Assembly: GCA_018812925.1 (NCBI GenBank)
Contig: JAHJCU010000004.1
Span: forward strand, 165,621-229,620
Source of the DNA: Candidatus Omnitrophota bacterium
Lineage (GTDB): Bacteria > CAIJMQ01
Length of the DNA: 64,000 nt
Direction: 5' to 3'
Under the pieces are notes generated by a model. The model saw only the letters and a program-made list of their open reading frames with translations. It was not told where the DNA came from and ran no database searches. Made by a program: the position numbers and the translations under genes. Shown here piece after piece: positions 1-64,000 of this stretch. The stretch's first letter is position 1. The number at the start of each line of letters is the position of its first letter.

Positions 1-275
1 CCAAGATCTACTGCATTTGCATGGTTATAAAGCACTGTGTATTCAGCCTCTGGGTTTACCAAGTGCAAAGCAGAAATTGACTTCCCGTCACTTAATTTTA
101 ATTTGATAATCTCCTGCGAATCTTTATAACTAGCTGGTTGTGGCTGAAAAATCATATGGTCTGACCATACCAATGCAAAGACAAGGATGCATACGTAGAT
201 GAAGATTGTAGAACGAATGAGTCTACGGAGGGAAAATTCTCCGACCAGGAGTTTTCTCAAGGTTTTTTTGTCCAT
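1..275 (-). CDS. Alpha/beta hydrolase, 5' part only
   Basis: About 91 codons read leftward from an ATG at 275 and run off the window edge, so the C-terminal part is missing. The N terminus is basic (MDKKTLRKLL) followed by a single hydrophobic segment near residues 20-35, consistent with a membrane anchor or signal. The last visible residues, YTVLYNHANAVDLG, match the conserved 'HGNAxDLG' oxyanion-side segment that follows the first core strand in BEM46/YqkD-like alpha/beta hydrolases. The catalytic nucleophile would lie outside the window. The hydrolase fold assignment rests on this one motif and the anchor; the substrate cannot be inferred. Confidence 0.6.
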   Translation of the reverse strand, partial: MDKKTLRKLLVGEFSLRRLIRSTIFIYVCILVFALVWSDHMIFQPQPASYKDSQEIIKLKLSDGKSISALHLVNPEAEYTVLYNHANAVDL

Positions 276-351
276 GTCATAATTTTGCAGTCTAATCCAC
301 TGTTTCTATCATTATATTTTTAGTAATCCCTTCCAAAATACCTAAACTCAA

Positions 352-1944
352 TTATTTGGTTTCGGGTTGGTTTTCTGCTTCGGAAGGTTCCGGTATTCCT
401 AAACGAGTGCGAAGTGATGAAGCAATTGCAGGAGGCATCATTGGAAGAGAAGATTCTAAGCTGGATTTTTGCAAAGCATTAAAAGTGGGGAAAAGTTTTT
501 GGAAACGCGAAACGCTTCTTGCTGTTCTTTCGTAGACTGATTTAGCTAAAGATTGCAAATCTGCATAACGTTCGTCTTCTCCTGCTACAAGCGCCCAATA
601 ACTTTGATACATAATCCCAAACAGAACATCTGTGATATTAGGGATAGATGTCTCCTTAAAATCTAATTTTTCTATAAATTTAGACGCAACATAGTCAGGG
701 AAAGAACGATTAGCTATTTCCCCGGGATATTTATCTCTTAAGTAAATATAATATTTTTGCGCGAATTGTATATCATTCATTGTATATGCCATAACAACAA
801 CTTCACTTAACCAATACATCTGAGAACTCTTTATGCCTGTAGTTGGTTCTCCTGTTTCTTCTAATTGTTGGATAGCATCTTCATAATAAGCGTTTAAAGT
901 GTGGACAACTTTAAAATCAGGTGCAAGAATTAGCACTTCTTCGTTATTTATTTTCTTCACACTGACATTTCCCCATTTCCAAAGATGTCCCAAAGAAAAA
1001 TAAACCATTCTATAGTAATCCAATTCCCTCATGTCCGTGGCCTTTCTTTTACCTTCTTCTATCCAATACAGAGAATGCGCGGCCGATGATTTCCAATTTA
1101 ATGGGAAATATTTCTTTTCCAGTTCCAACATAAATACCGGGTCCATTTTAAATTCTTCGCGGAGTCTTTTCCCTCTTAAATATGCTTCTATCTTGGGGAA
1201 AGAGGGGTTTTGGGTAAGTTCTCTTAATTTTTCCGGCAGGACAGAGAAATTATCTTTGGAAATTTGGTTCCAATCTTTGAGAATATCTATTTGGTTTGCT
1301 GAAAAAGAAGATATTATTGTTTCTATACTTTTATCTTTTAGCAATTCTTCATAAGAAGAGTTTGAAACCATTTCTTCCAGAGTTATATCGCCAAAGGCAT
1401 CTTCCATTATTTTTGCCAACATTCTTTTATAATACGCGTTAAATTCATCTGAAGTGTCGGATATTTTGTGATATTGTATCCACGCAAGTTCTTGATAAAT
1501 TTCTGCCGAATCGGGGGTGTATTTCAACCCTTTGTCTCTTAATAGTTTAATCCCCTGATATATCCAGTTCCATCTTTCTTCCCCAGTGGGGAATTTTACC
1601 GAAATGTTATACGAAAGGTTCCACGCATTGAATATCCAAACTGTCGGCAAGTAAGGTTGAAGAAGCCCTATCCAATCGGAGAGTTGGACAAGCTCAAAAT
1701 ATTTACCATCGTCCTGCAATTGCTGTGCTCGTAACCACAAAAGGTTTACAAGAATTCCTCTAAAACCGCCAAGAAGAACCGTCGTAAAAACCAGTTCGGG
1801 AGGAAGTTTTTTTAAGGTAGCTTCTTCAGGTAAGATGGAACGCAATCTCTGTTGGACCTGAGAAAGCGGATAACTGCAGGCGTAAAAAAACAACAGAGCA
1901 ATTAGGAATATGACTATACTTTTATTTTTTCTATTCATTAGCAA
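352..1944 (-). CDS. Membrane-anchored TPR-like protein of unknown function
   Basis: A 530-residue protein with an N-terminal hydrophobic segment (about residues 9-24) that ends at a cysteine in 'FFYACSYP', which could be a lipobox or an uncleaved anchor. The rest is helical and rich in W, Y and L, with spacing that suggests degenerate tetratricopeptide repeats (for example 'PDSAEIYQELAWIQYHK' and 'FAQKYYIYLRDKYPGE'). It overlaps the upstream ABC-2 permease by 14 bases and is the last gene of the large minus-strand operon, so it probably works with that transporter at the membrane. I do not recognise a named family; the TPR-like call is from pattern only. Confidence 0.6.
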   Translation of the reverse strand: MLMNRKNKSIVIFLIALLFFYACSYPLSQVQQRLRSILPEEATLKKLPPELVFTTVLLGGFRGILVNLLWLRAQQLQDDGKYFELVQLSDWIGLLQPYLPTVWIFNAWNLSYNISVKFPTGEERWNWIYQGIKLLRDKGLKYTPDSAEIYQELAWIQYHKISDTSDEFNAYYKRMLAKIMEDAFGDITLEEMVSNSSYEELLKDKSIETIISSFSANQIDILKDWNQISKDNFSVLPEKLRELTQNPSFPKIEAYLRGKRLREEFKMDPVFMLELEKKYFPLNWKSSAAHSLYWIEEGKRKATDMRELDYYRMVYFSLGHLWKWGNVSVKKINNEEVLILAPDFKVVHTLNAYYEDAIQQLEETGEPTTGIKSSQMYWLSEVVVMAYTMNDIQFAQKYYIYLRDKYPGEIANRSFPDYVASKFIEKLDFKETSIPNITDVLFGIMYQSYWALVAGEDERYADLQSLAKSVYERTARSVSRFQKLFPTFNALQKSSLESSLPMMPPAIASSLRTRLGIPEPSEAENQPETK

Positions 1945-3250
1945 TTCCCAGTTCCCTATGCGAAAGATAGATTATAGCTACGACCAATAGTGGCAAAACT
2001 CCCAAAAGGATTATTCTTATAAAGAGAAAAGCCAAATAAGAAAAAGGCATCAAAAGAAAGTTTCCAATATAAGAATGAGGTAAAGCTTCGTTAAGAGGAG
2101 GCAAAATAAAAGAGATAAATTTCAAGGCGGGATAAGACAGACGATGAATTATACCAACCATTTCTTGCGCTTGAATTTCTCTGAATATAGAATTAAGCAT
2201 TATTTCAATAAACTCGTGTAGATAAGACATAAATATTAAAATAGAAGTTGATAGGACTGCTGTCAAATGCGAAACAATACATGAGAAACAAAGCCCTACC
2301 GAAAAGATAAAAGTTACAAGAATTAAAATGTTAAAATATCCCTTTATAAGATTCATCCAATAACTCCCTTGAGTATAAAGCAGTTTGAAATCCGATGCGG
2401 GGAATAAAACGCTAAGGTTAGTAGGTTCAATATTTAAATAGACAACATTGAGTTCTCCTTTGTCGCTTACCGCTTCTAAGGGGATAGGTAAGCGATGGAC
2501 AGTATCTTTTGGTTGGCTTGTTTCCAACTCAAAAGGAGCAGGTAAGGAAGGGTTACCCACGAGCCAATATCCTAAAACATTCTGTCCTTCCGAACCGGCG
2601 GTCTGAAAACGGTATGACAAGGATAAATTATCTGATTTGCCTGGCAAATCGCGTTGAGCTAAAGTTTTGCGAATACCTTTAAATGTCCAGACCATTTCTC
2701 CTTTTGCAAGGACAGGATAAATTTCTTTCCTATTATTCTGTCTCATTTGTAAAAAGGACATTAAAAATTTATCTTGAGATGACTCATCAGCTTGTACTGG
2801 AAATAATTCTATTTCTGTCATAAATATGTTTTTGTGTCCCGGAAAACTTTTTGTCAGATTATAAGAAACAAGCATGGAAGAAAAAGTCATTGACAATAAA
2901 AAACATGCGACAAGAACTATATTTATTGCTAACATCCCAAACCATTTGCCTAAAATTATTTCCCAGCGTCTAATGGGCTTGACATCTAATATCAGGAGCG
3001 TTTTCTTTTTCCATTCGCCGCTAATTGAAGAGCAAGAAAAAGAAATATTTGACACAGTAAAGATGATGGAGCTGATGATAAACGAATAAGTTACAAAAAC
3101 CTTAAACTTCCCTTCCGCAGTCCCGTCTCCCAATAAATTTGAACATAAAAATGGGACTAACAAAAGCATAATGATAATAGCGAGAGAGGTAGGGGTAAAC
3201 AAATAATATCGGAAAGCATTATGGGCTACTGCTATAATCCTTTTATTCAT
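1931..3250 (-). CDS. ABC-2 type transporter permease
   Basis: A 439-residue membrane protein. Two N-terminal hydrophobic segments (about 20-37 and 52-75) are followed by the short 'KKTLLILDVKPIRRWEIILGKWFGM' type loop that is typical of ABC-2 permeases, where a coupling helix precedes the next span. A large extracytoplasmic domain (about residues 140-290) follows, then four more C-terminal spans. It sits directly downstream of an ABC ATPase (76-base gap) and overlaps the TPR-like gene. A large external domain is unusual for a simple exporter and suggests a role in envelope assembly or gliding-type machinery, but the substrate is unknown. Confidence 0.75.
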   Translation of the reverse strand: MNKRIIAVAHNAFRYYLFTPTSLAIIIMLLLVPFLCSNLLGDGTAEGKFKVFVTYSFIISSIIFTVSNISFSCSSISGEWKKKTLLILDVKPIRRWEIILGKWFGMLAINIVLVACFLLSMTFSSMLVSYNLTKSFPGHKNIFMTEIELFPVQADESSQDKFLMSFLQMRQNNRKEIYPVLAKGEMVWTFKGIRKTLAQRDLPGKSDNLSLSYRFQTAGSEGQNVLGYWLVGNPSLPAPFELETSQPKDTVHRLPIPLEAVSDKGELNVVYLNIEPTNLSVLFPASDFKLLYTQGSYWMNLIKGYFNILILVTFIFSVGLCFSCIVSHLTAVLSTSILIFMSYLHEFIEIMLNSIFREIQAQEMVGIIHRLSYPALKFISFILPPLNEALPHSYIGNFLLMPFSYLAFLFIRIILLGVLPLLVVAIIYLSHRELGIANE

Positions 3251-3326
3251 ACTTCTTTATCCTAACATCAAACTTCAAACATCAAATTTATCGAAAGTTT
3301 TTAATTATTCTTTAATACTAGAACTT

Positions 3327-4196
3327 TTATTGTTCCTTATGCAATAGATCCTGAAGAAGTTCTTTGTCTACCTCATCAGATTTCTTTGTGGAGGATTTTT
3401 CTTCTTTTTCTTTTGAAATCGCTGCTATTTTCTTCTTTTCTCTTTCCTTTCTTTCTGCATATACTTTGTCTAAGAAGAACTTTTCCAGACGATGACTTTC
3501 GTTTTGGTACGGCAATAATAATTTGTCGACCTTGTCTATTGCTATAAATTCGCCTTGATAGAGTATTCCCACGCGGTCGCATATATTTTCTATATCCGAC
3601 AAAAGATGCGTTGAGATAAGCATTGTTTTCCCTTTTGATTTAAGTTCCAAGAATATGTCTTTTATTTCTTTTATCCCTATGGGATCCATTCCGCTTGTGG
3701 GTTCATCAAGAATCAACAGGTCGGGATCGTTTATGAGAGCTTGAGCAAGCCCGATTCTTCTTGCCATTCCTTTTGAATATTCTCCTACTGCACGCCTTTG
3801 ATATGCTTTTATTCCCAACAAATCTACAAGAAAGTCTATTCTTTCTCTTCTTGTTTTGGAGGGGAGATTAAATATTTTTCCGTAAAAATCTAAAGTTTCG
3901 CGTCCGTTAAGATAAGAATATAAATAATCTTCTTCAGGTAGATAGCCTATGAATTGTTTAGCAACATTATCCCCGGGATGCTTTCCGAAAACAGAGATTC
4001 TGCCACGGGTGGGATAAAGAAGCCCCAGAATCAATTTAAGTGTAGTGGATTTGCCGCTACCGTTAGGACCAAGAAGTCCCAAAATCTCTCCTTTTTCTAC
4101 GGAAAATGACAAATTTTTAATAGCCACTGCCTTTGGTTTTCCCCAGAAATCTTTAAATGTTTTCGTAACACCTTGTAATTTAATTAATTCATCCAT
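3327..4196 (-). CDS. ABC transporter ATP-binding protein
   Basis: A 289-residue nucleotide-binding subunit of an ABC-2 type transporter. Walker A GPNGSGKST is at residues 43-51, the signature YSKGM at 140-144 (K in place of the usual G), Walker B LLILDE at 160-165 and the switch His at 197. The ATPase core ends near residue 230. An extra C-terminal tail of about 60 residues is strongly charged (Lys/Glu runs) and probably a coiled helix. The partner permeases are likely the genes at 1931 and 10098. The highly charged tail is not part of the normal fold and may contact another operon product. Confidence 0.9.
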   Translation of the reverse strand: MDELIKLQGVTKTFKDFWGKPKAVAIKNLSFSVEKGEILGLLGPNGSGKSTTLKLILGLLYPTRGRISVFGKHPGDNVAKQFIGYLPEEDYLYSYLNGRETLDFYGKIFNLPSKTRRERIDFLVDLLGIKAYQRRAVGEYSKGMARRIGLAQALINDPDLLILDEPTSGMDPIGIKEIKDIFLELKSKGKTMLISTHLLSDIENICDRVGILYQGEFIAIDKVDKLLLPYQNESHRLEKFFLDKVYAERKEREKKKIAAISKEKEEKSSTKKSDEVDKELLQDLLHKEQ

Positions 4197-4237
4197 ATTA
4201 AAAGTTCCTAAATTGAAATTTTTACAAATTTATAATA

Positions 4238-6109
4238 TTAGATTGATTCGAATTTTACTATTCTAGCGCTGTTTAAAATAACGACCAGCGAACCTACTTC
4301 ATGATAAAGGGCGGCTACAATCGGATTGACAATTCCCATACCCGCAAGAGCCAAGCCGACAAGGACAAATGCTCCTCCCAACGCTATATTCTGATAAATT
4401 ATTTTATGAGCAAGCCGCGATAAAGAAATAAAAAACGGAACTCTTCTTAAGTCATTAGACATTAAAGCAATTGATGCGCTATTTATTGCCACATCGCTAC
4501 CCATAGCACCCATAGCTATTCCGATATCTCCCGCCGCAAGAGCCGGAGCATCGTTGATTCCGTCTCCTATTACTACTACATGATATCCTTTTCTTTGTAA
4601 TCCTTCTACAATTTCAAGTTTGGTTTCCGGTAAGCATTCGGCAACTACTTCTTCAAACCCGGACTCCTGGGCTATTTTTTGCGCAACTTCTTTAGTATCG
4701 CCGGTAAGCATTATAAGTTTTTTTATTCCGAGTTTCTTTAATTGTTCCGTGGTCTCTTTTGCCTCAATACGCATCTGGTCTTCGACCTGAATCCAACCAT
4801 AATATTGTCCATCCATAGCTATATGCAACACACTTCCCGAGTCCTTTCTTTGAGCCGAAATCTCTATCTTATTTTCCTTTAAATACGATTCCCTTCCTAC
4901 AATAAGTTTCTTCCCGTCTACTTTACCGGTAACTCCTCTTCCCCCAGTTTCCTTGAATTCTTCGGGTTCGGTCAGTTTTACATTAGCTTTTACGGCAAGT
5001 TCTCTTATCGCTCTTGCAACAGGATGTAGGGAGTGTTTTTCCAATGTAGCTACATAATAAATCAATTTATCGGGTGAAATTTCGCGTACAGGATTAATCG
5101 AGGTAACTCTTAGTTCACCGGTTGTTAATGTCCCTGTTTTATCAAAAACAACAGCATCTATTTCTGCGGCTATTTCAATCTTTCTGGCTTCCTTTATCAT
5201 CACTCCTTTACGCGCGGCTACAGAAAGAACGGCTATTATAGCCGTAGGTGTTGCCAAAAGAAGCGCGCAGGGAACGCCTACAATAATCGAAGAAATAGAC
5301 CTTGAGGCATCTCGCGTAAAGAAAAGTATCAAAGCTGCAGTCATAAGTATAACTGGTATATACCAATAGACATGTTTTTCTATTAGAGACATAATGGGAA
5401 TGCGGGTTTTTTCAGCTTCCAATATTAACTGTTTTACTTTGCCTAACGTTGTATCTTCCCCAATTTTTTCAACTTCAGCTAATATGGCGCCAGTAATATT
5501 GTTTGTTCCCTCAAATATGCGGTCGCCTTTTTGCTTATCAACAGGAAAAGATTCTCCGGTAATAGAAGCTTCGTTAACCGATGTATCGCCTTGCACTATA
5601 ACAGCGTCAGCCGGTATATTTTCACCGGGTTTAATTCGTATTATGTCCTTTGATTTAAGTTCTTTTACGAGGATATCTTTTTCTTCTCCGTCTCTAACAA
5701 TATGCGCCATAGGAGGAGTTAGTTTTAAAAGCGACTCGATGGCTTCTTGCGCGCCAAGAGCAGTCCTATGTTCTAAAAGCTCTCCCAAAACAAGTATAAA
5801 AGCAACTACACCGGCAGTTTTGTAATCTCCCAGCGCTATACAGGCAAGAACTGCTATGCTTGCAAGTTCGGTAAGCCTAAGTCCTCCCGTAAAAAATCCT
5901 TTGGAAGATTTTACTATCATAGGCAGGCCTAAAAGCAAAGCTCCTGCCAAAGCGCTAAGTTCGCTTATTAAAGGAGAATCCGGGAAAAGACGAGTTGCAA
6001 TAAAAGCATTAAAAATTAAAATTCCGCCTGTCAAGGTAATCAAAAGACTTCGCACTAAATGACTTTCTTCTTCGTGAAAGTGAACCGGATGGTAAAGTTC
6101 TGCTTGCAT
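4238..6109 (-). CDS. P1B-type (heavy-metal family) ATPase with a VPC motif
   Basis: A 623-residue ATP-driven cation transporter. The sequence shows TGES (184-187) in the actuator domain, DKTGT with the phosphorylated Asp323, an 'EKHSLHPVARAI' segment carrying the P1B HP motif, and GDGINDAPAL in the hinge. The transmembrane metal motif reads VPC (279-281) where most P1B pumps have CPC. There is no N-terminal HMA metal-binding domain; instead the N terminus is His/Glu-rich (HPVHFHEEESH). Metal choice cannot be assigned. The start codon overlaps the stop of the upstream SPFH gene by one base (TAATG), so the two are translationally coupled. Its position between SPFH proteins and an ABC transporter suggests a shared envelope function. 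Confidence 0.88.
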   Translation of the reverse strand: MQAELYHPVHFHEEESHLVRSLLITLTGGILIFNAFIATRLFPDSPLISELSALAGALLLGLPMIVKSSKGFFTGGLRLTELASIAVLACIALGDYKTAGVVAFILVLGELLEHRTALGAQEAIESLLKLTPPMAHIVRDGEEKDILVKELKSKDIIRIKPGENIPADAVIVQGDTSVNEASITGESFPVDKQKGDRIFEGTNNITGAILAEVEKIGEDTTLGKVKQLILEAEKTRIPIMSLIEKHVYWYIPVILMTAALILFFTRDASRSISSIIVGVPCALLLATPTAIIAVLSVAARKGVMIKEARKIEIAAEIDAVVFDKTGTLTTGELRVTSINPVREISPDKLIYYVATLEKHSLHPVARAIRELAVKANVKLTEPEEFKETGGRGVTGKVDGKKLIVGRESYLKENKIEISAQRKDSGSVLHIAMDGQYYGWIQVEDQMRIEAKETTEQLKKLGIKKLIMLTGDTKEVAQKIAQESGFEEVVAECLPETKLEIVEGLQRKGYHVVVIGDGINDAPALAAGDIGIAMGAMGSDVAINSASIALMSNDLRRVPFFISLSRLAHKIIYQNIALGGAFVLVGLALAGMGIVNPIVAALYHEVGSLVVILNSARIVKFESI

Positions 6110-7149
6110 TATTTAACTCCCTCCCATTTCGTTTCTTTACCAAGCAGTATTCTCAACTCATTTTCTTTTCCTCCAACAGGCGTCTGAAGGATAAACTTAT
6201 CTTCTAAATTGATAAGTAATGCTTCCATTTTCTCCTGATAAAAATAAGAAAGGTAAGTTTCCAATTCTTTACTGCCTTTTTTGAATTTTTGGGTCAATTC
6301 CTGAATGTATGTGGCATCTGCAAGTGTTTCATTAACAACGGTATTTCGATATGTTTGAGCTTCTGACAATATTATGGAAGCGTCTCCCCTAGCTGTATTT
6401 ATTACTCGGTTAGCATAAGTTCTGCCTTCGTTGATACGAGTGCTTTTGACCTGTTCGGCTCTGAGAACTCTGTTAAAAGCTTCAACTACACGCAGTGGAG
6501 GTGTAGAACGCTCAAGAGAAATAGTACTTATGGTTATTCCGGAATCCAGTGAATTTAATCTTTCTTGAGCTTTATAACGTATTAAACGGCTGATTTTTTC
6601 TAATTGTGTTCTTAAAGCTTCTTCAACGGATGAATTTCCTATGGCTTCTATTACTGCGTTGGAAACAACTGATTTAATAAGTTCTTCTTCGTCTTTTACG
6701 TTTACAATATAGGAGATAGGCTCTGTTATGTTGTAAGAAACCTGCAGGCGGGTATGAATTAAATTATTGTCTCCGCTAATACAATAACCATGTAGATAAG
6801 GTATAAACGATTCAGGCGCAGCTATTTGCGGATTGTCTAAGTCAGCGCTCCAAAAATCGCTGACTCCCAAAGATTTCACCTTTCTTGCAGGTATACGAAT
6901 TATTTTGTCTACGGGCTCGGGAAAAGACCAGTGAAACCCTGGCTCTAAAACGCGCCCTTCTCCGACTCCCACGATTCTACCCCATCGCAGTATAACAGCC
7001 ACTTCATCTTGTTTTACGGTAAATAACCCTGAAAAAGCAATATAATAGAGTACAAGCCCTCCCACGATTATTTTAAGAGCGTTAAAACTTAAACGCAGAG
7101 CTTTCGCAAGATATTCAAAAGCAGGTTGTTGATATTCTTTATTTTCCAT
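6109..7149 (-). CDS. SPFH/Band 7 protein, HflK-like (third copy)
   Basis: A 346-residue protein with one N-terminal membrane span (about 28-46) followed by the Band 7 core: 'FTVKQDEVAVILRWGRIVG' opens the domain and 'EPGFHWSFPEPVDKIIRIP' is the HflK-type signature. The C-terminal half is a long Arg/Glu-rich helix typical of SPFH oligomers (about 200-320). In HflK/HflC of the established family, such proteins form cage-like complexes around FtsH in the inner membrane. It is the third SPFH gene in a row, 17 bases after hflC, and it is coupled to the P-type ATPase by a one-base overlap. No FtsH gene is in the window. Confidence 0.85.
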   Translation of the reverse strand: MENKEYQQPAFEYLAKALRLSFNALKIIVGGLVLYYIAFSGLFTVKQDEVAVILRWGRIVGVGEGRVLEPGFHWSFPEPVDKIIRIPARKVKSLGVSDFWSADLDNPQIAAPESFIPYLHGYCISGDNNLIHTRLQVSYNITEPISYIVNVKDEEELIKSVVSNAVIEAIGNSSVEEALRTQLEKISRLIRYKAQERLNSLDSGITISTISLERSTPPLRVVEAFNRVLRAEQVKSTRINEGRTYANRVINTARGDASIILSEAQTYRNTVVNETLADATYIQELTQKFKKGSKELETYLSYFYQEKMEALLINLEDKFILQTPVGGKENELRILLGKETKWEGVK

Positions 7150-7166
7150 TATTTTACCTTTTCTAA

Positions 7167-8075
7167 TTATTCGTTTTCTTCTTCAAAATATTTCCCTAGA
7201 AATAAATCATAAGGCGGCGTACGATAGTCTAGAATTACTGTCGCATTTTTAGCCAGAGTAGTTTCTAACGATTCTAATTTTCTTAAGAAAATCGCAAGTT
7301 CTTCGTTTTCGGAAAAAACTTTATAATACTGGGCCGCTTCTGCGTCTCCTTCGCCCTTGATTTTTTTGGCTTCAGCGTTGGCTTCGGCAAGGATTCTTTC
7401 CCTTTCCGCGTCTGCTCTTGCTCTTATATCGCTTGCCATTCCTTCTCCTTCAGCCAAATATGTTTCTGCAATTCTTTCTCTTTCTCTTTTCATTCTTTCA
7501 AACACATCTTTAGTTACTTCTTGAGGAAATTGCATTCTTTTAAACACAACTTCAATTACCTCTATACCATATGTTTCTTCTGCTTCTTTGGAACATAATT
7601 CCCTGATTTTTTTTTGGATTTCGTCCAATTTCAGCATAGTTTCGTCCGTATTTATCAGATTGGAAAGGTCATAGGTCCCTATAATTCCATGTTCATAATT
7701 TCTAACAATAGATACTAATTTTCTTTTCGCTTCATCCTTATACCCCACCGACCTAAAAAATTGCAGTGGATTTTTAATTCTCCAAAAGGTAGAAGTTACG
7801 AGAATTATGTTTTTGCCGTCGCGCGTATATGTTTCCTCCATTTTACTTTCAAGAACTTGTATCCTTGCGTCGAATTTGTCTACTTTTTGTATCGGAGTAG
7901 GCGCTTTCCAATATAATCCGGCTTCTGTTATTTCTCTTGTAGGTTTGCCGAAAGTTGTTACGACTGCGGTTTCTCCTACATGAATCTGAAAAGCTACTAA
8001 ATATAATGTAAGCAGAACAAATATTACTAGCCCCAAAGAAAAAGTGTAAGGGTTCCAATTTCTTTCTTTTTTCAT
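7167..8075 (-). CDS. hflC: HflC-like SPFH/Band 7 protein
   Basis: A 302-residue protein with one N-terminal span (about 11-28), then 'QIHVGETAVVTTFGKPTREITEAGLYWKAP', the standard opening of HflC. The Band 7 core is followed by a helical segment 'AEGEGMASDIRARADAERERILAEANAEAKKIKGEGDAEA' (split here only in description), a coiled coil found in HflC. The family modulates the FtsH protease at the inner membrane. It starts 2 bases after the larger HflK-like gene stops, so they form one transcript. The symbol is given because the length and signature match HflC closely; the orthologue status relative to E. coli is inference. Confidence 0.85.
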   Translation of the reverse strand: MKKERNWNPYTFSLGLVIFVLLTLYLVAFQIHVGETAVVTTFGKPTREITEAGLYWKAPTPIQKVDKFDARIQVLESKMEETYTRDGKNIILVTSTFWRIKNPLQFFRSVGYKDEAKRKLVSIVRNYEHGIIGTYDLSNLINTDETMLKLDEIQKKIRELCSKEAEETYGIEVIEVVFKRMQFPQEVTKDVFERMKRERERIAETYLAEGEGMASDIRARADAERERILAEANAEAKKIKGEGDAEAAQYYKVFSENEELAIFLRKLESLETTLAKNATVILDYRTPPYDLFLGKYFEEENE

Positions 8076-8077
8076 TT

Positions 8078-10024
8078 TTAACCTCCTTGCTTCCCTCTTT
8101 CTGTTTCCAATCCAAGAGGGAAAATATCCGGTAAAGAACCTTTTTGCATATCCATTATAATTACATCTCTATTGCTGTCGGGAGAAATTACGATATATTT
8201 CTTGGGAGAAATTAAACTGTTATCAAGAGTTTTTAGATAATAACGATATTTAAAAATGAGAGGGTTTTCACGATATGCTTCAAGTTTTTTCTTGAACTCT
8301 TCTCCTCTTGCCTCCGATTCTAATGTTCTTATAAGTTTATAAGATTCTGCTCTGACTTTAATGATCAAGGCAGCATAGTCTACAAGAGTAAGATCTCTAT
8401 TGGAGTAAGCTTCCGCCCCGAGGATAGATGCCTCCTTTTTTTCCATCGCACCGACAACTTTTTCGAAGCTGGGAGCTACATCCAAGGGAGGATGAATACT
8501 CTCGAAACTTACCGATATTATTTCTACGCCGAGTTCTTTTTTATCTGCCTCGTCTTGAACGTTTTCTTTAAGAATATTTGCTAGAGGAAGTCTGTTGGCA
8601 TTCAAAATGTCAAAAAAATCGACATTCATTACCATTTTGGTAAACTGGTTATATATAATCCCGTCAAGAACTCTTTCCGGCTCGGAATGTTTATATGCAT
8701 AGTCAAATAAATCGGCGGAGTTGATTTTATAATAAACCCATATCGCTCCTGCCAAAAAGTTTATAGGAACTGTTTCGCTTGTCTCACCTGCCCGCCCAAC
8801 AAGTTCGTTGGCAGGCGCGGAAGAATCCGCTTTTTCGAGTAGCAAAGAAGAACTTATCGTCGCAATTTCCTGGCTGGCAATTATCCAGTTAAATTCTTCT
8901 TCATAATGTCTTTCCGTCCACAAAACTCTTTCTCCTTCTTCCCCTCTTACCCCCACACGAACCCGTTTAATTCTGTCAACATCATAAATTTTCGATTTCC
9001 CTATTGGGAATGGGAATTTAAGATGTAGCCCCGGGCCAAATAACTTCGGCTCGCCTTTTTCGCTTATGGGCTTGCCTAAAAATTCTATAAAAGCTTTTTC
9101 ATAGGGTTGCACAATCACAATAGATGTAAGGATATATAGCAAGAATGCCCAGAGCATAAATAATGGGACCATTCTATTTTTTACGAATTGATAAAACCAA
9201 GTTTGAGTGATTCGAAAACCGAATTGGACATCGACTATTTCCGAGAAGGATGGGATAACTTCTTCAGGAGTAGACAAAAAATAATAAATCCTGGAATCAA
9301 AAAATGTGCGACTTTTAGTTCCCGTTGTTCTATAAAATGACACCAAAATGTTGAGAAGATATTCAATCCCGGCGAGCATAAGGAAAAATAAGAGAGCGTA
9401 AAATACAAACCATTCTACTTTTATAAGGTTAAAATATCTAAAAGCAATAGAAATCGCTATAAGGAAAGTAAACAGCGCGTTAACTCCAAGATAGGTTCCC
9501 ATAGCGCTAAGGTCGTTTAATTGTTTTTCTTTAGACATGCCAAGGATATAACGAGAGAATACAAAGATAACAAAAGTTAGCCCTATAAGGGGAAAACAAA
9601 TTGCTAGATTTGCTTCATAGTCAATCGGTCTTCCGCGGAAATAAGATAGTGCTCTAAAAACTACATAAATCAGAGCACTTGAAACAAGAAATCCCAGTAT
9701 AGGCATCGCCCATTTTTCCGTATGGCGCAATCGAACACGGGATATAAGAATAGTGCTTTCATCGTCTTGAAAGATTCTGCCTTCTCTTTTAGTAAGCTCT
9801 TCAACTTCTTCTTTTTCAAGTGATTCTCTGTACCTTTGATGGAAAACAAGCAAAAAGATAGCAAAAATCGGTATTCCTATTAAGACGTGGAAAGTTTCCA
9901 ATAAAATAAGCGGAGATTTTACGCGAGTAAATAAAAAGTAAAATATAAGCGCGAGAACAATTTGGAATAAACAGGCAGCTAAAGCTGTTTGAAATCCTTT
10001 TTTAAATCTATTTTTATCTTCCAT
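8078..10024 (-). CDS. hflK: HflK-like protein with extra multi-span membrane domain
   Basis: A 648-residue protein, far longer than usual HflK (about 420). The N-terminal 320 residues contain about six to eight hydrophobic segments, including two near 18-65 and others at 115-250, which HflK normally lacks. A further span (about 285-310) leads into the Band 7 domain ('QPYEKAFIEFLGKPISEKGEPKLFGPGLHLKFPFP'). The C-terminal part has the usual charged helix. An in-frame GC-rich palindrome at 8787-8820 encodes about 'SSAPANELVGRAGE' inside the Band 7 domain. It begins the SPFH trio and is 73 bases upstream-coupled to the permease at 10098. The extra membrane module is the odd point. Confidence 0.8.
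   Translation of the reverse strand: MEDKNRFKKGFQTALAACLFQIVLALIFYFLFTRVKSPLILLETFHVLIGIPIFAIFLLVFHQRYRESLEKEEVEELTKREGRIFQDDESTILISRVRLRHTEKWAMPILGFLVSSALIYVVFRALSYFRGRPIDYEANLAICFPLIGLTFVIFVFSRYILGMSKEKQLNDLSAMGTYLGVNALFTFLIAISIAFRYFNLIKVEWFVFYALLFFLMLAGIEYLLNILVSFYRTTGTKSRTFFDSRIYYFLSTPEEVIPSFSEIVDVQFGFRITQTWFYQFVKNRMVPLFMLWAFLLYILTSIVIVQPYEKAFIEFLGKPISEKGEPKLFGPGLHLKFPFPIGKSKIYDVDRIKRVRVGVRGEEGERVLWTERHYEEEFNWIIASQEIATISSSLLLEKADSSAPANELVGRAGETSETVPINFLAGAIWVYYKINSADLFDYAYKHSEPERVLDGIIYNQFTKMVMNVDFFDILNANRLPLANILKENVQDEADKKELGVEIISVSFESIHPPLDVAPSFEKVVGAMEKKEASILGAEAYSNRDLTLVDYAALIIKVRAESYKLIRTLESEARGEEFKKKLEAYRENPLIFKYRYYLKTLDNSLISPKKYIVISPDSNRDVIIMDMQKGSLPDIFPLGLETERGKQGG
8787..8820. repeat. 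In-frame GC-rich palindromic element (hflK copy)
   Basis: This 34-base segment begins CCTGCCCGCC and ends TTGGCAGGCGCGG, with CCAAC and GTTGG pairing internally. It is much richer in G and C than its surroundings and shares its ends with the elements in addA, pfk, coaBC and valS. It is a multiple-of-three insertion in the hflK reading frame, giving an Ala/Gly/Pro-rich loop. Whether the homologues lack it needs an alignment. Confidence 0.6.
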
Positions 10025-10097
10025 TGATTAACCTTAATCCGTCAGAAATTTATTTTTTATTGCGATTTTTTGCTGTATTATATACTTCTTGAAACTT

Positions 10098-11060
10098 CTA
10101 TCTTCCGCCAGAAACTTCTCTATTTTCCAATATGCTCCAGGTTAAAAAAAGCATGCCTGCACAATACAGAAAAACGTATTTTAACACATTCCAAAAATAA
10201 GCAATGGGAATGTATTCTTTTTTTGTCCAGAATTCTTCTATCCAGAAAACTTGAAAATTAGGGATAATTGAATAGACGATTCTTATCCCCGGATTATGCA
10301 ATAAACCGCCTAAAAACCAGTTTGATACAAGTCCCAAAGCAAAAATCAAAAAAGTAAATGTCAATGTAAAAAAAACATTGCCTTTCAATGCCAACAGCGA
10401 AGCAATCGGACAAATAAGAACACTACTCATCCATAAAAGTATAATCGGATAAAATAAGTCCATCTGAAGAGGAGCTTTACTCATAAACCACAGAATGGAT
10501 AAAGAAATTACAAGAAAAATGCTAAACAAAATTATGAAACTGGAAGCGAAATTTTTATCCGCGTAATAATTTGCCGCGGCGGCTACAAGCGCTGCTCCTA
10601 TTAACGGTAGAAATTCAAACCAAAGAGTATGATAGTTGACGTCACTCCAAGTTGCTTCTGGAACACCTACCTCCAATGTCATTATAAGAGCGCATATCAG
10701 GGGAATAAAGGCAAGAATCAATGCCAATGCCACCGCGCAAAACTTTGATAAAAGAAAAGTAAAACGCGATAAAGGTTTACTCAAAAGCAGTGTAGTCGTT
10801 TTGTCTTCTATCTCGCCACCGACTATGGAAGAAGTAGCAAGAACGCTGACTAATAATCCAACAAGAAAAATAGTAGCCATATTTGTATCTATTAAGAATT
10901 TTTCAGCGTCAAAAAATGTGAACATTGTAAAAGCTGGAGTGGAAACTATAAACAGATACGCTCCTACAATCGCAAGATAAAAAAATGACTGCCTGATAAT
11001 ATTCTTAAACGAAACATGAATTAAAGACGGTAAAGCTCGCATAGGGCGAAATTGTAACAT
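10098..11060 (-). CDS. ABC-2 type transporter permease
   Basis: A 320-residue protein with about six hydrophobic segments. After the first span and loop comes 'SSIVGGEIEDKTTTLLLSKPLSRFTFLLSKFCAV', the conserved ABC-2 'E-x-x-x-G-T...LLSKPLSR' element that precedes span 3. It heads the long minus-strand operon running to 352, so it probably pairs with the ATPase at 3327 and the second permease at 1931. A start seven codons later (MRALPS) is also possible. The 168 bases upstream (11061-11228) hold the likely promoter for the operon and nothing else that I can support. Confidence 0.75.
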   Translation of the reverse strand: MLQFRPMRALPSLIHVSFKNIIRQSFFYLAIVGAYLFIVSTPAFTMFTFFDAEKFLIDTNMATIFLVGLLVSVLATSSIVGGEIEDKTTTLLLSKPLSRFTFLLSKFCAVALALILAFIPLICALIMTLEVGVPEATWSDVNYHTLWFEFLPLIGAALVAAAANYYADKNFASSFIILFSIFLVISLSILWFMSKAPLQMDLFYPIILLWMSSVLICPIASLLALKGNVFFTLTFTFLIFALGLVSNWFLGGLLHNPGIRIVYSIIPNFQVFWIEEFWTKKEYIPIAYFWNVLKYVFLYCAGMLFLTWSILENREVSGGR

Positions 11061-11228
11061 ATTTTAAAAATGAAAAAAAGTAAGTTAAACTTGTGTATTA
11101 ATCTAAAAGAGAGCCAACTGCATTATAAAAAAACAAACTCATATAATTATTAGACAAATTTTTTATTGAATTCTTTGGGGCCGTTGGAAATATTTTTTTA
11201 AATAATCAAATCAATCGGAAAGCTGTTA

Positions 11229-14200
11229 TTATACTTGTTCTATTCTTTTGCCCTTTGGATTGTCCAACCAGATAAGATAACATTTAATTTTTTTGTCGGG
11301 ATAGATTTTTGAAACACCGAGTTTATAATCCCGCATCTGTTTAAGATATTGCTTATTTCTGCTTGAATTGTTGTATGCAGGCTTGTCCGCCGAGTTTTTG
11401 ATAGCGGGCTTTTCGCCTGTTTTATAATCTATGACTTCTATCAAATCGTCTCTTATAAGTAGTCGGTCTGTTCTTTTCAAAATCCCGACTTTGGTTTTTT
11501 TAAAATAAATAGGTGTTTCAATTTTAACCTTTACTTTATCGTCTAAATTAAAGATGAACTCTAAATCTTTATCCGTTAAAATATCTTTTAATAAGGGCTC
11601 CAATTTTTCGGCAATTTCTTTTTGTTCTTCCTGACTGCGCGAATACATTTTCTTTGTATTGTCTATCGCGAGATGAATAGTTTCTTCAAGATTTCTTTCG
11701 TTTACTTTCTCTATCTTTGAAAGAGCATAATGACAGATTTCCCCCCATTTTAAAATATTTCTTTGTTCGTCCGATATAATTGCTTTTTCCTTTATGGGAA
11801 TGATAATTTTTTTTTGCTTTGGATAAAAAGCAAATTTCTCGATTTTTACGAAAGATTTTCTTTTCTTTTTCGTAGATTTTTCACAATCTTGTATGTGTCC
11901 AACCTTATAAATATTGTTTTCCATACTTATTTTTGCGGACTTGGTTATAAAATCAAACCATGTTTTCGATAAGCGATTGTTGTCGTAGCCTATTATCCAC
12001 AATCCTTCTTTGGCTCGGGTCATGGCCACATAAAGATTGTTTAATTCATCGTCATAGACACGTTTTTTCTCGTCCTGAAAGATCTCTTTTTGGAATAATT
12101 TAAGCAGAATATCTTTTCTGTAGTAGATATTATTTAATGTAAATTCAGCGCTTGTTTTGCCGTATTCAAATACGAACTGGTCGTTTTCTATTCCTTCCAT
12201 ATTCCATACGGTTTCTGGAAGCAATACAACGGGAAATTCCAATCCTTTGGCTTTATGGCAGGTAAGAATTTGCACCCCGTTAATTTCGCTTCCTGAAAAT
12301 TCTAATGTTTGTCTATACTGTTGCAGATATTCAATGAACGATGACAGAGAATTTCTTTTCTCGTTTTCGAATTTATAGGCAAGTTCCAATAATGCAGAAA
12401 AAGCGCCGCTATGTTTATAATGTCCCATGACATTCAACAGGGAATATATAAAGGAAATTAATTCATAGGGGCTGACAAAGTCGCAAATTTCCAATATTTT
12501 TTGCAGTTTCTTAGTTGCTTGCCAATCGGGATATTTGTTTTTCAAAGTTTCCAAAAGTCCATAGCCTTTTTTTGTTCTCAAGGTTTCTATTCTTTTTTCT
12601 TCAATACAAAATAGCGGTGAAAGCAATACCAAAGAAAGATAAAAATCCTCGCAAGGATTAGTTAGCCATCTTAGAAGATTTATAACGTCGCAAATTCCTT
12701 CCTGATAAATAAGAGACGATTTGGATTCGCTTTTCGTGGGTATTCCGGCTTCTTCCAAAATTTTAGAAAGTTTAATGCCTGTTTGGTTTCTGCGTACTAA
12801 TAAAGCAATATCGTTATAATCAAACCCTTTCTTCTTCAAGGTTTTGATTATCTTTATTACTTTTGATCCAGAGGCTTTTGCGCCTTCTTTTTGCCCATAT
12901 TCGCCAATGTTTTCCACAACAACCCAGCCACCTTGTTCTTGCTCTGAACTCTTGCCCGCTTCACAGCAATCTCGGTTAGGGATTTGCATGGATTTCATAG
13001 GCTGATGTCCAGGAACAAAAGAAAACACACTGTTAATGAAACTTACTATTTCTTCTTTACTTCGATAGTTTTCGCTAAGACATTCAGATTGTATTTTGCC
13101 GGGAAATTTATTTTTTATATGGTCAAATAGTCGGCTTTCTCCGCCTCTAAAGCGATAAATAGATTGATTGGGATCGCCCACATAAAAAAAACTGTGATTT
13201 TGTCCGGCTATGATTTCTTCCACAATCGGTTCCAATATTTCCCATTGAATTATTGAGGTGTCTTGAAACTCGTCTATCAAAAGATGCTCTATCTGGCTTG
13301 AAGATTTAAAGTATAGATACTCTTTTGTTTGACTGTTCGACAAAGCTTTTAACGCATAATTTTCAAGATCGCTGAAAGTAACTACATTTACATCTTTTTT
13401 CGCATCTTGGAACCTATTGTGGATGGCAAAAAAAAGTTTAAGATTATCAAAGAGAAGTTTGCGATTATTCAAAAGTGCAAATTCTTTCGCCCGACAGTAT
13501 ATTGATAAGGCTATACTTTTTAATTCTGGACCTATTCGAAGGTTTTCTTTTAATTTTTTAAAGTAATTTTTATTAAACAGGTCCATTATTTCCTCTATCA
13601 AATCTTCCTTTGCCCTGCATTTGAAGAGACGCTCTATCGTTTCTATTTTTTTTTCTAAATTTTTATTGTTGCCACAGTCGCTGTTTTTTAAAAGCTTGAT
13701 GATTTTGAAACAATCTTGTTGTAAACAGACAATATCAATAGAGGGTTTTTCTTCTTTGAAATTTTCAAGCCATGAACCCCTGCCCGACAAAATTTGGCAG
13801 GCGGGAGAGCAAGCTCGGTTCATGGTAAGAATTTCTCTTATTTCAAGCATGCGGGGAAGCAGTGATAAAAACATATTTTTTATGGTGTTTTTTGTATCGC
13901 GATGTTTCTTGCCTAAGACTTCGTTTATCAACGTCTTGTAGTCCGATTTATCTATGGCATTGTTTAAGAATTCGTCTATAACTTTGTCGATTAAGATATT
14001 CTCTTCAGCTGTTTCTATTATTCTAAAATCCGGCAAAACATCTGCCTGAAAAGGGATTGTTTTTAATATGGAATTCAAAAACGAATGGATGGTGGAAACG
14101 TTGAAGTCAGAAAAATTCGAAAGAAGTTGATGTTTTAGACGTCGAGCTTTTTTCGTTATATCTTTAAAGCGGAGTTCGAATGTTTCCGCGATTTCTCTTT

Positions 14201-14504
14201 CTTCCTCATCTGTCAAATTCCCGCTTGCTTGATTCTGCAAGAAGCAGGCAGGTTGCCGGACAGGTTCAACAAATTTTTCTCGAGTGCATAATATGTCTAA
14301 GTAACGGACTATGCGCTCCTGCATCTCTCGAGATGCCTTGTTTGTAAATGTCAGTGCGTATATAGATGCAATATTTTCATATTTTAGATACAGGTCCAAA
14401 AAACGCAAAGACAGAGTGCGGGTTTTTCCGGTTCCTGCAGACGCTAAAAGAGCTAAATTTGTGTTTGCGTCAAATAGAGTTTTTTGCATGTGGATGGGAA
14501 ACAA
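11229..14504 (-). CDS. addA: AddA/RecB-type helicase-exonuclease subunit
   Basis: A 1091-residue UvrD/RecB superfamily protein for double-strand break processing. Walker A ASAGTGKT lies at residues 21-28, motif II is LLIDEFQDTS, followed by the UvrD signature 'YVGDPNQSIYRFRGG', and later 'TCHKAKGLEFPVVLLPE' and 'LYVAMTRAKEGLWI'. The C terminus carries a PD-(D/E)XK nuclease core with 'IEVIDYKTGEKP', so the nuclease looks intact. No addB, recC or recD gene is adjacent, so the partner must be elsewhere. Two GC-rich palindromes interrupt the coding frame without breaking it, at 13770-13825 and 14220-14252. AddA versus RecB cannot be settled from sequence alone. Confidence 0.88.
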   Translation of the reverse strand: MFPIHMQKTLFDANTNLALLASAGTGKTRTLSLRFLDLYLKYENIASIYALTFTNKASREMQERIVRYLDILCTREKFVEPVRQPACFLQNQASGNLTDEEEREIAETFELRFKDITKKARRLKHQLLSNFSDFNVSTIHSFLNSILKTIPFQADVLPDFRIIETAEENILIDKVIDEFLNNAIDKSDYKTLINEVLGKKHRDTKNTIKNMFLSLLPRMLEIREILTMNRACSPACQILSGRGSWLENFKEEKPSIDIVCLQQDCFKIIKLLKNSDCGNNKNLEKKIETIERLFKCRAKEDLIEEIMDLFNKNYFKKLKENLRIGPELKSIALSIYCRAKEFALLNNRKLLFDNLKLFFAIHNRFQDAKKDVNVVTFSDLENYALKALSNSQTKEYLYFKSSSQIEHLLIDEFQDTSIIQWEILEPIVEEIIAGQNHSFFYVGDPNQSIYRFRGGESRLFDHIKNKFPGKIQSECLSENYRSKEEIVSFINSVFSFVPGHQPMKSMQIPNRDCCEAGKSSEQEQGGWVVVENIGEYGQKEGAKASGSKVIKIIKTLKKKGFDYNDIALLVRRNQTGIKLSKILEEAGIPTKSESKSSLIYQEGICDVINLLRWLTNPCEDFYLSLVLLSPLFCIEEKRIETLRTKKGYGLLETLKNKYPDWQATKKLQKILEICDFVSPYELISFIYSLLNVMGHYKHSGAFSALLELAYKFENEKRNSLSSFIEYLQQYRQTLEFSGSEINGVQILTCHKAKGLEFPVVLLPETVWNMEGIENDQFVFEYGKTSAEFTLNNIYYRKDILLKLFQKEIFQDEKKRVYDDELNNLYVAMTRAKEGLWIIGYDNNRLSKTWFDFITKSAKISMENNIYKVGHIQDCEKSTKKKRKSFVKIEKFAFYPKQKKIIIPIKEKAIISDEQRNILKWGEICHYALSKIEKVNERNLEETIHLAIDNTKKMYSRSQEEQKEIAEKLEPLLKDILTDKDLEFIFNLDDKVKVKIETPIYFKKTKVGILKRTDRLLIRDDLIEVIDYKTGEKPAIKNSADKPAYNNSSRNKQYLKQMRDYKLGVSKIYPDKKIKCYLIWLDNPKGKRIEQV
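13770..13825. repeat. In-frame GC-rich palindromic element with outer stem (addA copy 1)
   Basis: The core at 13779-13805 reads CCTGCC...TTTGGCAGGCGGG. It is enclosed by a perfect nine-base inverted repeat CCATGAACC (13770-13778) and GGTTCATGG (13817-13825). It is translated in addA as part of 'NRACSPACQILSGRGSW'. The core strongly resembles the two free copies between genes near 23950 and 24036. Confidence 0.65.
14220..14252. repeat. In-frame GC-rich palindromic element (addA copy 2)
   Basis: This 33-base segment differs from the valS element (reverse strand) at three positions by eye and has the same length. It begins CCCGCTTGCTTG and ends AAGCAGGCAGG. In addA it is read as 'PACFLQNQASG', compared with 'PACLLLQEAGR' in valS, so the two copies are read in the same frame and orientation. 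Confidence 0.75.
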
Positions 14505-14596
14505 AATTCAGAAATCAGATTACAATGGTCAGATATCAGTTATAAGTTTTTCGCAGTTCTCTGTATTCTGTCATCTGTTATCTGTCTTCTGTTTAT
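14500..14596. repeat. Degenerate mirrored repeat, CAGAAT/CTGTTATCTGTCTTCTG type
   Basis: Spacer between the phosphohexomutase and addA. It holds short-period units such as TTCAGAAATCAGATT and GTCAGATATCAG followed by the opposite-strand units CTGTATTCTGTCATCTG and TTATCTGTCTTCTG, giving a long imperfect hairpin. The unit closely matches that between the two tRNAs at 62511-62590. Confidence 0.6.
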
Positions 14597-15961
14597 TTAT
14601 ATTTCAACAGTAATAAACGGATATTCTTCCAGTTTCTTTTTTACTTCGCTCTTTATTTTGTCGAGTTCTTGCTCGTTTTTGGCTTCAAATCTTAAAACCA
14701 GCATGGGTTGAGTATTTGACGCCCTGACTAGACCCCAGCCGTTTTCAAAAAGAATTCTTACACCGTCTATATCTATAGTTTTGTATCTTTTTTTGAAGTA
14801 TTCTTTTAACTCATCAACAACTCTAAATTTTTCTTTTTCGGGACAATCAACTCTTATTTCAGGTGTGGAAAAATATGAAGGGATTTCATCAAGTAATTCA
14901 GAAAATTTTTTATCACTTTTCGAGAGAATGTCAAGAAGTCTTAAAGAAGCAAGAATCGCATCGTCAAACCCCAAATAATTGTCCTTAAAAACCATGTGCC
15001 CACTCATTTCTCCGGCAAGTAAAGCACCTGTTTCTTTCATTTTTTCTTTGATTAGGGAATGTCCCGTTTTCCACATTATTGCGTCACCGCCATATTTTTC
15101 AATATATTCTACAGTTGCCTGTGAGCATTTTACATCCATAATTATTTTAGCTTTAGGATGTCGAGAAAGTATTTCCCTTGCATATAAACACAATAGTTTG
15201 TCCCCCCAAACTATTCTGCCTTTATCATCAATTGCTCCTATTCTGTCAGCATCCCCGTCATAACCAATGCCAAGATCTGCATTCTGTTTTTTAACTTCAT
15301 CTATCAAATTTTCCATATATTCAGGTATAGTTGGGTCGGGCAAATGGTTAGGGAAATTACCGTCAGGCTCCAGATAAAGATAAGATGGGTTAATGTTTAA
15401 TTTTTTCATTAAGGAAGGCAGTATAAAGCCCGCGGTTCCATTACCTGCATCAATTATAATTTTTAAGTTCGGTCTAATATTTGTATTTCTTATAATGAAC
15501 TGAACATATTCATTTTTAGGGTCTTTTTTTGTAAGATTGCCACTACCTTTCTGGAAACTGTTATCTTCAATAATTTGTCTTAATTTTTGTATTTCGTCGC
15601 CATAAATAGAGCTCAAACCTTTACAAATTTTGAATCCGTTATACTCTGCCGGGTTATGGCTACCTGTCAACATTACCCCTCCGGTTTGAGAATATAAATG
15701 TATGGAAAAATAAAGAACGGGAGTCGGCAGCGTCCCGACATCTATTACATCGCAACCCGTAGATAAGATGCCTTCAATAAGCGCTTTTGCCAATAAGGGA
15801 GAACTTTTGCGGTTATCTTGCCCAACTACTATTTTGTTCCCATATTTCTGTAGATAAGTGCCAACGGCTTTCCCGATGTTTTTTGCTGCTTCTTCGGTTA
15901 AATCTTTCCCAACCAACCCTCTTATATCATACTCGCGAAAAATATATGGATTTATTTCCAT
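14597..15961 (-). CDS. Phosphomannomutase/phosphoglucomutase
   Basis: A 454-residue alpha-D-phosphohexomutase that moves phosphate between C1 and C6 of mannose or glucose phosphate for cell-surface sugar synthesis. Key sites are all present: catalytic Ser101 in TGSHNP, the metal loop DGDADR at 235-240, the sugar-binding loop 'GEMSGHM', and the C-terminal phosphate loop 'RASNTQPMLVLRFEA'. Length is usual for the AlgC/ManB family. It lies 30 bases downstream of fabH on the same strand and may be cotranscribed with the rpmF-plsX-fabH group. Substrate preference between mannose and glucose phosphate cannot be read from the sequence. Confidence 0.93.
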   Translation of the reverse strand: MEINPYIFREYDIRGLVGKDLTEEAAKNIGKAVGTYLQKYGNKIVVGQDNRKSSPLLAKALIEGILSTGCDVIDVGTLPTPVLYFSIHLYSQTGGVMLTGSHNPAEYNGFKICKGLSSIYGDEIQKLRQIIEDNSFQKGSGNLTKKDPKNEYVQFIIRNTNIRPNLKIIIDAGNGTAGFILPSLMKKLNINPSYLYLEPDGNFPNHLPDPTIPEYMENLIDEVKKQNADLGIGYDGDADRIGAIDDKGRIVWGDKLLCLYAREILSRHPKAKIIMDVKCSQATVEYIEKYGGDAIMWKTGHSLIKEKMKETGALLAGEMSGHMVFKDNYLGFDDAILASLRLLDILSKSDKKFSELLDEIPSYFSTPEIRVDCPEKEKFRVVDELKEYFKKRYKTIDIDGVRILFENGWGLVRASNTQPMLVLRFEAKNEQELDKIKSEVKKKLEEYPFITVEI

Positions 15962-15990
15962 GGATTTTTATACTCCTTCTATTAATTTTA

Positions 15991-16977
15991 TTACCATCTT
16001 AAAAGGACAGCACCCCATGTCAATCCCCCACCAAAAGCATCAAGTAAAATAAGGTCGCCCTTTTTTATCCTTCCTGCCCTTAGAGCTTCATTCAATGCAA
16101 TAGGTATGGTAGCGGCAGAAGTATTGCCGTACTTATTCACATTTATGAATACCTTTTCCTTCGGGATACCGACTCTTTTTGCCGTTGCGTTTATTATTCT
16201 AACATTTGCTTGATGAGGAATAAACAAAGCTATATCTTCGGATGTCACTTTTGCTTTCTGCATTACATCCTTGGCAGCATCTACTAATGATTTTACTGCC
16301 ACCTTGAATAATTCATTGCCTTGCATTCTTAAATAATGCATTTTTTCGTCTATTGTCTCGTGTGTTGCAGGATTGCGAGAACCTCCTGCAGGTAAATAAA
16401 GTAATTTCCCTGCCGAACCTATTGCTCCTAAAGAGGAAGCCAACAATCCTTCGTTTTCGCAGTCGCAAGATGTTACAACAACTGCGCCTGCGCCATCGCC
16501 CAATAAGACGCAAGTTCCTCTATCTTCCCAATTAGTAATTTTAGATAATGTTTCTGCAGCTACTAAAAGAACTTTTTTATATTGTCCTTGACAGATTAAA
16601 GAGTGGCATACAACTAATCCATAGACAAATCCCGAACAAGCAGCTGAAATATCCAAAGCCGCCGCATTTTCAGCGCCCAACTTGTCTTGGATTATACACG
16701 CAGTAGAAGGGAAAGACATATCGGGAGTAATAGTGGCAACCAATATTAAATCCAGCTCTTTCGGATCTACGGAAGCGTCCTCAAGCGCTTTTTTAGCAGC
16801 TTCTATTCCTAAATCCGAAGTCGCTTGATCTTTTCTTGCAATCCTTCTTTCTTTAATTCCTGTTCTTTCTGTTATCCATTCATCGGTTGTATCGACTATT
16901 TTTTCAATATCGACATTGGTAAGAATTTTTTCCGGCAAATACGAACCCACACCTATAATTTTTATATTCTTTGGCAT
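15991..16977 (-). CDS. fabH: Beta-ketoacyl-ACP synthase III
   Basis: A 328-residue enzyme that starts fatty acid chains by condensing an acyl-CoA with malonyl-ACP. The catalytic triad is visible: Cys114 in 'DISAACSGFVYG', His255 in 'PHQANVRI' and Asn285 in 'NKYGNTSAA'. The C terminus 'DAFGGGLTWGAVLLRW' is typical. It overlaps plsX by one base and belongs to the widely conserved rpmF-plsX-fabH arrangement, linking membrane lipid synthesis to ribosome production. No fabD, fabG or acpP follows, so the usual extended fab cluster is broken here. Confidence 0.97.
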   Translation of the reverse strand: MPKNIKIIGVGSYLPEKILTNVDIEKIVDTTDEWITERTGIKERRIARKDQATSDLGIEAAKKALEDASVDPKELDLILVATITPDMSFPSTACIIQDKLGAENAAALDISAACSGFVYGLVVCHSLICQGQYKKVLLVAAETLSKITNWEDRGTCVLLGDGAGAVVVTSCDCENEGLLASSLGAIGSAGKLLYLPAGGSRNPATHETIDEKMHYLRMQGNELFKVAVKSLVDAAKDVMQKAKVTSEDIALFIPHQANVRIINATAKRVGIPKEKVFINVNKYGNTSAATIPIALNEALRAGRIKKGDLILLDAFGGGLTWGAVLLRW

Positions 16978-17981
16978 TATGTTTTTGTCCTTTCTGCAAT
17001 ATGATTAGATTCAAAATATTTTTGTATTTCTTTGTTTACACCTGTCTTCACTTCTTTTTCAGCCACAAGAATGCTATTTTTTATGGCATTGGGAGAAGAT
17101 GAACCGTGTGCTTTTATGCAATAACCCCTGATCCCTAATAAAGGCACACCGCCGTAAGAGGCATAGTCCAGCTTATTTTTAAAAGTTTTATATGCATCTT
17201 TTATAAAAAATGCGCCTAATTTAGGAAATATTTTTTTATCTATCTCTTTTTTGAGTAAAACCTCGAGTGTTTCGGTAAAACCCTCGATGGATTTAATAAG
17301 TATATTACCAACAAACCCGTCGCATATAATTACATCGACTTCACCTGAAAAAATATCTCTGCCTTCAATATTACCAATAAAATTAAGGTCGCTGTCTTTA
17401 AGGAGTTCGTATGTTTTCTTAACTGTTTGGTTGCCTTTCGAACTTTCTTCTCCGATATTAATCAGTCCTATTCTCGGATTTTCTTTTTCCATAATCTTTT
17501 TCGCGTAAATACTTCCCATTATTGCAAATTGAAAAAGATTTTCTGCAGAAGCGTCGACAGTTGCTCCAACATCTAAAAGCAAACTTACTCCCTTAGAAGT
17601 CGGTAAAGGACAAGGCAACGCCGCACGATCTATCCCGGGTATCAGTTTAAGATATACGGTAGCCGCCGCCACGCAAGCTCCTGTGTTTCCCGCGGTAACT
17701 ACTGCGTCAACTTCTCCGTTTTTCAACAAACCAATTGCCTTGACTATGGAAGAGTCTTTTTTCTTTCTTATGGCAAATGAAGGGGATTCGTCCATACCCA
17801 CAACTTCGGAAGCTTGGTAAATAGGAATTTTGAAAGGAGCCTTTTTTAGAAGAGGATTTATTTTTTCTTTATCGCCGACAAGAACTATTTCTTCTTTAAT
17901 TTCTTTAAGCGCAGCCAAAACACCATCTATCACTGCTTGAGGAGCATTATCTCCTCCCATTGCATCAACCGCTATTTTCAA
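16977..17981 (-). CDS. plsX: Phosphate acyltransferase PlsX
   Basis: A 334-residue protein with 'MKIAVDAMGGDNAPQAVIDG' at the start, the PlsX hallmark. Further conserved stretches are 'AVVTAGNTGACVAAA', 'LLDVGATVDASAENL' and 'CDGFVGNILIKSIEG'. The enzyme makes acyl-phosphate from acyl-ACP at the membrane surface for phospholipid synthesis. It sits between rpmF and fabH as in many bacteria. Length is normal. Confidence 0.97.
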   Translation of the reverse strand: MKIAVDAMGGDNAPQAVIDGVLAALKEIKEEIVLVGDKEKINPLLKKAPFKIPIYQASEVVGMDESPSFAIRKKKDSSIVKAIGLLKNGEVDAVVTAGNTGACVAAATVYLKLIPGIDRAALPCPLPTSKGVSLLLDVGATVDASAENLFQFAIMGSIYAKKIMEKENPRIGLINIGEESSKGNQTVKKTYELLKDSDLNFIGNIEGRDIFSGEVDVIICDGFVGNILIKSIEGFTETLEVLLKKEIDKKIFPKLGAFFIKDAYKTFKNKLDYASYGGVPLLGIRGYCIKAHGSSSPNAIKNSILVAEKEVKTGVNKEIQKYFESNHIAERTKT

Positions 17982-17999
17982 TTTGTCCTCACTTTGTCC

Positions 18000-18079
18000 G
18001 AGATAGTTAGCAGTCTATAGTGTATATCTTATAGTTTATCTTTATTATCAACTATAGACTATCCACCATCAACTATTAA
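18000..18079. repeat. Degenerate mirrored repeat, CTATAGT type
   Basis: The 80-base gap between rpmF and plsX is filled with short units around CTATAGT, GTTTATC and ATCAACTATAG that can pair with each other as an imperfect hairpin. It would lie within an rpmF-plsX transcript. Confidence 0.5.
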
Positions 18080-18080
18080 G

Positions 18081-18260
18081 TTACTTAGTTACTTCCATAA
18101 CTTTCCTCTTACCATAATAGCCGCAATTGGGACATATATGATGAGGAAGTTTTAGACGGTGACACTGAGAACATTCAACAAGAGTAGGCGCTTTTAGCTT
18201 CTTTATGGATTTTCTTTTCCCTTGCTTTGATTTTGATACTTTTCTTTTCGGGACAGCCAT
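18081..18260 (-). CDS. rpmF: 50S ribosomal protein L32
   Basis: A 59-residue gene that starts at ATG 18260 and stops at 18081. The product begins MAVPKRKVSKSKQGKRKS, the standard L32 N terminus, and carries a zinc ribbon: CSQC at residues 30-33 and CPNC at 43-46. It is a structural protein of the large ribosomal subunit. Its place just upstream of plsX and fabH confirms the call. The four-cysteine form is the zinc-binding version. Confidence 0.96.
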   Translation of the reverse strand: MAVPKRKVSKSKQGKRKSIKKLKAPTLVECSQCHRLKLPHHICPNCGYYGKRKVMEVTK

Positions 18261-18291
18261 TTTAAAACTCCTTTTTAAGTTAAAATCTTAA

Positions 18292-20385
18292 TTAATTTCT
18301 TGCGATTCGCAATCTTGCATCTATGACTCTGCCTCCCTTTTCAAATACTAAAAAAGGATTGGCTTCTATTTCTATTATTTCTTCGGAAAAATCCGAAACT
18401 AATTGTGAAAGTCTTAAAATCGTGTCTATGACAGATGATATATCTGAAGGTTTTTCCCCTCTTACGCCTGTAAGCAAAGGATAAGCAAATTTTGTTTCTT
18501 TGAGCATTTCAAGAACTTTTTTCTGCGTAACAGGCACTATTCTGGAAGAAGTGTCTTTAAATACTTCGACATACTTGCCTCCTAATCCGAATCTAATCAT
18601 GTGACCGAATATCTCATCTTTTGAAACTCCGACAAGCACTTCTTTCCCGTTTTCAATCATAGGCTGTAAAGATACGCCTGATATTTTGGAAGTTATTTTT
18701 TTTGCTTTAGCCATCATATCTTTGAAATTATTCGACAGTTGGGATTTTTCTATATCTAACCTTACTCCTCCCATGTCAGACTTATGAATAATGTCCTGCG
18801 ATTCTATTTTCATTACATAAGGCGCAGTTATCTTGCGGGAAGCATTTTCAATTTCTTTTTCATTCTTTATAAGGATATTTTCAATAACGGGAATACCATA
18901 GAGTCCCAAAATTTTCAAAGCCAAATTCCCTCCTATTGTATATTGAGATTGGCTTCTTAAATCTTTGATAATTTGGGAAACTTTGTTCTTAGAAACATCA
19001 AAATTTTTAATTTTTCCTTCTTTACTTTTTACCCATTGACCATAGTTTTTCAATGCTTCTATGACTTTCACAGCTTCTTCAGGGCTGGAATAATTAGGGA
19101 TACCGCTTACTTCCAATAGTTTGACCGCGTCTTTTATTTTCTCGTGTCCCATAAAAGATGTAAAAAACGGTTTTTTTATATTTTTATATTCCTCGGTTAT
19201 CACGCTTGCAATATGCGATGTATTTGTAGCAGATTGGGGAGTTAAAAGAACCAAAAAAGCATCTACATTTTTATCTTTCCCCGCTATTTTTAAGGCCTTG
19301 CTGTATCTGTCGTCTTGAGCATCGCCTAAAATATCCACGGGATTATTGACAGAGGCGCTAGAGGGTAGCACTGTTTTTAATTTTATTTTCGTCACTTCTT
19401 CGAGTTTTGCCATATCTAGCGTTGTTTTTTCTATCATATCCGTGGCAAGAATTCCTGCTCCACCAGCATTTGTGACTACAAGCACCTCGTTGCCAGCGGG
19501 GGGGTTTTGTTTTAAAAATCCTTTAACAATGGCAAACGCATCTTCGAAAGTATCAACTCTTATTATTCCGCATTCTTTGAATGCGACATCAAACGCTTCG
19601 TCTTTTCCGGCAAGCGCTCCTGTATGAGACGATGCGGCTTTGCTGCCCCATTCGGTTCTACCGGACTTTATCATTATTATCGGTTTTTTCTTGCTCACTT
19701 CTTTTGCAACTTCTATAAATCTTTTACCGTTTTCGATACTTTCCAAATATCCGAGAATAACTTTTGAAGTTTCGTCTTCTGCAAGCATTTGAAGAACTTC
19801 TATTTCGCTTATGTCAGCTTTGTTTCCCAAAGATATAAATTTTGACATCCCTATATCTTTGCCGGAGATTCTGTCCAAAATAGCACATCCCAATGCTCCT
19901 GATTGAGAGAAAAACGCAAGGTTTCCTTTGGAGGGATATACCGGGGCAAAAGACGCATCTATTTTCGAATAAGTATCAATGATACCCAAAACATTAGGTC
20001 CTATCATTCTCACGCCGTATTTTCTGCATTCTTCAACTAATTTTTTCTCAAGAATAGCACCTTCTTTCCCTGTTTCTTTAAAACCCGCCGAAATTACCAC
20101 AATCGCTTTAACGCCTTTTTTGCCACATTCTTCTATTGCTTGTAATATGAACTTAGAGGGAATAATAAGAATCGCCAAATCTACTTGAGAAGAGATGTCT
20201 TTTACTGATGAAACCACCTTTTTTTCTAAAAGGATTTCGCCTGCAAGTTTAGGGTTTACGGGATAAACTTCTCCGTCATATCCGGCTTTTAATATTTTCT
20301 CAAAAACCTGATATCCTAACTTCTGCTTGTTCTCACTAGCTCCTATGACCGCTATGCCCTGAGGGCGAAAAAAATCTCTCATCAT
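18292..20385 (-). CDS. ADP-forming acetate/acyl-CoA ligase (fused alpha-beta)
   Basis: A 697-residue protein that converts acyl-CoA, ADP and phosphate to acid, ATP and CoA, conserving energy in fermentation. Domain order is CoA-binding Rossmann ('GIAVIGASENKQKLGYQV', residues about 8-25), two succinyl-CoA-ligase-like domains with the conserved 'SSHTGALAGKDEAF' (phosphohistidine His), then an ATP-grasp domain from about 470 ('MKIESQDIIHKSDMGGVRL'). In Pyrococcus the alpha and beta parts are separate; here they are one chain, as in Giardia and many bacterial homologues. Related protein acetyltransferases (Pat) also carry these domains but add a GNAT domain, which is absent here. Confidence 0.9.
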   Translation of the reverse strand: MMRDFFRPQGIAVIGASENKQKLGYQVFEKILKAGYDGEVYPVNPKLAGEILLEKKVVSSVKDISSQVDLAILIIPSKFILQAIEECGKKGVKAIVVISAGFKETGKEGAILEKKLVEECRKYGVRMIGPNVLGIIDTYSKIDASFAPVYPSKGNLAFFSQSGALGCAILDRISGKDIGMSKFISLGNKADISEIEVLQMLAEDETSKVILGYLESIENGKRFIEVAKEVSKKKPIIMIKSGRTEWGSKAASSHTGALAGKDEAFDVAFKECGIIRVDTFEDAFAIVKGFLKQNPPAGNEVLVVTNAGGAGILATDMIEKTTLDMAKLEEVTKIKLKTVLPSSASVNNPVDILGDAQDDRYSKALKIAGKDKNVDAFLVLLTPQSATNTSHIASVITEEYKNIKKPFFTSFMGHEKIKDAVKLLEVSGIPNYSSPEEAVKVIEALKNYGQWVKSKEGKIKNFDVSKNKVSQIIKDLRSQSQYTIGGNLALKILGLYGIPVIENILIKNEKEIENASRKITAPYVMKIESQDIIHKSDMGGVRLDIEKSQLSNNFKDMMAKAKKITSKISGVSLQPMIENGKEVLVGVSKDEIFGHMIRFGLGGKYVEVFKDTSSRIVPVTQKKVLEMLKETKFAYPLLTGVRGEKPSDISSVIDTILRLSQLVSDFSEEIIEIEANPFLVFEKGGRVIDARLRIARN

Positions 20386-20758
20386 AATTTTGTAAGGTTA
20401 TGTAGCGCTATTTATCAAAGTTTAAATTTTGCTCTGAACCAAGATTACTCTGATTCAGAACTTTGGGATGTGGATTATATACGATAATATTATCTTTTTC
20501 AATTTTAGATATTTCTATATTACAGAATTTATCCTTCTTAGGAAATGACTGTTTACTGTAAAGATGATAATATACACAGTGCATGAAATACAAAAATAAA
20601 TTTAGTGCCCCTAGTTTTCTTCCCCTATGATTTCCCTCTAGAAATTGCGAATGCAATTTCAGGGACTTTGGTCCTGGAAATTCCTTGAATTTCTCAGGGT
20701 ATGAAATCAAGACTAGGGGACTAGGGTCGAAAACAAACAGGGGTACAAGGAGGGAAAA
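20386..20758. other. Divergent intergenic region between acyl-CoA ligase and M42 peptidase
   Basis: This 373-base stretch separates two divergently transcribed genes, so it should contain both promoters. The left two thirds are AT-rich with no confident gene. The right part contains the three-hairpin repeat at 20608-20719. An AAGGAGGGAAAA ribosome-binding site lies just before the ATG at 20759. A 100-codon open frame on the minus strand (20408-20710) runs through the repeat and is not believable. Confidence 0.6.
20608..20719. repeat. Three-hairpin intergenic repeat (copy A)
   Basis: Three consecutive hairpins are visible: GAAATTGC-GAAT-GCAATTTC (20641-20660), GGAC-TTTG-GTCC (20663-20674) and GAAATTC-CTT-GAATTTC (20677-20693). 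They are enclosed by a perfect eight-base outer stem CCCCTAGT (20608-20615) and ACTAGGGG (20712-20719). The same order of hairpins recurs at 43557 and 52303. The layout is cloverleaf-like but has no tRNA features. Confidence 0.7.
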
Positions 20759-21817
20759 ATGCGCAAAGAATCTTTAGAATTTTTAAAAGAGCTCGTGGAA
20801 ACCCTATCTCCTTCGGGTTTTGAAACAGCAGTTCAAAAGGTTGTTGCAAACAGAATGAAAAAAATTACAAAAGATACTTCTATTGATGTTATGGGAAATC
20901 TGACGGGGATTTTAAATAAAAACGCAAAGCCAAGAATTATGCTTGCAGCCCATTGCGATGAAATAGGGCTTATGGTTAAATTTATATCCGACGAGGGATT
21001 TATATATTTTACAACTATCGGTGGAATAGATTTGCATCTAATACCGGGAAGAAAAGTTTATATTAATACAAAAAAAGGCAAGATATTGGGCGTAACGGGC
21101 AAAAAAGCAATCCACTTAATGGAAAAAGAGGAAAGAGAAAAAATATCCAAAATGGAAGATTTATGGATAGACATTGGCGCAAAGGGCAAAAAACAAGCCC
21201 AAGAATTAGTGAGTATAGGAGACCCTATAACTTTTATAGAAGGCATGGATATTCTTAAGAACGATTTTCTGATTTCAAGAGGTTTTGACGACAAAATGGG
21301 TGTTTATCTTGTTACAGAAATTATGGATGGACTTAAAGACAAAAAATTGTCTTCCTCGGTTTACGGAGTAATTACCGTTCAGGAAGAAGTAGGGCTAAGA
21401 GGAGCAATCCCTTCTACATTCAGGGTAGAACCTGATATAGGTATTTGTATCGAAGTGGCCCATGCAACAGACCATCCTTGTGTCGACAAAAAGAAAACAG
21501 GAGAATATAAAATTGGCTCAGGTCCTGTTATAAGCCGAGGCGCAAATATTAATCCAAAACTTTTTAATCTTTTGATAGATACAGCCAAGAAAGAAAAAAT
21601 TCCCTGTCAAATTTTAGGCGAACCGGGAAGAACAGGAACTGATACAAATGTTATGCAATTAACAAAAGAGGGTGTTGCAACCGCGCTTGTTTCCGTCCCT
21701 TTGAGATATATGCATACGCCGGTTGAATTGCTTTCCACCAAAGACCTTGACTATACAGCACGTCTGATTATTGCTTTAATAAAAAGAATAAAACCCGGGA
21801 TGGATTTTACACCGTAA
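20759..21817 (+). CDS. M42 family aminopeptidase
   Basis: A 352-residue zinc- or cobalt-dependent aminopeptidase of the M42 family (often annotated as endoglucanase M). Metal and catalytic residues are in place: His65 in 'AAHCDEIG', Asp177/178 in 'SRGFDDKMG', Glu209-Glu210 in 'TVQEEVGLRG', Glu232 in 'CIEVAHATD' and His319 in 'YMHTPVE'. The family usually forms dodecameric tetrahedral shells that trim peptides in the cytoplasm. The ATG at 20759 is preceded by a strong GGAGG site. It is followed by 159 bases with a small GTCAAG/CTTGAC inverted repeat before rpsA. Confidence 0.93.
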   Translation: MRKESLEFLKELVETLSPSGFETAVQKVVANRMKKITKDTSIDVMGNLTGILNKNAKPRIMLAAHCDEIGLMVKFISDEGFIYFTTIGGIDLHLIPGRKVYINTKKGKILGVTGKKAIHLMEKEEREKISKMEDLWIDIGAKGKKQAQELVSIGDPITFIEGMDILKNDFLISRGFDDKMGVYLVTEIMDGLKDKKLSSSVYGVITVQEEVGLRGAIPSTFRVEPDIGICIEVAHATDHPCVDKKKTGEYKIGSGPVISRGANINPKLFNLLIDTAKKEKIPCQILGEPGRTGTDTNVMQLTKEGVATALVSVPLRYMHTPVELLSTKDLDYTARLIIALIKRIKPGMDFTP

Positions 21818-21976
21818 TAGCATAAAAGAAAAATTATCTAACGAATTTTCTCGCTTTGCCGTCAAGACAGGTCAAGTGGAAACGCTTGACAAAACTGATA
21901 AATTCAAATAACATACGCTTCCTTGTTGAAATTGTTATCACAAACAAATATTCTAAAAATAGGAATAAAGGGTTAA

Positions 21977-23596
21977 ATGAAAGTAACGGAATCCAAAAAA
22001 GATATGCAGTCCATTGAAGAATTGTACTTCTCTACTGTAAAATCTATTTCTGTTGGAGAAGTTGTGAAAGGCAAAATAGTCCAAATCAGCAAAGGAGAAG
22101 CCTTAATAGATATCGGGTATAAATCCGAAGGAATTATCTCCTTATCTAATTTTGATTCTCCCGAAGATTTAAAAGTTGGAGACGAAATGGAGGTTCTCGT
22201 TGAATCCAAAGAAAACCAAGACGGCATGGTAGGACTTTCTTTGGAAAAAGCAGATTTTATTAAAAATTGGGGTAAAATTCAGAAAGCTTATAATTCCGGC
22301 GAAATAATTAAGGGTAAAATTACCAAAAAAATCAAGGGTGGTTTTATTGTCAATGTGGGTATTCCGGGATTTCTACCCTCTTCGCAGGTAGATATAGAGC
22401 CATTAAAAAATCAAGATGATTTAGTAGGGAAAGAAAAAGAATTCAAGATCCTTAAGACCAACCAATGGAGAAAAAATGTAGTAGTTTCGCATAAAGCTTA
22501 TCTGGAAGAAAATCGAGACCAGTCAAGGAAACATCTTCTTGAAACCTTAAAGCTAAAGGACATTGTTAAAGGCAGAGTTAAGAATATCACCGATTTTGGC
22601 GCGTTTATAGATCTTGGTGGACTTGATGGATTGCTTCATATTACCGATATTTCTTGGGGCAGAATTTCTCATCCTTCGGAGGTTTTAGCAATAGGCGAAG
22701 AAGTAGAAGTGGTAATATTGGAAATAGATCAAGAGAAAAAACGAGTTTCATTAGGATTAAAACAGAAGACTGCCGATCCTTGGGAATTGGTAGAGAAAAA
22801 ATTTCCCCTTAATGCTAAAGTTAAGGGAACTGTTGTCAATATAACTAACTACGGGATTTTCCTTGAATTGGAAAAAGGGATTGAAGGACTTATTCACATA
22901 TCGGAATTGTCTTGGACAAAACATATATCCCATCCATCTCAGATGTTAAGCATAGGTGAAATAGTAGAAGCAATGGTAATAAATATAGATAAAGCAAATA
23001 ACAAGATTGCTTTGTCTATAAAGAGAACAGAATCCGACCCATGGCTTAAAATAAAAGATAAATATCCTAAAGGAACTAAAATTAAGACCAAGGTGAGAAC
23101 AATTACCGATTATGGGGTATTCGTTGAACTGGAAGAAGGAATAGAAGGGTTAGTACATGTTTCCGATTTGTCTTGGGCTCCCAGAACAGAGCATCCTTCC
23201 AAATCAGTCAAAAAAGGGGAAAAGTTAGAAGTATTGGTCTTGGATGTAGATCCTACCCAAAGGAAAATATCACTCGGCCGAAAACAGCTTTTACCTAACC
23301 CTTGGGAAGAAATTGACAAAAAATATAAAGTGGGAATGGAAATCAAAGGAACGGTTACTAAAGTAACCGATTTCGGCGCATTTGTAGAAATTGAAGACGG
23401 AATAGAAGGACTTTTACATATATCTCAAATAAAAGACGAAACACCCAATGCCACTGAACAAGAGGGGGAAGTAATATCCGTTCAAGAGTTACTTAAGGTA
23501 GATGATAAAATAAAGGTAACAGTTGTAAGAATTAGTTCTGAAGAAAGAAAAATCGGGCTTAGTCTGGTAAAGAAGTTAAAGAAAAAGACAACCTAA
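21977..23596 (+). CDS. rpsA: 30S ribosomal protein S1
   Basis: A 539-residue protein with six S1 RNA-binding domains, at about residues 25-90, 105-172, 192-260, 277-345, 362-432 and 449-535. The first two are diverged, as in E. coli S1, where they bind the ribosome; the last four share the repeated 'ITDFGAFIDLGGLDGLLHI' pattern and 'LGLKQ' ends. It helps unfold and load mRNA on the small subunit. Length is normal for Gram-negative S1. The start is preceded by AAAGGGTTAA. A small zinc-ribbon gene follows 23 bases later. Confidence 0.96.
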   Translation: MKVTESKKDMQSIEELYFSTVKSISVGEVVKGKIVQISKGEALIDIGYKSEGIISLSNFDSPEDLKVGDEMEVLVESKENQDGMVGLSLEKADFIKNWGKIQKAYNSGEIIKGKITKKIKGGFIVNVGIPGFLPSSQVDIEPLKNQDDLVGKEKEFKILKTNQWRKNVVVSHKAYLEENRDQSRKHLLETLKLKDIVKGRVKNITDFGAFIDLGGLDGLLHITDISWGRISHPSEVLAIGEEVEVVILEIDQEKKRVSLGLKQKTADPWELVEKKFPLNAKVKGTVVNITNYGIFLELEKGIEGLIHISELSWTKHISHPSQMLSIGEIVEAMVINIDKANNKIALSIKRTESDPWLKIKDKYPKGTKIKTKVRTITDYGVFVELEEGIEGLVHVSDLSWAPRTEHPSKSVKKGEKLEVLVLDVDPTQRKISLGRKQLLPNPWEEIDKKYKVGMEIKGTVTKVTDFGAFVEIEDGIEGLLHISQIKDETPNATEQEGEVISVQELLKVDDKIKVTVVRISSEERKIGLSLVKKLKKKTT

Positions 23597-23619
23597 TCCC
23601 CTACGGGTCAAACAAAAAA

Positions 23620-23937
23620 TTGAAAGCGGAAGTCATTAAGACAAATCTGTATTGTTTGCACTGCGAAAAAGAAACCCCGCATGTTATAACATATGTAGGA
23701 GATTATGTTCATAAAATTGAATGTAATCTCTGTAATACACAGCTTCATATCGACAAAGAAAAAATATTAAAATTTTATACTTCTAATGTTCTCAAAAGGC
23801 TTTTTACTAAACCTGAAAGGCTAACAGACGAATTGAGAAAAGACTTATCGTCTTTGTTAACTTCTCTGCCGTTTAGGATTGCATCAAAACCTTACCGTAT
23901 GGCAAAGGAGCTTTTTAAAATTATTAAAGAAAAATGA
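23620..23937 (+). CDS. Small zinc-ribbon protein (bh-like)
   Basis: A 105-residue protein with two CxxC pairs, 'YCLHCEKE' and 'ECNLCNTQ', spaced like a zinc ribbon, followed by a helical basic tail. It resembles the short 'bh protein' family annotated in some anaerobes; that name carries no function. The start is a TTG at 23620 with only a weak upstream purine signal, so the exact N terminus is uncertain. It directly follows rpsA on the same strand (23-base gap), suggesting a translation- or RNA-related role by context only. Confidence 0.65.
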   Translation: MKAEVIKTNLYCLHCEKETPHVITYVGDYVHKIECNLCNTQLHIDKEKILKFYTSNVLKRLFTKPERLTDELRKDLSSLLTSLPFRIASKPYRMAKELFKIIKEK

Positions 23938-23949
23938 TTGCAGACTCAG

Positions 23950-24059
23950 CTGCCATAATATTGGCAGGCGGAGATTATCAAATACAGCTTACAAAAATGA
24001 AGCAATTTTAAAATCACTGTAATCTTTTTAAAAATCCCTGCCAAAATAGATAGGCGGGG
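23950..24059. repeat. Two free copies of the CCTGCC...GGCAGGCGGG element
   Basis: Between the zinc-ribbon gene and the L,D-transpeptidase. Copy 1 (23950-23973) reads CTGCCATAATATTGGCAGG followed by CGGAG. Copy 2 (24036-24059) reads CCCTGCCAAAATAGATAGG followed by CGGGG. Both share the core of the addA copy 1 element. They are not in a gene, showing that the element is not simply coding sequence. Confidence 0.65.
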
Positions 24060-24076
24060 ATATAATCACGTCTTAA

Positions 24077-25228
24077 ATGAAAGCCAAAAACCTACTATCT
24101 CCCGTTCTTATAATCGCGCTTTTAGCTTTTATAGCAATAGGCAGTACGTTATTAATTAAAAATAAGAGAAACCAACTGCATCAAATCCGATATCAAGAAG
24201 CCAATGCTCTCCTAAGAGATTCAAAATATGCAGAAGCGTTGACAATTCTAAAAGCTATTTATCCTAAAATTAAAGGGGAAACACAAACGGAAATTCTTTA
24301 TCAAATCGGGATTTGCTATCAAAAAACAGGCGAAATAACAGAAGCTAAAAAATATTGGGACAAGGTTTTGAATTCTAAATACTCTTTCCATCATCCGGAA
24401 ATATATTACGAGTTTGCTCAACAAAGATTAAGAGAAGCAAATTTTGAAGAAGCGCAATTTTATTACTCACAGATTACAGAAAAATTCCCCTCTCACTCGT
24501 TAGCCGGAAATGCAACATTAGGTCCCGTAGACATATACATAGCCAAAAGAGAATTTGAGAAAGCAAGGCAATACTGCGAGGAAATAATAGAAAACCTAGA
24601 TTATTCTTCAAAAATCAGAGAAATAACTATAGATAAACTTGGCGAAATTAATATAAATCTATTGTTTTCTCCCCTTGTTACCGATATAAGCGAAATTTAT
24701 TCAGTAAAAGCAGGAGATAGTTTGTTTTCAATATCCAGAAAATTTAATACAACGATTGCTCTGCTGGTGCGAGCAAATAATCTGCCAAATAGCGTCATAA
24801 AACCCGGCCAAAAACTAAAAATCACTATCAATAAATTTTCTATTTTGGTGCATGTTGACAAACAAGATTTATTTTTACATTACGACGATAAATCATTCAA
24901 AAGATACAAAATAGCTGTTGGAGCAAAAGAGACCCCTACTCCGCTGGGGACTTTCGAAATAAGAGAAAAAATTAAAGATCCTACGTGGTATCCTGCAGGA
25001 GGAGGAGTAGTGCCACCTCATTCAGCACAAAATCTTTTGGGTTCAAGATGGATGGGGTTATGGGAAACAGGTAAAAAAACCGGTTACGGTCTCCATGAAG
25101 CTATCGAACCTTCAGACATAAGCACATATATAAGTAACGGATGTATTAGAATGGTAAAAAGCGACTTGGAAGAAATTTATGATATTGTTACAATTGGAAC
25201 TGGAGTAATTATACAAAGTAAAGAATAA
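24077..25228 (+). CDS. TPR-LysM-L,D-transpeptidase
   Basis: A 383-residue envelope enzyme. Residues 8-27 form a membrane anchor. TPR-like repeats follow (about 36-190), then one LysM peptidoglycan-binding domain (207-250, 'YSVKAGDSLFSISRKFN'), then a YkuD L,D-transpeptidase domain (253-383). The catalytic Cys356 is in 'SNGCIRM', with His340 upstream in 'YGLHEAIE'; Asn replaces the usual His in SHGCIR. The enzyme forms 3-3 cross-links or attaches proteins to peptidoglycan in the periplasm. The fusion with TPRs suggests it is recruited by protein partners. It is 18 bases upstream of accA. Confidence 0.9.
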   Translation: MKAKNLLSPVLIIALLAFIAIGSTLLIKNKRNQLHQIRYQEANALLRDSKYAEALTILKAIYPKIKGETQTEILYQIGICYQKTGEITEAKKYWDKVLNSKYSFHHPEIYYEFAQQRLREANFEEAQFYYSQITEKFPSHSLAGNATLGPVDIYIAKREFEKARQYCEEIIENLDYSSKIREITIDKLGEININLLFSPLVTDISEIYSVKAGDSLFSISRKFNTTIALLVRANNLPNSVIKPGQKLKITINKFSILVHVDKQDLFLHYDDKSFKRYKIAVGAKETPTPLGTFEIREKIKDPTWYPAGGGVVPPHSAQNLLGSRWMGLWETGKKTGYGLHEAIEPSDISTYISNGCIRMVKSDLEEIYDIVTIGTGVIIQSKE

Positions 25229-25246
25229 CAGATAGGGAAAGCATAG

Positions 25247-26206
25247 ATGCATATAAAAGAATTGGAATTTGAAAAACCGATTATAGAACTGGAAAAAAGG
25301 ATTCAGGAACTGAAATCTTCCAGTTCCGACGAGGGATTTGATTTATCAAAAGAAATAAAAGATTTAGAGGAAAAAGTTAATGATAAAAAAATGGAAATAT
25401 TCAGAAATATAACCGCTTGGCAAAGAACTCAAATAGCAAGACATCCCAAACGTCCATACACTCTTGATTACATTGGACTTATAATGGAAGACTTCATAGA
25501 ATTGCATGGAGACAGAACGTTTTACGACGACCTTGCAATTGTAGGAGGCATCGCTTCTTTGGATGAAAGAACAGTGGTTGTAATCGGACATCAAAAGGGG
25601 CGAGACACAAAAGAAAATTTAAAACGCAATTTCGGGATGGCCAATCCTGAAGGTTACAGAAAAGCACTGCGATTAATGAAATTTGCTGAAAAATTCTCTT
25701 TTCCCGTAATAACTTTTATTGACACTCCTGGCGCATATCCAGGCATAGGTGCAGAAGAAAGAGGACAAGCTTGCGCTATAGCAACAAATTTAAAAGAAAT
25801 GGCTTCTTTGACTGTTCCGATAGTTACAGTAGTAATCGGAGAGGGAGGAAGCGGCGGAGCTTTGGGTATAAGCATAGGCAATTATATCTATATGCTGGAA
25901 TACTCTGTTTATTACGTATGCAGTCCCGAAGCATGTAGTTCCATATTATGGAGAGATGTATCAAAGGCAACCATAGCGGCAGAACTGCAAGGCATTACCG
26001 GTAAAGACCTTTTAAAATTCGGCGTAATTGATGGAATAATTCCCGAAACACTTGGAGGAAGTCATAAAAACCCGGAAGAAACCGCAAAGAACATCAAGAC
26101 AACTTTAAAAAAGGCGTTTGAGGAACTCTGTTCTATGCCAACTGAAAAACTTATTAGTCAAAGATATGAAAAATATAGAAAAATAGGGGAATATTCTACA
26201 ATTTAA
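25247..26206 (+). CDS. accA: Acetyl-CoA carboxylase carboxyltransferase alpha subunit
   Basis: A 319-residue subunit that, with AccD, moves the carboxyl group from carboxybiotin to acetyl-CoA to make malonyl-CoA. The start '[18 protein letters not shown]' and the crotonase-fold core '[28 protein letters not shown]' and '[12 protein letters not shown]' are diagnostic. Length is normal. accD, accB and accC are not in the window, but a biotin ligase (44609) is. It is likely cotranscribed with the L,D-transpeptidase gene and the lipoprotein gene 8 bases downstream. Confidence 0.97.
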
Positions 26207-26214
26207 ACAAAACA

Positions 26215-27459
26215 ATGAAAAAACTAATTTGGGCTTTTTTAACAATTCTCATTTTTTCCTGCGGATGCGCTACTACTTCCTTAAAAGAGGATAGATCAAG
26301 GCAAAGGTCTTCTCCTCCTAACGCATCACAAACTCGACTATCGCAGGAAGAACAAAAAGTTGCAAGTCAAGACGCATATGAAAATTTCAAATCGGCTTCA
26401 GAACTTATAGTCCCGGCCGACATATCAAATTTTCATATATTCACAGAAGTATTAAAAAAAGGATGGGGAGGAGAAAATAAAAATCTGGAAAAATTACTTT
26501 CAGATAACGAACCTGCATTTAAAGAGTTTCAAAACAGCTTGGATAAAAAGCAGTTAACTCTTCCTGCATTTAAAAACTACGAAGAGCGCAGAGAATGTCT
26601 TTTCATTCTTGATAGATTGAGAGAACTTACGAGACTATTAAATTTAAAGTTCCAATTCCAAATTTATAAAAAGGATTATGTCAAAGCCATGCAATGTTGT
26701 TTTGACATTGCAAGATTTGGACAACTTTTGGAAAAAGGTGGCAATTCCTTATCTAAAAGAATGGGAATGGCGATAGAATCCAACGGATACAAGAATTTAA
26801 GAGATACTGTTTTCCTTCAAACAAATAGACCAAATTATCCCCACCTTTTAGAAAATATCCAATCCTTACAAAAGAACGTAGATGTCAGGAAACATTTCGA
26901 AGAAATATTGAAAAAAGAATTCGTTGATATCAAATTCAACGTTTCCCCTTTATTGTTATCTGAAATAGACTGGCAAAAATTTATAGAGAGCTATCAAGCA
27001 AGCGGATATACTCAAGAAGATGTAGAGCAAAGTGTTAGAGCCTGTTATGTTGACGCCATGAAAGATATCAATTTACCTTACAATAAAGGATTAAAAGCAT
27101 GGGCATTGGAAGAAAATCCCCAGAATCCGGTAAGACAAATATTTATGCCTGTCTTGAGGAATATGTATATAGAGTGTGGGCGACTAGACACAGAGAGAGA
27201 CGCAACTTTTATAATTATCGGATTGGAATATTACTATAATAAAAACAAGCAATATCCAGGAAAACTCTCCGACCTTGTCCCAACCTATCTTCCCTATTTG
27301 CCGAATGACCCTTTCAGCGCAGAGCCTTTTATTTATCAAAGAAGAGGCAAAGGTTGGATAATGCATAGCATAGGCAATGATTTAAAAAACGACTTCGGGC
27401 AAATATCCAGCTACTTATCTAAAGACGGCACAGGCGATATAATATTTTATAAGGAATAA
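26215..27459 (+). CDS. Lipoprotein of unknown function
   Basis: A 414-residue protein with a clear lipoprotein signal: 'MKKLIWAFLTILIFSCGCATT', giving a lipobox SCGC or CGC with Cys18 or Cys20. The body is helical and without a domain I recognise. The C-terminal 90 residues, 'ATFIIIGLEYYYNKNKQYPGKLSDLVPTYLPYLPNDPF' (shown in two overlapping parts in homologues), have the 'xYPxxLxxLVPxYLxxLPxDPFxxxP' pattern that is also common at the C terminus of prepilin-like and lipoprotein families in planctomycete-type genomes. It is probably attached to the membrane facing the periplasm. It follows accA by 8 bases. Confidence 0.7.
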   Translation: MKKLIWAFLTILIFSCGCATTSLKEDRSRQRSSPPNASQTRLSQEEQKVASQDAYENFKSASELIVPADISNFHIFTEVLKKGWGGENKNLEKLLSDNEPAFKEFQNSLDKKQLTLPAFKNYEERRECLFILDRLRELTRLLNLKFQFQIYKKDYVKAMQCCFDIARFGQLLEKGGNSLSKRMGMAIESNGYKNLRDTVFLQTNRPNYPHLLENIQSLQKNVDVRKHFEEILKKEFVDIKFNVSPLLLSEIDWQKFIESYQASGYTQEDVEQSVRACYVDAMKDINLPYNKGLKAWALEENPQNPVRQIFMPVLRNMYIECGRLDTERDATFIIIGLEYYYNKNKQYPGKLSDLVPTYLPYLPNDPFSAEPFIYQRRGKGWIMHSIGNDLKNDFGQISSYLSKDGTGDIIFYKE

Positions 27460-27471
27460 AGTATATTTTAT

Positions 27472-28542
27472 TTATCCAAAGAAAACCTTAGCTTCTTCCA
27501 AAAGGTCATTATTAACGACTCTTATTTCACCAACCGCTTCTTCAAGAGGAACAGACACAAGTTCTCCTTTTCTAAGGGCCGCCATTTTGCCGAATTCTTC
27601 TTTTTTAACCATATCTATGGCTTTAAGTCCTAATCTGGTGGCAAAATATCTGTCAAATGCCGAAGGAGAACCTCCTCTTTGCAGATGTCCTAAAATAACA
27701 GAACGAGTTTCAATACCCGTTCTGTTTTCTATTTCTTTTTCCAAAGCTTTTGCTATTCCGCCCAATTTTACATGTCCAAAAGAATCAGTTCCTTCAGATT
27801 GAGTGAAGAATTTTCCCGCCTGCTTGCTTTCGCAAGAAGCGGGCAGGTCTCCACCCTTTGGAAGCGCGCCTTCGGCAACCGCAATAATACTGTAAAGTTT
27901 GCCGTTTTCTTTTCTTTTATTTATTACTTTACAAACTTCATCTATGTTAAAAGGCTCTTCAGGAATAAGGATTACATGGGCTCCGCCCGCTATCCCGCCT
28001 TCAAGAGCAATCCAACCGGCATGTCGTCCCATTACTTCTACGACCAAAACTCTATGATGAGACTTTGCAGTTGTATGAAGAGAATCTATTGCTTCAGATA
28101 CGCGATTGATTGCTGTATCAAAGCCAAAACAAATATCCGTAGCCGAAAGGTCGTTATCTATTGTTTTTGGGACACCTACTACCTTAACGCCTTTTTTACT
28201 CAATTTATTTGCGACTCCGAGCGTATCGTCTCCGCCTATAGCTACTAAAGCATGAAGACCGAGTTGATTCATGTTCTCTATCGCTTTTTGCTCTCCGCCT
28301 TCTTCTTTATACGGATTTGTTCTAGAAGTTCCAAGAATTGTTCCTCCTTCGCGATGAATATCTTCCACTTTATCTATACTTATTTCTTCGACGTTTTTGT
28401 TAAGCAGTCCGCGCCATCCGTCTTTTATTCCTATTATTTCGTACCCCAATTTTTCACCTTTTACTACCACAGCACGTATTACCGCGTTTAACCCAGGAGC
28501 GTCTCCGCCACCGGTCAGCACGCCTATTTTCTTCTTTTCCAT
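27472..28542 (-). CDS. 6-phosphofructokinase, pyrophosphate-type residues
   Basis: A 356-residue PfkA-family enzyme that phosphorylates fructose 6-phosphate in glycolysis. 'GGGDAPGLNA' near the start, 'PKTIDND' (125-131) and 'GHLQRGGSPSAFDR' are conserved. Two donor-site positions point to pyrophosphate rather than ATP: 'IGGDDT' (102-107) has Asp where ATP enzymes have Gly (position 104 in E. coli), and 'PKTIDND' has Lys where ATP enzymes have Gly (124). Residues about 233-244 ('LPASCESKQAG') are an insertion encoded by a GC-rich palindrome (27815-27847). The start overlaps coaBC by 19 bases. The donor could also be mixed. Confidence 0.9.
   Translation of the reverse strand: MEKKKIGVLTGGGDAPGLNAVIRAVVVKGEKLGYEIIGIKDGWRGLLNKNVEEISIDKVEDIHREGGTILGTSRTNPYKEEGGEQKAIENMNQLGLHALVAIGGDDTLGVANKLSKKGVKVVGVPKTIDNDLSATDICFGFDTAINRVSEAIDSLHTTAKSHHRVLVVEVMGRHAGWIALEGGIAGGAHVILIPEEPFNIDEVCKVINKRKENGKLYSIIAVAEGALPKGGDLPASCESKQAGKFFTQSEGTDSFGHVKLGGIAKALEKEIENRTGIETRSVILGHLQRGGSPSAFDRYFATRLGLKAIDMVKKEEFGKMAALRKGELVSVPLEEAVGEIRVVNNDLLEEAKVFFG
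27815..27847. repeat. In-frame GC-rich palindromic element (pfk copy)
   Basis: A 33-base element, CCCGCCTGCTTG at one end and AGCGGGCAGG at the other. Its reverse complement differs from the valS element (30844-30876) only in the central loop (GAA against AGA). In the phosphofructokinase it encodes about 'LPASCESKQAG' in a surface-loop position between 'ALPKGG' and the conserved 'KLGGIAKAL'. Confidence 0.8.
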
Positions 28543-29807
28543 TTGTTCCTCCCGATGTTTTGTATTTTATCAAGAATTTTATCCGCCAATTCTATTTTGG
28601 AAAGTAGCGGCATTTTTTCTATTTTACCGTTTTTATCAATAAAAACAGCTTTATTGGTATCACTACAAAAACCCGAGTTTTTCATAATGATGTCATTTGC
28701 TACAATCAAGTCAAGATTCTTTGTTTTCAATTTTTCCTTAGCTACATCTATCTGATTTTCTGTTTCTATGGAAAATCCGACCGTTATTTTGTTTTTCTTT
28801 ATTTTACCAACTTCCAATAATATATCGGAATTCGGGACAAGTTTAATATCCCACGACCCTTCTGCTCTTTTTCTTTTTTGCTTCGTAAAAGTTTTCGGCT
28901 TAAAATCACCTATCGCAGAAGCCATTATCAATACATCTGTAGAGGCTAAATTTTCAATTACTTTATCTCTCATTTGCCTTGCAGTTACAACATTTATAAT
29001 TTCAATTCCACCTGGTTGAGAAAGCAAAGTTGGGGCTGAAATTAATTTAACATCTGCTCCTCTTATTTTTGCCGCTTGAGCCAAAGCATAACCCATTTTG
29101 CCTGATGAAGCATTCCCAATAAAACGAATAGGGTCAAGAAATTCCCGAGTGCCTCCTGCAGTTATTAGAATTTTCACGCTTCTAAGATCTTCCCCGCCTG
29201 CTTGTCCCGATGTAACATCAGGGCGGGCAGGTTTTGCTGATAGGGCATGCTTAATATTTTTTATAATACTCTCTATTGAAGCAAACCTTCCTTCTCCTAT
29301 TTTACCGCTTGCTAAAACGCCTTTATCAACAGGAACTATATAATAGCCCTTATCTTTCAATTTACCTAAATTTTCTCTAAAAATTACATTTTTATACATA
29401 CCCTCATCCATTGCGGGAGCAAAGATTATAGGACCTTGAAAAGAAATAAGAAGCGTAGAAAGTAAATCGTCGGCTATACCGCACGCTGTTTTCGATATTA
29501 TGTTGGCGGTGGCAGGAGCTACAAACATCGCATCAGCCCACTGCGTAAGTTTGATATGAACAAGTTCCTCATGGTTTGAGGCCTGAATCTGGGTATTTTT
29601 GTCCAGTTTATTAAACATCTTCAAATAAACAGGATTTCCAGAAAGCGTTTGGAAAGTCAGAGGATTAATAAATTTAGTAGCATTATCTGTCATCACAACT
29701 TTTACCTGCGCGCCGTCTTCCTGTAATTTTCTTAGCAATTGGCACGATTTATAACAGGCAATGCTACCTGTTACACCTAATATAAATTTTTTACCCTCAA
29801 ATATCAT
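28524..29807 (-). CDS. coaBC: Bifunctional phosphopantothenoylcysteine decarboxylase/phosphopantothenate-cysteine ligase
   Basis: A 427-residue coenzyme A biosynthesis enzyme. The N-terminal CoaC flavoprotein half (1-180) has 'ILGVTGSIACYKSCQLLRKL', 'APATANIISKTACGIADDLL' and 'APAMDEGMYKN'. The C-terminal CoaB half begins at about 205 with 'KILITAGGTREFLDPIRFIGN'. Between them is a palindrome-encoded linker (29193-29231) read as about 'KPARPDVTSGQAGGED'. It shares an operon with valS, rpoZ and phosphofructokinase. With coaX at 45293 the window holds two steps of CoA synthesis. Confidence 0.95.
   Translation of the reverse strand: MIFEGKKFILGVTGSIACYKSCQLLRKLQEDGAQVKVVMTDNATKFINPLTFQTLSGNPVYLKMFNKLDKNTQIQASNHEELVHIKLTQWADAMFVAPATANIISKTACGIADDLLSTLLISFQGPIIFAPAMDEGMYKNVIFRENLGKLKDKGYYIVPVDKGVLASGKIGEGRFASIESIIKNIKHALSAKPARPDVTSGQAGGEDLRSVKILITAGGTREFLDPIRFIGNASSGKMGYALAQAAKIRGADVKLISAPTLLSQPGGIEIINVVTARQMRDKVIENLASTDVLIMASAIGDFKPKTFTKQKRKRAEGSWDIKLVPNSDILLEVGKIKKNKITVGFSIETENQIDVAKEKLKTKNLDLIVANDIIMKNSGFCSDTNKAVFIDKNGKIEKMPLLSKIELADKILDKIQNIGRNKWKRRK
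29193..29231. repeat. In-frame GC-rich palindromic element (coaBC linker copy)
   Basis: The 39-base element has the same ends as the pfk copy (CCCGCCTGCTTG and GCGGGCAGG) but a different interior, TCCCGATGTAACATCAGGG. It falls exactly in the linker between the CoaC and CoaB domains, where insertion should be harmless. Confidence 0.75.
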
Positions 29808-29868
29808 TTGCTTTTACTTTCTATAAGACAAATTTTCTCGTTAATTGAAAAAGGATTTTATATCCCCC

Positions 29869-30129
29869 TCAAGCTTTTTTTTGCTTTTCTTTCTTCTTCT
29901 CTTTTTTCTCGGGGATGTTTGGTTTTCTGCCAATTGTTATCTTTCCTTGAGCAATTTCTTCCAAAGCTATTTGCATAGGACCTTCAATTTCCGCCTGAAT
30001 TAGTTTGGGTGAGCCCGAAACCAATTCCCTCGCCCTCTTGCTTGCCAAAGTGATCAATTCGAAAACATTCTCAATCTTATCACTTGAGCTATCTGAATGT
30101 TTCTTTTTCTCTTCTATTTTTTTTACCAT
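29869..30129 (-). CDS. rpoZ: RNA polymerase omega subunit
   Basis: An 86-residue protein with 'NVFELITLASKRARELVSGSPKL' and 'PMQIALEEIAQGKI', the conserved omega core that helps RNA polymerase assembly. The last 20 residues are almost all Lys and Glu, a common variable tail. It lies 3 bases after valS and 61 bases before coaBC. In many bacteria rpoZ neighbours coaBC and gmk or priA, so the context supports the call. Confidence 0.9.
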   Translation of the reverse strand: MVKKIEEKKKHSDSSSDKIENVFELITLASKRARELVSGSPKLIQAEIEGPMQIALEEIAQGKITIGRKPNIPEKKEKKKEKQKKA

Positions 30130-30132
30130 TTT

Positions 30133-32862
30133 TTATTTTCCCCCAATAGTTTTTAGTATCTGGTATAACTTTTCTCTCTTTTTTAAGAATTCTTCTTTTT
30201 CTGCTTTACATTTCTCTATTGCGCTCGGCTGCGCCTTTGACATAAAATCTCGGTTCGCTAATTTCTTCTCTATCCTTATCATTCCCTCGTCCATTTTTGA
30301 CAATTCTTTTTTTATCCTTGTATTCTCCCTTTCCAAATCTATGTCCTTTAATAAAATATAAACGCAAGTTCCCGACGAAGTAACTTGAGAAGAGAACTTC
30401 TCTTTAGCAGATATTTCTTTTTTTATCTGGATATCTTCAGCGTTTATAACCGATATTATGCTGTCTTTTTCTTTTATGAAAATTCCTTCTTCCTCTTCAG
30501 AGGATGGAATAACAACAAACTTCAACTTTTCGTGAAACGAGATATTCCGCTCAGCTCTAATGTTTCTGCTTGCTTGAATAACTTCATATTTCCAGGTCGC
30601 CTCCTCAACAACCTTGTCTTCCGTTTTATCGATTTTAGAAATTGGCCACTGCGCAATTGCAACGCTTTCAGAAAAATTGCCACTTTTATACTGCGAAAGA
30701 TGACTCCAGATTTCTTCTGTTATAAAAGGCATAAAAGGGTGCAGTAATCTTACTATTTTATCCAGAACATAGAACAATGTCTGCCTGCTGATTTGCGCCG
30801 TTTCGGATAAAACAGGATTCGGGTCCAAAGGACCATTTTCTTTCCTGCCCGCTTCTTGCAGAAGCAAGCAGGCGGGCTTGAATTTATACTTGATTAATTC
30901 TATATACCAGTCACAAAACTCGTGCCAGAAAAATTTAAAAAGCAACTCTGCCGATTCACTGAATTTAAAGTTTTTCAATAGTTCTGTAACTTTTTTATTG
31001 ACTTCTTCTGCCCTTCTTAAAATAAATTTCTCGTCCAACCCTAGGGAAAGTTCATATATGTCTTCTACAGGTTTAAATCCATCCCCCAGGTTTCCAATAG
31101 CGAATCGGGAAGCATTCCATATCTTGTTGCTGAAATTTCTCATGCCTTCAAACCTGTCCAGAGAAAAAATTATATCCTGTCCGGCTCCGGTATTAAGCTG
31201 CACAAGCGCCATTCTTAACGCATCTGTTCCGAAATCTTCTATTAATTCCAGAGGGTCGACAACATTGCCTTTGGACTTTGACATTTTTCTGCCTTTTTTA
31301 TCCCTGATTATGGGATGAATATAAACAGTGCTAAAAGGAACATCACCCTTAAATTTAAGTCCCATTAAAATCATTCTTGATACCCAAGAATATATAATGT
31401 CATATGCTGTGACAAGAGTAGAAGTCGGATAAAAATGTTTCAAGTCAACAGTATCCTGCGGCCAACCAAGAGTTGACATAGGCCATAGGCTTGAAGAAAA
31501 CCAGGTGTCTAATACATCTGTTTCTTTGGTTATGTTTTTACTGTCGCATTTTTTGCAAGATTTACCATCCACAACCTCTTTATTAAGCATAATTTCGTTA
31601 CAATCTTCGCAATAGGATACAGGAATGGTATGTCCCCACCATATTTGCCTTGAAATACACCAATCTTTTACATTATCCATCCAATCAAGATATATTTTAG
31701 TCCATCTTTCGGGAACAAATTTTATTTTGCCGCTTTTTACCGCTTTAACAGCAGGGCCTTTAAGTTTTTGAACATCAACAAACCATTGGGTAGATAGATA
31801 CGGCTCTATCATTGTCCCGCAACGGTCACAATACCCTACTGAATGTAAATGAGGAGTAATTTTTACAAGATATCCTTCTTCCCTTAAATCGTTGACTACT
31901 TCTTCTCTGCATTTAAATCGCTCAAGTCCTTCATATTTTTTAGGAACTTGTTTCATTTTGCCTTCTTTATCCATAATTACAAGATTAGCTAAGCCGTGCG
32001 TTTTGCCCATCTCGAAATCTGCAGGATCGTGGGCAGGAGTTACTTTAACGGCACCTGTCCCGAATGAAATTGAAACCCTTTCATCTGATATTACAGGAAT
32101 TTCCCTTTGCGTCAAAGGCAAAATAAGTGTCTTATTTATAAACCGTTTATACCTTTTGTCTTTAGGATTTACCGCAACCGCCACATCACCAAACATTGTC
32201 TCCGGCCTTGTAGTCGCCACAGTGAGCTGCCCCTTACCATCTTTTAAGGGATAATTTATATGGAACAATTTACCTTCAGTCTCTCGATATTCCACTTCCA
32301 CATTAGAAAGAGCGGTTCTACAGCGCGGGCACCAGTTAACAATATAATTACCTCTATATATCAATCTGTCTTTAAATAACTGCGCAAAAGCTTCTTCTAC
32401 CGCTTTAGAGTGTTCTTTGTCCATCGTAAATGAAAACCTGGACCAATCACAAGAACATCCCAACTTTTCAAGCTGTTTGATTATTCTCTTTTCCTGTTGT
32501 TCTTTCCAATCCCAAATTTTACTTATAAGCTTATCTTTGCCAAGTTCGTGTTTGTTTATATTTTGCTTTGCTAATTCTCTTTCTATGACATTTTCCGTAG
32601 CAATACCAGCATGGTCACAACCCGGTATCCAAAGCGCGTCAAATCCCTGCATTCTCTTAAAACGTATTATTATGTCCTGAAGCGTTCCGCCTAATGCGTG
32701 TCCCATATGCAAGGAACCCGTTACATTGGGTGGAGGAATAACAATACAATAGGGTTTCTTGGGAGAAGAAGTATGAACTTCAAAAAGTTTTCTTTCTTCC
32801 CAGAAGGTAAACCACTTATTTTCTACTTCTTTGGGATTGTACCGTGGGGATATTTCTTGCAT
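30133..32862 (-). CDS. valS: Valyl-tRNA synthetase
   Basis: A 909-residue class I tRNA synthetase. HMGH at 52-55 is the HIGH motif; 'GRKMSKSKGNVVDPLELIEDFG' carries KMSKS near residue 520. The editing (CP1) domain with 'TTRPETMFGD' and zinc-like cysteines ('CEDCNEIM', 'CKKCDSK') is present. A C-terminal coiled coil occupies the last 70 residues. An in-frame palindrome at 30844-30876 adds about 'PACLLLQEAGR' near residues 662-673 in the anticodon-binding region, right after 'WYIELIKYKFK'. It is the first gene of the valS-rpoZ-coaBC-pfk operon. Confidence 0.97.
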   Translation of the reverse strand: MQEISPRYNPKEVENKWFTFWEERKLFEVHTSSPKKPYCIVIPPPNVTGSLHMGHALGGTLQDIIIRFKRMQGFDALWIPGCDHAGIATENVIERELAKQNINKHELGKDKLISKIWDWKEQQEKRIIKQLEKLGCSCDWSRFSFTMDKEHSKAVEEAFAQLFKDRLIYRGNYIVNWCPRCRTALSNVEVEYRETEGKLFHINYPLKDGKGQLTVATTRPETMFGDVAVAVNPKDKRYKRFINKTLILPLTQREIPVISDERVSISFGTGAVKVTPAHDPADFEMGKTHGLANLVIMDKEGKMKQVPKKYEGLERFKCREEVVNDLREEGYLVKITPHLHSVGYCDRCGTMIEPYLSTQWFVDVQKLKGPAVKAVKSGKIKFVPERWTKIYLDWMDNVKDWCISRQIWWGHTIPVSYCEDCNEIMLNKEVVDGKSCKKCDSKNITKETDVLDTWFSSSLWPMSTLGWPQDTVDLKHFYPTSTLVTAYDIIYSWVSRMILMGLKFKGDVPFSTVYIHPIIRDKKGRKMSKSKGNVVDPLELIEDFGTDALRMALVQLNTGAGQDIIFSLDRFEGMRNFSNKIWNASRFAIGNLGDGFKPVEDIYELSLGLDEKFILRRAEEVNKKVTELLKNFKFSESAELLFKFFWHEFCDWYIELIKYKFKPACLLLQEAGRKENGPLDPNPVLSETAQISRQTLFYVLDKIVRLLHPFMPFITEEIWSHLSQYKSGNFSESVAIAQWPISKIDKTEDKVVEEATWKYEVIQASRNIRAERNISFHEKLKFVVIPSSEEEEGIFIKEKDSIISVINAEDIQIKKEISAKEKFSSQVTSSGTCVYILLKDIDLERENTRIKKELSKMDEGMIRIEKKLANRDFMSKAQPSAIEKCKAEKEEFLKKREKLYQILKTIGGK
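30844..30876. repeat. In-frame GC-rich palindromic element (valS copy)
   Basis: A 33-base element beginning CCTGCCCGCTTCTTGC and ending GCAAGCAGGCGGG. The two arms pair with a small bulge. It is almost identical to the pfk copy and very close to addA copy 2. In ValS it adds about eleven residues in a loop of the anticodon-binding domain. Confidence 0.8.
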
Positions 32863-32948
32863 TTTTAAGCCCTACTTATACAATAAAAACCCGCTTAATT
32901 CAAGTGATAGACAGGGTTTTAACAATTAAGTTGCTTCTAAACGAGGAT

Positions 32949-33022
32949 TTAATTCAAATTGCGAGTTTTCCTTCTTACATACAGAAAATAAAGTAGCGGG
33001 ATTACAAAAAGAGTGAGCATTA
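32949..33022 (-). pseudogene. Truncated 3' end of an RND efflux pump gene
   Basis: Reading the minus strand, the codons before a TAA at 32949-32951 give 'ILMLTLFVIPLLYFLYVRRKTRN'-like sequence. The intact RND pump gene at 36216 ends in 'ILTLFVIPLLYFLYVSRR'. About 46 bases match with four mismatches, several at third codon positions. No 5' part exists. It is either the remnant of a second pump gene or a duplicated 3' end left when the adjacent accessory DNA arrived. Confidence 0.75.
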
Positions 33023-33074
33023 AGATACCTATCTGATTTATAAGACAGGTCAAGTACCTTCTGCAAAAAAGGAA

Positions 33075-33133
33075 GTATAACGATTGAACTAAGCCGCTCC
33101 GCTCTTGCGGCGTCGGCTTCAGTGATTGGTCAG
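33075..33133 (-). repeat. Possible degraded attC site (cassette recombination site)
   Basis: Read on the minus strand, the arms 'AATCACTGAAGCCGACGCCGC' (first 20 bases considered) and 'GGAGCGGCTTAGTTCAATCG' pair imperfectly with unpaired extra bases, and the right end is GTTATAC, near the GTTRRRY core. The left core box is degenerate (CCAAT rather than a box ending in AAC). It starts 16 bases after the serine hydrolase stop, the expected place for a cassette site. It is weaker than the other two sites. Confidence 0.45.
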
Positions 33134-33148
33134 GTACTCCTTAGCGAC

Positions 33149-34540
33149 TTACTTAAATTTCTTAGCCGTCATTTCTCTGCCGCCCTGGTACAGGGTCAGG
33201 CTCTCGACCACACCCGCTTCGCTGAGGTTAAACATAATTTGCGCATCAACTACCTTATAGAAAAATTTAGTCTCTGCTTCAGGGAACACCTCGAACTTTC
33301 CTTGTCCAGTTGCTTGAGCATAGAGTCCGTCTCCCTCCCTGATGATTGTGATAATGAAATTCGGAGCAAGCTCATACTGGCCCACATAAGCATCATAGAT
33401 TTTAGGGTCTAATTTAATTGCCGTACGTCCTTTAGAAGGTTCAAAATTTGTTAGTGCATATTTGTTTTCAAGCAAGTGAAGTCCAATATCATCTATGTCG
33501 TTTGTAGAATTTGAGAGCACTACCACACCAACACGCTTCTTTTTGTCAAAACCGATAAAAGAATGATAGCCTCCAGTCCCTCCATTATGCCACACGATTT
33601 CTGTGCCATATTTGTTTAGCACATGCCAGCCCAGCCCAATTTCTAAATTAAGCACGCCGGTGTTATTTCGAACGAGATGTGTTTCTTGCATAACCGGCAA
33701 TAAGTCAGATTTGATTAAACCCAAATTAGCAGCCACGAATTTAAGCATGTCGTTTGCCGTCGAATGCAAAGCACCTGCACCTGCTAAAGTTGGAATATCC
33801 CAATTCATTGCGGTTTTTCCAGCTTGATCATGCCCCATCGCCATAGTTGCTTGAAGTTCAGTCGAGAGCTTAATTCGTGTACTGTTCATCTTGAGTGGCT
33901 CGCAGATGCGTGTTATTACCAGCGTTTCATAATCCATCCCCGCTTTAAGGGCTAGAATGTGGCCCAACAGTCCACCACCCAAATTAGAGTATTCGTATTT
34001 GGCGCCAATGTCTCTGGTTAGCGTGTAGTTCGACAGAAATTCATACATCTGCTCAACGGTATAATCCGCGTATGGATTATTCATATTCTTGGGAGCAAAA
34101 TTACCTGGTAATCGTGGAAGGCCCGAAGTATGGATAGCCAAATGAAAAAGCGTGATTTCTTTGCCATCTTTGGTTGGAACTTTAACTGATTTAGGGAGGA
34201 ATTTCGTTATCGGATCGCTAAGCCTCAGCTCTCCCCGCTTGACCATGTCCGCTAGTAATAGAGAAGTGAAGACTTTGGTAATTGAGCCGATTTCAAACAC
34301 TGTGTTGCCATCAGGTTTTTGGCTATGGTCTTGACTCAATTTACCGTAGCTAATAATCTTGCTTCCTTGGTCATTAACAAGGCCAACAATTAAGCCGACA
34401 CTCTTCTTATACTTATCAACTCGCTCTTGGAGAATCCTTTCGACTTCAGTTTCGGCCTGACCGTCTTGAGCAGCAAACACATGTTGTGGCAACAAAATTA
34501 AAAGATACCCAAATACCAAGAGTTTGAACAGCTTGCTCAT
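33149..34540 (-). CDS. Serine hydrolase, class C beta-lactamase/penicillin-binding fold
   Basis: A 463-residue secreted enzyme. A signal peptide ends near 'HVFAAQDG' (residue 24). The three active-site motifs are SITK (86-89), YSN (184-186) and HNG (318-320, in place of KTG), the pattern of esterase/DD-peptidase-like members rather than strong beta-lactamases. A C-terminal domain of about 100 residues (DUF3471-like) follows. Codon use is visibly richer in G and C than in neighbours. A perfect AGGAGG lies before the ATG. It is probably a horizontally acquired cassette gene; the substrate is unknown. Confidence 0.88.
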   Translation of the reverse strand: MSKLFKLLVFGYLLILLPQHVFAAQDGQAETEVERILQERVDKYKKSVGLIVGLVNDQGSKIISYGKLSQDHSQKPDGNTVFEIGSITKVFTSLLLADMVKRGELRLSDPITKFLPKSVKVPTKDGKEITLFHLAIHTSGLPRLPGNFAPKNMNNPYADYTVEQMYEFLSNYTLTRDIGAKYEYSNLGGGLLGHILALKAGMDYETLVITRICEPLKMNSTRIKLSTELQATMAMGHDQAGKTAMNWDIPTLAGAGALHSTANDMLKFVAANLGLIKSDLLPVMQETHLVRNNTGVLNLEIGLGWHVLNKYGTEIVWHNGGTGGYHSFIGFDKKKRVGVVVLSNSTNDIDDIGLHLLENKYALTNFEPSKGRTAIKLDPKIYDAYVGQYELAPNFIITIIREGDGLYAQATGQGKFEVFPEAETKFFYKVVDAQIMFNLSEAGVVESLTLYQGGREMTAKKFK

Positions 34541-34587
34541 TGGTCCTCCTTTGGTTTATTCTATCATGCCAAAAAGAGTTACCTAAT

Positions 34588-34656
34588 TAGTGAGCATAAA
34601 CAACCGTCCCCTTTCCTGACAAATGTTATCTTGCAAGACCTGACCCCATTATCCTG
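34588..34656. repeat. REP-transposon-like sequence fragment
   Basis: On the minus strand the sequence GGGGTCAGGTCTTGC is followed by AAGATAACATTTGTCAGG and AAAGGGGACGGTTG. These short words commonly border REP-associated (RAYT) or IS200-type transposase genes in bacterial genomes; that association is from memory. No transposase gene is present. A second GGGGTCAGGTCTTGTCCC occurs at 48664. Confidence 0.4.
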
Positions 34657-34812
34657 TTACATGCCTCCGCCAAAGCTGTCGGAAAGTTTCAACGCGATAT
34701 TTCGATCAATATTAAATTTTTCGCCAAAGGTGGAAAGAACAGCTTGAGAACAGGAAAAACCATTTTTGAAAAGTACTACCGCCTTTTCTGGATAATTTAT
34801 TTTTTTATTCAT
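34657..34812 (-). pseudogene. C_GCAxxG_C_C family protein, C-terminally truncated
   Basis: A 51-residue ORF, 'MNKKINYPEKAVVLFKNGF' onward, then 'SCSQAVLSTFGEKF' and 'ALKLSDSFGGGM' followed by a stop. This matches the N-terminal part of C_GCAxxG_C_C proteins, which normally continue for about 90 more residues with further cysteines. The ORF begins 8 bases after the end of the attC site, the normal place for a cassette gene start. The rest appears to have been replaced by the REP-like sequence. Start is supported by AAGGAAAAATG. Confidence 0.7.
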
Positions 34813-34819
34813 TTTTCCT

Positions 34820-34927
34820 TTCTAACATTTCGCTTAAGCGGTAAAGCGTAATTGGCGCGGTTAGTGCCGAGCGCAGCGACAGCACTAACCGTGACATAGC
34901 TTTGTCCGGTTGAAGCATTTGTTAGCT
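34820..34927 (-). repeat. attC site (integron cassette recombination site)
   Basis: On the minus strand it starts AGCTAAC (34927-34921) followed by AAATGCTTCAACCGGACAAA and ends with CGCTTTACCGCTTAAGCG and GTTAGAA (34826-34820). The arms are imperfectly complementary with unpaired bases, and the middle contains a strong GGTTAGTGC/GCACTAACC stem. Length is 108 bases, within the attC range. It lies 15 bases after the C39 gene. Confidence 0.75.
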
Positions 34928-34944
34928 TTATTTTCCTATATTAA

Positions 34945-35580
34945 TCATTGAGAAATTGACAGATTCAGATGAATACCTTTAAATACTGCATTATTCCACT
35001 TATTAAGCAATTCTAAAGCTGGAACCGTGATATTTCCTGGTAAATCACCATTCATATCTGATTTTACAAGTGAATCATATACAAAATACTCATTAGTATT
35101 GAATCCCATCACTGTTATATAATGTAAGTACTTACTATTTCCAATGATTATAATAATTGGGATTTCATTAATAATTTTGTTTTTAATCCATTGTTCTTTT
35201 TGTTTATTTGATAATAAACCTAAATAATAATTTTTTGCTTTAATACTTTTGTTTTTCAGGTATCTCGTTAGACCCCATGGATATATATATCCATTTCCAA
35301 GTTTTTCATTTATTGCTTCATATATTTTATATGGATCTTTAATTTCATTTTTTTCTAAATAAAGCACAGCCATTACAGAATGTGCACCACATGTATTTCC
35401 TTCTTGAATCCGATTAAGCTTTGAATTCCATTTTAGTTCATATAAAGACTTATTTTTTGTTAAGCCTGGCGAGAAAACAATTTCTATATCAAATACTCTG
35501 ATCAAAACCAATAAAACCATTGATATAAGAATCAATAATATTACAGTTATATTTAAAAATGATTTTAATTGTTTAGTCAT
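34945..35580 (-). CDS. C39-like cysteine peptidase, membrane anchored
   Basis: The start chosen is ATG 35580 (MTKQLKSFLN), which has GGAG at a good distance; an earlier in-frame ATG at 35637 lies inside the attC site. The product has one N-terminal span (about 8-28). 'IQEGNTCGAHSVMAVLYL' contains the catalytic Cys, and 'KYLHYITVMGFNTNEYFVYDS' the catalytic His and an Asp, as in C39 bacteriocin-processing and related papain-like peptidases. There is no ABC transporter fusion. It is one cassette of the array; possible roles are peptide processing or immunity, unproven. Confidence 0.75.
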   Translation of the reverse strand: MTKQLKSFLNITVILLILISMVLLVLIRVFDIEIVFSPGLTKNKSLYELKWNSKLNRIQEGNTCGAHSVMAVLYLEKNEIKDPYKIYEAINEKLGNGYIYPWGLTRYLKNKSIKAKNYYLGLLSNKQKEQWIKNKIINEIPIIIIIGNSKYLHYITVMGFNTNEYFVYDSLVKSDMNGDLPGNITVPALELLNKWNNAVFKGIHLNLSISQ

Positions 35581-35636
35581 TTCAATCAACTCCTTCAATT
35601 TATTAAATGCTAAATCTCTGCGCACGAAGCGCGTCA

Positions 35637-35734
35637 AGCTAACGTCCTTGCTTCACCAGCGTTGCTCAAACATAACATCAACATTTTATTGCCGCAAGCG
35701 CTTATTCAACGTCGGGTGCAAGCAATTGTTAGGT
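35637..35734 (-). repeat. attC site (integron cassette recombination site)
   Basis: On the minus strand it starts ACCTAAC (35734-35728), a perfect RYYYAAC box, followed by AATTGCTTGCACCCGACG, and ends GGTGAAGCAAGGAC then GTTAGCT (35643-35637). The arms TTGCTTGCACC and GGTGAAGCAA pair with a single bulged base, a defining attC feature. It lies 22 bases after the lipoprotein gene's stop. Confidence 0.8.
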
Positions 35735-35756
35735 ATTTTGTTTTTTAAAAATTCCC

Positions 35757-36129
35757 TCAGTTTTGGTCATAGACTCTTGTCCACCAGCCAACAGCAGTTC
35801 CTTGGTATTGAAAGAGAGCAATCTTCTTCCCGAGGTCCGAATCAATCAGCGCCGCAAAATAGTCGTCAGGAAGTGATCCGCGTATTTTGACCTTCCTAAT
35901 CTGTATTATTCTGTAGGTCTTTATGCGACCTTGATCGAAGCCCGTCATTTTGAAACACTGCGCAATAACATCTGCATTCGGAGCTATCTCTGGTAAATCA
36001 ATAATTGGAAATACGCCGTTCTTGCCACACATGATCGTTTGATAGTTTGGTTACAAGTGTGTCTATTGGGTCTGCGCTTGCACAGCCGATAAGAAGGAAA
36101 CAGACCAGTGTGACAATTGACTTTTTCAT
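35757..36129 (-). pseudogene. Small cassette lipoprotein gene with a one-base frameshift
   Basis: From ATG 36129 the frame gives 'MKKSIVTLVCFLLIGCASAD', a lipoprotein signal with a lipobox LIGC, and then 'DTLVTKLSNDHVW' before shifting to a stop. Removing the C at 36024 joins it to 'KNGVFPIIDLPEIAPN' and continues to a stop at 35757, giving a 123-residue product ending 'GWWTRVYDQN'. The N-terminal signal and C-terminal body are otherwise intact. This is a real one-base insertion, or an assembly/sequencing error. The function is unknown. Confidence 0.7.
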
Positions 36130-36176
36130 TTTCTCTCCTTTAACACGTATTATACTGTCTAAATAATCTGGCAAAT

Positions 36177-36193
36177 ACTGCAATTTTTGCAGT
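36177..36193. terminator. Hairpin downstream of the RND pump gene
   Basis: ACTGCAA-TTT-TTGCAGT, a seven-base stem, lies 23 bases past the RND stop codon, between the efflux operon and the cassette array. Plus-strand sequence after it is T-rich, minus-strand sequence only weakly so. A role as a terminator is possible but not certain. Confidence 0.35.
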
Positions 36194-36215
36194 GTCTGAT
36201 TTTATTTTTACTATT

Positions 36216-39200
36216 CTACTCTTCTTCTGCCAAAAGAGAAGATTTTTTATTTGACCTGCGTTGTCTTCTGCTTACATACAGAAAATAAAGCAGAGGAATT
36301 ACAAAAAGAGTGAGGATTAATGCGCTGAATGCTCCCGATATAACGGTAACACCCATAGGAGATTTAAAAGCAGTAGCTTTCCCCACTCCAAAAGCAAGGG
36401 GAATCATTGCGGTAATCGTGGTAAAGGTCGTCATAAGGCAAGGTCTTAATCTTATAGAACTTGCCTCCACAATAGCTTCAAGCGGTTTCTTCCCCTGCTC
36501 AATAAGCGTCTTTGCAAAATTAATAATAAGGATGCCATTGTTCACACCTATACCGGTTAGGATCATAACTCCAAGAAGACTAAACATATTAATAGTCTTG
36601 CCAAAGATGAAAAGACCGAAAAGTATTCCAATCGTTGCCAATGGTAAAGCTGAGATTATAATGAATGGTTCGAACCAGCTTTCGAATTGAGCCGCCATAA
36701 CCAAATAAACGAGAATAATTGCAATAAGTATGGCAGTTCCTATATCGCGAAAAGCCTCCTGCATCATCTTTATATTTCCACCTGTATTTAAATTGACTTC
36801 ACGAGGAACATTTATTTCTGTCAGTTTTCTCATAAATTCATTCGCGACGGTTCCTACTGGCTTGGTGGTATTAGCGGTGAGAGTAATGCTTGGTTGACGA
36901 TTATATCTTTGTCTTTGAGTCGGGCCTGATGTTTCCTGTATGTCGGAAATTTGTTTTAATAAAAACATGTCGTTCATTCTGTTGGATAAAGGAATATTCT
37001 CTAAAACCTGTCTTTGTTTTTTCAATTTTTCGGGTATAGTGACGCGTATATCATATTCGTTTTCACCCTCGCGAAACGTTGTAGGCACAATACCTTCCAA
37101 AGCCGCGCGCACATTTAACGCCACAGAATTAACATCCATATCAACATCTGCTAATTTTGCGCGATTGATTGCAAAATTTATTTCGGGTTTTCCGGGATGA
37201 TAAGAAGAATCCGCATCCGAAATACCGGGCGTATTCTGTAAAACCGTTAAAATATCCTTTGCCGCGCTTGTAACAATTTCATGATTGGGACCGGTAACAT
37301 AATATGTAATTGGCATGCCGCCGCCGCCAACACTTGAGCTTATTTCTTGAACATTAATAGTGGCTCCCGGCAAAGACGCAAGAAAATGTTTTGTATCCTT
37401 TAACAATTCTACCGCCGAGAGGCTTCTATCATCTTTCCAATTGATTACTATTTGCGCATATTCGGGTCCTTGAGAGCCGACACTAATCTCTCCGCCGGAA
37501 ACAGCGCCGATAGTGGTAAAAGTGCTGTCCAGTTCCGGAATTGTTCTCAACTTTTCTTCAATTTGCTCTACCATAGACTGTGTTTTTTCTAAATTTGTCC
37601 CGGCCGGCATTCTTATCATTATGGAAGAAACGCCTTGGTCCGTTTGGGTGGCAAATTCCGACCCGATCATAGGAAGAAGCGCAATACTTGCAATTAGGAG
37701 TCCAATAACAATTCCAAAAACTAATTTAGGCCGTTTTAATAAAATGGGCAAAAACTCTTTATATTGGGCTTTCAATAATATAAATCCTTTTTCCCATTTT
37801 TTTGACAACCAAGATTCCTTTGTAACATGCAAAAATTTGCTTGATAACATGGGAATTAATGTAAATCCGACACAAAAAGCAATTATTGTGGCAAAAATTT
37901 GCACTAATCCGAATTCTTTGAAGAACTGCCCCATCAGTCCCGACATAAACACAATAGGTAAAAAGACCACAATATTGGTGCAAATAGAAGCAATCACGGC
38001 AGGGGCAACCTCCATAGTAGCTTCTTCAGCCGCCTGTTTTAAATTTTTACCCAATTCTTTCGTATGCCTGTGAATATTTTCCATGATAACTATGGAACTA
38101 TCAATAAGAACTCCTACGCATAAAGCTAAACTTGTAAGTGTAAGAATATTAAAACTAAAACCCGTCATATACATAAAAAACATAGTCCCTATAAGCGAGA
38201 CCGGTATTGTTATACTGACAATCAATGTGCTTCCTACTCCGTGCAAGAATAAAAATAGCACAATACCCGTAATAATAACTCCTAAAAACAAATTGCTTCT
38301 AACATCCGCAACAGCGTTTCTTATAAACAAAGAATCGTCCACGACCACTTTTAATTCATAACCCTCCGGCAAAGTTTCATTGAGCCGGGCAATTTCCGAC
38401 CTTACATTATCCACAACTTCAATTGTATTTGAATCCGGCTGTTTTTGGACAGTCAATGAAACTGCGTCTTTTCCGTCTATCCTTGCAGTATCTCTGACTT
38501 CAGCATAGGTATCTTTTACTTCGGCTAAACTTGAAAGATTCACTTTTCTTGTCTGACGGGTTCTCTGGTCCATCAATGGAATTTCCATTGAACTTATCTG
38601 CGATATATCGGTAAATTCGGCATCTGTTCTGCCGGATATTTCTAAATTCCCGCTGGAAAAATGACCTGCGGGCAAATTTACGTTTTCCGATTTCAACCTA
38701 TTAGATATATCAAGTAAAGTTATCCCATAAAATTTGAGTTTATCCGGCACCGCTTCCACTCTTATTTCCCGCCTTAATCCGCCCACAATATCAATATTGC
38801 CGACTCCCTTGACCGTTTGAAGAATTGGTTTTATGTTATCTTTTGCCTGCTGATAAACGCTTTGCAAATCAGGACCTGAAAAAGCTATATAAAGAATAGG
38901 GCTTGCGTTAATGTCGAGTTTAAGGATTTCGGGTTCTTTCACATCGTCGGGCAATTGTTCTCTTACTGAAGAAACTTTCTCCCTTACATCCGAAGCAGCC
39001 ACATCTGCAGAAACATCCATAGTAAATTCACAGATAATAATCGATACTCCTTCCGACGATACAGACTGAATATTTTTCAAATTATTCGTTGTACTGATTG
39101 CATCCTCGAGAGGTTTTGATATCAACGTTTCTACCTGGTCGGGACCTGCGCCCGGATACAAAGTTTTAACCGTAACGTAAGGAAGGTCGACATTGGGCAT

Positions 39201-39308
39201 AAGCGTAACATTTAACTTAAATGCCGAATATATGCCTATAACCGCCAATGCCAAGAAAAAGACGGAAATAAAAACCGGTTTATTTATAGCTATTCTGGGT
39301 AAATTCAT
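36216..39308 (-). CDS. RND efflux transporter, AcrB/MexB (HAE1) family
   Basis: A 1030-residue inner-membrane proton-driven exporter. It begins with the typical 'INKPVFISVFFLALAVIG' span and 'LYPGAGPDQVETLISKPLEDAISTTNNL'. The twelve-span pattern has two large periplasmic loops. In span 4, 'LALCVGVLIDSSIVIMENI' supplies one Asp of the proton relay. 'NGILIINFAKTLIEQGK' marks the second repeat. It is the last gene of the marR-tolC-MFP-RND operon, 66 bases after the adaptor gene. Substrates may be drugs or lipophilic compounds; the regulator suggests small aromatic inducers. Confidence 0.94.
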   Translation of the reverse strand: MNLPRIAINKPVFISVFFLALAVIGIYSAFKLNVTLMPNVDLPYVTVKTLYPGAGPDQVETLISKPLEDAISTTNNLKNIQSVSSEGVSIIICEFTMDVSADVAASDVREKVSSVREQLPDDVKEPEILKLDINASPILYIAFSGPDLQSVYQQAKDNIKPILQTVKGVGNIDIVGGLRREIRVEAVPDKLKFYGITLLDISNRLKSENVNLPAGHFSSGNLEISGRTDAEFTDISQISSMEIPLMDQRTRQTRKVNLSSLAEVKDTYAEVRDTARIDGKDAVSLTVQKQPDSNTIEVVDNVRSEIARLNETLPEGYELKVVVDDSLFIRNAVADVRSNLFLGVIITGIVLFLFLHGVGSTLIVSITIPVSLIGTMFFMYMTGFSFNILTLTSLALCVGVLIDSSIVIMENIHRHTKELGKNLKQAAEEATMEVAPAVIASICTNIVVFLPIVFMSGLMGQFFKEFGLVQIFATIIAFCVGFTLIPMLSSKFLHVTKESWLSKKWEKGFILLKAQYKEFLPILLKRPKLVFGIVIGLLIASIALLPMIGSEFATQTDQGVSSIMIRMPAGTNLEKTQSMVEQIEEKLRTIPELDSTFTTIGAVSGGEISVGSQGPEYAQIVINWKDDRSLSAVELLKDTKHFLASLPGATINVQEISSSVGGGGMPITYYVTGPNHEIVTSAAKDILTVLQNTPGISDADSSYHPGKPEINFAINRAKLADVDMDVNSVALNVRAALEGIVPTTFREGENEYDIRVTIPEKLKKQRQVLENIPLSNRMNDMFLLKQISDIQETSGPTQRQRYNRQPSITLTANTTKPVGTVANEFMRKLTEINVPREVNLNTGGNIKMMQEAFRDIGTAILIAIILVYLVMAAQFESWFEPFIIISALPLATIGILFGLFIFGKTINMFSLLGVMILTGIGVNNGILIINFAKTLIEQGKKPLEAIVEASSIRLRPCLMTTFTTITAMIPLAFGVGKATAFKSPMGVTVISGAFSALILTLFVIPLLYFLYVSRRQRRSNKKSSLLAEEE

Positions 39309-39373
39309 AATTTATTCCAGATTCCAGATTTAAAATTCAAGATTCAATTAAAGAATCTTAAAATCTTCAATCT

Positions 39374-40513
39374 TTAATTTTTAATAATTTTTATAAGTGA
39401 ACCTTCTTTCACATTCTCTTTCCCGAAGGTTATAATTTTAGTTCCAAAATCTATCCCCGATATAATTTCGAACTTATCCTCAGACCTATTGCCCAATTTT
39501 ACCTGCTTTTTTACTGCATGGTTATCTTCGACAGCAAACACAAAATATTCCATACCCTCTTTTATCAGCGCTTCGTTTGATAAGGTCATAATATTTTCCT
39601 TTGTGTCGACCAAGATTTTACCCTGCAAGAAAATTCCGGGAATTATATTGTTGGACATGTCTTCAAAGCGTATATATACGTCAAACAACCTCGTATTTGC
39701 GTCCGGAGCGCCGGAAATTCTTGTAACTTGCCCTTTTAATTGTTTACTAGCCGATACATCAAGTGTTAGTATTGCGCGTTGACCGATTTGCAAACCGGAA
39801 ATATCCTTTTCGGCAACTTTTACTTGAGCATTTAACTTTTGAGGGTTATATAAGCTGATTATAGATTGCCCTGGGCTAATAATTTCACCGACATCGGCTC
39901 TTCTTATCCCCACAACTCCGTCAAAAGGAGCAAATATGCCGTGGTCTTGGATATTCACATCTACTATTCTTAAATTATCTTTTGCAACTTCAAGTTGAGC
40001 ATAAGCGGATTCAAGAGTTTGCTTTGCAGTTTTAAAATTCAGTTCAAATTGTTCCAATTCTCTCTTAGAAATTGTGCCGTCTTTAAATAAATTATTCATT
40101 CTATCTAAGTTTCGCTTTACGTCTTCAAATTGCGCTTGAGACTGATTTAAATTATTTTCAGCAATTTTTACCTGATTTTGCGCTTGGGTTTTTTGAATTT
40201 CTAAAGAAGAAGTATCTATTTCAACTAGTTTTTCCCCGTCTATAACAACATCACCGGCATCTTTATGAAATTCTAATATTCTGCCCCCTGCTTTACTCGA
40301 AAGATATGCTTCTTGTTCGCTGCCTACTCTGCCTGTTACATTAAGAAATTCGAGCAAAGAATCAGGCCTAATTTCAACTGCTTCTACGGGAATCCCTTCT
40401 TTTTCTTGAATTTGAGTAATACTTAGAGGTAATTTCGCGTTAAATTTTTGAATTATTATTAAAGCAATTACTCCCAATAAAAGTATTGATACTATGACTG
40501 TTATTTTTCTCAT
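39374..40513 (-). CDS. RND efflux periplasmic adaptor subunit (MFP)
   Basis: A 379-residue membrane fusion protein with an N-terminal anchor (about 5-22). 'EAYLSSKAGGRILEFHKDAGDVVIDGEKLVEID' is the first biotinyl-lipoyl half-motif, and 'HGIFAPFDGVVGIRRADVGEIISPG' the second; a coiled-coil hairpin (about 95-175) lies between them. The beta-barrel and C-terminal domains follow. It bridges the RND pump and TolC across the periplasm. It is 18 bases after the TolC-like gene. Confidence 0.93.
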   Translation of the reverse strand: MRKITVIVSILLLGVIALIIIQKFNAKLPLSITQIQEKEGIPVEAVEIRPDSLLEFLNVTGRVGSEQEAYLSSKAGGRILEFHKDAGDVVIDGEKLVEIDTSSLEIQKTQAQNQVKIAENNLNQSQAQFEDVKRNLDRMNNLFKDGTISKRELEQFELNFKTAKQTLESAYAQLEVAKDNLRIVDVNIQDHGIFAPFDGVVGIRRADVGEIISPGQSIISLYNPQKLNAQVKVAEKDISGLQIGQRAILTLDVSASKQLKGQVTRISGAPDANTRLFDVYIRFEDMSNNIIPGIFLQGKILVDTKENIMTLSNEALIKEGMEYFVFAVEDNHAVKKQVKLGNRSEDKFEIISGIDFGTKIITFGKENVKEGSLIKIIKN

Positions 40514-40531
40514 CTATTTTCTCCTATGATT

Positions 40532-41815
40532 CTAATCCCAATTCTTAAATGTTGTTATTCCCATCGCTCTTTCAAGTTGCGAAAAGGCAATATTATATCC
40601 ATAAAGAGCTTGATAATAACTTGTTCTTGCCTGACTAAGTAAAACTTGCGCATCCAGAACATCCGTATTTGTTGAAAGCCCCTCTTTGAATCTTAGTGAA
40701 GTGTCACGGAAATTTTTCTCGGCTTCTTTTACTGCTATCTCCTGCACTTTTATCTTTTCTTTTTCCGATAGCAATGTGAAATACGCTTGTCTTACTTCAA
40801 GTTCTATATTATTTGCAAGAAGCTCTAAACTGCTACGCGCTTGCTCAAATTGAGCTTTTACCTTTCTAACTTCGTTTAAATTTTCTCCCCAGTCCCATAT
40901 ATCCATTTCTACCGATACAATTGCGCTCCAGGATTCTTTCCACTCATCTATAGGAACCTCCGCTCCTTTAATCTTATCCCACTTTCCGATAAGCGAAACT
41001 TGAGGCAGAAAAGAAGAACGTGAAATACTTACTCCGCTTTGTGAAATTTTCATCCTGCTATTAGCTTCTTTTATTTCAGGTCTTGAATTAATTGCTTGGC
41101 GCATAGCCGAAGAAAGGTCGATATTATAATCATCTAAATATAGGACATCTTCTATCATTACCTCTTGCCCGAGGTTTCTATTCAAAAGACTGTTAAAATA
41201 GGATTTTGACAATTCTAAGACATTATTTGCATCTATTAGACTCTGCTGAGCGTTTGCTAAAGCAACTTTTGCTCTTAAAACTTCAACTTCGGAAACGAGC
41301 CCCTCTTTAAAATATGCTTCTACAGTATTAAGATGAGCCTTTGTTAAAGTTACTGACTCTTCCGCTACTTGCTTAATTTTTCCCGTGCCCAAAACTTGGA
41401 AATACGCCTTTTTAACCTCCATAACCAGATTATTTTGGGTCGATTCGAAGTAGCTTTGACTCGCTTTAAGGTTTTCATTTTGCAAATTATATGCAGGCAA
41501 AAGACCCCCGTGAAAAATAGGCTGTACTAAATTTAGATTGTAATCGTAAATCTCATCATCGCTTAAAACCACTGATGCCATTTCGCTTTTTTCATCTAAA
41601 CGCGTATAAGAAGAAGAACTGTAAATTTTAGGAAAGAAATAGCTTAATGCCTGGTTTTTTTCCGCTTGCGCTTCTTTTATTTTTTCATTGGCTAATTTTA
41701 TGGACGCGTTATTCTCCAACGCAATAGATACACTTTGTTTGAGAGTAAGCACGTCCCCCTGCGCAAAGACAAAAAACGGCAAGCTAAATATAACCAAAAA
41801 AACGAATCTTTTCAT
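40532..41815 (-). CDS. TolC-family outer membrane efflux protein
   Basis: A 427-residue protein with a signal peptide ending near 'FFVFAQGDVLTLKQSVSIALENN', and two repeats of the outer-membrane-efflux-protein family, each with 'AYFQVLGTGKIKQVAEESV' and 'AYFTLLSEKEKIKVQEIAV' helices. Presence of TolC supports a diderm cell envelope. It overlaps marR by four bases (ATGA). Confidence 0.94.
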   Translation of the reverse strand: MKRFVFLVIFSLPFFVFAQGDVLTLKQSVSIALENNASIKLANEKIKEAQAEKNQALSYFFPKIYSSSSYTRLDEKSEMASVVLSDDEIYDYNLNLVQPIFHGGLLPAYNLQNENLKASQSYFESTQNNLVMEVKKAYFQVLGTGKIKQVAEESVTLTKAHLNTVEAYFKEGLVSEVEVLRAKVALANAQQSLIDANNVLELSKSYFNSLLNRNLGQEVMIEDVLYLDDYNIDLSSAMRQAINSRPEIKEANSRMKISQSGVSISRSSFLPQVSLIGKWDKIKGAEVPIDEWKESWSAIVSVEMDIWDWGENLNEVRKVKAQFEQARSSLELLANNIELEVRQAYFTLLSEKEKIKVQEIAVKEAEKNFRDTSLRFKEGLSTNTDVLDAQVLLSQARTSYYQALYGYNIAFSQLERAMGITTFKNWD

Positions 41816-42228
41816 AACAGCTCCTCCATTTTTTGGGTTACTTCAAGAAAATTTTTTCTATCCTGGGCAGAAAACCCTTTAAAAATAGAAAAAAACAGTT
41901 CATTGGATTGGTTTTTAATTTTCAATATGACTGTCTTACCTTTGGGTGTAAGAGAAACAATTATTATCCTTCTGTCAGAAGAAGAGAAATCTCTTTGCAC
42001 TAATTGCATTTTTACAAGTTTATCTACTAACCCGGTTACAGCCGGAGGAGTTACAAAAAGATAATCAGCAACTTCATGCATAGTAGTTTCACCTTTATCA
42101 TTAAGATGCTCGAGAATATGATATTGAGGAATAGTTATTTCCCCTTGGCTCAATTCGTTAGATAATTTTGCTCTCATTTTTCTCTGTAGCCGAGAAATAC
42201 TTTCTGCTATTTTTTCTATCTCCTGCAT
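41812..42228 (-). CDS. MarR family transcriptional regulator
   Basis: A 138-residue winged-helix protein. 'EITIPQYHILEHLNDKGETTMHEVADYLFVTPPAVTGLVDKLVKMQLVQR' covers the DNA-binding region (helices 2-4; quoted parts are conserved in the family) and 'DRRIIIVSLTPKGK' forms the wing. It is first in the efflux operon. A 29-base palindrome 26 bases upstream of its start is the probable operator, so it likely represses its own operon. Confidence 0.93.
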   Translation of the reverse strand: MQEIEKIAESISRLQRKMRAKLSNELSQGEITIPQYHILEHLNDKGETTMHEVADYLFVTPPAVTGLVDKLVKMQLVQRDFSSSDRRIIIVSLTPKGKTVILKIKNQSNELFFSIFKGFSAQDRKNFLEVTQKMEELL

Positions 42229-42253
42229 AACATCACCAAAAACTCCCAGAAAC

Positions 42254-42282
42254 TTAACGTTCTTAATAATTAAGAACGTTAA
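42254..42282. promoter_or_regulatory. Probable MarR operator palindrome
   Basis: A perfect inverted repeat of two 14-base arms around a single central base, with the left arm TTAACGTTCTTAAT. It ends 26 bases upstream of the marR start codon and is followed outward by AT-rich promoter-like sequence. Length and position fit a MarR dimer site. Confidence 0.75.
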
Positions 42283-42472
42283 TTATATCAGAAAAATATT
42301 TATGGTCAACCCCGTTAAGAATTTAACAGGTTGAAATTAAGTATTATATAGCGTAATAATTACTTATCTGGTTGATAAATATTTTGCGTTTTAAAATCTC
42401 TAATGGGGTCAAACTTGAATTGATATTAGCTTATATGATAAATTGCATCGTTAAGATTACTAAAGACAAAAA

Positions 42473-43396
42473 ATGGAAAAAGGAACCGAATTTCAAATAG
42501 GCGGCGAAACTTACGTTTTTGACAAACTTATAGGTCAAGGAGGAATGAGCCAAGTATACACCGCTTACAAAAAAACTAGTGACGATGCAGAAATACACTA
42601 CATAGCAGTCAAATTCCTCCCTCCTAGTATGGAGAGCGACAAGAGAAGAATCAAAGCGTTAAGAGAAGAATTTAATATTATAAATAAGATACCCGACCCG
42701 GAAAGTTACAACATAGTAAAGATATATGATATGTTGAAACTAAAGGATGGGTATTGTCTGATTATGCCGTATCTGCAAGGCGGCAATCTTATAGAAAGGG
42801 TAATAAACAGAGAAAAGACTACAGGAGAAAAGTTCCCTTTTATCGAAAAGGTGAGAATTGCAAGAGATATAGCATACGGGCTTGCGTATTTACATGCTTA
42901 CGACATAATCCATGGAGATGTTAAACCGTCCAATATACTATTTGATGAAGAAGGACACGTAAGAATAACTGATTTTGGTCTATCGCATTTTTCTTCAAAT
43001 GCATTTACCCATATCATGTCTCGCCTGTTTTTGGTTGGTTTTTTACTTAAGAAAGATTTAAAAGGCGGAACCCCTGCTTATATGAGCCCCGAACAACTTA
43101 AAGGTGCAAAACCCGATAAAAGCGTTGATATTTACGCTTTGGGAGTGCTTTTATTCGAACTGTTTACAGGCAATTTACCTTATTCCCCTTATGTATTTTC
43201 CAACAATAGAAAAAGCATTATAAGGGGATATTATATGGCAAGAAAAAATGACCGAAATTCAATGACAGTGAAAAGCCAGCTTCTCCATCTCCCATTCTCC
43301 TTACAAGAAATAATTCTGGGATGCTTGATGTTTGATAAAAAAGACCGATTCCCCACGATTGGGAGTGTCTATGTCAAATTAGACCAGATAAGATAA
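42473..43396 (+). CDS. Serine/threonine protein kinase
   Basis: A 307-residue Hanks-type kinase with almost no extra domain. Gly-rich loop 'GQGGMSQVYTAY' (21-32), Lys47 in 'IAVKFLP', catalytic loop HGDVKPSN (147-154) and DFG (167-169) followed by 'GGTPAYMSPEQLKG'. The usual HRD Arg is Gly148, so it is a non-RD kinase, which often does not need activation-loop phosphorylation. There is no membrane span or PASTA domain. It stands alone with its own leader (42283-42472) and a long downstream repeat region. Confidence 0.93.
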   Translation: MEKGTEFQIGGETYVFDKLIGQGGMSQVYTAYKKTSDDAEIHYIAVKFLPPSMESDKRRIKALREEFNIINKIPDPESYNIVKIYDMLKLKDGYCLIMPYLQGGNLIERVINREKTTGEKFPFIEKVRIARDIAYGLAYLHAYDIIHGDVKPSNILFDEEGHVRITDFGLSHFSSNAFTHIMSRLFLVGFLLKKDLKGGTPAYMSPEQLKGAKPDKSVDIYALGVLLFELFTGNLPYSPYVFSNNRKSIIRGYYMARKNDRNSMTVKSQLLHLPFSLQEIILGCLMFDKKDRFPTIGSVYVKLDQIR

Positions 43397-43556
43397 CCTT
43401 CTTAACAAATTGCAATATCAGAAATCAAAACAACGAATAAATTGATACTTGATACTAGTAGAAACAAGAAACAAACTTCCATTAACGAGAATCGAGAATC
43501 AGATAGCTTTAGTTTTTAAATTTTGATATGTATTTTTGATTTTTAATCTTCCCTCT

Positions 43557-43607
43557 GGAATCTTGGAAAGATTCCGAGGACTTAGTCCCGGAAATTCTCT
43601 GAATTTC
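43557..43607. repeat. Three-hairpin intergenic repeat (copy B)
   Basis: Hairpins in the same order as copy A: GGAATCTT-GGA-AAGATTCC (43557-43575), GGAC-TTA-GTCC (43578-43588) and GAAATTC-TCT-GAATTTC (43591-43607). The last one is nearly identical to that of copy A. The outer stem is weak here. It lies 42 bases upstream of the nadC start. Confidence 0.7.
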
Positions 43608-43649
43608 TCGGGGTGATATTTAATTTTAGCCGAGCAAAGCGAGGATTAT

Positions 43650-44522
43650 ATGGATTTTAAAAAATTAAAAAACATTATTAAATCTGCTTTAATAGAAGAC
43701 ATCGGCAAAAAGGATATTACTACAGAAACTATTATCGGAGATATTAAAGTCAAAGCCGTAATCATCAGTAAAAACGAAGGCGTAATAGCCGGTTTAGATA
43801 TTGCAAATACCGCATTTCAACTGGTATCAAAAAACACAAAATTCAAGAAACTAGTAAAAGATGGCGACAAAGTTCATAAAAACCAAATTCTTGCAATTTT
43901 AGACGGTAAAGCAAAAAAAATACTGATTGCCGAAAGAACTGCTTTAAATTTTTTGAGCCATTTAAGCGGAATTGCAACATTGACTTCAAAATATACAGAA
44001 AAAATCAAGCCCTACAGATGCAAACTCCTTGATACCCGGAAAACAACTCCCCTTTTGAGGGAAATGGAAAAATACGCGGTAAGAATGGGAGGCGGACATA
44101 ACCATCGCAAAGGGCTTTACGATATGGTGCTTATAAAAGATAATCATCTTAAACTTATATCCTATTGTGAAATAAAAAAGGTTATAGATTCGGTTAAAAA
44201 GAGAATCTCAAAGAGCGTCAAAATAGAAGTGGAAGTTGATACATTAGATTCTTTTAAGAAAATATATGATTGCAAAGCAGATATAATCATGCTTGACAAT
44301 ATGAGCCCCGACAAGATGAAAAAAGCAGTCAAATGGATGAAAAAACAAAAAGCACTAGCAAAATCTAAAAAAATAATTCTCGAAGCTTCAGGAGGAATTA
44401 ACCTTTCAAATATAAAAGAAATTGCAAAAACAGGCGTAGATTTAATTTCCATAGGAGAAATAACACATTCAGCGCCTGCGCTTGATGTAAGTTTGGAAAT
44501 AATAACACTAAAAAATAGATAG
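43650..44522 (+). CDS. nadC: Nicotinate-nucleotide diphosphorylase (carboxylating)
   Basis: A 290-residue enzyme that makes nicotinate mononucleotide from quinolinate and PRPP. 'DTRKTTPLLREMEKYAVRMGGGHNHRKGLYDMVLIKDNH' (a long conserved block at about 130-168) and 'LEASGGINLSNI' near the C terminus are diagnostic. nadA and nadB are not in the window. It starts a plus-strand cofactor group with birA and coaX. Length is normal. Confidence 0.96.
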   Translation: MDFKKLKNIIKSALIEDIGKKDITTETIIGDIKVKAVIISKNEGVIAGLDIANTAFQLVSKNTKFKKLVKDGDKVHKNQILAILDGKAKKILIAERTALNFLSHLSGIATLTSKYTEKIKPYRCKLLDTRKTTPLLREMEKYAVRMGGGHNHRKGLYDMVLIKDNHLKLISYCEIKKVIDSVKKRISKSVKIEVEVDTLDSFKKIYDCKADIIMLDNMSPDKMKKAVKWMKKQKALAKSKKIILEASGGINLSNIKEIAKTGVDLISIGEITHSAPALDVSLEIITLKNR

Positions 44523-44524
44523 GA

Positions 44525-44605
44525 TAATAGATGCTTGATACTAGATTCTAGTTAAACGATAACTGTAGTTACTAGTATCTAGAATCCAGAATCAAAAGGT
44601 TTTGC
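44525..44605. repeat. Degenerate mirrored repeat, CTAGATTCTAG type
   Basis: The gap between nadC and birA holds short units GATACTAGATTCTAG and CTAGTATCTAGAATC that are reverse complements with small differences. It would form a long hairpin in a nadC-birA transcript. Confidence 0.55.
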
Positions 44606-44608
44606 ATT

Positions 44609-45253
44609 ATGGAACTATTACTTCCAAATTTTGAAGACACGCTTAAGACCAAAATCATCGGTCATCCTCTTTACATTTATACTCAACTTGATTCCACACA
44701 AACAACTGCAAAAATTTTAGCGGAAAACGGCGCAAAAGAAGGCGCCACTATCCTTGCATATTCTCAAAAAAAAGGAACGGGAAGAAACGGAAAAAAATGG
44801 TTTTCTCCCGAAGGAGGAGTTTGGTTCACTGTAATCTTAAGGCCTTCTTTTTCTTTAGAACAAACAAACATTATAAATGTAATTTTCACCACTGCCTGCG
44901 CAGAAGTTTTGCACTCTTTTAAAATATCTAAACCCACAATTAAATGGCCCAACGACATATTGATAAACGGTAAAAAAATATGCGGAATACTAACACAGAC
45001 AAAAAGCGGAAACGACATAGAATATGCTTTAGTAGGCGTAGGTATAAATCTAAACGCTGGAATAAAAGATTTTCCGAAAGAATTAAATAATACAGCCACA
45101 TCTCTTGGGAATGAGACAGGAAAAAGGATAAAATTAGACGAATTTTTAACATTGCTTTTAGAAAAAATAGAAAAATATTATCTCATGCTGAAAAACGGAA
45201 AATCCAAAACAATTCAGGCTGAATGGGAAAAATTTTCTTTAATCGGAACATAG
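44609..45253 (+). CDS. birA: Biotin-[acetyl-CoA-carboxylase] ligase, short form
   Basis: A 214-residue biotin protein ligase. The ATP/biotin loop reads 'KKGTGRNGKKWFSPEGG', followed by 'KWPNDILINGKKICGIL' and 'VGVGINLN'. There is no N-terminal repressor domain. The C-terminal SH3-like domain found in most ligases is also absent; the chain stops at 'EWEKFSLIGT', where the conserved 'W-x-x-x-x-x-x-G' segment would continue. The stop lies inside a short palindrome (45241-45261) also found at the end of hisG, so the gene may have been truncated by a repeat. It may still be active. Confidence 0.85.
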   Translation: MELLLPNFEDTLKTKIIGHPLYIYTQLDSTQTTAKILAENGAKEGATILAYSQKKGTGRNGKKWFSPEGGVWFTVILRPSFSLEQTNIINVIFTTACAEVLHSFKISKPTIKWPNDILINGKKICGILTQTKSGNDIEYALVGVGINLNAGIKDFPKELNNTATSLGNETGKRIKLDEFLTLLLEKIEKYYLMLKNGKSKTIQAEWEKFSLIGT

Positions 45254-45261
45254 TTCTGATT
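45241..45261. repeat. Palindrome AATCGGAAC-ATA-GTTCTGATT at the birA end
   Basis: A 21-base inverted repeat with one mismatch. It contains the birA stop codon (TAG) and matches, with one or two differences, the palindrome at 51348-51368 that contains the hisG stop codon on the other strand. Confidence 0.7.
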
Positions 45262-45292
45262 ACAAAATAAACAAAGGGGAGAATAAACACGT

Positions 45293-46051
45293 ATGCTTTT
45301 GGCGATAAACATTGGCAACACCAATATAAATATGGGATTATTTGTAAACAAAAATTTGGTTTCCTGTTTGCAAATCCGAACGCAAAAAACCCCAACTGAT
45401 AATTATTATAGAACCATTTTAAAAAATCTTTCACCATTCAAAAATATTGAAGCAGTCGCAATCTGTTCAGCCGTTGCATCTTTAACAAAACCTTTTCAAA
45501 AATTATTAAAGAAACACTTAAAGTTGAAATCGATTATCATAAAAGAAGATTTAAATCTCGGGATAAGATTAAATTATAAAAAGAAAAACTTGGGCGCCGA
45601 TAGAATAGCAAACGCAGTCGCAGCTAATTACTTATACAAAAAAGGGTGCATAGTGATAGACCTGGGCACAGCCATAACCTTCGACATAATTTCCGCCAAA
45701 GGCGTATATTTAGGCGGAGCAATAGCACCCGGAATAGGCATTTCCTCTAAAGCGCTTTTTTCAAATACGAATCTGCCTAATATAAAAAATTTAAACGATA
45801 CAAAATTTGCAATAGGCAAAAATACAAACGAAAATCTGCAAATGGGGATATTACACGGATTTGCTTCTATGATAGAGGGAATGCTCAATAAATTCAAAAA
45901 GAAATTGAATTTTAAACCGCTTATAATACTTACAGGTGGGGATGCAAAAAAAATAAGTAAAATGATAAACTTTGCCCATATAATCAATCCATTCATAACT
46001 TTGGAAGGAATAAAAATAATATACGAGAGAAACTATAAAACATCGAAATAG
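45293..46051 (+). CDS. coaX: Type III pantothenate kinase
   Basis: A 252-residue enzyme that phosphorylates pantothenate. 'LLAINIGNTNINMGLF' is the N-terminal phosphate motif, 'LGADRIANAVAANYLY' and 'VIDLGTAITFDIIS' carry the catalytic and metal-binding aspartates, and 'LTGGDAKKI' lies near the end. It follows birA after 39 bases, as often seen (birA-coaX), and joins coaBC in CoA synthesis. Confidence 0.95.
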   Translation: MLLAINIGNTNINMGLFVNKNLVSCLQIRTQKTPTDNYYRTILKNLSPFKNIEAVAICSAVASLTKPFQKLLKKHLKLKSIIIKEDLNLGIRLNYKKKNLGADRIANAVAANYLYKKGCIVIDLGTAITFDIISAKGVYLGGAIAPGIGISSKALFSNTNLPNIKNLNDTKFAIGKNTNENLQMGILHGFASMIEGMLNKFKKKLNFKPLIILTGGDAKKISKMINFAHIINPFITLEGIKIIYERNYKTSK

Positions 46052-46108
46052 TTGCATACTTCAAAGGAAAATGCTATGTTTATTTCATTAGATAACAGGA
46101 GGGAATAT

Positions 46109-46864
46109 ATGAATATCAAAAAAATAAGGTGCAAAGTAGCAAAGGCACAAAGTGACAAAGGAAAAGGAAAAAACTCTGTGCCTCTGTGCTTCTGTGCCTT
46201 TGTGCCTGATAAAAAAGGGTTTACTCTCATGGAACTCCTTGTTGTTATTGCGATTATAGGGATACTTGCAGGAATTTTGTTGCCCACCCTAAGTAATGCA
46301 AGAGAAAGAGCCAACAGAGTTGTTTGTATAGGTAATTTGAAAGTTATAGGCGAAGCATTTAATATGTACAATATAGACCACGGCGAGATGCCCCCAGCGC
46401 CACCTGCTAACACCGCAACCAATATAATCAAAACTAGTGGCGGGAATATAGTCGGTCTGGGCTATTTCTCTGAAGCAGGCTCAGGAGATACTTACATAGA
46501 AGACTTCTCAACTTATGTGTGTCCTTCAAGCGACCACGTTGGAAATGCGCAGGAATTAAGAACCAATTGGGGTACTCCTCCAGCATATTCCACCTACATT
46601 TACAGAGCAGAATCAGGAGGAAGTACACTAATGCTCAGCGATTCAAAACCGGCAATAGTTATGGATTATAACGATATAAGTGGTGCTTCTCCTCAATACA
46701 ACCATAAAGGAGAAAGCGTTAATATTCTCTTCAAGAACGGGAATGTTAAGGCAATTCAAAATAAGCTTACTACAGGAGAACCCAATAAAAACGGGACACT
46801 AACTCTCGGAGGAGATGCAGCAGATAGAGATGAGCTTTTCAAAAATGCTGACAAAGAACAATAA
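46109..46864 (+). CDS. Type II secretion/type IV pilus-like prepilin (DUF1559-like)
   Basis: The start chosen is ATG 46109, which has AGGAGG just upstream; an earlier in-frame ATG at 46052 has no such site. A long leader is followed by the prepilin cleavage site KKG/FTLMELLVVIAIIGIL with Glu at position +5. The body ends with 'YNHKGESVNILFKNGNVKAI', the H-x-G-x-x-N-x-L-F-x-x-G pattern of planctomycete-type pilins. The leader is unusually long (about 33 residues) because a mirrored GCACAAAG/CTTTGTGC repeat is read in frame within it. Probably exported and assembled in a pseudopilus. Confidence 0.85.
   Translation: MNIKKIRCKVAKAQSDKGKGKNSVPLCFCAFVPDKKGFTLMELLVVIAIIGILAGILLPTLSNARERANRVVCIGNLKVIGEAFNMYNIDHGEMPPAPPANTATNIIKTSGGNIVGLGYFSEAGSGDTYIEDFSTYVCPSSDHVGNAQELRTNWGTPPAYSTYIYRAESGGSTLMLSDSKPAIVMDYNDISGASPQYNHKGESVNILFKNGNVKAIQNKLTTGEPNKNGTLTLGGDAADRDELFKNADKEQ
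46125..46206. repeat. Mirrored repeat inside the prepilin leader
   Basis: The units GCAAAGTAGCAAAGGCAC and AAAGTGACAAAGG are followed by the opposite units CTCTGTGCCTCTGTGC and TTCTGTGCCTTTGTGCC. They form a long imperfect hairpin that lies wholly within codons and encodes 'KVAKAQSDKGKGKNSVPLC' then 'FCAFVPD'. Confidence 0.7.
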
Positions 46865-46870
46865 GAAATT

Positions 46871-46981
46871 TTAACCTTGAATTAAACTCTCAATAGATAG
46901 TTCTTTTAAACTATCCATCATAAAGTCAGCTTCTTGGAGTTTGTCTTTGGTAAAAGTACTTGCAACTCCAACAACAATTGC
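46871..46981 (-). pseudogene. Truncated 3' end of a HAD phosphatase gene
   Basis: Minus-strand codons ending at the TAA 46871-46873 give 'VVGVASTFTKDKLQEADF' and then 'SLKELSI', closely matching 'VVGVANTFTKDKLQQADF' and 'NLKELSI' of the intact HAD gene at 48799. No 5' part exists. DNA identity is about three quarters by eye over roughly 110 bases, so it is older or more diverged than the zincin fragment. Confidence 0.8.
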
Positions 46982-47017
46982 AATTAACTAATTGTAAAAA
47001 AATCCCAATATTATGCG

Positions 47018-48532
47018 CTATTTAATGTAATAACCGCACACCTGCCACGAACCGTTTTCGTTCAGCATGAGCATCGTCACTTCAATAACATTAGCTTTAT
47101 TTTCAAATGATGTATCGAATTCTATAATTATATATTCGCCATAAAACATATCTTTTAAGAACTCGTATTCCTTCGATTTAATTTTTCTTGAAATCACTTT
47201 GCCAAGTAAAGCTCTTTCTTTCAGCAAAGATTTATTCCACTGCTCTTTATCGATGGCTGCCTTAAAATATTCCGCTGTTTTCTCCCAACTTTCAGGGTAA
47301 TCACCATTGTCAATCAACTTCAGCCATTCTAAAGCGACTTGAGATGCGAGCTCTTCAGGACTAAATTCACCTGACCGTTTTCCCACATCAGAAATAACTC
47401 GAGGTTTGCGTTTTTCTTTAACCGGCTCGGTAAGTTCCACGTTTGCATATTTGGAAATGTACGGTTTAAAATCAATTGGCTGATTAATAATAATATTTCT
47501 GTGAATTTCCGTAATGACCGTTTCCATCGTTGATAAAAGTTTGCACTGTGCTTTATATTCTTCCTGGTATTGGCGAATAGTTTCATTGGTTACAGGCCGT
47601 CCCCGATACTCCATTTGCTGTATTGCATTATCTTGCGATATTTCCAATGGGATTTGTTCAAATCTTAAAACCTGCTGTCTTTTCTTTATTAAAAAAGACT
47701 TTTGGGATATCCAGTATTTCATATCCGAATTAGTAATAACATAACATTCATCTGAATCAATGATTTCGTCATCTTCTCGCTTAACACCCTTAGATAAATC
47801 GAGGAGATCAGACCCAATGGGAACAAACAAAAATGGTATAATAGTACCTGCACCATTAAAATAATCCCTCGCTGATGCCAATGCTGCAAGTTGGTTATGA
47901 GAAAGAACTTTCCACTTGTCAAAATATACAAAATTCTGTTTGCCTTCAGACCAAACCGCACCAGCCAAACTTACTCCATCGCCTCCTTGCTTCTTCCATT
48001 CAATATAGTAATCCGGACGAGCCAGCTTCACACTAAATGTACCATTTAAACTATAACGGTTTATCGAATCATCAAAATCCTTTTTGTTTATTCCTGCTTT
48101 TTTAAAATCTTCCTCTGTCGTTTCGGATAATCTATTAACGGATAATGAAGCTTCTCCCTGCGATGAATATGAATCGAGACCGACATACAACGATTTCACT
48201 TTTTCTACAATTTCAACTGCATTCGGTTCAGCCGTCTTAACAGTGAGTTTATCTGCTCTTGTTGTCGGTAGCAAAACCACAGCGAAAATCAAAATCGTAA
48301 ATAAGCCCGTAATCCCTAATTTTGCACTTTTTGGTATGGACATATTTAGCATTCTCTCAACTATGTTTTGATTGCCTGATAACTGCCTGACATCTTCTTT
48401 TTTGAAAACATAAACTCTTTCTAAAATTGAATCTGGAAATTCTTGAAGGCTACATTCGCCTTTCAAAACTTGGGCAAAGAGACCTTTTATACTAAGTTTT
48501 CCTTCTGCGGGTTTGTAGAATTTTTCTGTCAT
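47018..48532 (-). CDS. Membrane-anchored protein with DUF2092/LolA-like and DUF4019-like regions
   Basis: A 504-residue protein. Residues 1-70 are cytoplasmic and include a short acidic helix region; a single span lies at about 73-92 ('ITGLFTILIFAVVLLPTTRA'). The middle (about 115-290) resembles the beta-rich LolA/DUF2092 fold ('NRYSLNGTFSVKLARPDYYIEW'). The C-terminal 130 residues contain 'WLKLIDNGDYPESWEKTAEYFK' and 'GSWQVCGYYIK', typical of DUF4019. The function is unknown, but envelope location is likely. It lies between a truncated HAD fragment and the intact HAD gene and may be acquired DNA. Confidence 0.65.
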   Translation of the reverse strand: MTEKFYKPAEGKLSIKGLFAQVLKGECSLQEFPDSILERVYVFKKEDVRQLSGNQNIVERMLNMSIPKSAKLGITGLFTILIFAVVLLPTTRADKLTVKTAEPNAVEIVEKVKSLYVGLDSYSSQGEASLSVNRLSETTEEDFKKAGINKKDFDDSINRYSLNGTFSVKLARPDYYIEWKKQGGDGVSLAGAVWSEGKQNFVYFDKWKVLSHNQLAALASARDYFNGAGTIIPFLFVPIGSDLLDLSKGVKREDDEIIDSDECYVITNSDMKYWISQKSFLIKKRQQVLRFEQIPLEISQDNAIQQMEYRGRPVTNETIRQYQEEYKAQCKLLSTMETVITEIHRNIIINQPIDFKPYISKYANVELTEPVKEKRKPRVISDVGKRSGEFSPEELASQVALEWLKLIDNGDYPESWEKTAEYFKAAIDKEQWNKSLLKERALLGKVISRKIKSKEYEFLKDMFYGEYIIIEFDTSFENKANVIEVTMLMLNENGSWQVCGYYIK

Positions 48533-48798
48533 AAGAAAAAGTTGAAATTTTTATTTTTTTCTATTATATTCCTCCAAGAAAGGATTGGCAATTAGTTTTA
48601 AAAAGGCACAGAGATACTAAGCAAACGAGTAAGCAGATAAACGAGTAAAGGTCATACATAAGTGGGGGTCAGGTCTTGTCCCAAATACTTTCGGGGCGGA
48701 CAAGCTGTGAACCCTAAACTTTCTTAGAGCTAGTGGTTCCCTATTTTATATGATAAGCGATATTATGTTTTTACAACTTAGAACTTATTCCTCACTAC
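48533..48798. other. Intergenic region with a REP-like word
   Basis: A 266-base gap upstream of the DUF4019 protein. It contains GGCACAGAGATACTAAG (like the prepilin repeat unit) and at 48664 GGGGTCAGGTCTTGTCCC, the same word as in the cassette array. No gene is supported. Confidence 0.45.
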
Positions 48799-49455
48799 TT
48801 AAAGCTGATTTTTAAAATCCCTTATAGACAGTTCTTTCAGATTTTCCACCACAAAATCGGCTTGCTGGAGTTTGTCTTTGGTAAAAGTGTTTGCAACTCC
48901 AACAACAATAAATCCTCCCTTTTTACCCGCTTGGATACCGGCGGGAGAATCTTCTATTACGAGAGCTTCTTGAGGTAAAACATCGAGTTTTTTTGCGGTC
49001 AATAAGAATATTTCAGGGTCGGGCTTTACATTCCTACATTCTTCGGCGGTAGTAATTGCGTCAAAATCCCCTATATCTATACCTGCCCCTTTTAAAGTTA
49101 TCCCTAAAATCGACCTATGAGAAGATGTTGCGATTGCGGTTTTTAATCCTAATCTTTTCGCTTCTTTTATGAGTGCAACAGCTCCCGGGAAAGGTTTTAT
49201 ACCGCCGGCAATGGCAATCTTAGAGAAATTGTCCTCTCTTTTTTTCAATGCTTTTTCCATATCAAAGGTTACTTTGTATTTTTCGGAAACTCCCGTAATG
49301 TATTTTTTTGCTCCCGTGCCCACAAACGGCAGGAAATCTTCTTTTTTTACTTTCGCGCCGTAGAGTTCGTCGAACATATCAACCGTGGCTTGAGCAACGG
49401 CGTCTTCCGTATCGACTATCACCCCGTCCATATCAAAAATAACCGCTTTTATCAT
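48799..49455 (-). CDS. HAD superfamily phosphatase (beta-phosphoglucomutase-like)
   Basis: A 218-residue enzyme. 'MIKAVIFDMDGVIVDTE' carries the nucleophile and acid Asp pair, 'AIATSSHRSILG' the motif II Ser/Thr, and 'VIEDSPAGIQAGKKGG' the motif IV acidic pair. The cap inserted after motif I is alpha-helical, placing it with subfamily I phosphatases and beta-phosphoglucomutase. Phosphosugars are likely substrates. It overlaps the TPR gene by four bases. A truncated copy of its 3' end lies at 46871. Confidence 0.9.
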   Translation of the reverse strand: MIKAVIFDMDGVIVDTEDAVAQATVDMFDELYGAKVKKEDFLPFVGTGAKKYITGVSEKYKVTFDMEKALKKREDNFSKIAIAGGIKPFPGAVALIKEAKRLGLKTAIATSSHRSILGITLKGAGIDIGDFDAITTAEECRNVKPDPEIFLLTAKKLDVLPQEALVIEDSPAGIQAGKKGGFIVVGVANTFTKDKLQQADFVVENLKELSIRDFKNQL

Positions 49456-51161
49456 TTCTCTTTCAACTCATTTTCTAATACTTCCAGTTTCTTTTTTACT
49501 TCTTCTCTTTTCTGGTCAAGCGAAATAGATATTTCCCACTGTTCTTTGGCTTGTTCAAGATTTCCTTTTTTGTAGTATGCGTCTCCGAGGTGTTCTCTTA
49601 TTATGGAATCATCTGTATTATATTTTTGCAAAAGTTCAATGGCTCTACTAAGTTCAAAAAGTGCTTTATCAATAAGCCCTTTCTGATAATAAACCCACCC
49701 CAGAGAATCGACGAAATAGCCATTGTCAGGTTCTATTTTTAATGCTTTCTCTATTAGAAAAGTAGCTTCGTTAAGGTTTGTGCCTTTTTCAGCAAACATA
49801 TAACCCAGATAGTTTAACGCTTCGGCGTTTTCGGGGTTCATTTTTATTGTTTTCCTTAAATAATAAACTGCTTTAAACCAATTTTTGTTTTGCTCGTAAG
49901 AAGCCGCAAGCTGAAATGCAATGAAGTCGTCATCAGGATTAAATTCGTGCGCTTTTCTTAAATAATTTATTGCTTCGTTATAATTTTTAAATTGCAAATG
50001 GACTATTCCAAATAACAGATTTGTCCTGTCTTTGGCAAGCAAAGATTTTTCTAAAGCATCATTTAACAAAGCCAGCGCCTCATCTTTTTTCTCTTGCTCA
50101 CCATATACGTGAATGAGGAGAAAATAAGAAACATAAGAATTCGGCATAAGTTGAATGGATTTTTTTAAATTTTCTTCCGCTTCATCCATACTGTTAAGTT
50201 GTACTAATAACGTTCCCAAAAGATAATAGATGCTGGCATCTTTAATAGGATAATCTTGCAAAACTTTTAGCCCCTTTGAGTACTCTCCTTTCCTATAATA
50301 CAGTTGGGCTAAATTCGTCGCGCTTACATAATCGCTGTTATTTATTTGCAGAGCTTTCTCGTATATAAAAATCGCCTCATTCACATTGTCCAAACGGCTA
50401 TATATTTCGCCCAACTTATAATGAAGAACAGGGGAAAAAGGCGCAAGCTCAAAGGCTTTCTTGTACTCTTTTAAAGCTTCTTCAAGTTGTTCGTCTGCTT
50501 CGTAAAAAGTTCCAAGCGCCGCGTATAACTCCACGTCATCAGGATAAAGAACCTGCGCTTGCTTTAAATACCCTAAACCCTCCGCAAAATTTTCAACTCT
50601 CGCATATTCCATCCCGATTAAAAGATAAATTCTTTTCAGGTCCTCGGTCCCTTCGCTGTCTATAAGCTCTATCATTTTTTGGGCATATTTTTCGGCTGTT
50701 TCCCACTTCTTATCGTTTAAAAAAAGCGTAAAAAGTAAATAATTGACTTTTTGATTCTGCGGATTTCTTTTTAAAATCCTCTCTGCAATCTTAAAAGCAT
50801 TTTTGTTTTTGCCTTCGCTTTTATATATTTGCGCCAGAATCAATTCCAAATCTTCTTCACCCGGGAACCGTTTTAAAGTTTCTTCCAATAAATCCCTTGC
50901 CAATTTGATTTTATTGTGGCTGATAAATAGAGTTATCAACTCTTTTCGCAAATAAAACGAGGAAGGGTCGCACTGGATAGCTTTTTCGTATTCCTGGATA
51001 ACTTTTTCGCTATCACCTTTTACTCTTTCCAGTTGAGCATTTAAGAAATGGGCGTAAGCGCAAGAAGTTCCTTTTGAAGCAGAATAGCTATACTGCGGAA
51101 CAATGATATTACCCAGAAGAAAAATGAACAAAAAAACAAAGAATTGGATTATTTTATTCAT
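49452..51161 (-). CDS. Secreted or anchored TPR protein
   Basis: A 569-residue protein with a signal peptide (residues 1-28, ending 'SYSA') followed by about thirteen tetratricopeptide repeats that fill the chain. The last repeats, 'DSLGWVYYQKGLIDKALFEL' and 'HLGDAYYKKGNLEQAKEQW', match the consensus well. It is likely a periplasmic scaffold. It is coupled to the HAD gene by a four-base overlap. Confidence 0.85.
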   Translation of the reverse strand: MNKIIQFFVFLFIFLLGNIIVPQYSYSASKGTSCAYAHFLNAQLERVKGDSEKVIQEYEKAIQCDPSSFYLRKELITLFISHNKIKLARDLLEETLKRFPGEEDLELILAQIYKSEGKNKNAFKIAERILKRNPQNQKVNYLLFTLFLNDKKWETAEKYAQKMIELIDSEGTEDLKRIYLLIGMEYARVENFAEGLGYLKQAQVLYPDDVELYAALGTFYEADEQLEEALKEYKKAFELAPFSPVLHYKLGEIYSRLDNVNEAIFIYEKALQINNSDYVSATNLAQLYYRKGEYSKGLKVLQDYPIKDASIYYLLGTLLVQLNSMDEAEENLKKSIQLMPNSYVSYFLLIHVYGEQEKKDEALALLNDALEKSLLAKDRTNLLFGIVHLQFKNYNEAINYLRKAHEFNPDDDFIAFQLAASYEQNKNWFKAVYYLRKTIKMNPENAEALNYLGYMFAEKGTNLNEATFLIEKALKIEPDNGYFVDSLGWVYYQKGLIDKALFELSRAIELLQKYNTDDSIIREHLGDAYYKKGNLEQAKEQWEISISLDQKREEVKKKLEVLENELKEK

Positions 51162-51259
51162 AGCGCGGATTATACAAGAAACGGAAAGTTGCTTAAATGT
51201 TCACCCCGTTAGAGATTAATTTCCCAGTGCTAAAGTACGGAAGTCCCTTATCGGATCAA

Positions 51260-51368
51260 CCCCGCGACGTAAAACATAGGGAAAATTTCTCCCGAGGAAT
51301 TCGAAAAATTCCAGAGGGTTCGATATTTTCCCTATACTCTGCGGGGTAATCGGAACTATGTTCCGATT
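51260..51368. repeat. Nested hairpin repeat beside hisG (copy C)
   Basis: Concentric stems are visible: CCCCGC (51260-51265) with GCGGGG (51341-51346), ATAGGGAAAAT (51276-51286) with ATTTTCCCTAT (51325-51335), and GGAATT (51296-51301) with AATTCC (51307-51312). It is followed by the palindrome AATCGGAAC-TAT-GTTCCGATT (51348-51368), which includes the hisG stop codon. It follows hisG on its transcript, so it could act as a terminator or a mobile hairpin repeat. Confidence 0.7.
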
Positions 51369-52248
51369 AAGGAACAACTTTATTCAACGGATATTCTATA
51401 ATATCGGAAGCGCCTGTTTTTTTAAGTAGGGGAATAAGGTCTCTTACCTTCTTCTCCTCTATTATTACCTCAATAGCCCAGCCTTTGCCATCGGCAAGTT
51501 GAGAAACAGTAGGATTGATTCCCATTTCTAAGAAAAAATCTGTAAGTGGAAGATAGTTCTCCTTCCCCTGCAGCATAAAATTCATTTTCAGCCCTACTTT
51601 TCCCTCAGCGTTTAACGCGCCGTTAAGCAGTAAAGCAATGTTGTTTAGTTTTGCTTTCTTCCACCCATCTGCATAGGATTTCTTGTTTGCAATAAGTCTA
51701 GTAGTAGATTCCATAATGGTATCTACTATTCTTAAGTTACTGGCTCGCAGTGAAGCTCCTGTTTCCGTCAACTCAACAATAGCATCAGCCAAATAAGGAG
51801 GTTTTACTTCGGTTGCGCCCCACGAAAATTCAACTATAGCGTTGACTTTATTTTTTTTAAGATATTCCTTCGTAACTTCCACAAGCTCGGTAGCTATTCG
51901 CTTGCCTTGTAAATCTTTGACACTCTTAATTTTTGAATTATTGGGAACAGCAAGCACCCACTTAACGGGCTTCATTCCCTCTTTGGCATATATAAGCTCA
52001 CAAACCTCAGTCACTTCTGCTTTGTTTTCTTTTACCCAATCCATACCCGTAAGTCCGGCATCTATAACACCGCTGGCAACATATTTAGGGATTTCCTGGG
52101 CTCTTATAAGCATCGGCTCAATATCTTCATCGTCTATAGTAGGGAAATAAGAACGCCTGCCTACTATCATATTAAAGCCTGCCTTTGCAAAAAGCCTCAA
52201 GGTTGATTCCTGTAAACTACCTTTTGGTATTCCAAGTTTTAATTTCAT
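51367..52248 (-). CDS. hisG: ATP phosphoribosyltransferase (long form)
   Basis: A 293-residue enzyme for the first step of histidine synthesis. '[20 protein letters not shown]' and '[18 protein letters not shown]' match the catalytic core; the last 75 residues form the ACT-like regulatory domain of the long form, which is inhibited by histidine and needs no HisZ partner. It is not in a his operon here. It is 198 bases downstream of the dehydrogenase gene, separated by repeat copy D. Confidence 0.95.
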
Positions 52249-52302
52249 GTAATCTCCTGTTGCATTAAAGATTTAAGATTTTTCAACAACTAATCTTCAA
52301 TT

Positions 52303-52372
52303 TTGCCCCGAGGAATCTGAAAGATTCCCGGGACTAAAGTCCTTGAGATTGCTTTGCAATCTCTAAGGGCAA
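52303..52372. repeat. Three-hairpin intergenic repeat (copy D)
   Basis: GGAATCT-GAA-AGATTCC (52312-52328), GGAC-TAAA-GTCC (52331-52342) and GAGATTGC-TTT-GCAATCTC (52345-52363) are enclosed by TTGCCC (52303-52308) and GGGCAA (52367-52372). The first hairpin nearly equals that of copy B. It lies between hisG and the dehydrogenase gene. Confidence 0.75.
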
Positions 52373-52446
52373 TTTCTAGGGGAATCTTTAATAAACTGTG
52401 ATTATTTTACCATAAACCATAAATTATGAACTATGGACCTAAGTAT

Positions 52447-53469
52447 CTATGGTATAACAGCGATTTTTATGCCTTCACCTTTTATTATTTTTTCAAACGC
52501 ATCTAAGACTTTATCCAACGGAATTTTATCCGTAATTAAACGCGATAAGTTTAGTTTTTTTCTTATAATTAAATCATACGCTTTTTTCACATGCGCAGGA
52601 GTATGATGAAAAACGCCTTTCATCGTAATTTGGGAATAATGCACAAGTTCGGTGTCTAATTCTATTTTCTCGACTTGTTTGCAACCTCCAAAAAATAGAA
52701 CCCTACCGCCTCCTCTTACCATTTTTATACTATCTTCCCACGCTTTGGCAATACCTGTTGCTTCTATCGCTATATCCGCGCCTTTATCAAAAAATCTTTT
52801 AACCTCTACTATAAAATCATCGTTTTCTTTAATCAAAAATCCCTTATCGCATCCCAAAGTTTCGGCTACTTTCAACCTTTGCTCGTTTTTTTCCATCACT
52901 ACGACATTTACCTCTATACTTTTTAAAACAATAAGAAAAATAAGTCCGATGGGACCTGCTCCGCTTATAACTACTTTGTCGCCTTTTTTTACGCCTATTT
53001 CTTCAACTCCGTGAACAACACAAGAAAGCGGTTCCAGAAATGCTGCTTCTTCGTATATGATATCCGCAGGAATTTGGAACATATTCGTTTCTACAATTGC
53101 TTCGGGAACTTTTATGTATTCCGCATAAGCTCCGTTCAAAAAAGTTAGGTGTTCGCATAAAGAGAATTGATTTATTTTGCAGTAATAACATTTAAAACAA
53201 GGGGCAGAATTTGCCGCAACAACTCTATCGCCTTTTTTAAAATTCTTTATGTGGCTGCCTACTTCTTCTACGATACCCGCCCATTCGTGCCCAAATACGG
53301 AAGGAACACTTAACATTTTAGAATGTCCACCTCTTTGATATACTTTGGCATCGGTCCCGCAGGTTAGGGCAACTTTAATTTTTACCAGAACTTCCCTATC
53401 GCTTATGGAAGGTTTTTCTACGTCTTCCAACCTTATATCTTTTACACCGCAAAGAACTGCCGCTTTCAT
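52447..53469 (-). CDS. Zinc-dependent alcohol/sugar dehydrogenase (MDR family)
   Basis: A 340-residue medium-chain dehydrogenase. 'TCGTDAKVYQRGG' and 'GHEWAGIVEEVG' supply the catalytic zinc ligands; 'CFKCYYCKINQFSLCE' is the four-cysteine structural zinc site; 'VVISGAGPIGLIFL' is the NAD-binding Rossmann turn. It resembles L-threonine and sorbitol dehydrogenases, but the substrate cannot be fixed. It overlaps fmt by four bases. Confidence 0.93.
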   Translation of the reverse strand: MKAAVLCGVKDIRLEDVEKPSISDREVLVKIKVALTCGTDAKVYQRGGHSKMLSVPSVFGHEWAGIVEEVGSHIKNFKKGDRVVAANSAPCFKCYYCKINQFSLCEHLTFLNGAYAEYIKVPEAIVETNMFQIPADIIYEEAAFLEPLSCVVHGVEEIGVKKGDKVVISGAGPIGLIFLIVLKSIEVNVVVMEKNEQRLKVAETLGCDKGFLIKENDDFIVEVKRFFDKGADIAIEATGIAKAWEDSIKMVRGGGRVLFFGGCKQVEKIELDTELVHYSQITMKGVFHHTPAHVKKAYDLIIRKKLNLSRLITDKIPLDKVLDAFEKIIKGEGIKIAVIP

Positions 53470-54404
53470 TCGGAAAACCTCATCCCTTTTTCTAATTTAT
53501 GCCCTTGTAAAAAATCTTGTATGCTCATTTTCCTTTTGCCTTCAATCTGTACTTCTAAAAGACTTAAGTCTCCCTCGCCTGTTGCAACAACAAGATTGTT
53601 TTTATCAACTTCTATTATTTCCCCGGAATTTGTTTTTGCATCGCCAAGTTGAAGTATCTGTGCTTTATGTATTTTGAACATTTTCCCGTTTAAATGTGTG
53701 TAAGCAGACGGCCATGGATTTAGCCCCCGGACAAGATTGAAAATTTCTTCGGCGCTTTTATCCCAATCTATCAATCCGTCTTCTTTTTTTAACAAAGGAG
53801 CATAAGTTACTTTGCTATCGTCTTGTCTGGTAGCAACCACTTTATTTTCTTTAATATTTTGCAAAGTGTAATACAATAGTTCCGCACCTTCTTTAGATAA
53901 TTTTTCACGGAGCGTTCCTGCGGTATCTTCCGGCTTAATTTCTACTTTCTTCTGGGAAATTATATCTCCCGCATCCATCGCTTCATTCATATACATTGTC
54001 GTAACTCCCGTATGCGTATAGCCGCGAGTAATACTGTAAGTGATAGCTCCGGCGCCTCGCAACTGCGGCAAAAGCGATGAATGCAAATTCACGCATCCTC
54101 GGGTAGGAATTTCTAATATTTTTTTAGGCAGAATTCCGCCATAAGCTACAACAACTATTAATTCTGGCGCAAGCGATTTTATATAAGATATCGCTTCATC
54201 TTTGAGTTTTTCGGGCTGATAAACGTTAATACCAAGTTCTAAGGCAACAGTTTTTATTTCTAATGGAATAACCTTTAATCCCCTGCCTTTTTTTCTGTCA
54301 GGTTTGGTAACAACGCCGATAATACTGATATCCTGCTTCTTTTGTGACAATAACTTCAAGGAAGCAATAGCAAAATTATCGGAACCAAAAAATAGTATTT
54401 TCAT
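53466..54404 (-). CDS. fmt: Methionyl-tRNA formyltransferase
   Basis: A 312-residue enzyme that formylates initiator Met-tRNA. 'MKILFFGSDNFAIASLKLL', 'VVTKPDRKKGRGLKVIP' and 'GCVNLHSSLLPQLRGAGAITYSI' are the conserved N-terminal blocks; 'HSSLLP' carries the formyl-transfer site. The C-terminal tRNA-binding domain is present. def is not adjacent. It lies downstream of the sugar cluster and 1 base after the glycosidase gene. An initiator tRNA is at 62594. Confidence 0.96.
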   Translation of the reverse strand: MKILFFGSDNFAIASLKLLSQKKQDISIIGVVTKPDRKKGRGLKVIPLEIKTVALELGINVYQPEKLKDEAISYIKSLAPELIVVVAYGGILPKKILEIPTRGCVNLHSSLLPQLRGAGAITYSITRGYTHTGVTTMYMNEAMDAGDIISQKKVEIKPEDTAGTLREKLSKEGAELLYYTLQNIKENKVVATRQDDSKVTYAPLLKKEDGLIDWDKSAEEIFNLVRGLNPWPSAYTHLNGKMFKIHKAQILQLGDAKTNSGEIIEVDKNNLVVATGEGDLSLLEVQIEGKRKMSIQDFLQGHKLEKGMRFSE

Positions 54405-54405
54405 A

Positions 54406-55572
54406 TTATCTGATTCCTTCTAAAAAGGGAGTCTTTTTTTGTTCTACACATTCGGCGGCATAAAGATACATAGCGGCAGACCATGTTTGCCAATCCTGTC
54501 CCTGTGGTGTGCCATCTTGTGCACGATGCCACTCGTTAAATCCGAATTCCACTTTTGCTTCACGCGTCTGTTTAATGAGCTTTGCCAATGAGAGCAATTT
54601 CTTTCTTGCAAGTTTAAATCTTTTCGCAGAAACTAAAGCCGCAATATAAAACCCGCAAACAAAAGGCCAAATACCGCCATTGTGATATTCTCCCGGCGAA
54701 TTGTATTTTTTATAACGCGGCAGCCAGTCAGGATCTCCTTCCTTTATGTAAGGGAAAAAATTGGGTGGCAAATCAACAGCCAATTCTCCACGTTCTCTCA
54801 TTGTTTTACATTCCGTCTCTATCCAAGTAATAAGTTTTTTTGTCCTGGAAGGTTTTGCAATTCCAGACAAAATTGCCAAACTATTACCTAATAAATCAAA
54901 CCGTTCGCTCCTATATGTCTTGTAGGACCATAGAGCATAATAGGGCTTAGATCTTAATACTAAACCTTCATGAACATGACGATTTTGTCTATCGCCTTTT
55001 ACGGTTAAACGAGTCATCTGCCCTTTAAAGAGTTCTGAGCGCTCATTTAATCCGAATAACCGAAGATAAATATACACAAGTGTATTTACAAATAATCCGT
55101 ATCCCAAAACCCACTGTTCGTCACGCCAATCACTCGTGGGTAATTGCGAAACCATAATGCGATTAGTAGGGCTGCGATATTGCATCCATGTAAGAGATTT
55201 TTGCACTGCATCCTCAAGAAAGTCAGGCTCATTCATAACTTTTCTCCAAAGACCGACACCGATTAGAAATAATGGTGTACAATCACTTGAGCCCCTATCT
55301 TGAGAGTCATTAACCAAAGAAGAAATATGACCTAAATGAGACTGGTTTTTTGCTAATGTTTCCAGAACATGTTTCAATGATTTAATTAATTCTTCATTCT
55401 TTGTCGTTAAAATCCCTAATGAGCTAATTAACAAATCTCGAGTGTATGGTTCAGGATAACCCCAGCCCGCCGTTCTCGGTAAACCGTGATAGGGACCGTG
55501 TTTATTATGCAATAATACTTCCAAAGCCGCATGCTTTGCTTTTTCTATAAACTTTTCATCTCTTTTTATCAT
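54406..55572 (-). CDS. (Alpha/alpha)6-barrel glycoside hydrolase, GH100/amylo-1,6-glucosidase-like
   Basis: A 388-residue helical-barrel enzyme. 'GYPEPYTRDLLISSLGIL' and 'DRGSSDCTPLFLIGVGLW' are conserved; the C terminus 'GFNEWHRAQDGTPQGQDWQTWSAAMYLYA' has the W-x-W-x-A-x-x-L-Y signature of glycogen-debranching and neutral invertase-like families. Acidic residues Asp in 'TRD' and Glu in 'NEWH' are likely catalytic. It is followed by the glycosyltransferase gene 1 base away, so it probably acts on the same sugar. The exact linkage is unknown. Confidence 0.75.
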   Translation of the reverse strand: MIKRDEKFIEKAKHAALEVLLHNKHGPYHGLPRTAGWGYPEPYTRDLLISSLGILTTKNEELIKSLKHVLETLAKNQSHLGHISSLVNDSQDRGSSDCTPLFLIGVGLWRKVMNEPDFLEDAVQKSLTWMQYRSPTNRIMVSQLPTSDWRDEQWVLGYGLFVNTLVYIYLRLFGLNERSELFKGQMTRLTVKGDRQNRHVHEGLVLRSKPYYALWSYKTYRSERFDLLGNSLAILSGIAKPSRTKKLITWIETECKTMRERGELAVDLPPNFFPYIKEGDPDWLPRYKKYNSPGEYHNGGIWPFVCGFYIAALVSAKRFKLARKKLLSLAKLIKQTREAKVEFGFNEWHRAQDGTPQGQDWQTWSAAMYLYAAECVEQKKTPFLEGIR

Positions 55573-55573
55573 A

Positions 55574-56716
55574 CTATGAAATTCCTAATCGTTTTGATAT
55601 TATTTCAACAAATTTCTTAGCTATAATTCTATAATCGAAATTTTCGACAACTCGTTTTCTTCCTTCTTTCCCCATTTTTTCTCTTAAACTTGGATTCTCC
55701 ATCAAATCCATTAGATAATTAGCAATATCGTGAACACTTGCTCTGTAATCTACTGTTCTCGGTTTCTTGAAAGTATGTCGGTGTCCTTCTTTATAACCGG
55801 AATCATCTCCAAGAATGGTTTCTCTGAGCCGAATTTCTTGAGCAACATCAGCTAAAAAAGCAGTTTTGCCGTGAACCAATGTATCCAACATCCCCATTGC
55901 TTTTATGCCTATTACCGGTTTTCCGCATGCGTTCGCTTCTATTTGGATCATTCCAAAACCCTCTAAGCGGGATGGGGCGGCATAAATATCACATGCAGAT
56001 AATAAATAGGGCATAAAATTTCTGGAAACTGTATTTGTGGTATAAATCACATTTTTATCTATTCCTAAATGTGTAGCTAATTGTAAATCCGCCAAATTTT
56101 GTTGATGTGTGCGGGGTTGAGGCCAGACTTTACAAACATATTTCCAATCAGGAGACTTAGTATCATTTATTGCCAAAGCCTGCATAACTTCTTGGGCCCC
56201 TTTAGATGCGGCATCGCCGCCTACAGTTAAAATCATTATTTGGTCATCTGCTACGCCTAAAGCTTCACGAACAGCAGCAACTTTGGGTTCCTTTTTGTCA
56301 CGAGGCGAAAAAGCATCCGTATCGCATCCAACATGCAAAACTTCAATATTTTTACCGTTAAGACCATCGCGTATATATATTTTTTTTACCCAATTTGAAG
56401 TAACGAGCACTAAAGGTAAACTGTCAAGTATCTCTCTATAGTTTGCCATATAACCGTCAGCTACAAACCAAGGTACCACAGTTACTCCATATCGTTGAGG
56501 GTGAAGAACTAAATGAGGTGTATGTCCCCAGTATCCGATACCTACAACAATATCCGGTTTAAACCAACGATAATACCATTCTTTTTCTTGAGCTGACTCA
56601 AAATTTACAGAATGAACATCAACTCCCATCTCTTCCAGTCCCCTGTGCAGCAAATATCCCTGTGTTGCAAGACCAGCAGGAGAAGGAGGATAATCATACA
56701 AAAGTAAAACTTTCAT
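55574..56716 (-). CDS. Glycosyltransferase family 4-like
   Basis: A 380-residue GT-B fold enzyme. 'YPPSPAGLATQGYLLHRGLEEMG' is the usual N-terminal donor/acceptor loop, and 'APSRLEGFGMIQIEANACGKPVIG' contains the E-x7-E nucleotide-sugar motif (EGFGMIQIE). It sits between a glycoside hydrolase and a PIG-L deacetylase, an arrangement like thiol- or glycoconjugate-synthesis gene sets, but its identity to BshA or MshA is not supported. Cytoplasmic. Confidence 0.9.
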   Translation of the reverse strand: MKVLLLYDYPPSPAGLATQGYLLHRGLEEMGVDVHSVNFESAQEKEWYYRWFKPDIVVGIGYWGHTPHLVLHPQRYGVTVVPWFVADGYMANYREILDSLPLVLVTSNWVKKIYIRDGLNGKNIEVLHVGCDTDAFSPRDKKEPKVAAVREALGVADDQIMILTVGGDAASKGAQEVMQALAINDTKSPDWKYVCKVWPQPRTHQQNLADLQLATHLGIDKNVIYTTNTVSRNFMPYLLSACDIYAAPSRLEGFGMIQIEANACGKPVIGIKAMGMLDTLVHGKTAFLADVAQEIRLRETILGDDSGYKEGHRHTFKKPRTVDYRASVHDIANYLMDLMENPSLREKMGKEGRKRVVENFDYRIIAKKFVEIISKRLGIS

Positions 56717-56730
56717 TTAAGCTCTCCTTT

Positions 56731-57348
56731 CTAAATTTTTATATGCCAGAATGCCTCTTTCCTTGGAATTGTTTTTGCCTCAAAACTATTTTTATCAAAT
56801 CCATATATCTCGGTTATAATATTACATTTCTTTTGCCATATTTTATCATTTAATTCAATTAACAAATCTGCTTTATCTATCGCTTTTGGGAGATAGTCTC
56901 CCCTGCCATCTTCATATGCAAACTTCCAAAACTGATTTGTGTGTATTTCATAATTATGACACAAATCCGAAACTGCCTTTGCTGTTTCTTCGTGTCTCAA
57001 GTGTCTCGTATATTCGCCGGATTCGCTATGCGTAACAACAAGATCAAAATTATTGCAAGGCAGTAATTCCGTTATAGTTTCCTGAACGTCCTTGATAGGT
57101 AACGGATTTTGCTCAGGTTCATCGTCAAGGTCACCCATAAAACCGGTAGCATTTAATTTACTAAGCGCTTTAAAAAATTTAGGGGCTCGGTTAGTATCAC
57201 TTTTTCTGCAAATGGTAATTACAATCCATTTGGCTTGAGGATTTAAAAGTATTAAACCTCCGGCCCATAAAGTTTCATCATCCGGATGAGCAACAATAAC
57301 AAGACATTTGCTGTTCCTGTTTATTATCAATTTGTCTCCAGGGTACAA
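56731..57348 (-). CDS. PIG-L family N-acetylglucosamine deacetylase
   Basis: A 205-residue zinc deacetylase. The metal motif AHPDDE is at 20-25, and 'VTHSESGEYTRHLRHEETAKAV' carries the second H-x-x-H type site. The start is a TTG at 57348; no ATG upstream of the motif fits. It is first in the three-gene sugar cluster. Substrates of relatives include GlcNAc-inositol and GlcNAc-malate. Confidence 0.88.
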   Translation of the reverse strand: MYPGDKLIINRNSKCLVIVAHPDDETLWAGGLILLNPQAKWIVITICRKSDTNRAPKFFKALSKLNATGFMGDLDDEPEQNPLPIKDVQETITELLPCNNFDLVVTHSESGEYTRHLRHEETAKAVSDLCHNYEIHTNQFWKFAYEDGRGDYLPKAIDKADLLIELNDKIWQKKCNIITEIYGFDKNSFEAKTIPRKEAFWHIKI

Positions 57349-57359
57349 AATGCTTAAGA

Positions 57360-57437
57360 TTACTTTAACTCTTCTTCATTTAAACCGAAATGATGTCCTA
57401 TTTCATGATAAAGCACGTCTGCAACTCTTTTTTCTAT
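57360..57437 (-). pseudogene. Truncated 3' end of the zincin metallopeptidase gene
   Basis: The 25 codons before the TAA at 57360-57362 read 'KRVADVLYHEIGHHFGLNEEELK', matching the last residues of the intact gene at 59662 with one conservative change. About 78 bases match with roughly five or six mismatches, mostly synonymous. The 5' boundary is abrupt and adjoins a hairpin repeat (57441-57517). Confidence 0.85.
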
Positions 57438-57440
57438 TTA

Positions 57441-57517
57441 GTCCTCCCTGCTACATTTCGTTACCCGATGATTTCTTCGAAATCACCCCTTGGGCACAAG
57501 AGAAATGTAGGGGGGAC
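57441..57517. repeat. Hairpin repeat beside the zincin fragment (copy E)
   Basis: An outer stem CTACATTTC (57451-57459) and GAAATGTAG (57502-57510), extended by GTCC...GGAC type ends, encloses GATTTC-TTC-GAAATC (57470-57484). It resembles the intergenic hairpin repeats in layout, and lies exactly at the break in the zincin fragment. Confidence 0.65.
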
Positions 57518-57613
57518 TATATCTTTGCAATATTAAAAACCTCCGTAATCTTTATGACATTTTAAGAAACTTTTGTGGGGATTGCAATTAAGGGTATAGT
57601 GACAGAGCAGTAA

Positions 57614-59503
57614 TTATTCTTTTACCAAGCCATAAACAGGGATTTCTATTTTGGGCTGGTCGGGATTATTGGTGTGGATGGTTATGTTTCCTTTTATGCT
57701 GCCTGTTGGTGCATTATCCTTTAGAGTAGCAGTTATCTCATATTCCTTGTCTTCGGTTTTAGGAGTAATGGCTACAGAAATGCAATCAAGGGGATTTTCT
57801 ATTCTCTCTATCTTTAATGGTTCCTTGCCTGTTGTGAAAATGGTCATTTTAGATGCAGGAGTTTCTCCTTTATTTACAAAACCAAAGAAAAACATATTAG
57901 GACGGGATTCTATCATCTTTTCTTCTTTGATATTTCCTGTAACTGGAATCTCTATCTTTGGGTATTTTTCACTTGTGGTATAAATAGTAACTTTCTCTTC
58001 AAATTTACCAACGGGAATATCGGGACTAAGACTCACTTCTACTTCAAAACCCTGGTAGTTTTTCTCAATACCCTTATAACTTATCTTTTTATTTTTGGAA
58101 ACTTGGACAAAAAGATACTTAGATGTTGATTCTGTGTTAGTAATAATAAATTCTTCGTCTTCAGGTGTAATAATGTATGTCTTTTTACTTATGAAAGCTC
58201 CTTTGTTTATGTCCTCCCCCATAACATCCCCAAAATCAATATTGGTAGGGAAGATTACAATTCTTGTCTTAATAGGTTCTTCTTCTTCCTTAACTATCCC
58301 TTTTATCTGAAGTTTGACTACTGGAGATTTTATATCAATCTCTTTACCAGCGTTCGGAGGAATTACATCAATCAGTTCGCCTGTTTTCATATCCACTATG
58401 CTTTTATACTCCCCAGAATCAATATCTGGAACTCCAACATCTTTATCAGTAACAGCGTTAAGAACGCAATTGGTTATTTTGATATGTTCTTCACTCGCTA
58501 CATACATACTAAGATTCTCTACCTTTTTGCAATATGGTTTATCTAATTTTTCACAGAACTCATCAAGGAATTGGTAATTTTTTTCCACGCCTTCCTCTGG
58601 AACCCAGACATCTCCTGTTAGATTTTTAACAGTGTAAAAACATTCAGCTCCGATAAATTCACGCTTTGTATCTCCCTGTTTCAACGTGACACTATTGATC
58701 ATTTTTGAAACAGTATATCCCTTGTTAGGGTCTATCCACCATTTAGCTTTGGAGTTATATTCAGGAAAAGAGGCCTCCAAAACATAGCACATAGAATCAT
58801 TAACTTCCTCCTGACCAGCCAATTTAAGTTTTCCTTCTTTTAATAACTTCTGAAGATTCTCACTTAATAATTCTACTCCCTTTTTATCTGACCACCACCA
58901 CCTCAAGCCAAACTGAAGAGGGAAAGTAAATGGGCGTTGAGGACCTTCCCCAACTAAAAGTTTTTTATCGGCATGAAAAAATGTGTATGAATCAGTGGGA
59001 GAATAGTAATAGGTGTATTTTCTTGACGGGAATTCGGAATATTTTTCTTCTTCCAAGTCTGAATGAGGGTCAACAGGACCTTTGAATAGAATTCCTGTAT
59101 ATTCAACATCTATGCGGATTCTGTTGTCTTTAATGGAGAAACGTGCTTTCCCGACCTGACGAGAACTACCTGAAAGCCAAGGGTCTTCTTCACTTTTCTC
59201 GAGAGCCTCAATGTGTTCTTTAAGAGATTTTTCAATTTCTTCGGACCGCAATCCTGCTTCCTTACCTAACCTTCTAATGTCATCTTTAATTACCTCCACA
59301 TTATACTTCTTAGTTTGGTGATATTTTTCAAAATTTAACTCAAAGGTGGCACTCTGAATAAACGACTCATTATAAGAGACTCCTTTGATGATTGTCTCAA
59401 GGAGCTCTTCGTTTGTTTGTGAGAATAGTATAAGTGGATATGTTGCTATCAAAATTAAAATACTAATAAACTGCAAAAATATTCTACTTCGCTGTAATAC
59501 CAT
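57614..59503 (-). CDS. Secreted protein with LolA-like and repeated DUF1573-like domains
   Basis: A 629-residue protein with an N-terminal signal/anchor (about 10-28). The first half has an internal coiled-coil region and a beta-rich LolA/DUF2092-like domain ('GEGPQRPFTFPLQFGLRWWW', 'YVLEASFPEYNSKAKWWID'). The C-terminal half holds two repeated immunoglobulin-like units: 'GKFEEKVTIYTTSEKYPKIEIPVTGNI' and 'GSIKGNITIHTNNPDQPKIEIPVYGLV', the DUF1573 pattern common in planctomycete-type genomes. Probably periplasmic. It lies between a zincin 3' fragment and the intact zincin gene. Confidence 0.75.
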   Translation of the reverse strand: MVLQRSRIFLQFISILILIATYPLILFSQTNEELLETIIKGVSYNESFIQSATFELNFEKYHQTKKYNVEVIKDDIRRLGKEAGLRSEEIEKSLKEHIEALEKSEEDPWLSGSSRQVGKARFSIKDNRIRIDVEYTGILFKGPVDPHSDLEEEKYSEFPSRKYTYYYSPTDSYTFFHADKKLLVGEGPQRPFTFPLQFGLRWWWSDKKGVELLSENLQKLLKEGKLKLAGQEEVNDSMCYVLEASFPEYNSKAKWWIDPNKGYTVSKMINSVTLKQGDTKREFIGAECFYTVKNLTGDVWVPEEGVEKNYQFLDEFCEKLDKPYCKKVENLSMYVASEEHIKITNCVLNAVTDKDVGVPDIDSGEYKSIVDMKTGELIDVIPPNAGKEIDIKSPVVKLQIKGIVKEEEEPIKTRIVIFPTNIDFGDVMGEDINKGAFISKKTYIITPEDEEFIITNTESTSKYLFVQVSKNKKISYKGIEKNYQGFEVEVSLSPDIPVGKFEEKVTIYTTSEKYPKIEIPVTGNIKEEKMIESRPNMFFFGFVNKGETPASKMTIFTTGKEPLKIERIENPLDCISVAITPKTEDKEYEITATLKDNAPTGSIKGNITIHTNNPDQPKIEIPVYGLVKE

Positions 59504-59661
59504 ATCTCTCCCTTAATATCTTGCTTCCTTTTGTAACATTTTAAGAAATCCTAAGACTGTTTTTGATGTAGTTAATGAGGCTATTCATTTATGTATTTTA
59601 AAACATCATACCAAAAAATTCACGTGTCCATACAGTAAGTATTGAGAAGTTACCTCAAATT

Positions 59662-60009
59662 TTACCTTAACTCTTCTTCATTTAAACCAAAATGATGCCC
59701 AATTTCATGATAAAGCACGTCTGCAACTCTTTTTTTTATTTCGGCGTCACTACCGCACATTTTTTCTATAGTATTTTTATATATCGTTATTTTATCCGGC
59801 AAAGTCGAACTATGCCAAACACTCCGCTTCTTCAACGGTATACCCCTATACAGTCCCAACAAAACCGTTCCGGGTGATGTAAAACCTCGAGGCATATTTT
59901 CTTCCACGACTATTTCCACATTTTGCAATTTATCTCTAAATTGCGCAGGCAACTCTTTCAAAGCTTCTATTATCAATTTTTGAAATTCGTCCTTGGTCTT
60001 TTTGATCAT
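59662..60009 (-). CDS. Metallopeptidase family protein (zincin-like, minimal)
   Basis: A 115-residue protein. 'VLYHEIGHHFGLNEEELR' contains HEIGH, the HExxH zinc motif, at the C terminus, and 'MPRGFTSPGTVLLGLYRGIPL' is a conserved family block. This single-domain family is widespread and of uncertain function. It overlaps the CAP gene by four bases. A duplicated 3' fragment lies at 57360. Confidence 0.88.
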   Translation of the reverse strand: MIKKTKDEFQKLIIEALKELPAQFRDKLQNVEIVVEENMPRGFTSPGTVLLGLYRGIPLKKRSVWHSSTLPDKITIYKNTIEKMCGSDAEIKKRVADVLYHEIGHHFGLNEEELR

Positions 60010-60881
60010 TCAGCTTTTATCAGAAGATATTCTATCCTTTTTTCCACTATGCGTATCAGAACCACAGCCGAATAGCCCTGAGAGGTTATAAGTTGACTAA
60101 AACTTCCTTTCTCGTCTTCAAGTCCTTTATCCGTAAAATCAATAATAAAACCGTTGCCAACCATTAAGTCGATTTTCAATTTAAGCGCAGGAGAGTTTCC
60201 CAAAAAACCCTCCACAACAAAATCCCTTTTAACAGGAATATTGGCATTTATGAATTCCTTTGAGAGCCTTTTCTTTAACGCAATATTTCTATAATCAGAG
60301 CTTTTTATAGCGTCTTTTACCATATTGAATATTTTGTCTATTTCATCTTCAGACAGTTTTGAAGGCAAAGGGACAAACCCTAAAGCCCTCTTAATAAAAT
60401 TTTGAGTAATATAATATTCATCCTCTCCGTTAACTTTATATACTCCAACACCTGCCTCTTCAACCTGAACGTTAAGAATATTTTTCCTATGTCCCGGACT
60501 TTGCATCCAACCTCTCACCGATTCTTCCGCAACATCCTGATAATTTAGACATTTAAATAAGTTTTCAGCCGACACGGTAAAAACAATTCCGTCTTTTTCC
60601 AAGCGCTCGCCAACTAATTCCCCCTCTTTATTTTCGTGCGCAAAATATCCTTTAATAGCCATATCCTGCGAATGCTTGCGCGCAACCTCTGTAATATCGC
60701 TTGACCATTCTAACTTGGGAAGATTATGTTTAAATCTTTCCTCGTTTACCCTGTCATAAATAAGTCTTTCTAAAAAAGATATGGACCTTGTTTCAACCGG
60801 TTCAGTTCTAAAAAAAGAAAAAACTTTTATATTCCCAAAGACCATTAACAAAACAACAAGAATAAACAACCGACTTTTCAT
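60006..60881 (-). CDS. CAP (SCP/PR1) domain protein, secreted
   Basis: A 291-residue protein with a signal peptide (residues 1-22). The CAP domain (about 35-165) has 'NEERFKHNLPKLEWSSDITEVARKHSQDMA', 'AENLFKCL' and 'WMQSPGHRKNILN', the typical YkwD pattern with its two His and two Glu sites. The C-terminal third (about 175-291) is unassigned. It is downstream of tilS by 22 bases and coupled to the metallopeptidase gene. Confidence 0.88.
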   Translation of the reverse strand: MKSRLFILVVLLMVFGNIKVFSFFRTEPVETRSISFLERLIYDRVNEERFKHNLPKLEWSSDITEVARKHSQDMAIKGYFAHENKEGELVGERLEKDGIVFTVSAENLFKCLNYQDVAEESVRGWMQSPGHRKNILNVQVEEAGVGVYKVNGEDEYYITQNFIKRALGFVPLPSKLSEDEIDKIFNMVKDAIKSSDYRNIALKKRLSKEFINANIPVKRDFVVEGFLGNSPALKLKIDLMVGNGFIIDFTDKGLEDEKGSFSQLITSQGYSAVVLIRIVEKRIEYLLIKAE

Positions 60882-60903
60882 ATATTTATCTTTGCCTTTC
60901 CGG

Positions 60904-62322
60904 TCAATCTAAGGTTATCCGTCCTACCCTGCGCGTTTTTTTTGTGATTGCCCCCAAATTGCTCCTTCTATAACCCGCAATCCATAGAATTTTCCTGTCT
61001 TTTGTAACTAAAATAGGAACCTTATCGCGCTCTTTAAGAGTAATTTTTTCATCAATAAAAAAGTCTTTGAGTTTTTTTTCTTTATTCATACCAAACGGGC
61101 AAAAACGATCGCCTTTTTGTCTGGTTCTTATTGTCAACGGAAGTTTTATTTTATCCGCATCAAAGTATATTTGATTGGAGTCTTCAAGTTTTAGCATGAT
61201 TTTTTTATCTTTTTTCTTTATATCTAAAAAGACAGTCTTCCCTATCTCCGAGATAAGACATTTACTCTTTTTTTTAAGGACATAAGAATAATTCTTGTTA
61301 TTGGCGGATTTTTTAGAATTTTTGACCTTGCGTATAAAAAGAGTTGTGTATTCCTTGGCTATTTCAACTCCCGACGACAAACGTAGAACTAAATTTGCTC
61401 GTTTAGAATTAATGACTTTTTCTATTTCTTTCAAGTTTGCGTAATCAAGCTCTTTAAATTCTTTGGCGACTTCTCTTAAAATGTTGTTGTGTAAAACACG
61501 GGGATAAGTCATAAGTTTGTCAATTTCTATTTTTACGGCATCCGGCATGCGGGTAGATATGCGTTTTAATATTTTGCGGGTGTTCTGTTTTATATATTCA
61601 CTGTTTTCTTTTGAAATTTGAGAAATCTTAAGCAACCCCTCTTTTATTTTGGGATTAAACTTTTCAAGATAAGGAATAAGTTCATGTCTTATTTTATTTC
61701 TAAAAAACTTTACATCTAGGTTCGACGAATCGATTCTGGGCTTTATCTTCTTTGATCCTAGATACGCTTCAATGTCTTTTCTCCAAATATCAAGCAAAGG
61801 ACGAATTATTTCAACATTTGAACCAAGGGCTCTTACCTCCGGAATCCCACCCAAACCATCTTCTCCGGTGCCTCTTACTATCCTGAAAAGGACTGTTTCT
61901 ATCTGGTCGTTTTTATTATGCCCCAAAGCAATCTTATTAGCATCTAAATCTTTCGCAATTTTTTCCAATGCACCATATCTGACTCTTCTTGCCGCTTCTT
62001 CCAAAGACTCACCTTTCTTTTTTAGTTTATTTATATCTTTTTCTACTGACTTGCAGGGAATTTTTAAGTCTTTGCATATTTTTTTTACTATTTCTTCATC
62101 CTTTAGAGATTCTTTTCCTCTTAGCATATGATTTATATGCCCTGCGCATATTGAAATATCGTATTCTTTCTTTAGCTCATTAAGTATATATAATAAAGCG
62201 CAAGAATCCGGACCACCTGAAAAAGCGACCAGTACCTTGTCGCCTTTTCTAATCATATTAAACTTCTCAATCGTTTGTCGCAGTTTCCTGACTATTGGAG
62301 AACGGACGTTGTTCAATGTCAT
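60904..62322 (-). CDS. tilS: tRNA(Ile)-lysidine synthase
   Basis: A 472-residue enzyme that converts C34 of the CAU-anticodon tRNA-Ile to lysidine so that it reads AUA. The PP-loop is SGGPDS (35-40) in 'LVAFSGGPDSCALLYIL'; 'ALGHNKNDQIETVLFRIVRG' and 'RPLLDIWRKDIEAYL' follow. The C-terminal domain ends in 'RTRQKGDRFCPFGMNKEKKLKDFFID', its tRNA-binding fold. The tRNA genes for CAT anticodons lie directly upstream (62432-62670). The long form with this domain is complete. Confidence 0.95.
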   Translation of the reverse strand: MTLNNVRSPIVRKLRQTIEKFNMIRKGDKVLVAFSGGPDSCALLYILNELKKEYDISICAGHINHMLRGKESLKDEEIVKKICKDLKIPCKSVEKDINKLKKKGESLEEAARRVRYGALEKIAKDLDANKIALGHNKNDQIETVLFRIVRGTGEDGLGGIPEVRALGSNVEIIRPLLDIWRKDIEAYLGSKKIKPRIDSSNLDVKFFRNKIRHELIPYLEKFNPKIKEGLLKISQISKENSEYIKQNTRKILKRISTRMPDAVKIEIDKLMTYPRVLHNNILREVAKEFKELDYANLKEIEKVINSKRANLVLRLSSGVEIAKEYTTLFIRKVKNSKKSANNKNYSYVLKKKSKCLISEIGKTVFLDIKKKDKKIMLKLEDSNQIYFDADKIKLPLTIRTRQKGDRFCPFGMNKEKKLKDFFIDEKITLKERDKVPILVTKDRKILWIAGYRRSNLGAITKKTRRVGRITLD

Positions 62323-62431
62323 GAATTTAGTATATCACCAATAAGAAGTATTGAACAAATTAGGAAATTGCTGAAATAGGAGATACTACTAGGTTTTTGA
62401 GGTTATCTGAACGAAATCAATAATAATACGG

Positions 62432-62505
62432 TGGCGGTGCAGGGACTCGAACCCCGGACATGCGGATTATGATCCCGCCGCTCTAACCAACTGAGCTACA
62501 CCGCC
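62432..62505 (-). tRNA. tRNA with CAT anticodon (elongator Met likely; Ile2 possible)
   Basis: Acceptor GGCGGTG pairs with CACCGCC; the D arm is GCTC/GAGC; the anticodon arm is GCGGG/TCCGC with the loop ATCATAA, anticodon CAT; the T arm is CGGGG-TTCGAGT-CCCTG. The discriminator is A and the CCA is not fully encoded (ACCG follows). CAT is shared by elongator Met and by the Ile tRNA modified by TilS. The neighbouring tilS gene does not settle it. Confidence 0.9.
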
Positions 62506-62510
62506 TTTTT

Positions 62511-62590
62511 CAGGAGACAGAAAACAGAGGACAGACAACAGAAACAAAAATCTTATCTCTGACTTCTGTTTTCTGATATCTGTCTTCTGT
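62511..62590. repeat. Mirrored repeat between the two tRNA genes, CAGAAAACAGA type
   Basis: CAGAAAACAGA (62518-62528) is followed by TCTGTTTTCTG (62565-62575), perfect 11-base arms, with further AGACAG/CTGTCTTCTG pairs outside. It matches the style of the repeat at 14500-14596. Confidence 0.65.
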
Positions 62591-62593
62591 ATT

Positions 62594-62670
62594 TGGTTGC
62601 GGGGGACGGATTTGAACCGTCGACCTTAGGGTTATGAGCCCTACGAGCTACCTGACTGCTCCACCCCGCG
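62594..62670 (-). tRNA. Initiator tRNA-fMet (CAT)
   Basis: 77 bases including an encoded CCA (CCCCCGCAACCA end). The 5' base C opposite A at the first pair, the GGG/CCC pairs in the anticodon stem, and the start CGCGGGGTGGAGCAG are the hallmarks of bacterial initiator tRNA. The anticodon loop is CTCATAA. Confidence is high. Confidence 0.97.
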
Positions 62671-62765
62671 CGAGCATTGTAGTATAAGCCCTCTTAATTT
62701 GTCAATCTGATATCCCCCTATACGCATTTCATTCGCCTATTCTTCTGTGATAAAATTCCGTCCCT

Positions 62766-64000
62766 ATGAGCAAGGACAAAATCATAATAAGGGGAATTCG
62801 ACAACACAATCTTAAAAACATCAATGTGGATATCCCCCGCAATAAATTAGTCGTGATTACGGGCCTTTCAGGTTCAGGGAAATCGTCGCTTGCATTCGAC
62901 ACCATTTATGCGGAAGGACAAAGACGTTACGTGGAATCGCTTTCGGCATATGCAAGACAGTTTCTGGAGATGATGGAAAAACCCGATGTTGATTATATCG
63001 AGGGACTTTCGCCCGCCATAGCCATAGAGCAAAAATCGGTTTATAGGAATCCCCGCTCTACAGTGGGAACAATAACGGAAATATATGATTACTTGCGATT
63101 ACTCTTTGCTCATATCGGAACTGTTTTCTGTTATAAATGCGGCAAAAAAATACAAAGCCAATCGCCCTCTCAAATAGTAGAAAAGATAATGAAATATCCC
63201 GTTTCCACAAAAATACAAGTCCTTGCGCCGCTTGTCAGAGGTAGAAAAGGAGAATATACCGCGCTTTTGGAAAAAATACAGCAAGAAGGATATGTAAGAG
63301 TTCGCATAGACGGAATTATTCATGATTTGGAAGAAGACATCGGAATAGACAAAAACAAGAAGCATAACATTGAAGTCGTAATCGACAGATTAGTCGTAAA
63401 ATCGGATAACAAGCCCTATATTGCTGATTCCGTTGAAACAGCACTAAAATTGTCTGAAGGTTTAGTGCTTATAGTGGTAAAGAATAAAAAAACTACCCCC
63501 CGACGTCCGTCAGATGTCGGGGCGGGCAGCCCCGACGGACGTCGGGACGGGAATGAGAAGCTCTTTTCGCAAAAGTTTTCTTGCCCGCATTGTGATATAT
63601 CTTACCCCGAACTTGCTCCCCGAATGTTTTCTTTTAATTCTCCCTACGGCGCCTGCCAGCAATGTCACGGGTTGGGAGAAAAGATGGAAGTAGATGAGGA
63701 TTTGATAGTGCCCGATAAGAATAAATCGATTGCCGAAGGAGCTATAGAGCCATGGGCTAACCCTGTAACCACAAAAATGCACAGATGGGAAAATTCTGTC
63801 AGTAGATATTTCTCAACCATACTTAAGTCGTTGTCGTATCATTATAAATTCAATCTAAATATACCGTTTAAGGATTTAGATGAAAATATCAGGAAGATAA
63901 TTTTATATGGTTCCGGTGAAGAATTAGTGCAATTCGATGTTGAAAGAGCAGGGCAACTGCATTCTTATGAAGACGCTTTTGAAGGAGTAGTCGGTAATAT
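62766..64000 (+). CDS. uvrA: Excinuclease ABC subunit A, 5' part
   Basis: About 411 codons, open to the window edge. 'GLSGSGKSS' is Walker A (33-41), '[22 protein letters not shown]' and '[21 protein letters not shown]' are signature blocks, with the zinc site 'CPHCDISY' and 'CQQCHGLG'. UvrA scans DNA for damage in nucleotide excision repair. An in-frame palindrome at 63496-63551 adds about twenty residues rich in R, G, D and P between 'LVVKN' and '[13 protein letters not shown]'. The ATG at 62766 is preceded by a weak Shine-Dalgarno signal; the match to the normal N terminus fixes the start. Confidence 0.96.
63496..63551. repeat. In-frame GC-rich palindromic element (uvrA copy)
   Basis: A perfect 13-base inverted repeat, CCCGACGTCCGTC (63499-63511) and GACGGACGTCGGG (63534-63546), encloses GGGGCGGGCAGCCCC. 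The unit CCCGA-x-GTC is shared in part with the coaBC element. It is in the uvrA frame, just before the zinc-binding region. Confidence 0.8.

What the first reader, a model, noticed from the sequence alone, without database searches (positions are those of the whole stretch)
8787..63551. GC-rich palindromic elements inserted in frame within several conserved genes
Seven segments of 27-56 bases, all much richer in G and C than their surroundings and all palindromic, lie inside hflK-like, addA (two), pfk, coaBC, valS and uvrA. All preserve the reading frame and fall where the family is normally variable (linkers and loops). Six share CCTGCC/GGCAGG-type ends; the uvrA copy is a diverged relative. 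The same element also occurs outside genes (23950-24059). Rickettsia is known to have protein-coding palindromic elements (RPEs); I infer an analogous, apparently different family here.
Basis: partly seen in the sequence, partly recalled or inferred. Interest (0 to 1): 0.85.

Follow-up and report, generated by a model that had tools for sequence, protein, structure and literature searches.

The report
Mobile mini-palindromes inside bacterial genes
A little-known uncultured bacterium carries dozens of tiny (about 21-39 letter) G+C-rich hairpin DNA elements that recently jumped into new places, including the middle of essential genes, where only copies whose length is a multiple of three are kept, so each is expected to add a short extra peptide to the protein.

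Summary
Seven G+C-rich segments (58-78% against 34-39% in the flanks) lie in frame in hflK-like, addA (two), pfk, coaBC, valS and uvrA genes. The pattern CCYGCC-N(8-36)-GGCRGG occurs 93 times in the 1.47 Mb genome against 2 for the reversed pattern. Comparison with a congener shows empty sites for pfk, valS, hflK, addA-1 and uvrA; the clean cases are exact to the base, with no target-site duplication. All 16 differential insertions that fall in a gene of the empty-site genome are multiples of 3. The 24-nt form of one element was seen only in genes (8), the 25-nt form only in spacers (9). These are recently mobile, REP-sized elements whose genic copies are filtered for frame. They behave like Rickettsia palindromic elements but are 3-5 times smaller. 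They lack GTAG/CGTC tags, and the genome has no detectable RAYT transposase or reverse transcriptase, so the mobiliser is unknown. They nest inside one another and sit in heptamer tandem repeats, as I recall for cyanobacterial SDRs. The uvrA copy looks like a second family; a third (CCCCGTTAGA...TCTAACGGGG) also occurs in genes. New variant of a known kind.

The parts
8787..8820 (.). Element in the hflK-like (Band_7) gene; CCTGCC...GGCAGGCGcGG; about 33 nt longer than in relatives
   Evidence: absent from G001, G002 and G003; gap of 33 against G001
13771..13830 (.). Element 1 in the addA-like gene: 60-nt compound insert, outer arms CATGAACC/GGTTCATG around CCTGCCCG...CAGGCGGG
   Evidence: absent from G001 at 39/40 and 40/40 flank identity, and from G002 and G003
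14220..14252 (.). Element 2 in the addA-like gene
   Evidence: G001 carries a different palindrome at the site; G002 and G003 lack it
24037..24058 (.). Spacer copy, 22 nt
   Evidence: present in G001 with arms exchanged T-G for C-A
27815..27847 (.). Element in pfk, 33 nt, encodes part of DLPASCESKQAG
   Evidence: precise empty site in G001, G002 and G003
29193..29231 (.). Element in coaBC, 39 nt, between the two domains
   Evidence: shared by G000, G001, G002 with different cores, absent from G003 and from distant homologues; pLDDT below 50 at residues 195-204
30844..30876 (.). Element in valS, 33 nt, encodes PACLLLQEAGR
   Evidence: empty site in G001 and G003; gaps in solved ValRS 1gax
63498..63551 (.). 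Palindrome in uvrA, 54 nt, second family (CCCCGACGTC...GACGTCGGG)
   Evidence: precise empty site in G001; gaps in solved UvrA
8078..10024 (-). Carrier gene: hflK-like, SPFH/Band_7
   Evidence: PF01145, 4.4e-12
11229..14504 (-). Carrier gene: addA-like UvrD helicase with PD-(D/E)XK nuclease domain
   Evidence: PF00580, PF13361, PF12705
27472..28542 (-). Carrier gene: pfk
   Evidence: PF00365, 1.2e-111
28524..29807 (-). Carrier gene: coaBC
   Evidence: PF02441 and PF04127
30133..32862 (-). Carrier gene: valS
   Evidence: PF00133; 1gax 2.4e-226
62766..63998 (+). Carrier gene: uvrA, runs off the window
   Evidence: solved UvrA 9gxk 1.6e-149

Best explanation
The segments are copies of a lineage-specific, recently mobile, non-autonomous hairpin element. 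Its canonical ends are CCTGCCCG...CAGGCGGG, usual sizes are 21-39 nt, and the core varies. SHOWN: a copy can be present in one species and absent from its congener, in clean cases to the base and without target-site duplication; copies nest in one another; genic copies keep the reading frame, spacer copies need not. INFERRED: an element is moved or copied as a single-stranded hairpin, without a transposase that makes staggered double-strand cuts, by a recombinase acting in trans or by host replication/repair. Insertions in genes survive only if they are a multiple of 3, free of stops and in a tolerant loop or linker, and are then translated as extra peptides (often P-A...A-G). No benefit to the host needs to be assumed.
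For: Over-representation. Empty sites between congeners. 16 of 16 differential insertions in genes of the empty-site genome divisible by 3. 24-nt form only in genes (8), 25-nt form only in spacers (9). Nested copy L026:4103 against G001. Removal of a copy from heptamer arrays restores the register: 0.76 match at shift 0 against at most 0.31 at other shifts, six sites. Patchy presence among relatives. Insert in a disordered interdomain linker of CoaBC.
Against: No mobilising enzyme was found. Several sites hold different elements in different species (addA-2, L026:6013), so part of the variation is replacement or local change, not simple insertion. Direction is not always gain: coaBC-like and other shared sites are old, and precise loss cannot be excluded for some sites. 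Translation of the extra residues is inferred from the frame only.
Confidence: 0.75

Rival explanations
1. They are REP/REPIN elements moved by a RAYT (Y1 HUH tyrosine transposase) that is present in the lineage but missing from, or lost by, this assembly.
For: Size, imperfect palindrome, insertion without target duplication and occurrence in uvrA, recB-type and tRNA synthetase genes fit REPs (PMC3733652). Y1_Tnp genes exist in G001, G002 and G005.
Against: No Y1_Tnp in G000 (93 matches) or G004 (72 matches). The Y1_Tnp loci inspected are not flanked by the element. No GTAG/CGTC tag: 4 of 98, near background.
Confidence: 0.2
2. Host replication or repair creates and spreads them: template switching or hairpin capture at gaps, with no dedicated enzyme.
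For: Short palindromes, nesting, variable cores, replacement at the same site, genome full of tandem heptamers that also suggest slippage.
Against: Shared end sequences and cuts exactly at the element ends suggest specific recognition; template switching would often carry flanking bases.
Confidence: 0.25
3. They are removed before or during protein synthesis (mini-introns or translational bypassing elements), so the proteins are normal.
For: Hairpins of this size in conserved genes resemble bypassing elements of yeast mitochondria (recalled, not read).
Against: If they were skipped, length would not matter, yet 16 of 16 are divisible by 3 and the one-base-shorter form is the one seen in genes.
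Confidence: 0.03
4. They are ancient, functional insertions of these protein families or regulatory hairpins kept by selection.
For: A few sites are shared by congeners (coaBC, L026:7010).
Against: Many genic sites are private to one of two close species (16 differential), carriers are unrelated, and all three reading phases occur.
Confidence: 0.04

Closest known systems
Rickettsia/Wolbachia palindromic elements (RPEs; Ogata et al. 2000, 2002, 2005, known here through PMC3767692 and PMC10969869)
   Same: Palindromic repeats of several families inserted in frame in unrelated conserved genes and also in spacers; the same site can hold different families in different species.
   Different: RPEs are about 100-150 bp; these are 21-39 nt (54-60 when compound). 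Different sequence and host. Presence differs between two close species at many sites here.
GTAG- and CGTC-tagged REPs, including intragenic ones (PMC3733652), and REPINs with RAYTs (PMC3116915)
   Same: 20-40 nt imperfect palindromes; copies inside genes such as uvrA, recBCD and tRNA synthetases; nesting in other palindromes.
   Different: No GTAG or CGTC tag; no Y1 transposase in this genome.
Small dispersed repeats (SDRs) of Nostoc (Elhai et al. 2008; paper not held, contents recalled; cited in PMC4390886 and PMC3116915)
   Same: Very small mobile hairpin repeats, nested copies, some inside heptamer tandem repeats and minitransposons.
   Different: Different sequence and host; here 20 of 45 copies on the sampled contig are in genes; no reverse transcriptase in any of seven genomes.
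MITEs
   Same: Non-autonomous inverted-repeat elements, sometimes fused in frame to genes.
   Different: Much shorter, and no target-site duplication in the clean cases.

Membership tests
Rickettsia palindromic elements (RPE) | Palindromic repeat inserted in frame in unrelated genes | tested here: met
Rickettsia palindromic elements (RPE) | Length about 100-150 bp | tested here: not met
   21-39 nt, 54-60 when compound
Rickettsia palindromic elements (RPE) | Sequence kinship to RPE families | not tested
   no RPE sequence library on hand
GTAG/CGTC REP | 20-40 nt imperfect palindrome in many copies | tested here: met
GTAG/CGTC REP | GTAG or CGTC at one end | tested here: not met
   4 of 98 elements within 8 nt of an end, near background
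RAYT-mobilised REP/REPIN | Y1_Tnp/RAYT gene in the genome, flanked by the repeat | tested here: not met
   none in G000; Y1_Tnp loci inspected in relatives are not flanked by the element; the assembly is 92% complete
MITE | Target-site duplication | tested here: not met
   clean empty sites show none
Cyanobacterial SDR | Very small mobile hairpin repeat with nested copies | tested here: met
Cyanobacterial SDR | Copies embedded in heptamer tandem repeats | tested here: met
   register restored at six sites, but elements are not enriched in heptamer tracts
Cyanobacterial SDR | Sequence kinship to the Nostoc SDR families | not tested
   SDR sequences not on hand

The most novel reading that the evidence does not exclude
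A class of very small mobile DNA elements (about 21-39 nt) that spreads as a hairpin without a RAYT, a reverse transcriptase or target duplication, with genic forms that differ in length from spacer forms so as to keep the frame (24 against 25 nt), and that repeatedly adds peptides to essential proteins of an uncultured bacterial lineage.
Probability: 0.3. Interest if true: 0.85.

Novelty: new variant of a known kind. Interest (0 to 1): 0.62.

Why it matters
In-frame palindromic elements are best known from Rickettsia and Wolbachia, where how they move is unresolved and, in the study read here, sites are mostly shared among spotted fever group species. Here two close species differ at many sites, so insertion points, lengths, target choice and frame filtering can be read directly. 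It also shows how small a mobile unit can be and that essential proteins tolerate repeated peptide insertions.

Tried and rejected
RAYT and reverse transcriptase as mobilisers: not supported. Exact patterns in genome and viral collections gave 0 hits, which excludes only those exact forms, and near relatives may be left out of those scans. My first mod-3 count was biased, because a frameshift ends an ORF; I repeated it with genes called in the empty-site genome. Heptamer repeats are not enriched around elements (6 of 45 spacer copies against 29% of random spacer sites); only the register test is informative. Orientation against local GC skew: 20 of 30 agree (hand count), not significant. Target motif: only a weak preference for A at -3 and -1 and A/T at +2 and +3, partly from shared heptamer contexts. 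The first family B script had a wrong pattern and was redone. A few distant genomes exceed their control (e.g. G016, 21 against 0) and were not followed.

Full report
WHAT WAS CHECKED. The window lies at G000:C11:165621-229620 of a 1.47 Mb genome in 14 contigs, 92% complete. It has two relatives in its genus (G001, G002), one in its family (G003) and three in its class (G004-G006); the other genomes shown share only the domain. Named relatives of the hflK-like protein are MAGs called 'uncultured bacterium' or carrying doubtful names, so I cannot name the host lineage. The seven segments were read and translated; all lie in open frames. Their GC is 0.58-0.78 in flanks of 0.34-0.39. Fold z-scores run from -1.4 (hflK) to -4.3 (uvrA), so hflK and addA-2 are the weaker palindromes.

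MORE THAN CHANCE. In 464 kb the arm pattern gives 43 raw matches against 0, 0, 0, 0 and 1 in Markov controls. CCTGCCCGC occurs 28 times against 2.4 expected and CCCGCCTGC 26 against 2.8. Whole-genome counts against the reversed pattern are 93/2 (G000), 132/3 (G001), 35/9 (G002), 5/3 (G003), 72/4 (G004), 85/2 (G005) and 0/1 (G006) (G000 again). Overlapping matches are counted in these numbers. The element is therefore common in part of the class and nearly missing from G003, which serves as a reference for empty sites.

EMPTY SITES. Aligning DNA of the four genomes gave gaps opposite the hflK, addA-1, pfk and valS elements and, against G001, opposite uvrA (54 nt). Over all fetched stretches, 27 of 67 G000 elements and 21 of 40 G001 elements could be compared. 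Clean examples are 27 nt at L020:8133, 27 nt at L118:5397, 24 nt at L132:7085, 33 nt at L081:11275 and 27 nt at L087:11518. In each the gap begins and ends at the ends of the palindrome and no target bases are repeated. Other sites are less clean: boundaries in hflK, valS and L015:1808 can be slid by a few bases. Other elements are old: coaBC carries one in G000, G001 and G002, with changing cores (39, 39, 27 nt). At addA-2 and L026:6013 the two species hold different palindromes at the same place, so replacement also happens.

FRAME. For each differential insertion I asked whether the site lies in a gene of the genome that lacks the insert, so that the test does not depend on the inserted ORF being open. 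All 16 such insertions are multiples of 3: 33, 60, 33, 33, 27, 27, 21, 27, 27, 24 in G000 and 33, 27, 54, 27, 54, 54 in G001. A few of these, mainly the 54-nt ones, have poorly aligned edges. Independently, the 25-nt form CCCGCCTGCTTGCGAAGCGGGCAGG occurs 9 times in spacers and never in genes, while the form with one T less occurs 8 times in genes and never in spacers. Overall 46 of 55 genic against 15 of 43 spacer elements are divisible by 3, though that count carries an ORF-calling bias. Copies are about nine times rarer per kb in genes (0.040 against 0.367), yet 20 of 45 on the sampled parts of contig C11 are genic. The simplest reading is insertion everywhere, followed by selection against frameshifts.

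WHERE IN PROTEINS. Distant CoaBC homologues lack the residues, apart from one with an unrelated linker insertion. In an AlphaFold2 model of CoaBC residues 195-204 are one of two stretches with pLDDT below 50 and lie between the two domains. The ValRS, UvrA, CoaBC and PFK inserts fall in gaps or unaligned stretches against solved proteins. That they are harmless loops is inferred.

ANATOMY. Of 80 distinct elements, 33 have the ends CCTGCCCG...CAGGCGGG, an imperfect palindrome that reads differently on the two strands. Cores vary and are modestly more self-complementary than shuffles (0.60 against 0.48). Elements nest: a 24-nt copy sits inside a 33-nt copy in G001, and addA-1 is a compound. Some lie inside a longer family with ends CCCCGTTAGA...TCTAACGGGG (3 of 31 pairs). 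Spacers are rich in tandem heptamers (peaks at lags 7, 14 and 21), and removing an element from such an array restores the register (six sites).

MECHANISM. Exact ends with no target duplication argue against ordinary double-strand transposases (established knowledge of DDE transposition). Y1_Tnp is absent from G000 and from G003, G004 and G006; RVT_1 is absent from all seven genomes. These absences are limited by genome completeness. I infer movement as a single-stranded hairpin by an unidentified enzyme acting in trans or by replication/repair. That step is not shown.

COMPARISON. It works like RPEs, but is 3-5 times smaller and not shown to be kin. It has the size and some of the host genes of intragenic REPs (PMC3733652: uvrA, recBCD, tRNA synthetases), but not their tags or a resident RAYT. 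It shares size, nesting and heptamer setting with the Nostoc SDRs as I recall them; that paper is not held.

Noticed in passing
L019:11316-11384, L025:15681-15740, L082:2032-2094 and others: A second repeat family with terminal inverted repeats CCCCGTTAGA...TCTAACGGGG, 26-269 nt long, occurs in spacers and in genes; the genic pairs listed are mostly multiples of 3. Some contain the CCTGCC element.
   Followed up: partly
Spacers of G000, e.g. window 14558-14592 and 62551-62590: Spacers are rich in degenerate tandem heptamers (AATTACC, ACTAGAT, TCTGTNN and others), with autocorrelation peaks at lags 7, 14 and 21 that genes lack.
   Followed up: partly
L152:6000-7300 (G001:C39): A Y1_Tnp gene lies between two copies of another hairpin, CCCACCTCCGAGGTGGGA, unrelated to the element studied.
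   Followed up: no
window 24037-24058 against L057:3548-3569: Between two species at 98-99% identity the arms of one hairpin exchanged T-G for C-A at the same pair of positions, while the core stayed the same.
   Followed up: no
window 57360-57449 and 59662-59751; 46893-46978 and 48824-48909: Two pairs of 86-90 nt direct repeats (85-90% identical) that look like fragments of duplicated gene ends.
   Followed up: no
window 34851-34895: A G+C-rich palindrome CGGTTAGTGC...GCACTAACCG in a spacer, unrelated in sequence to the element.
   Followed up: no
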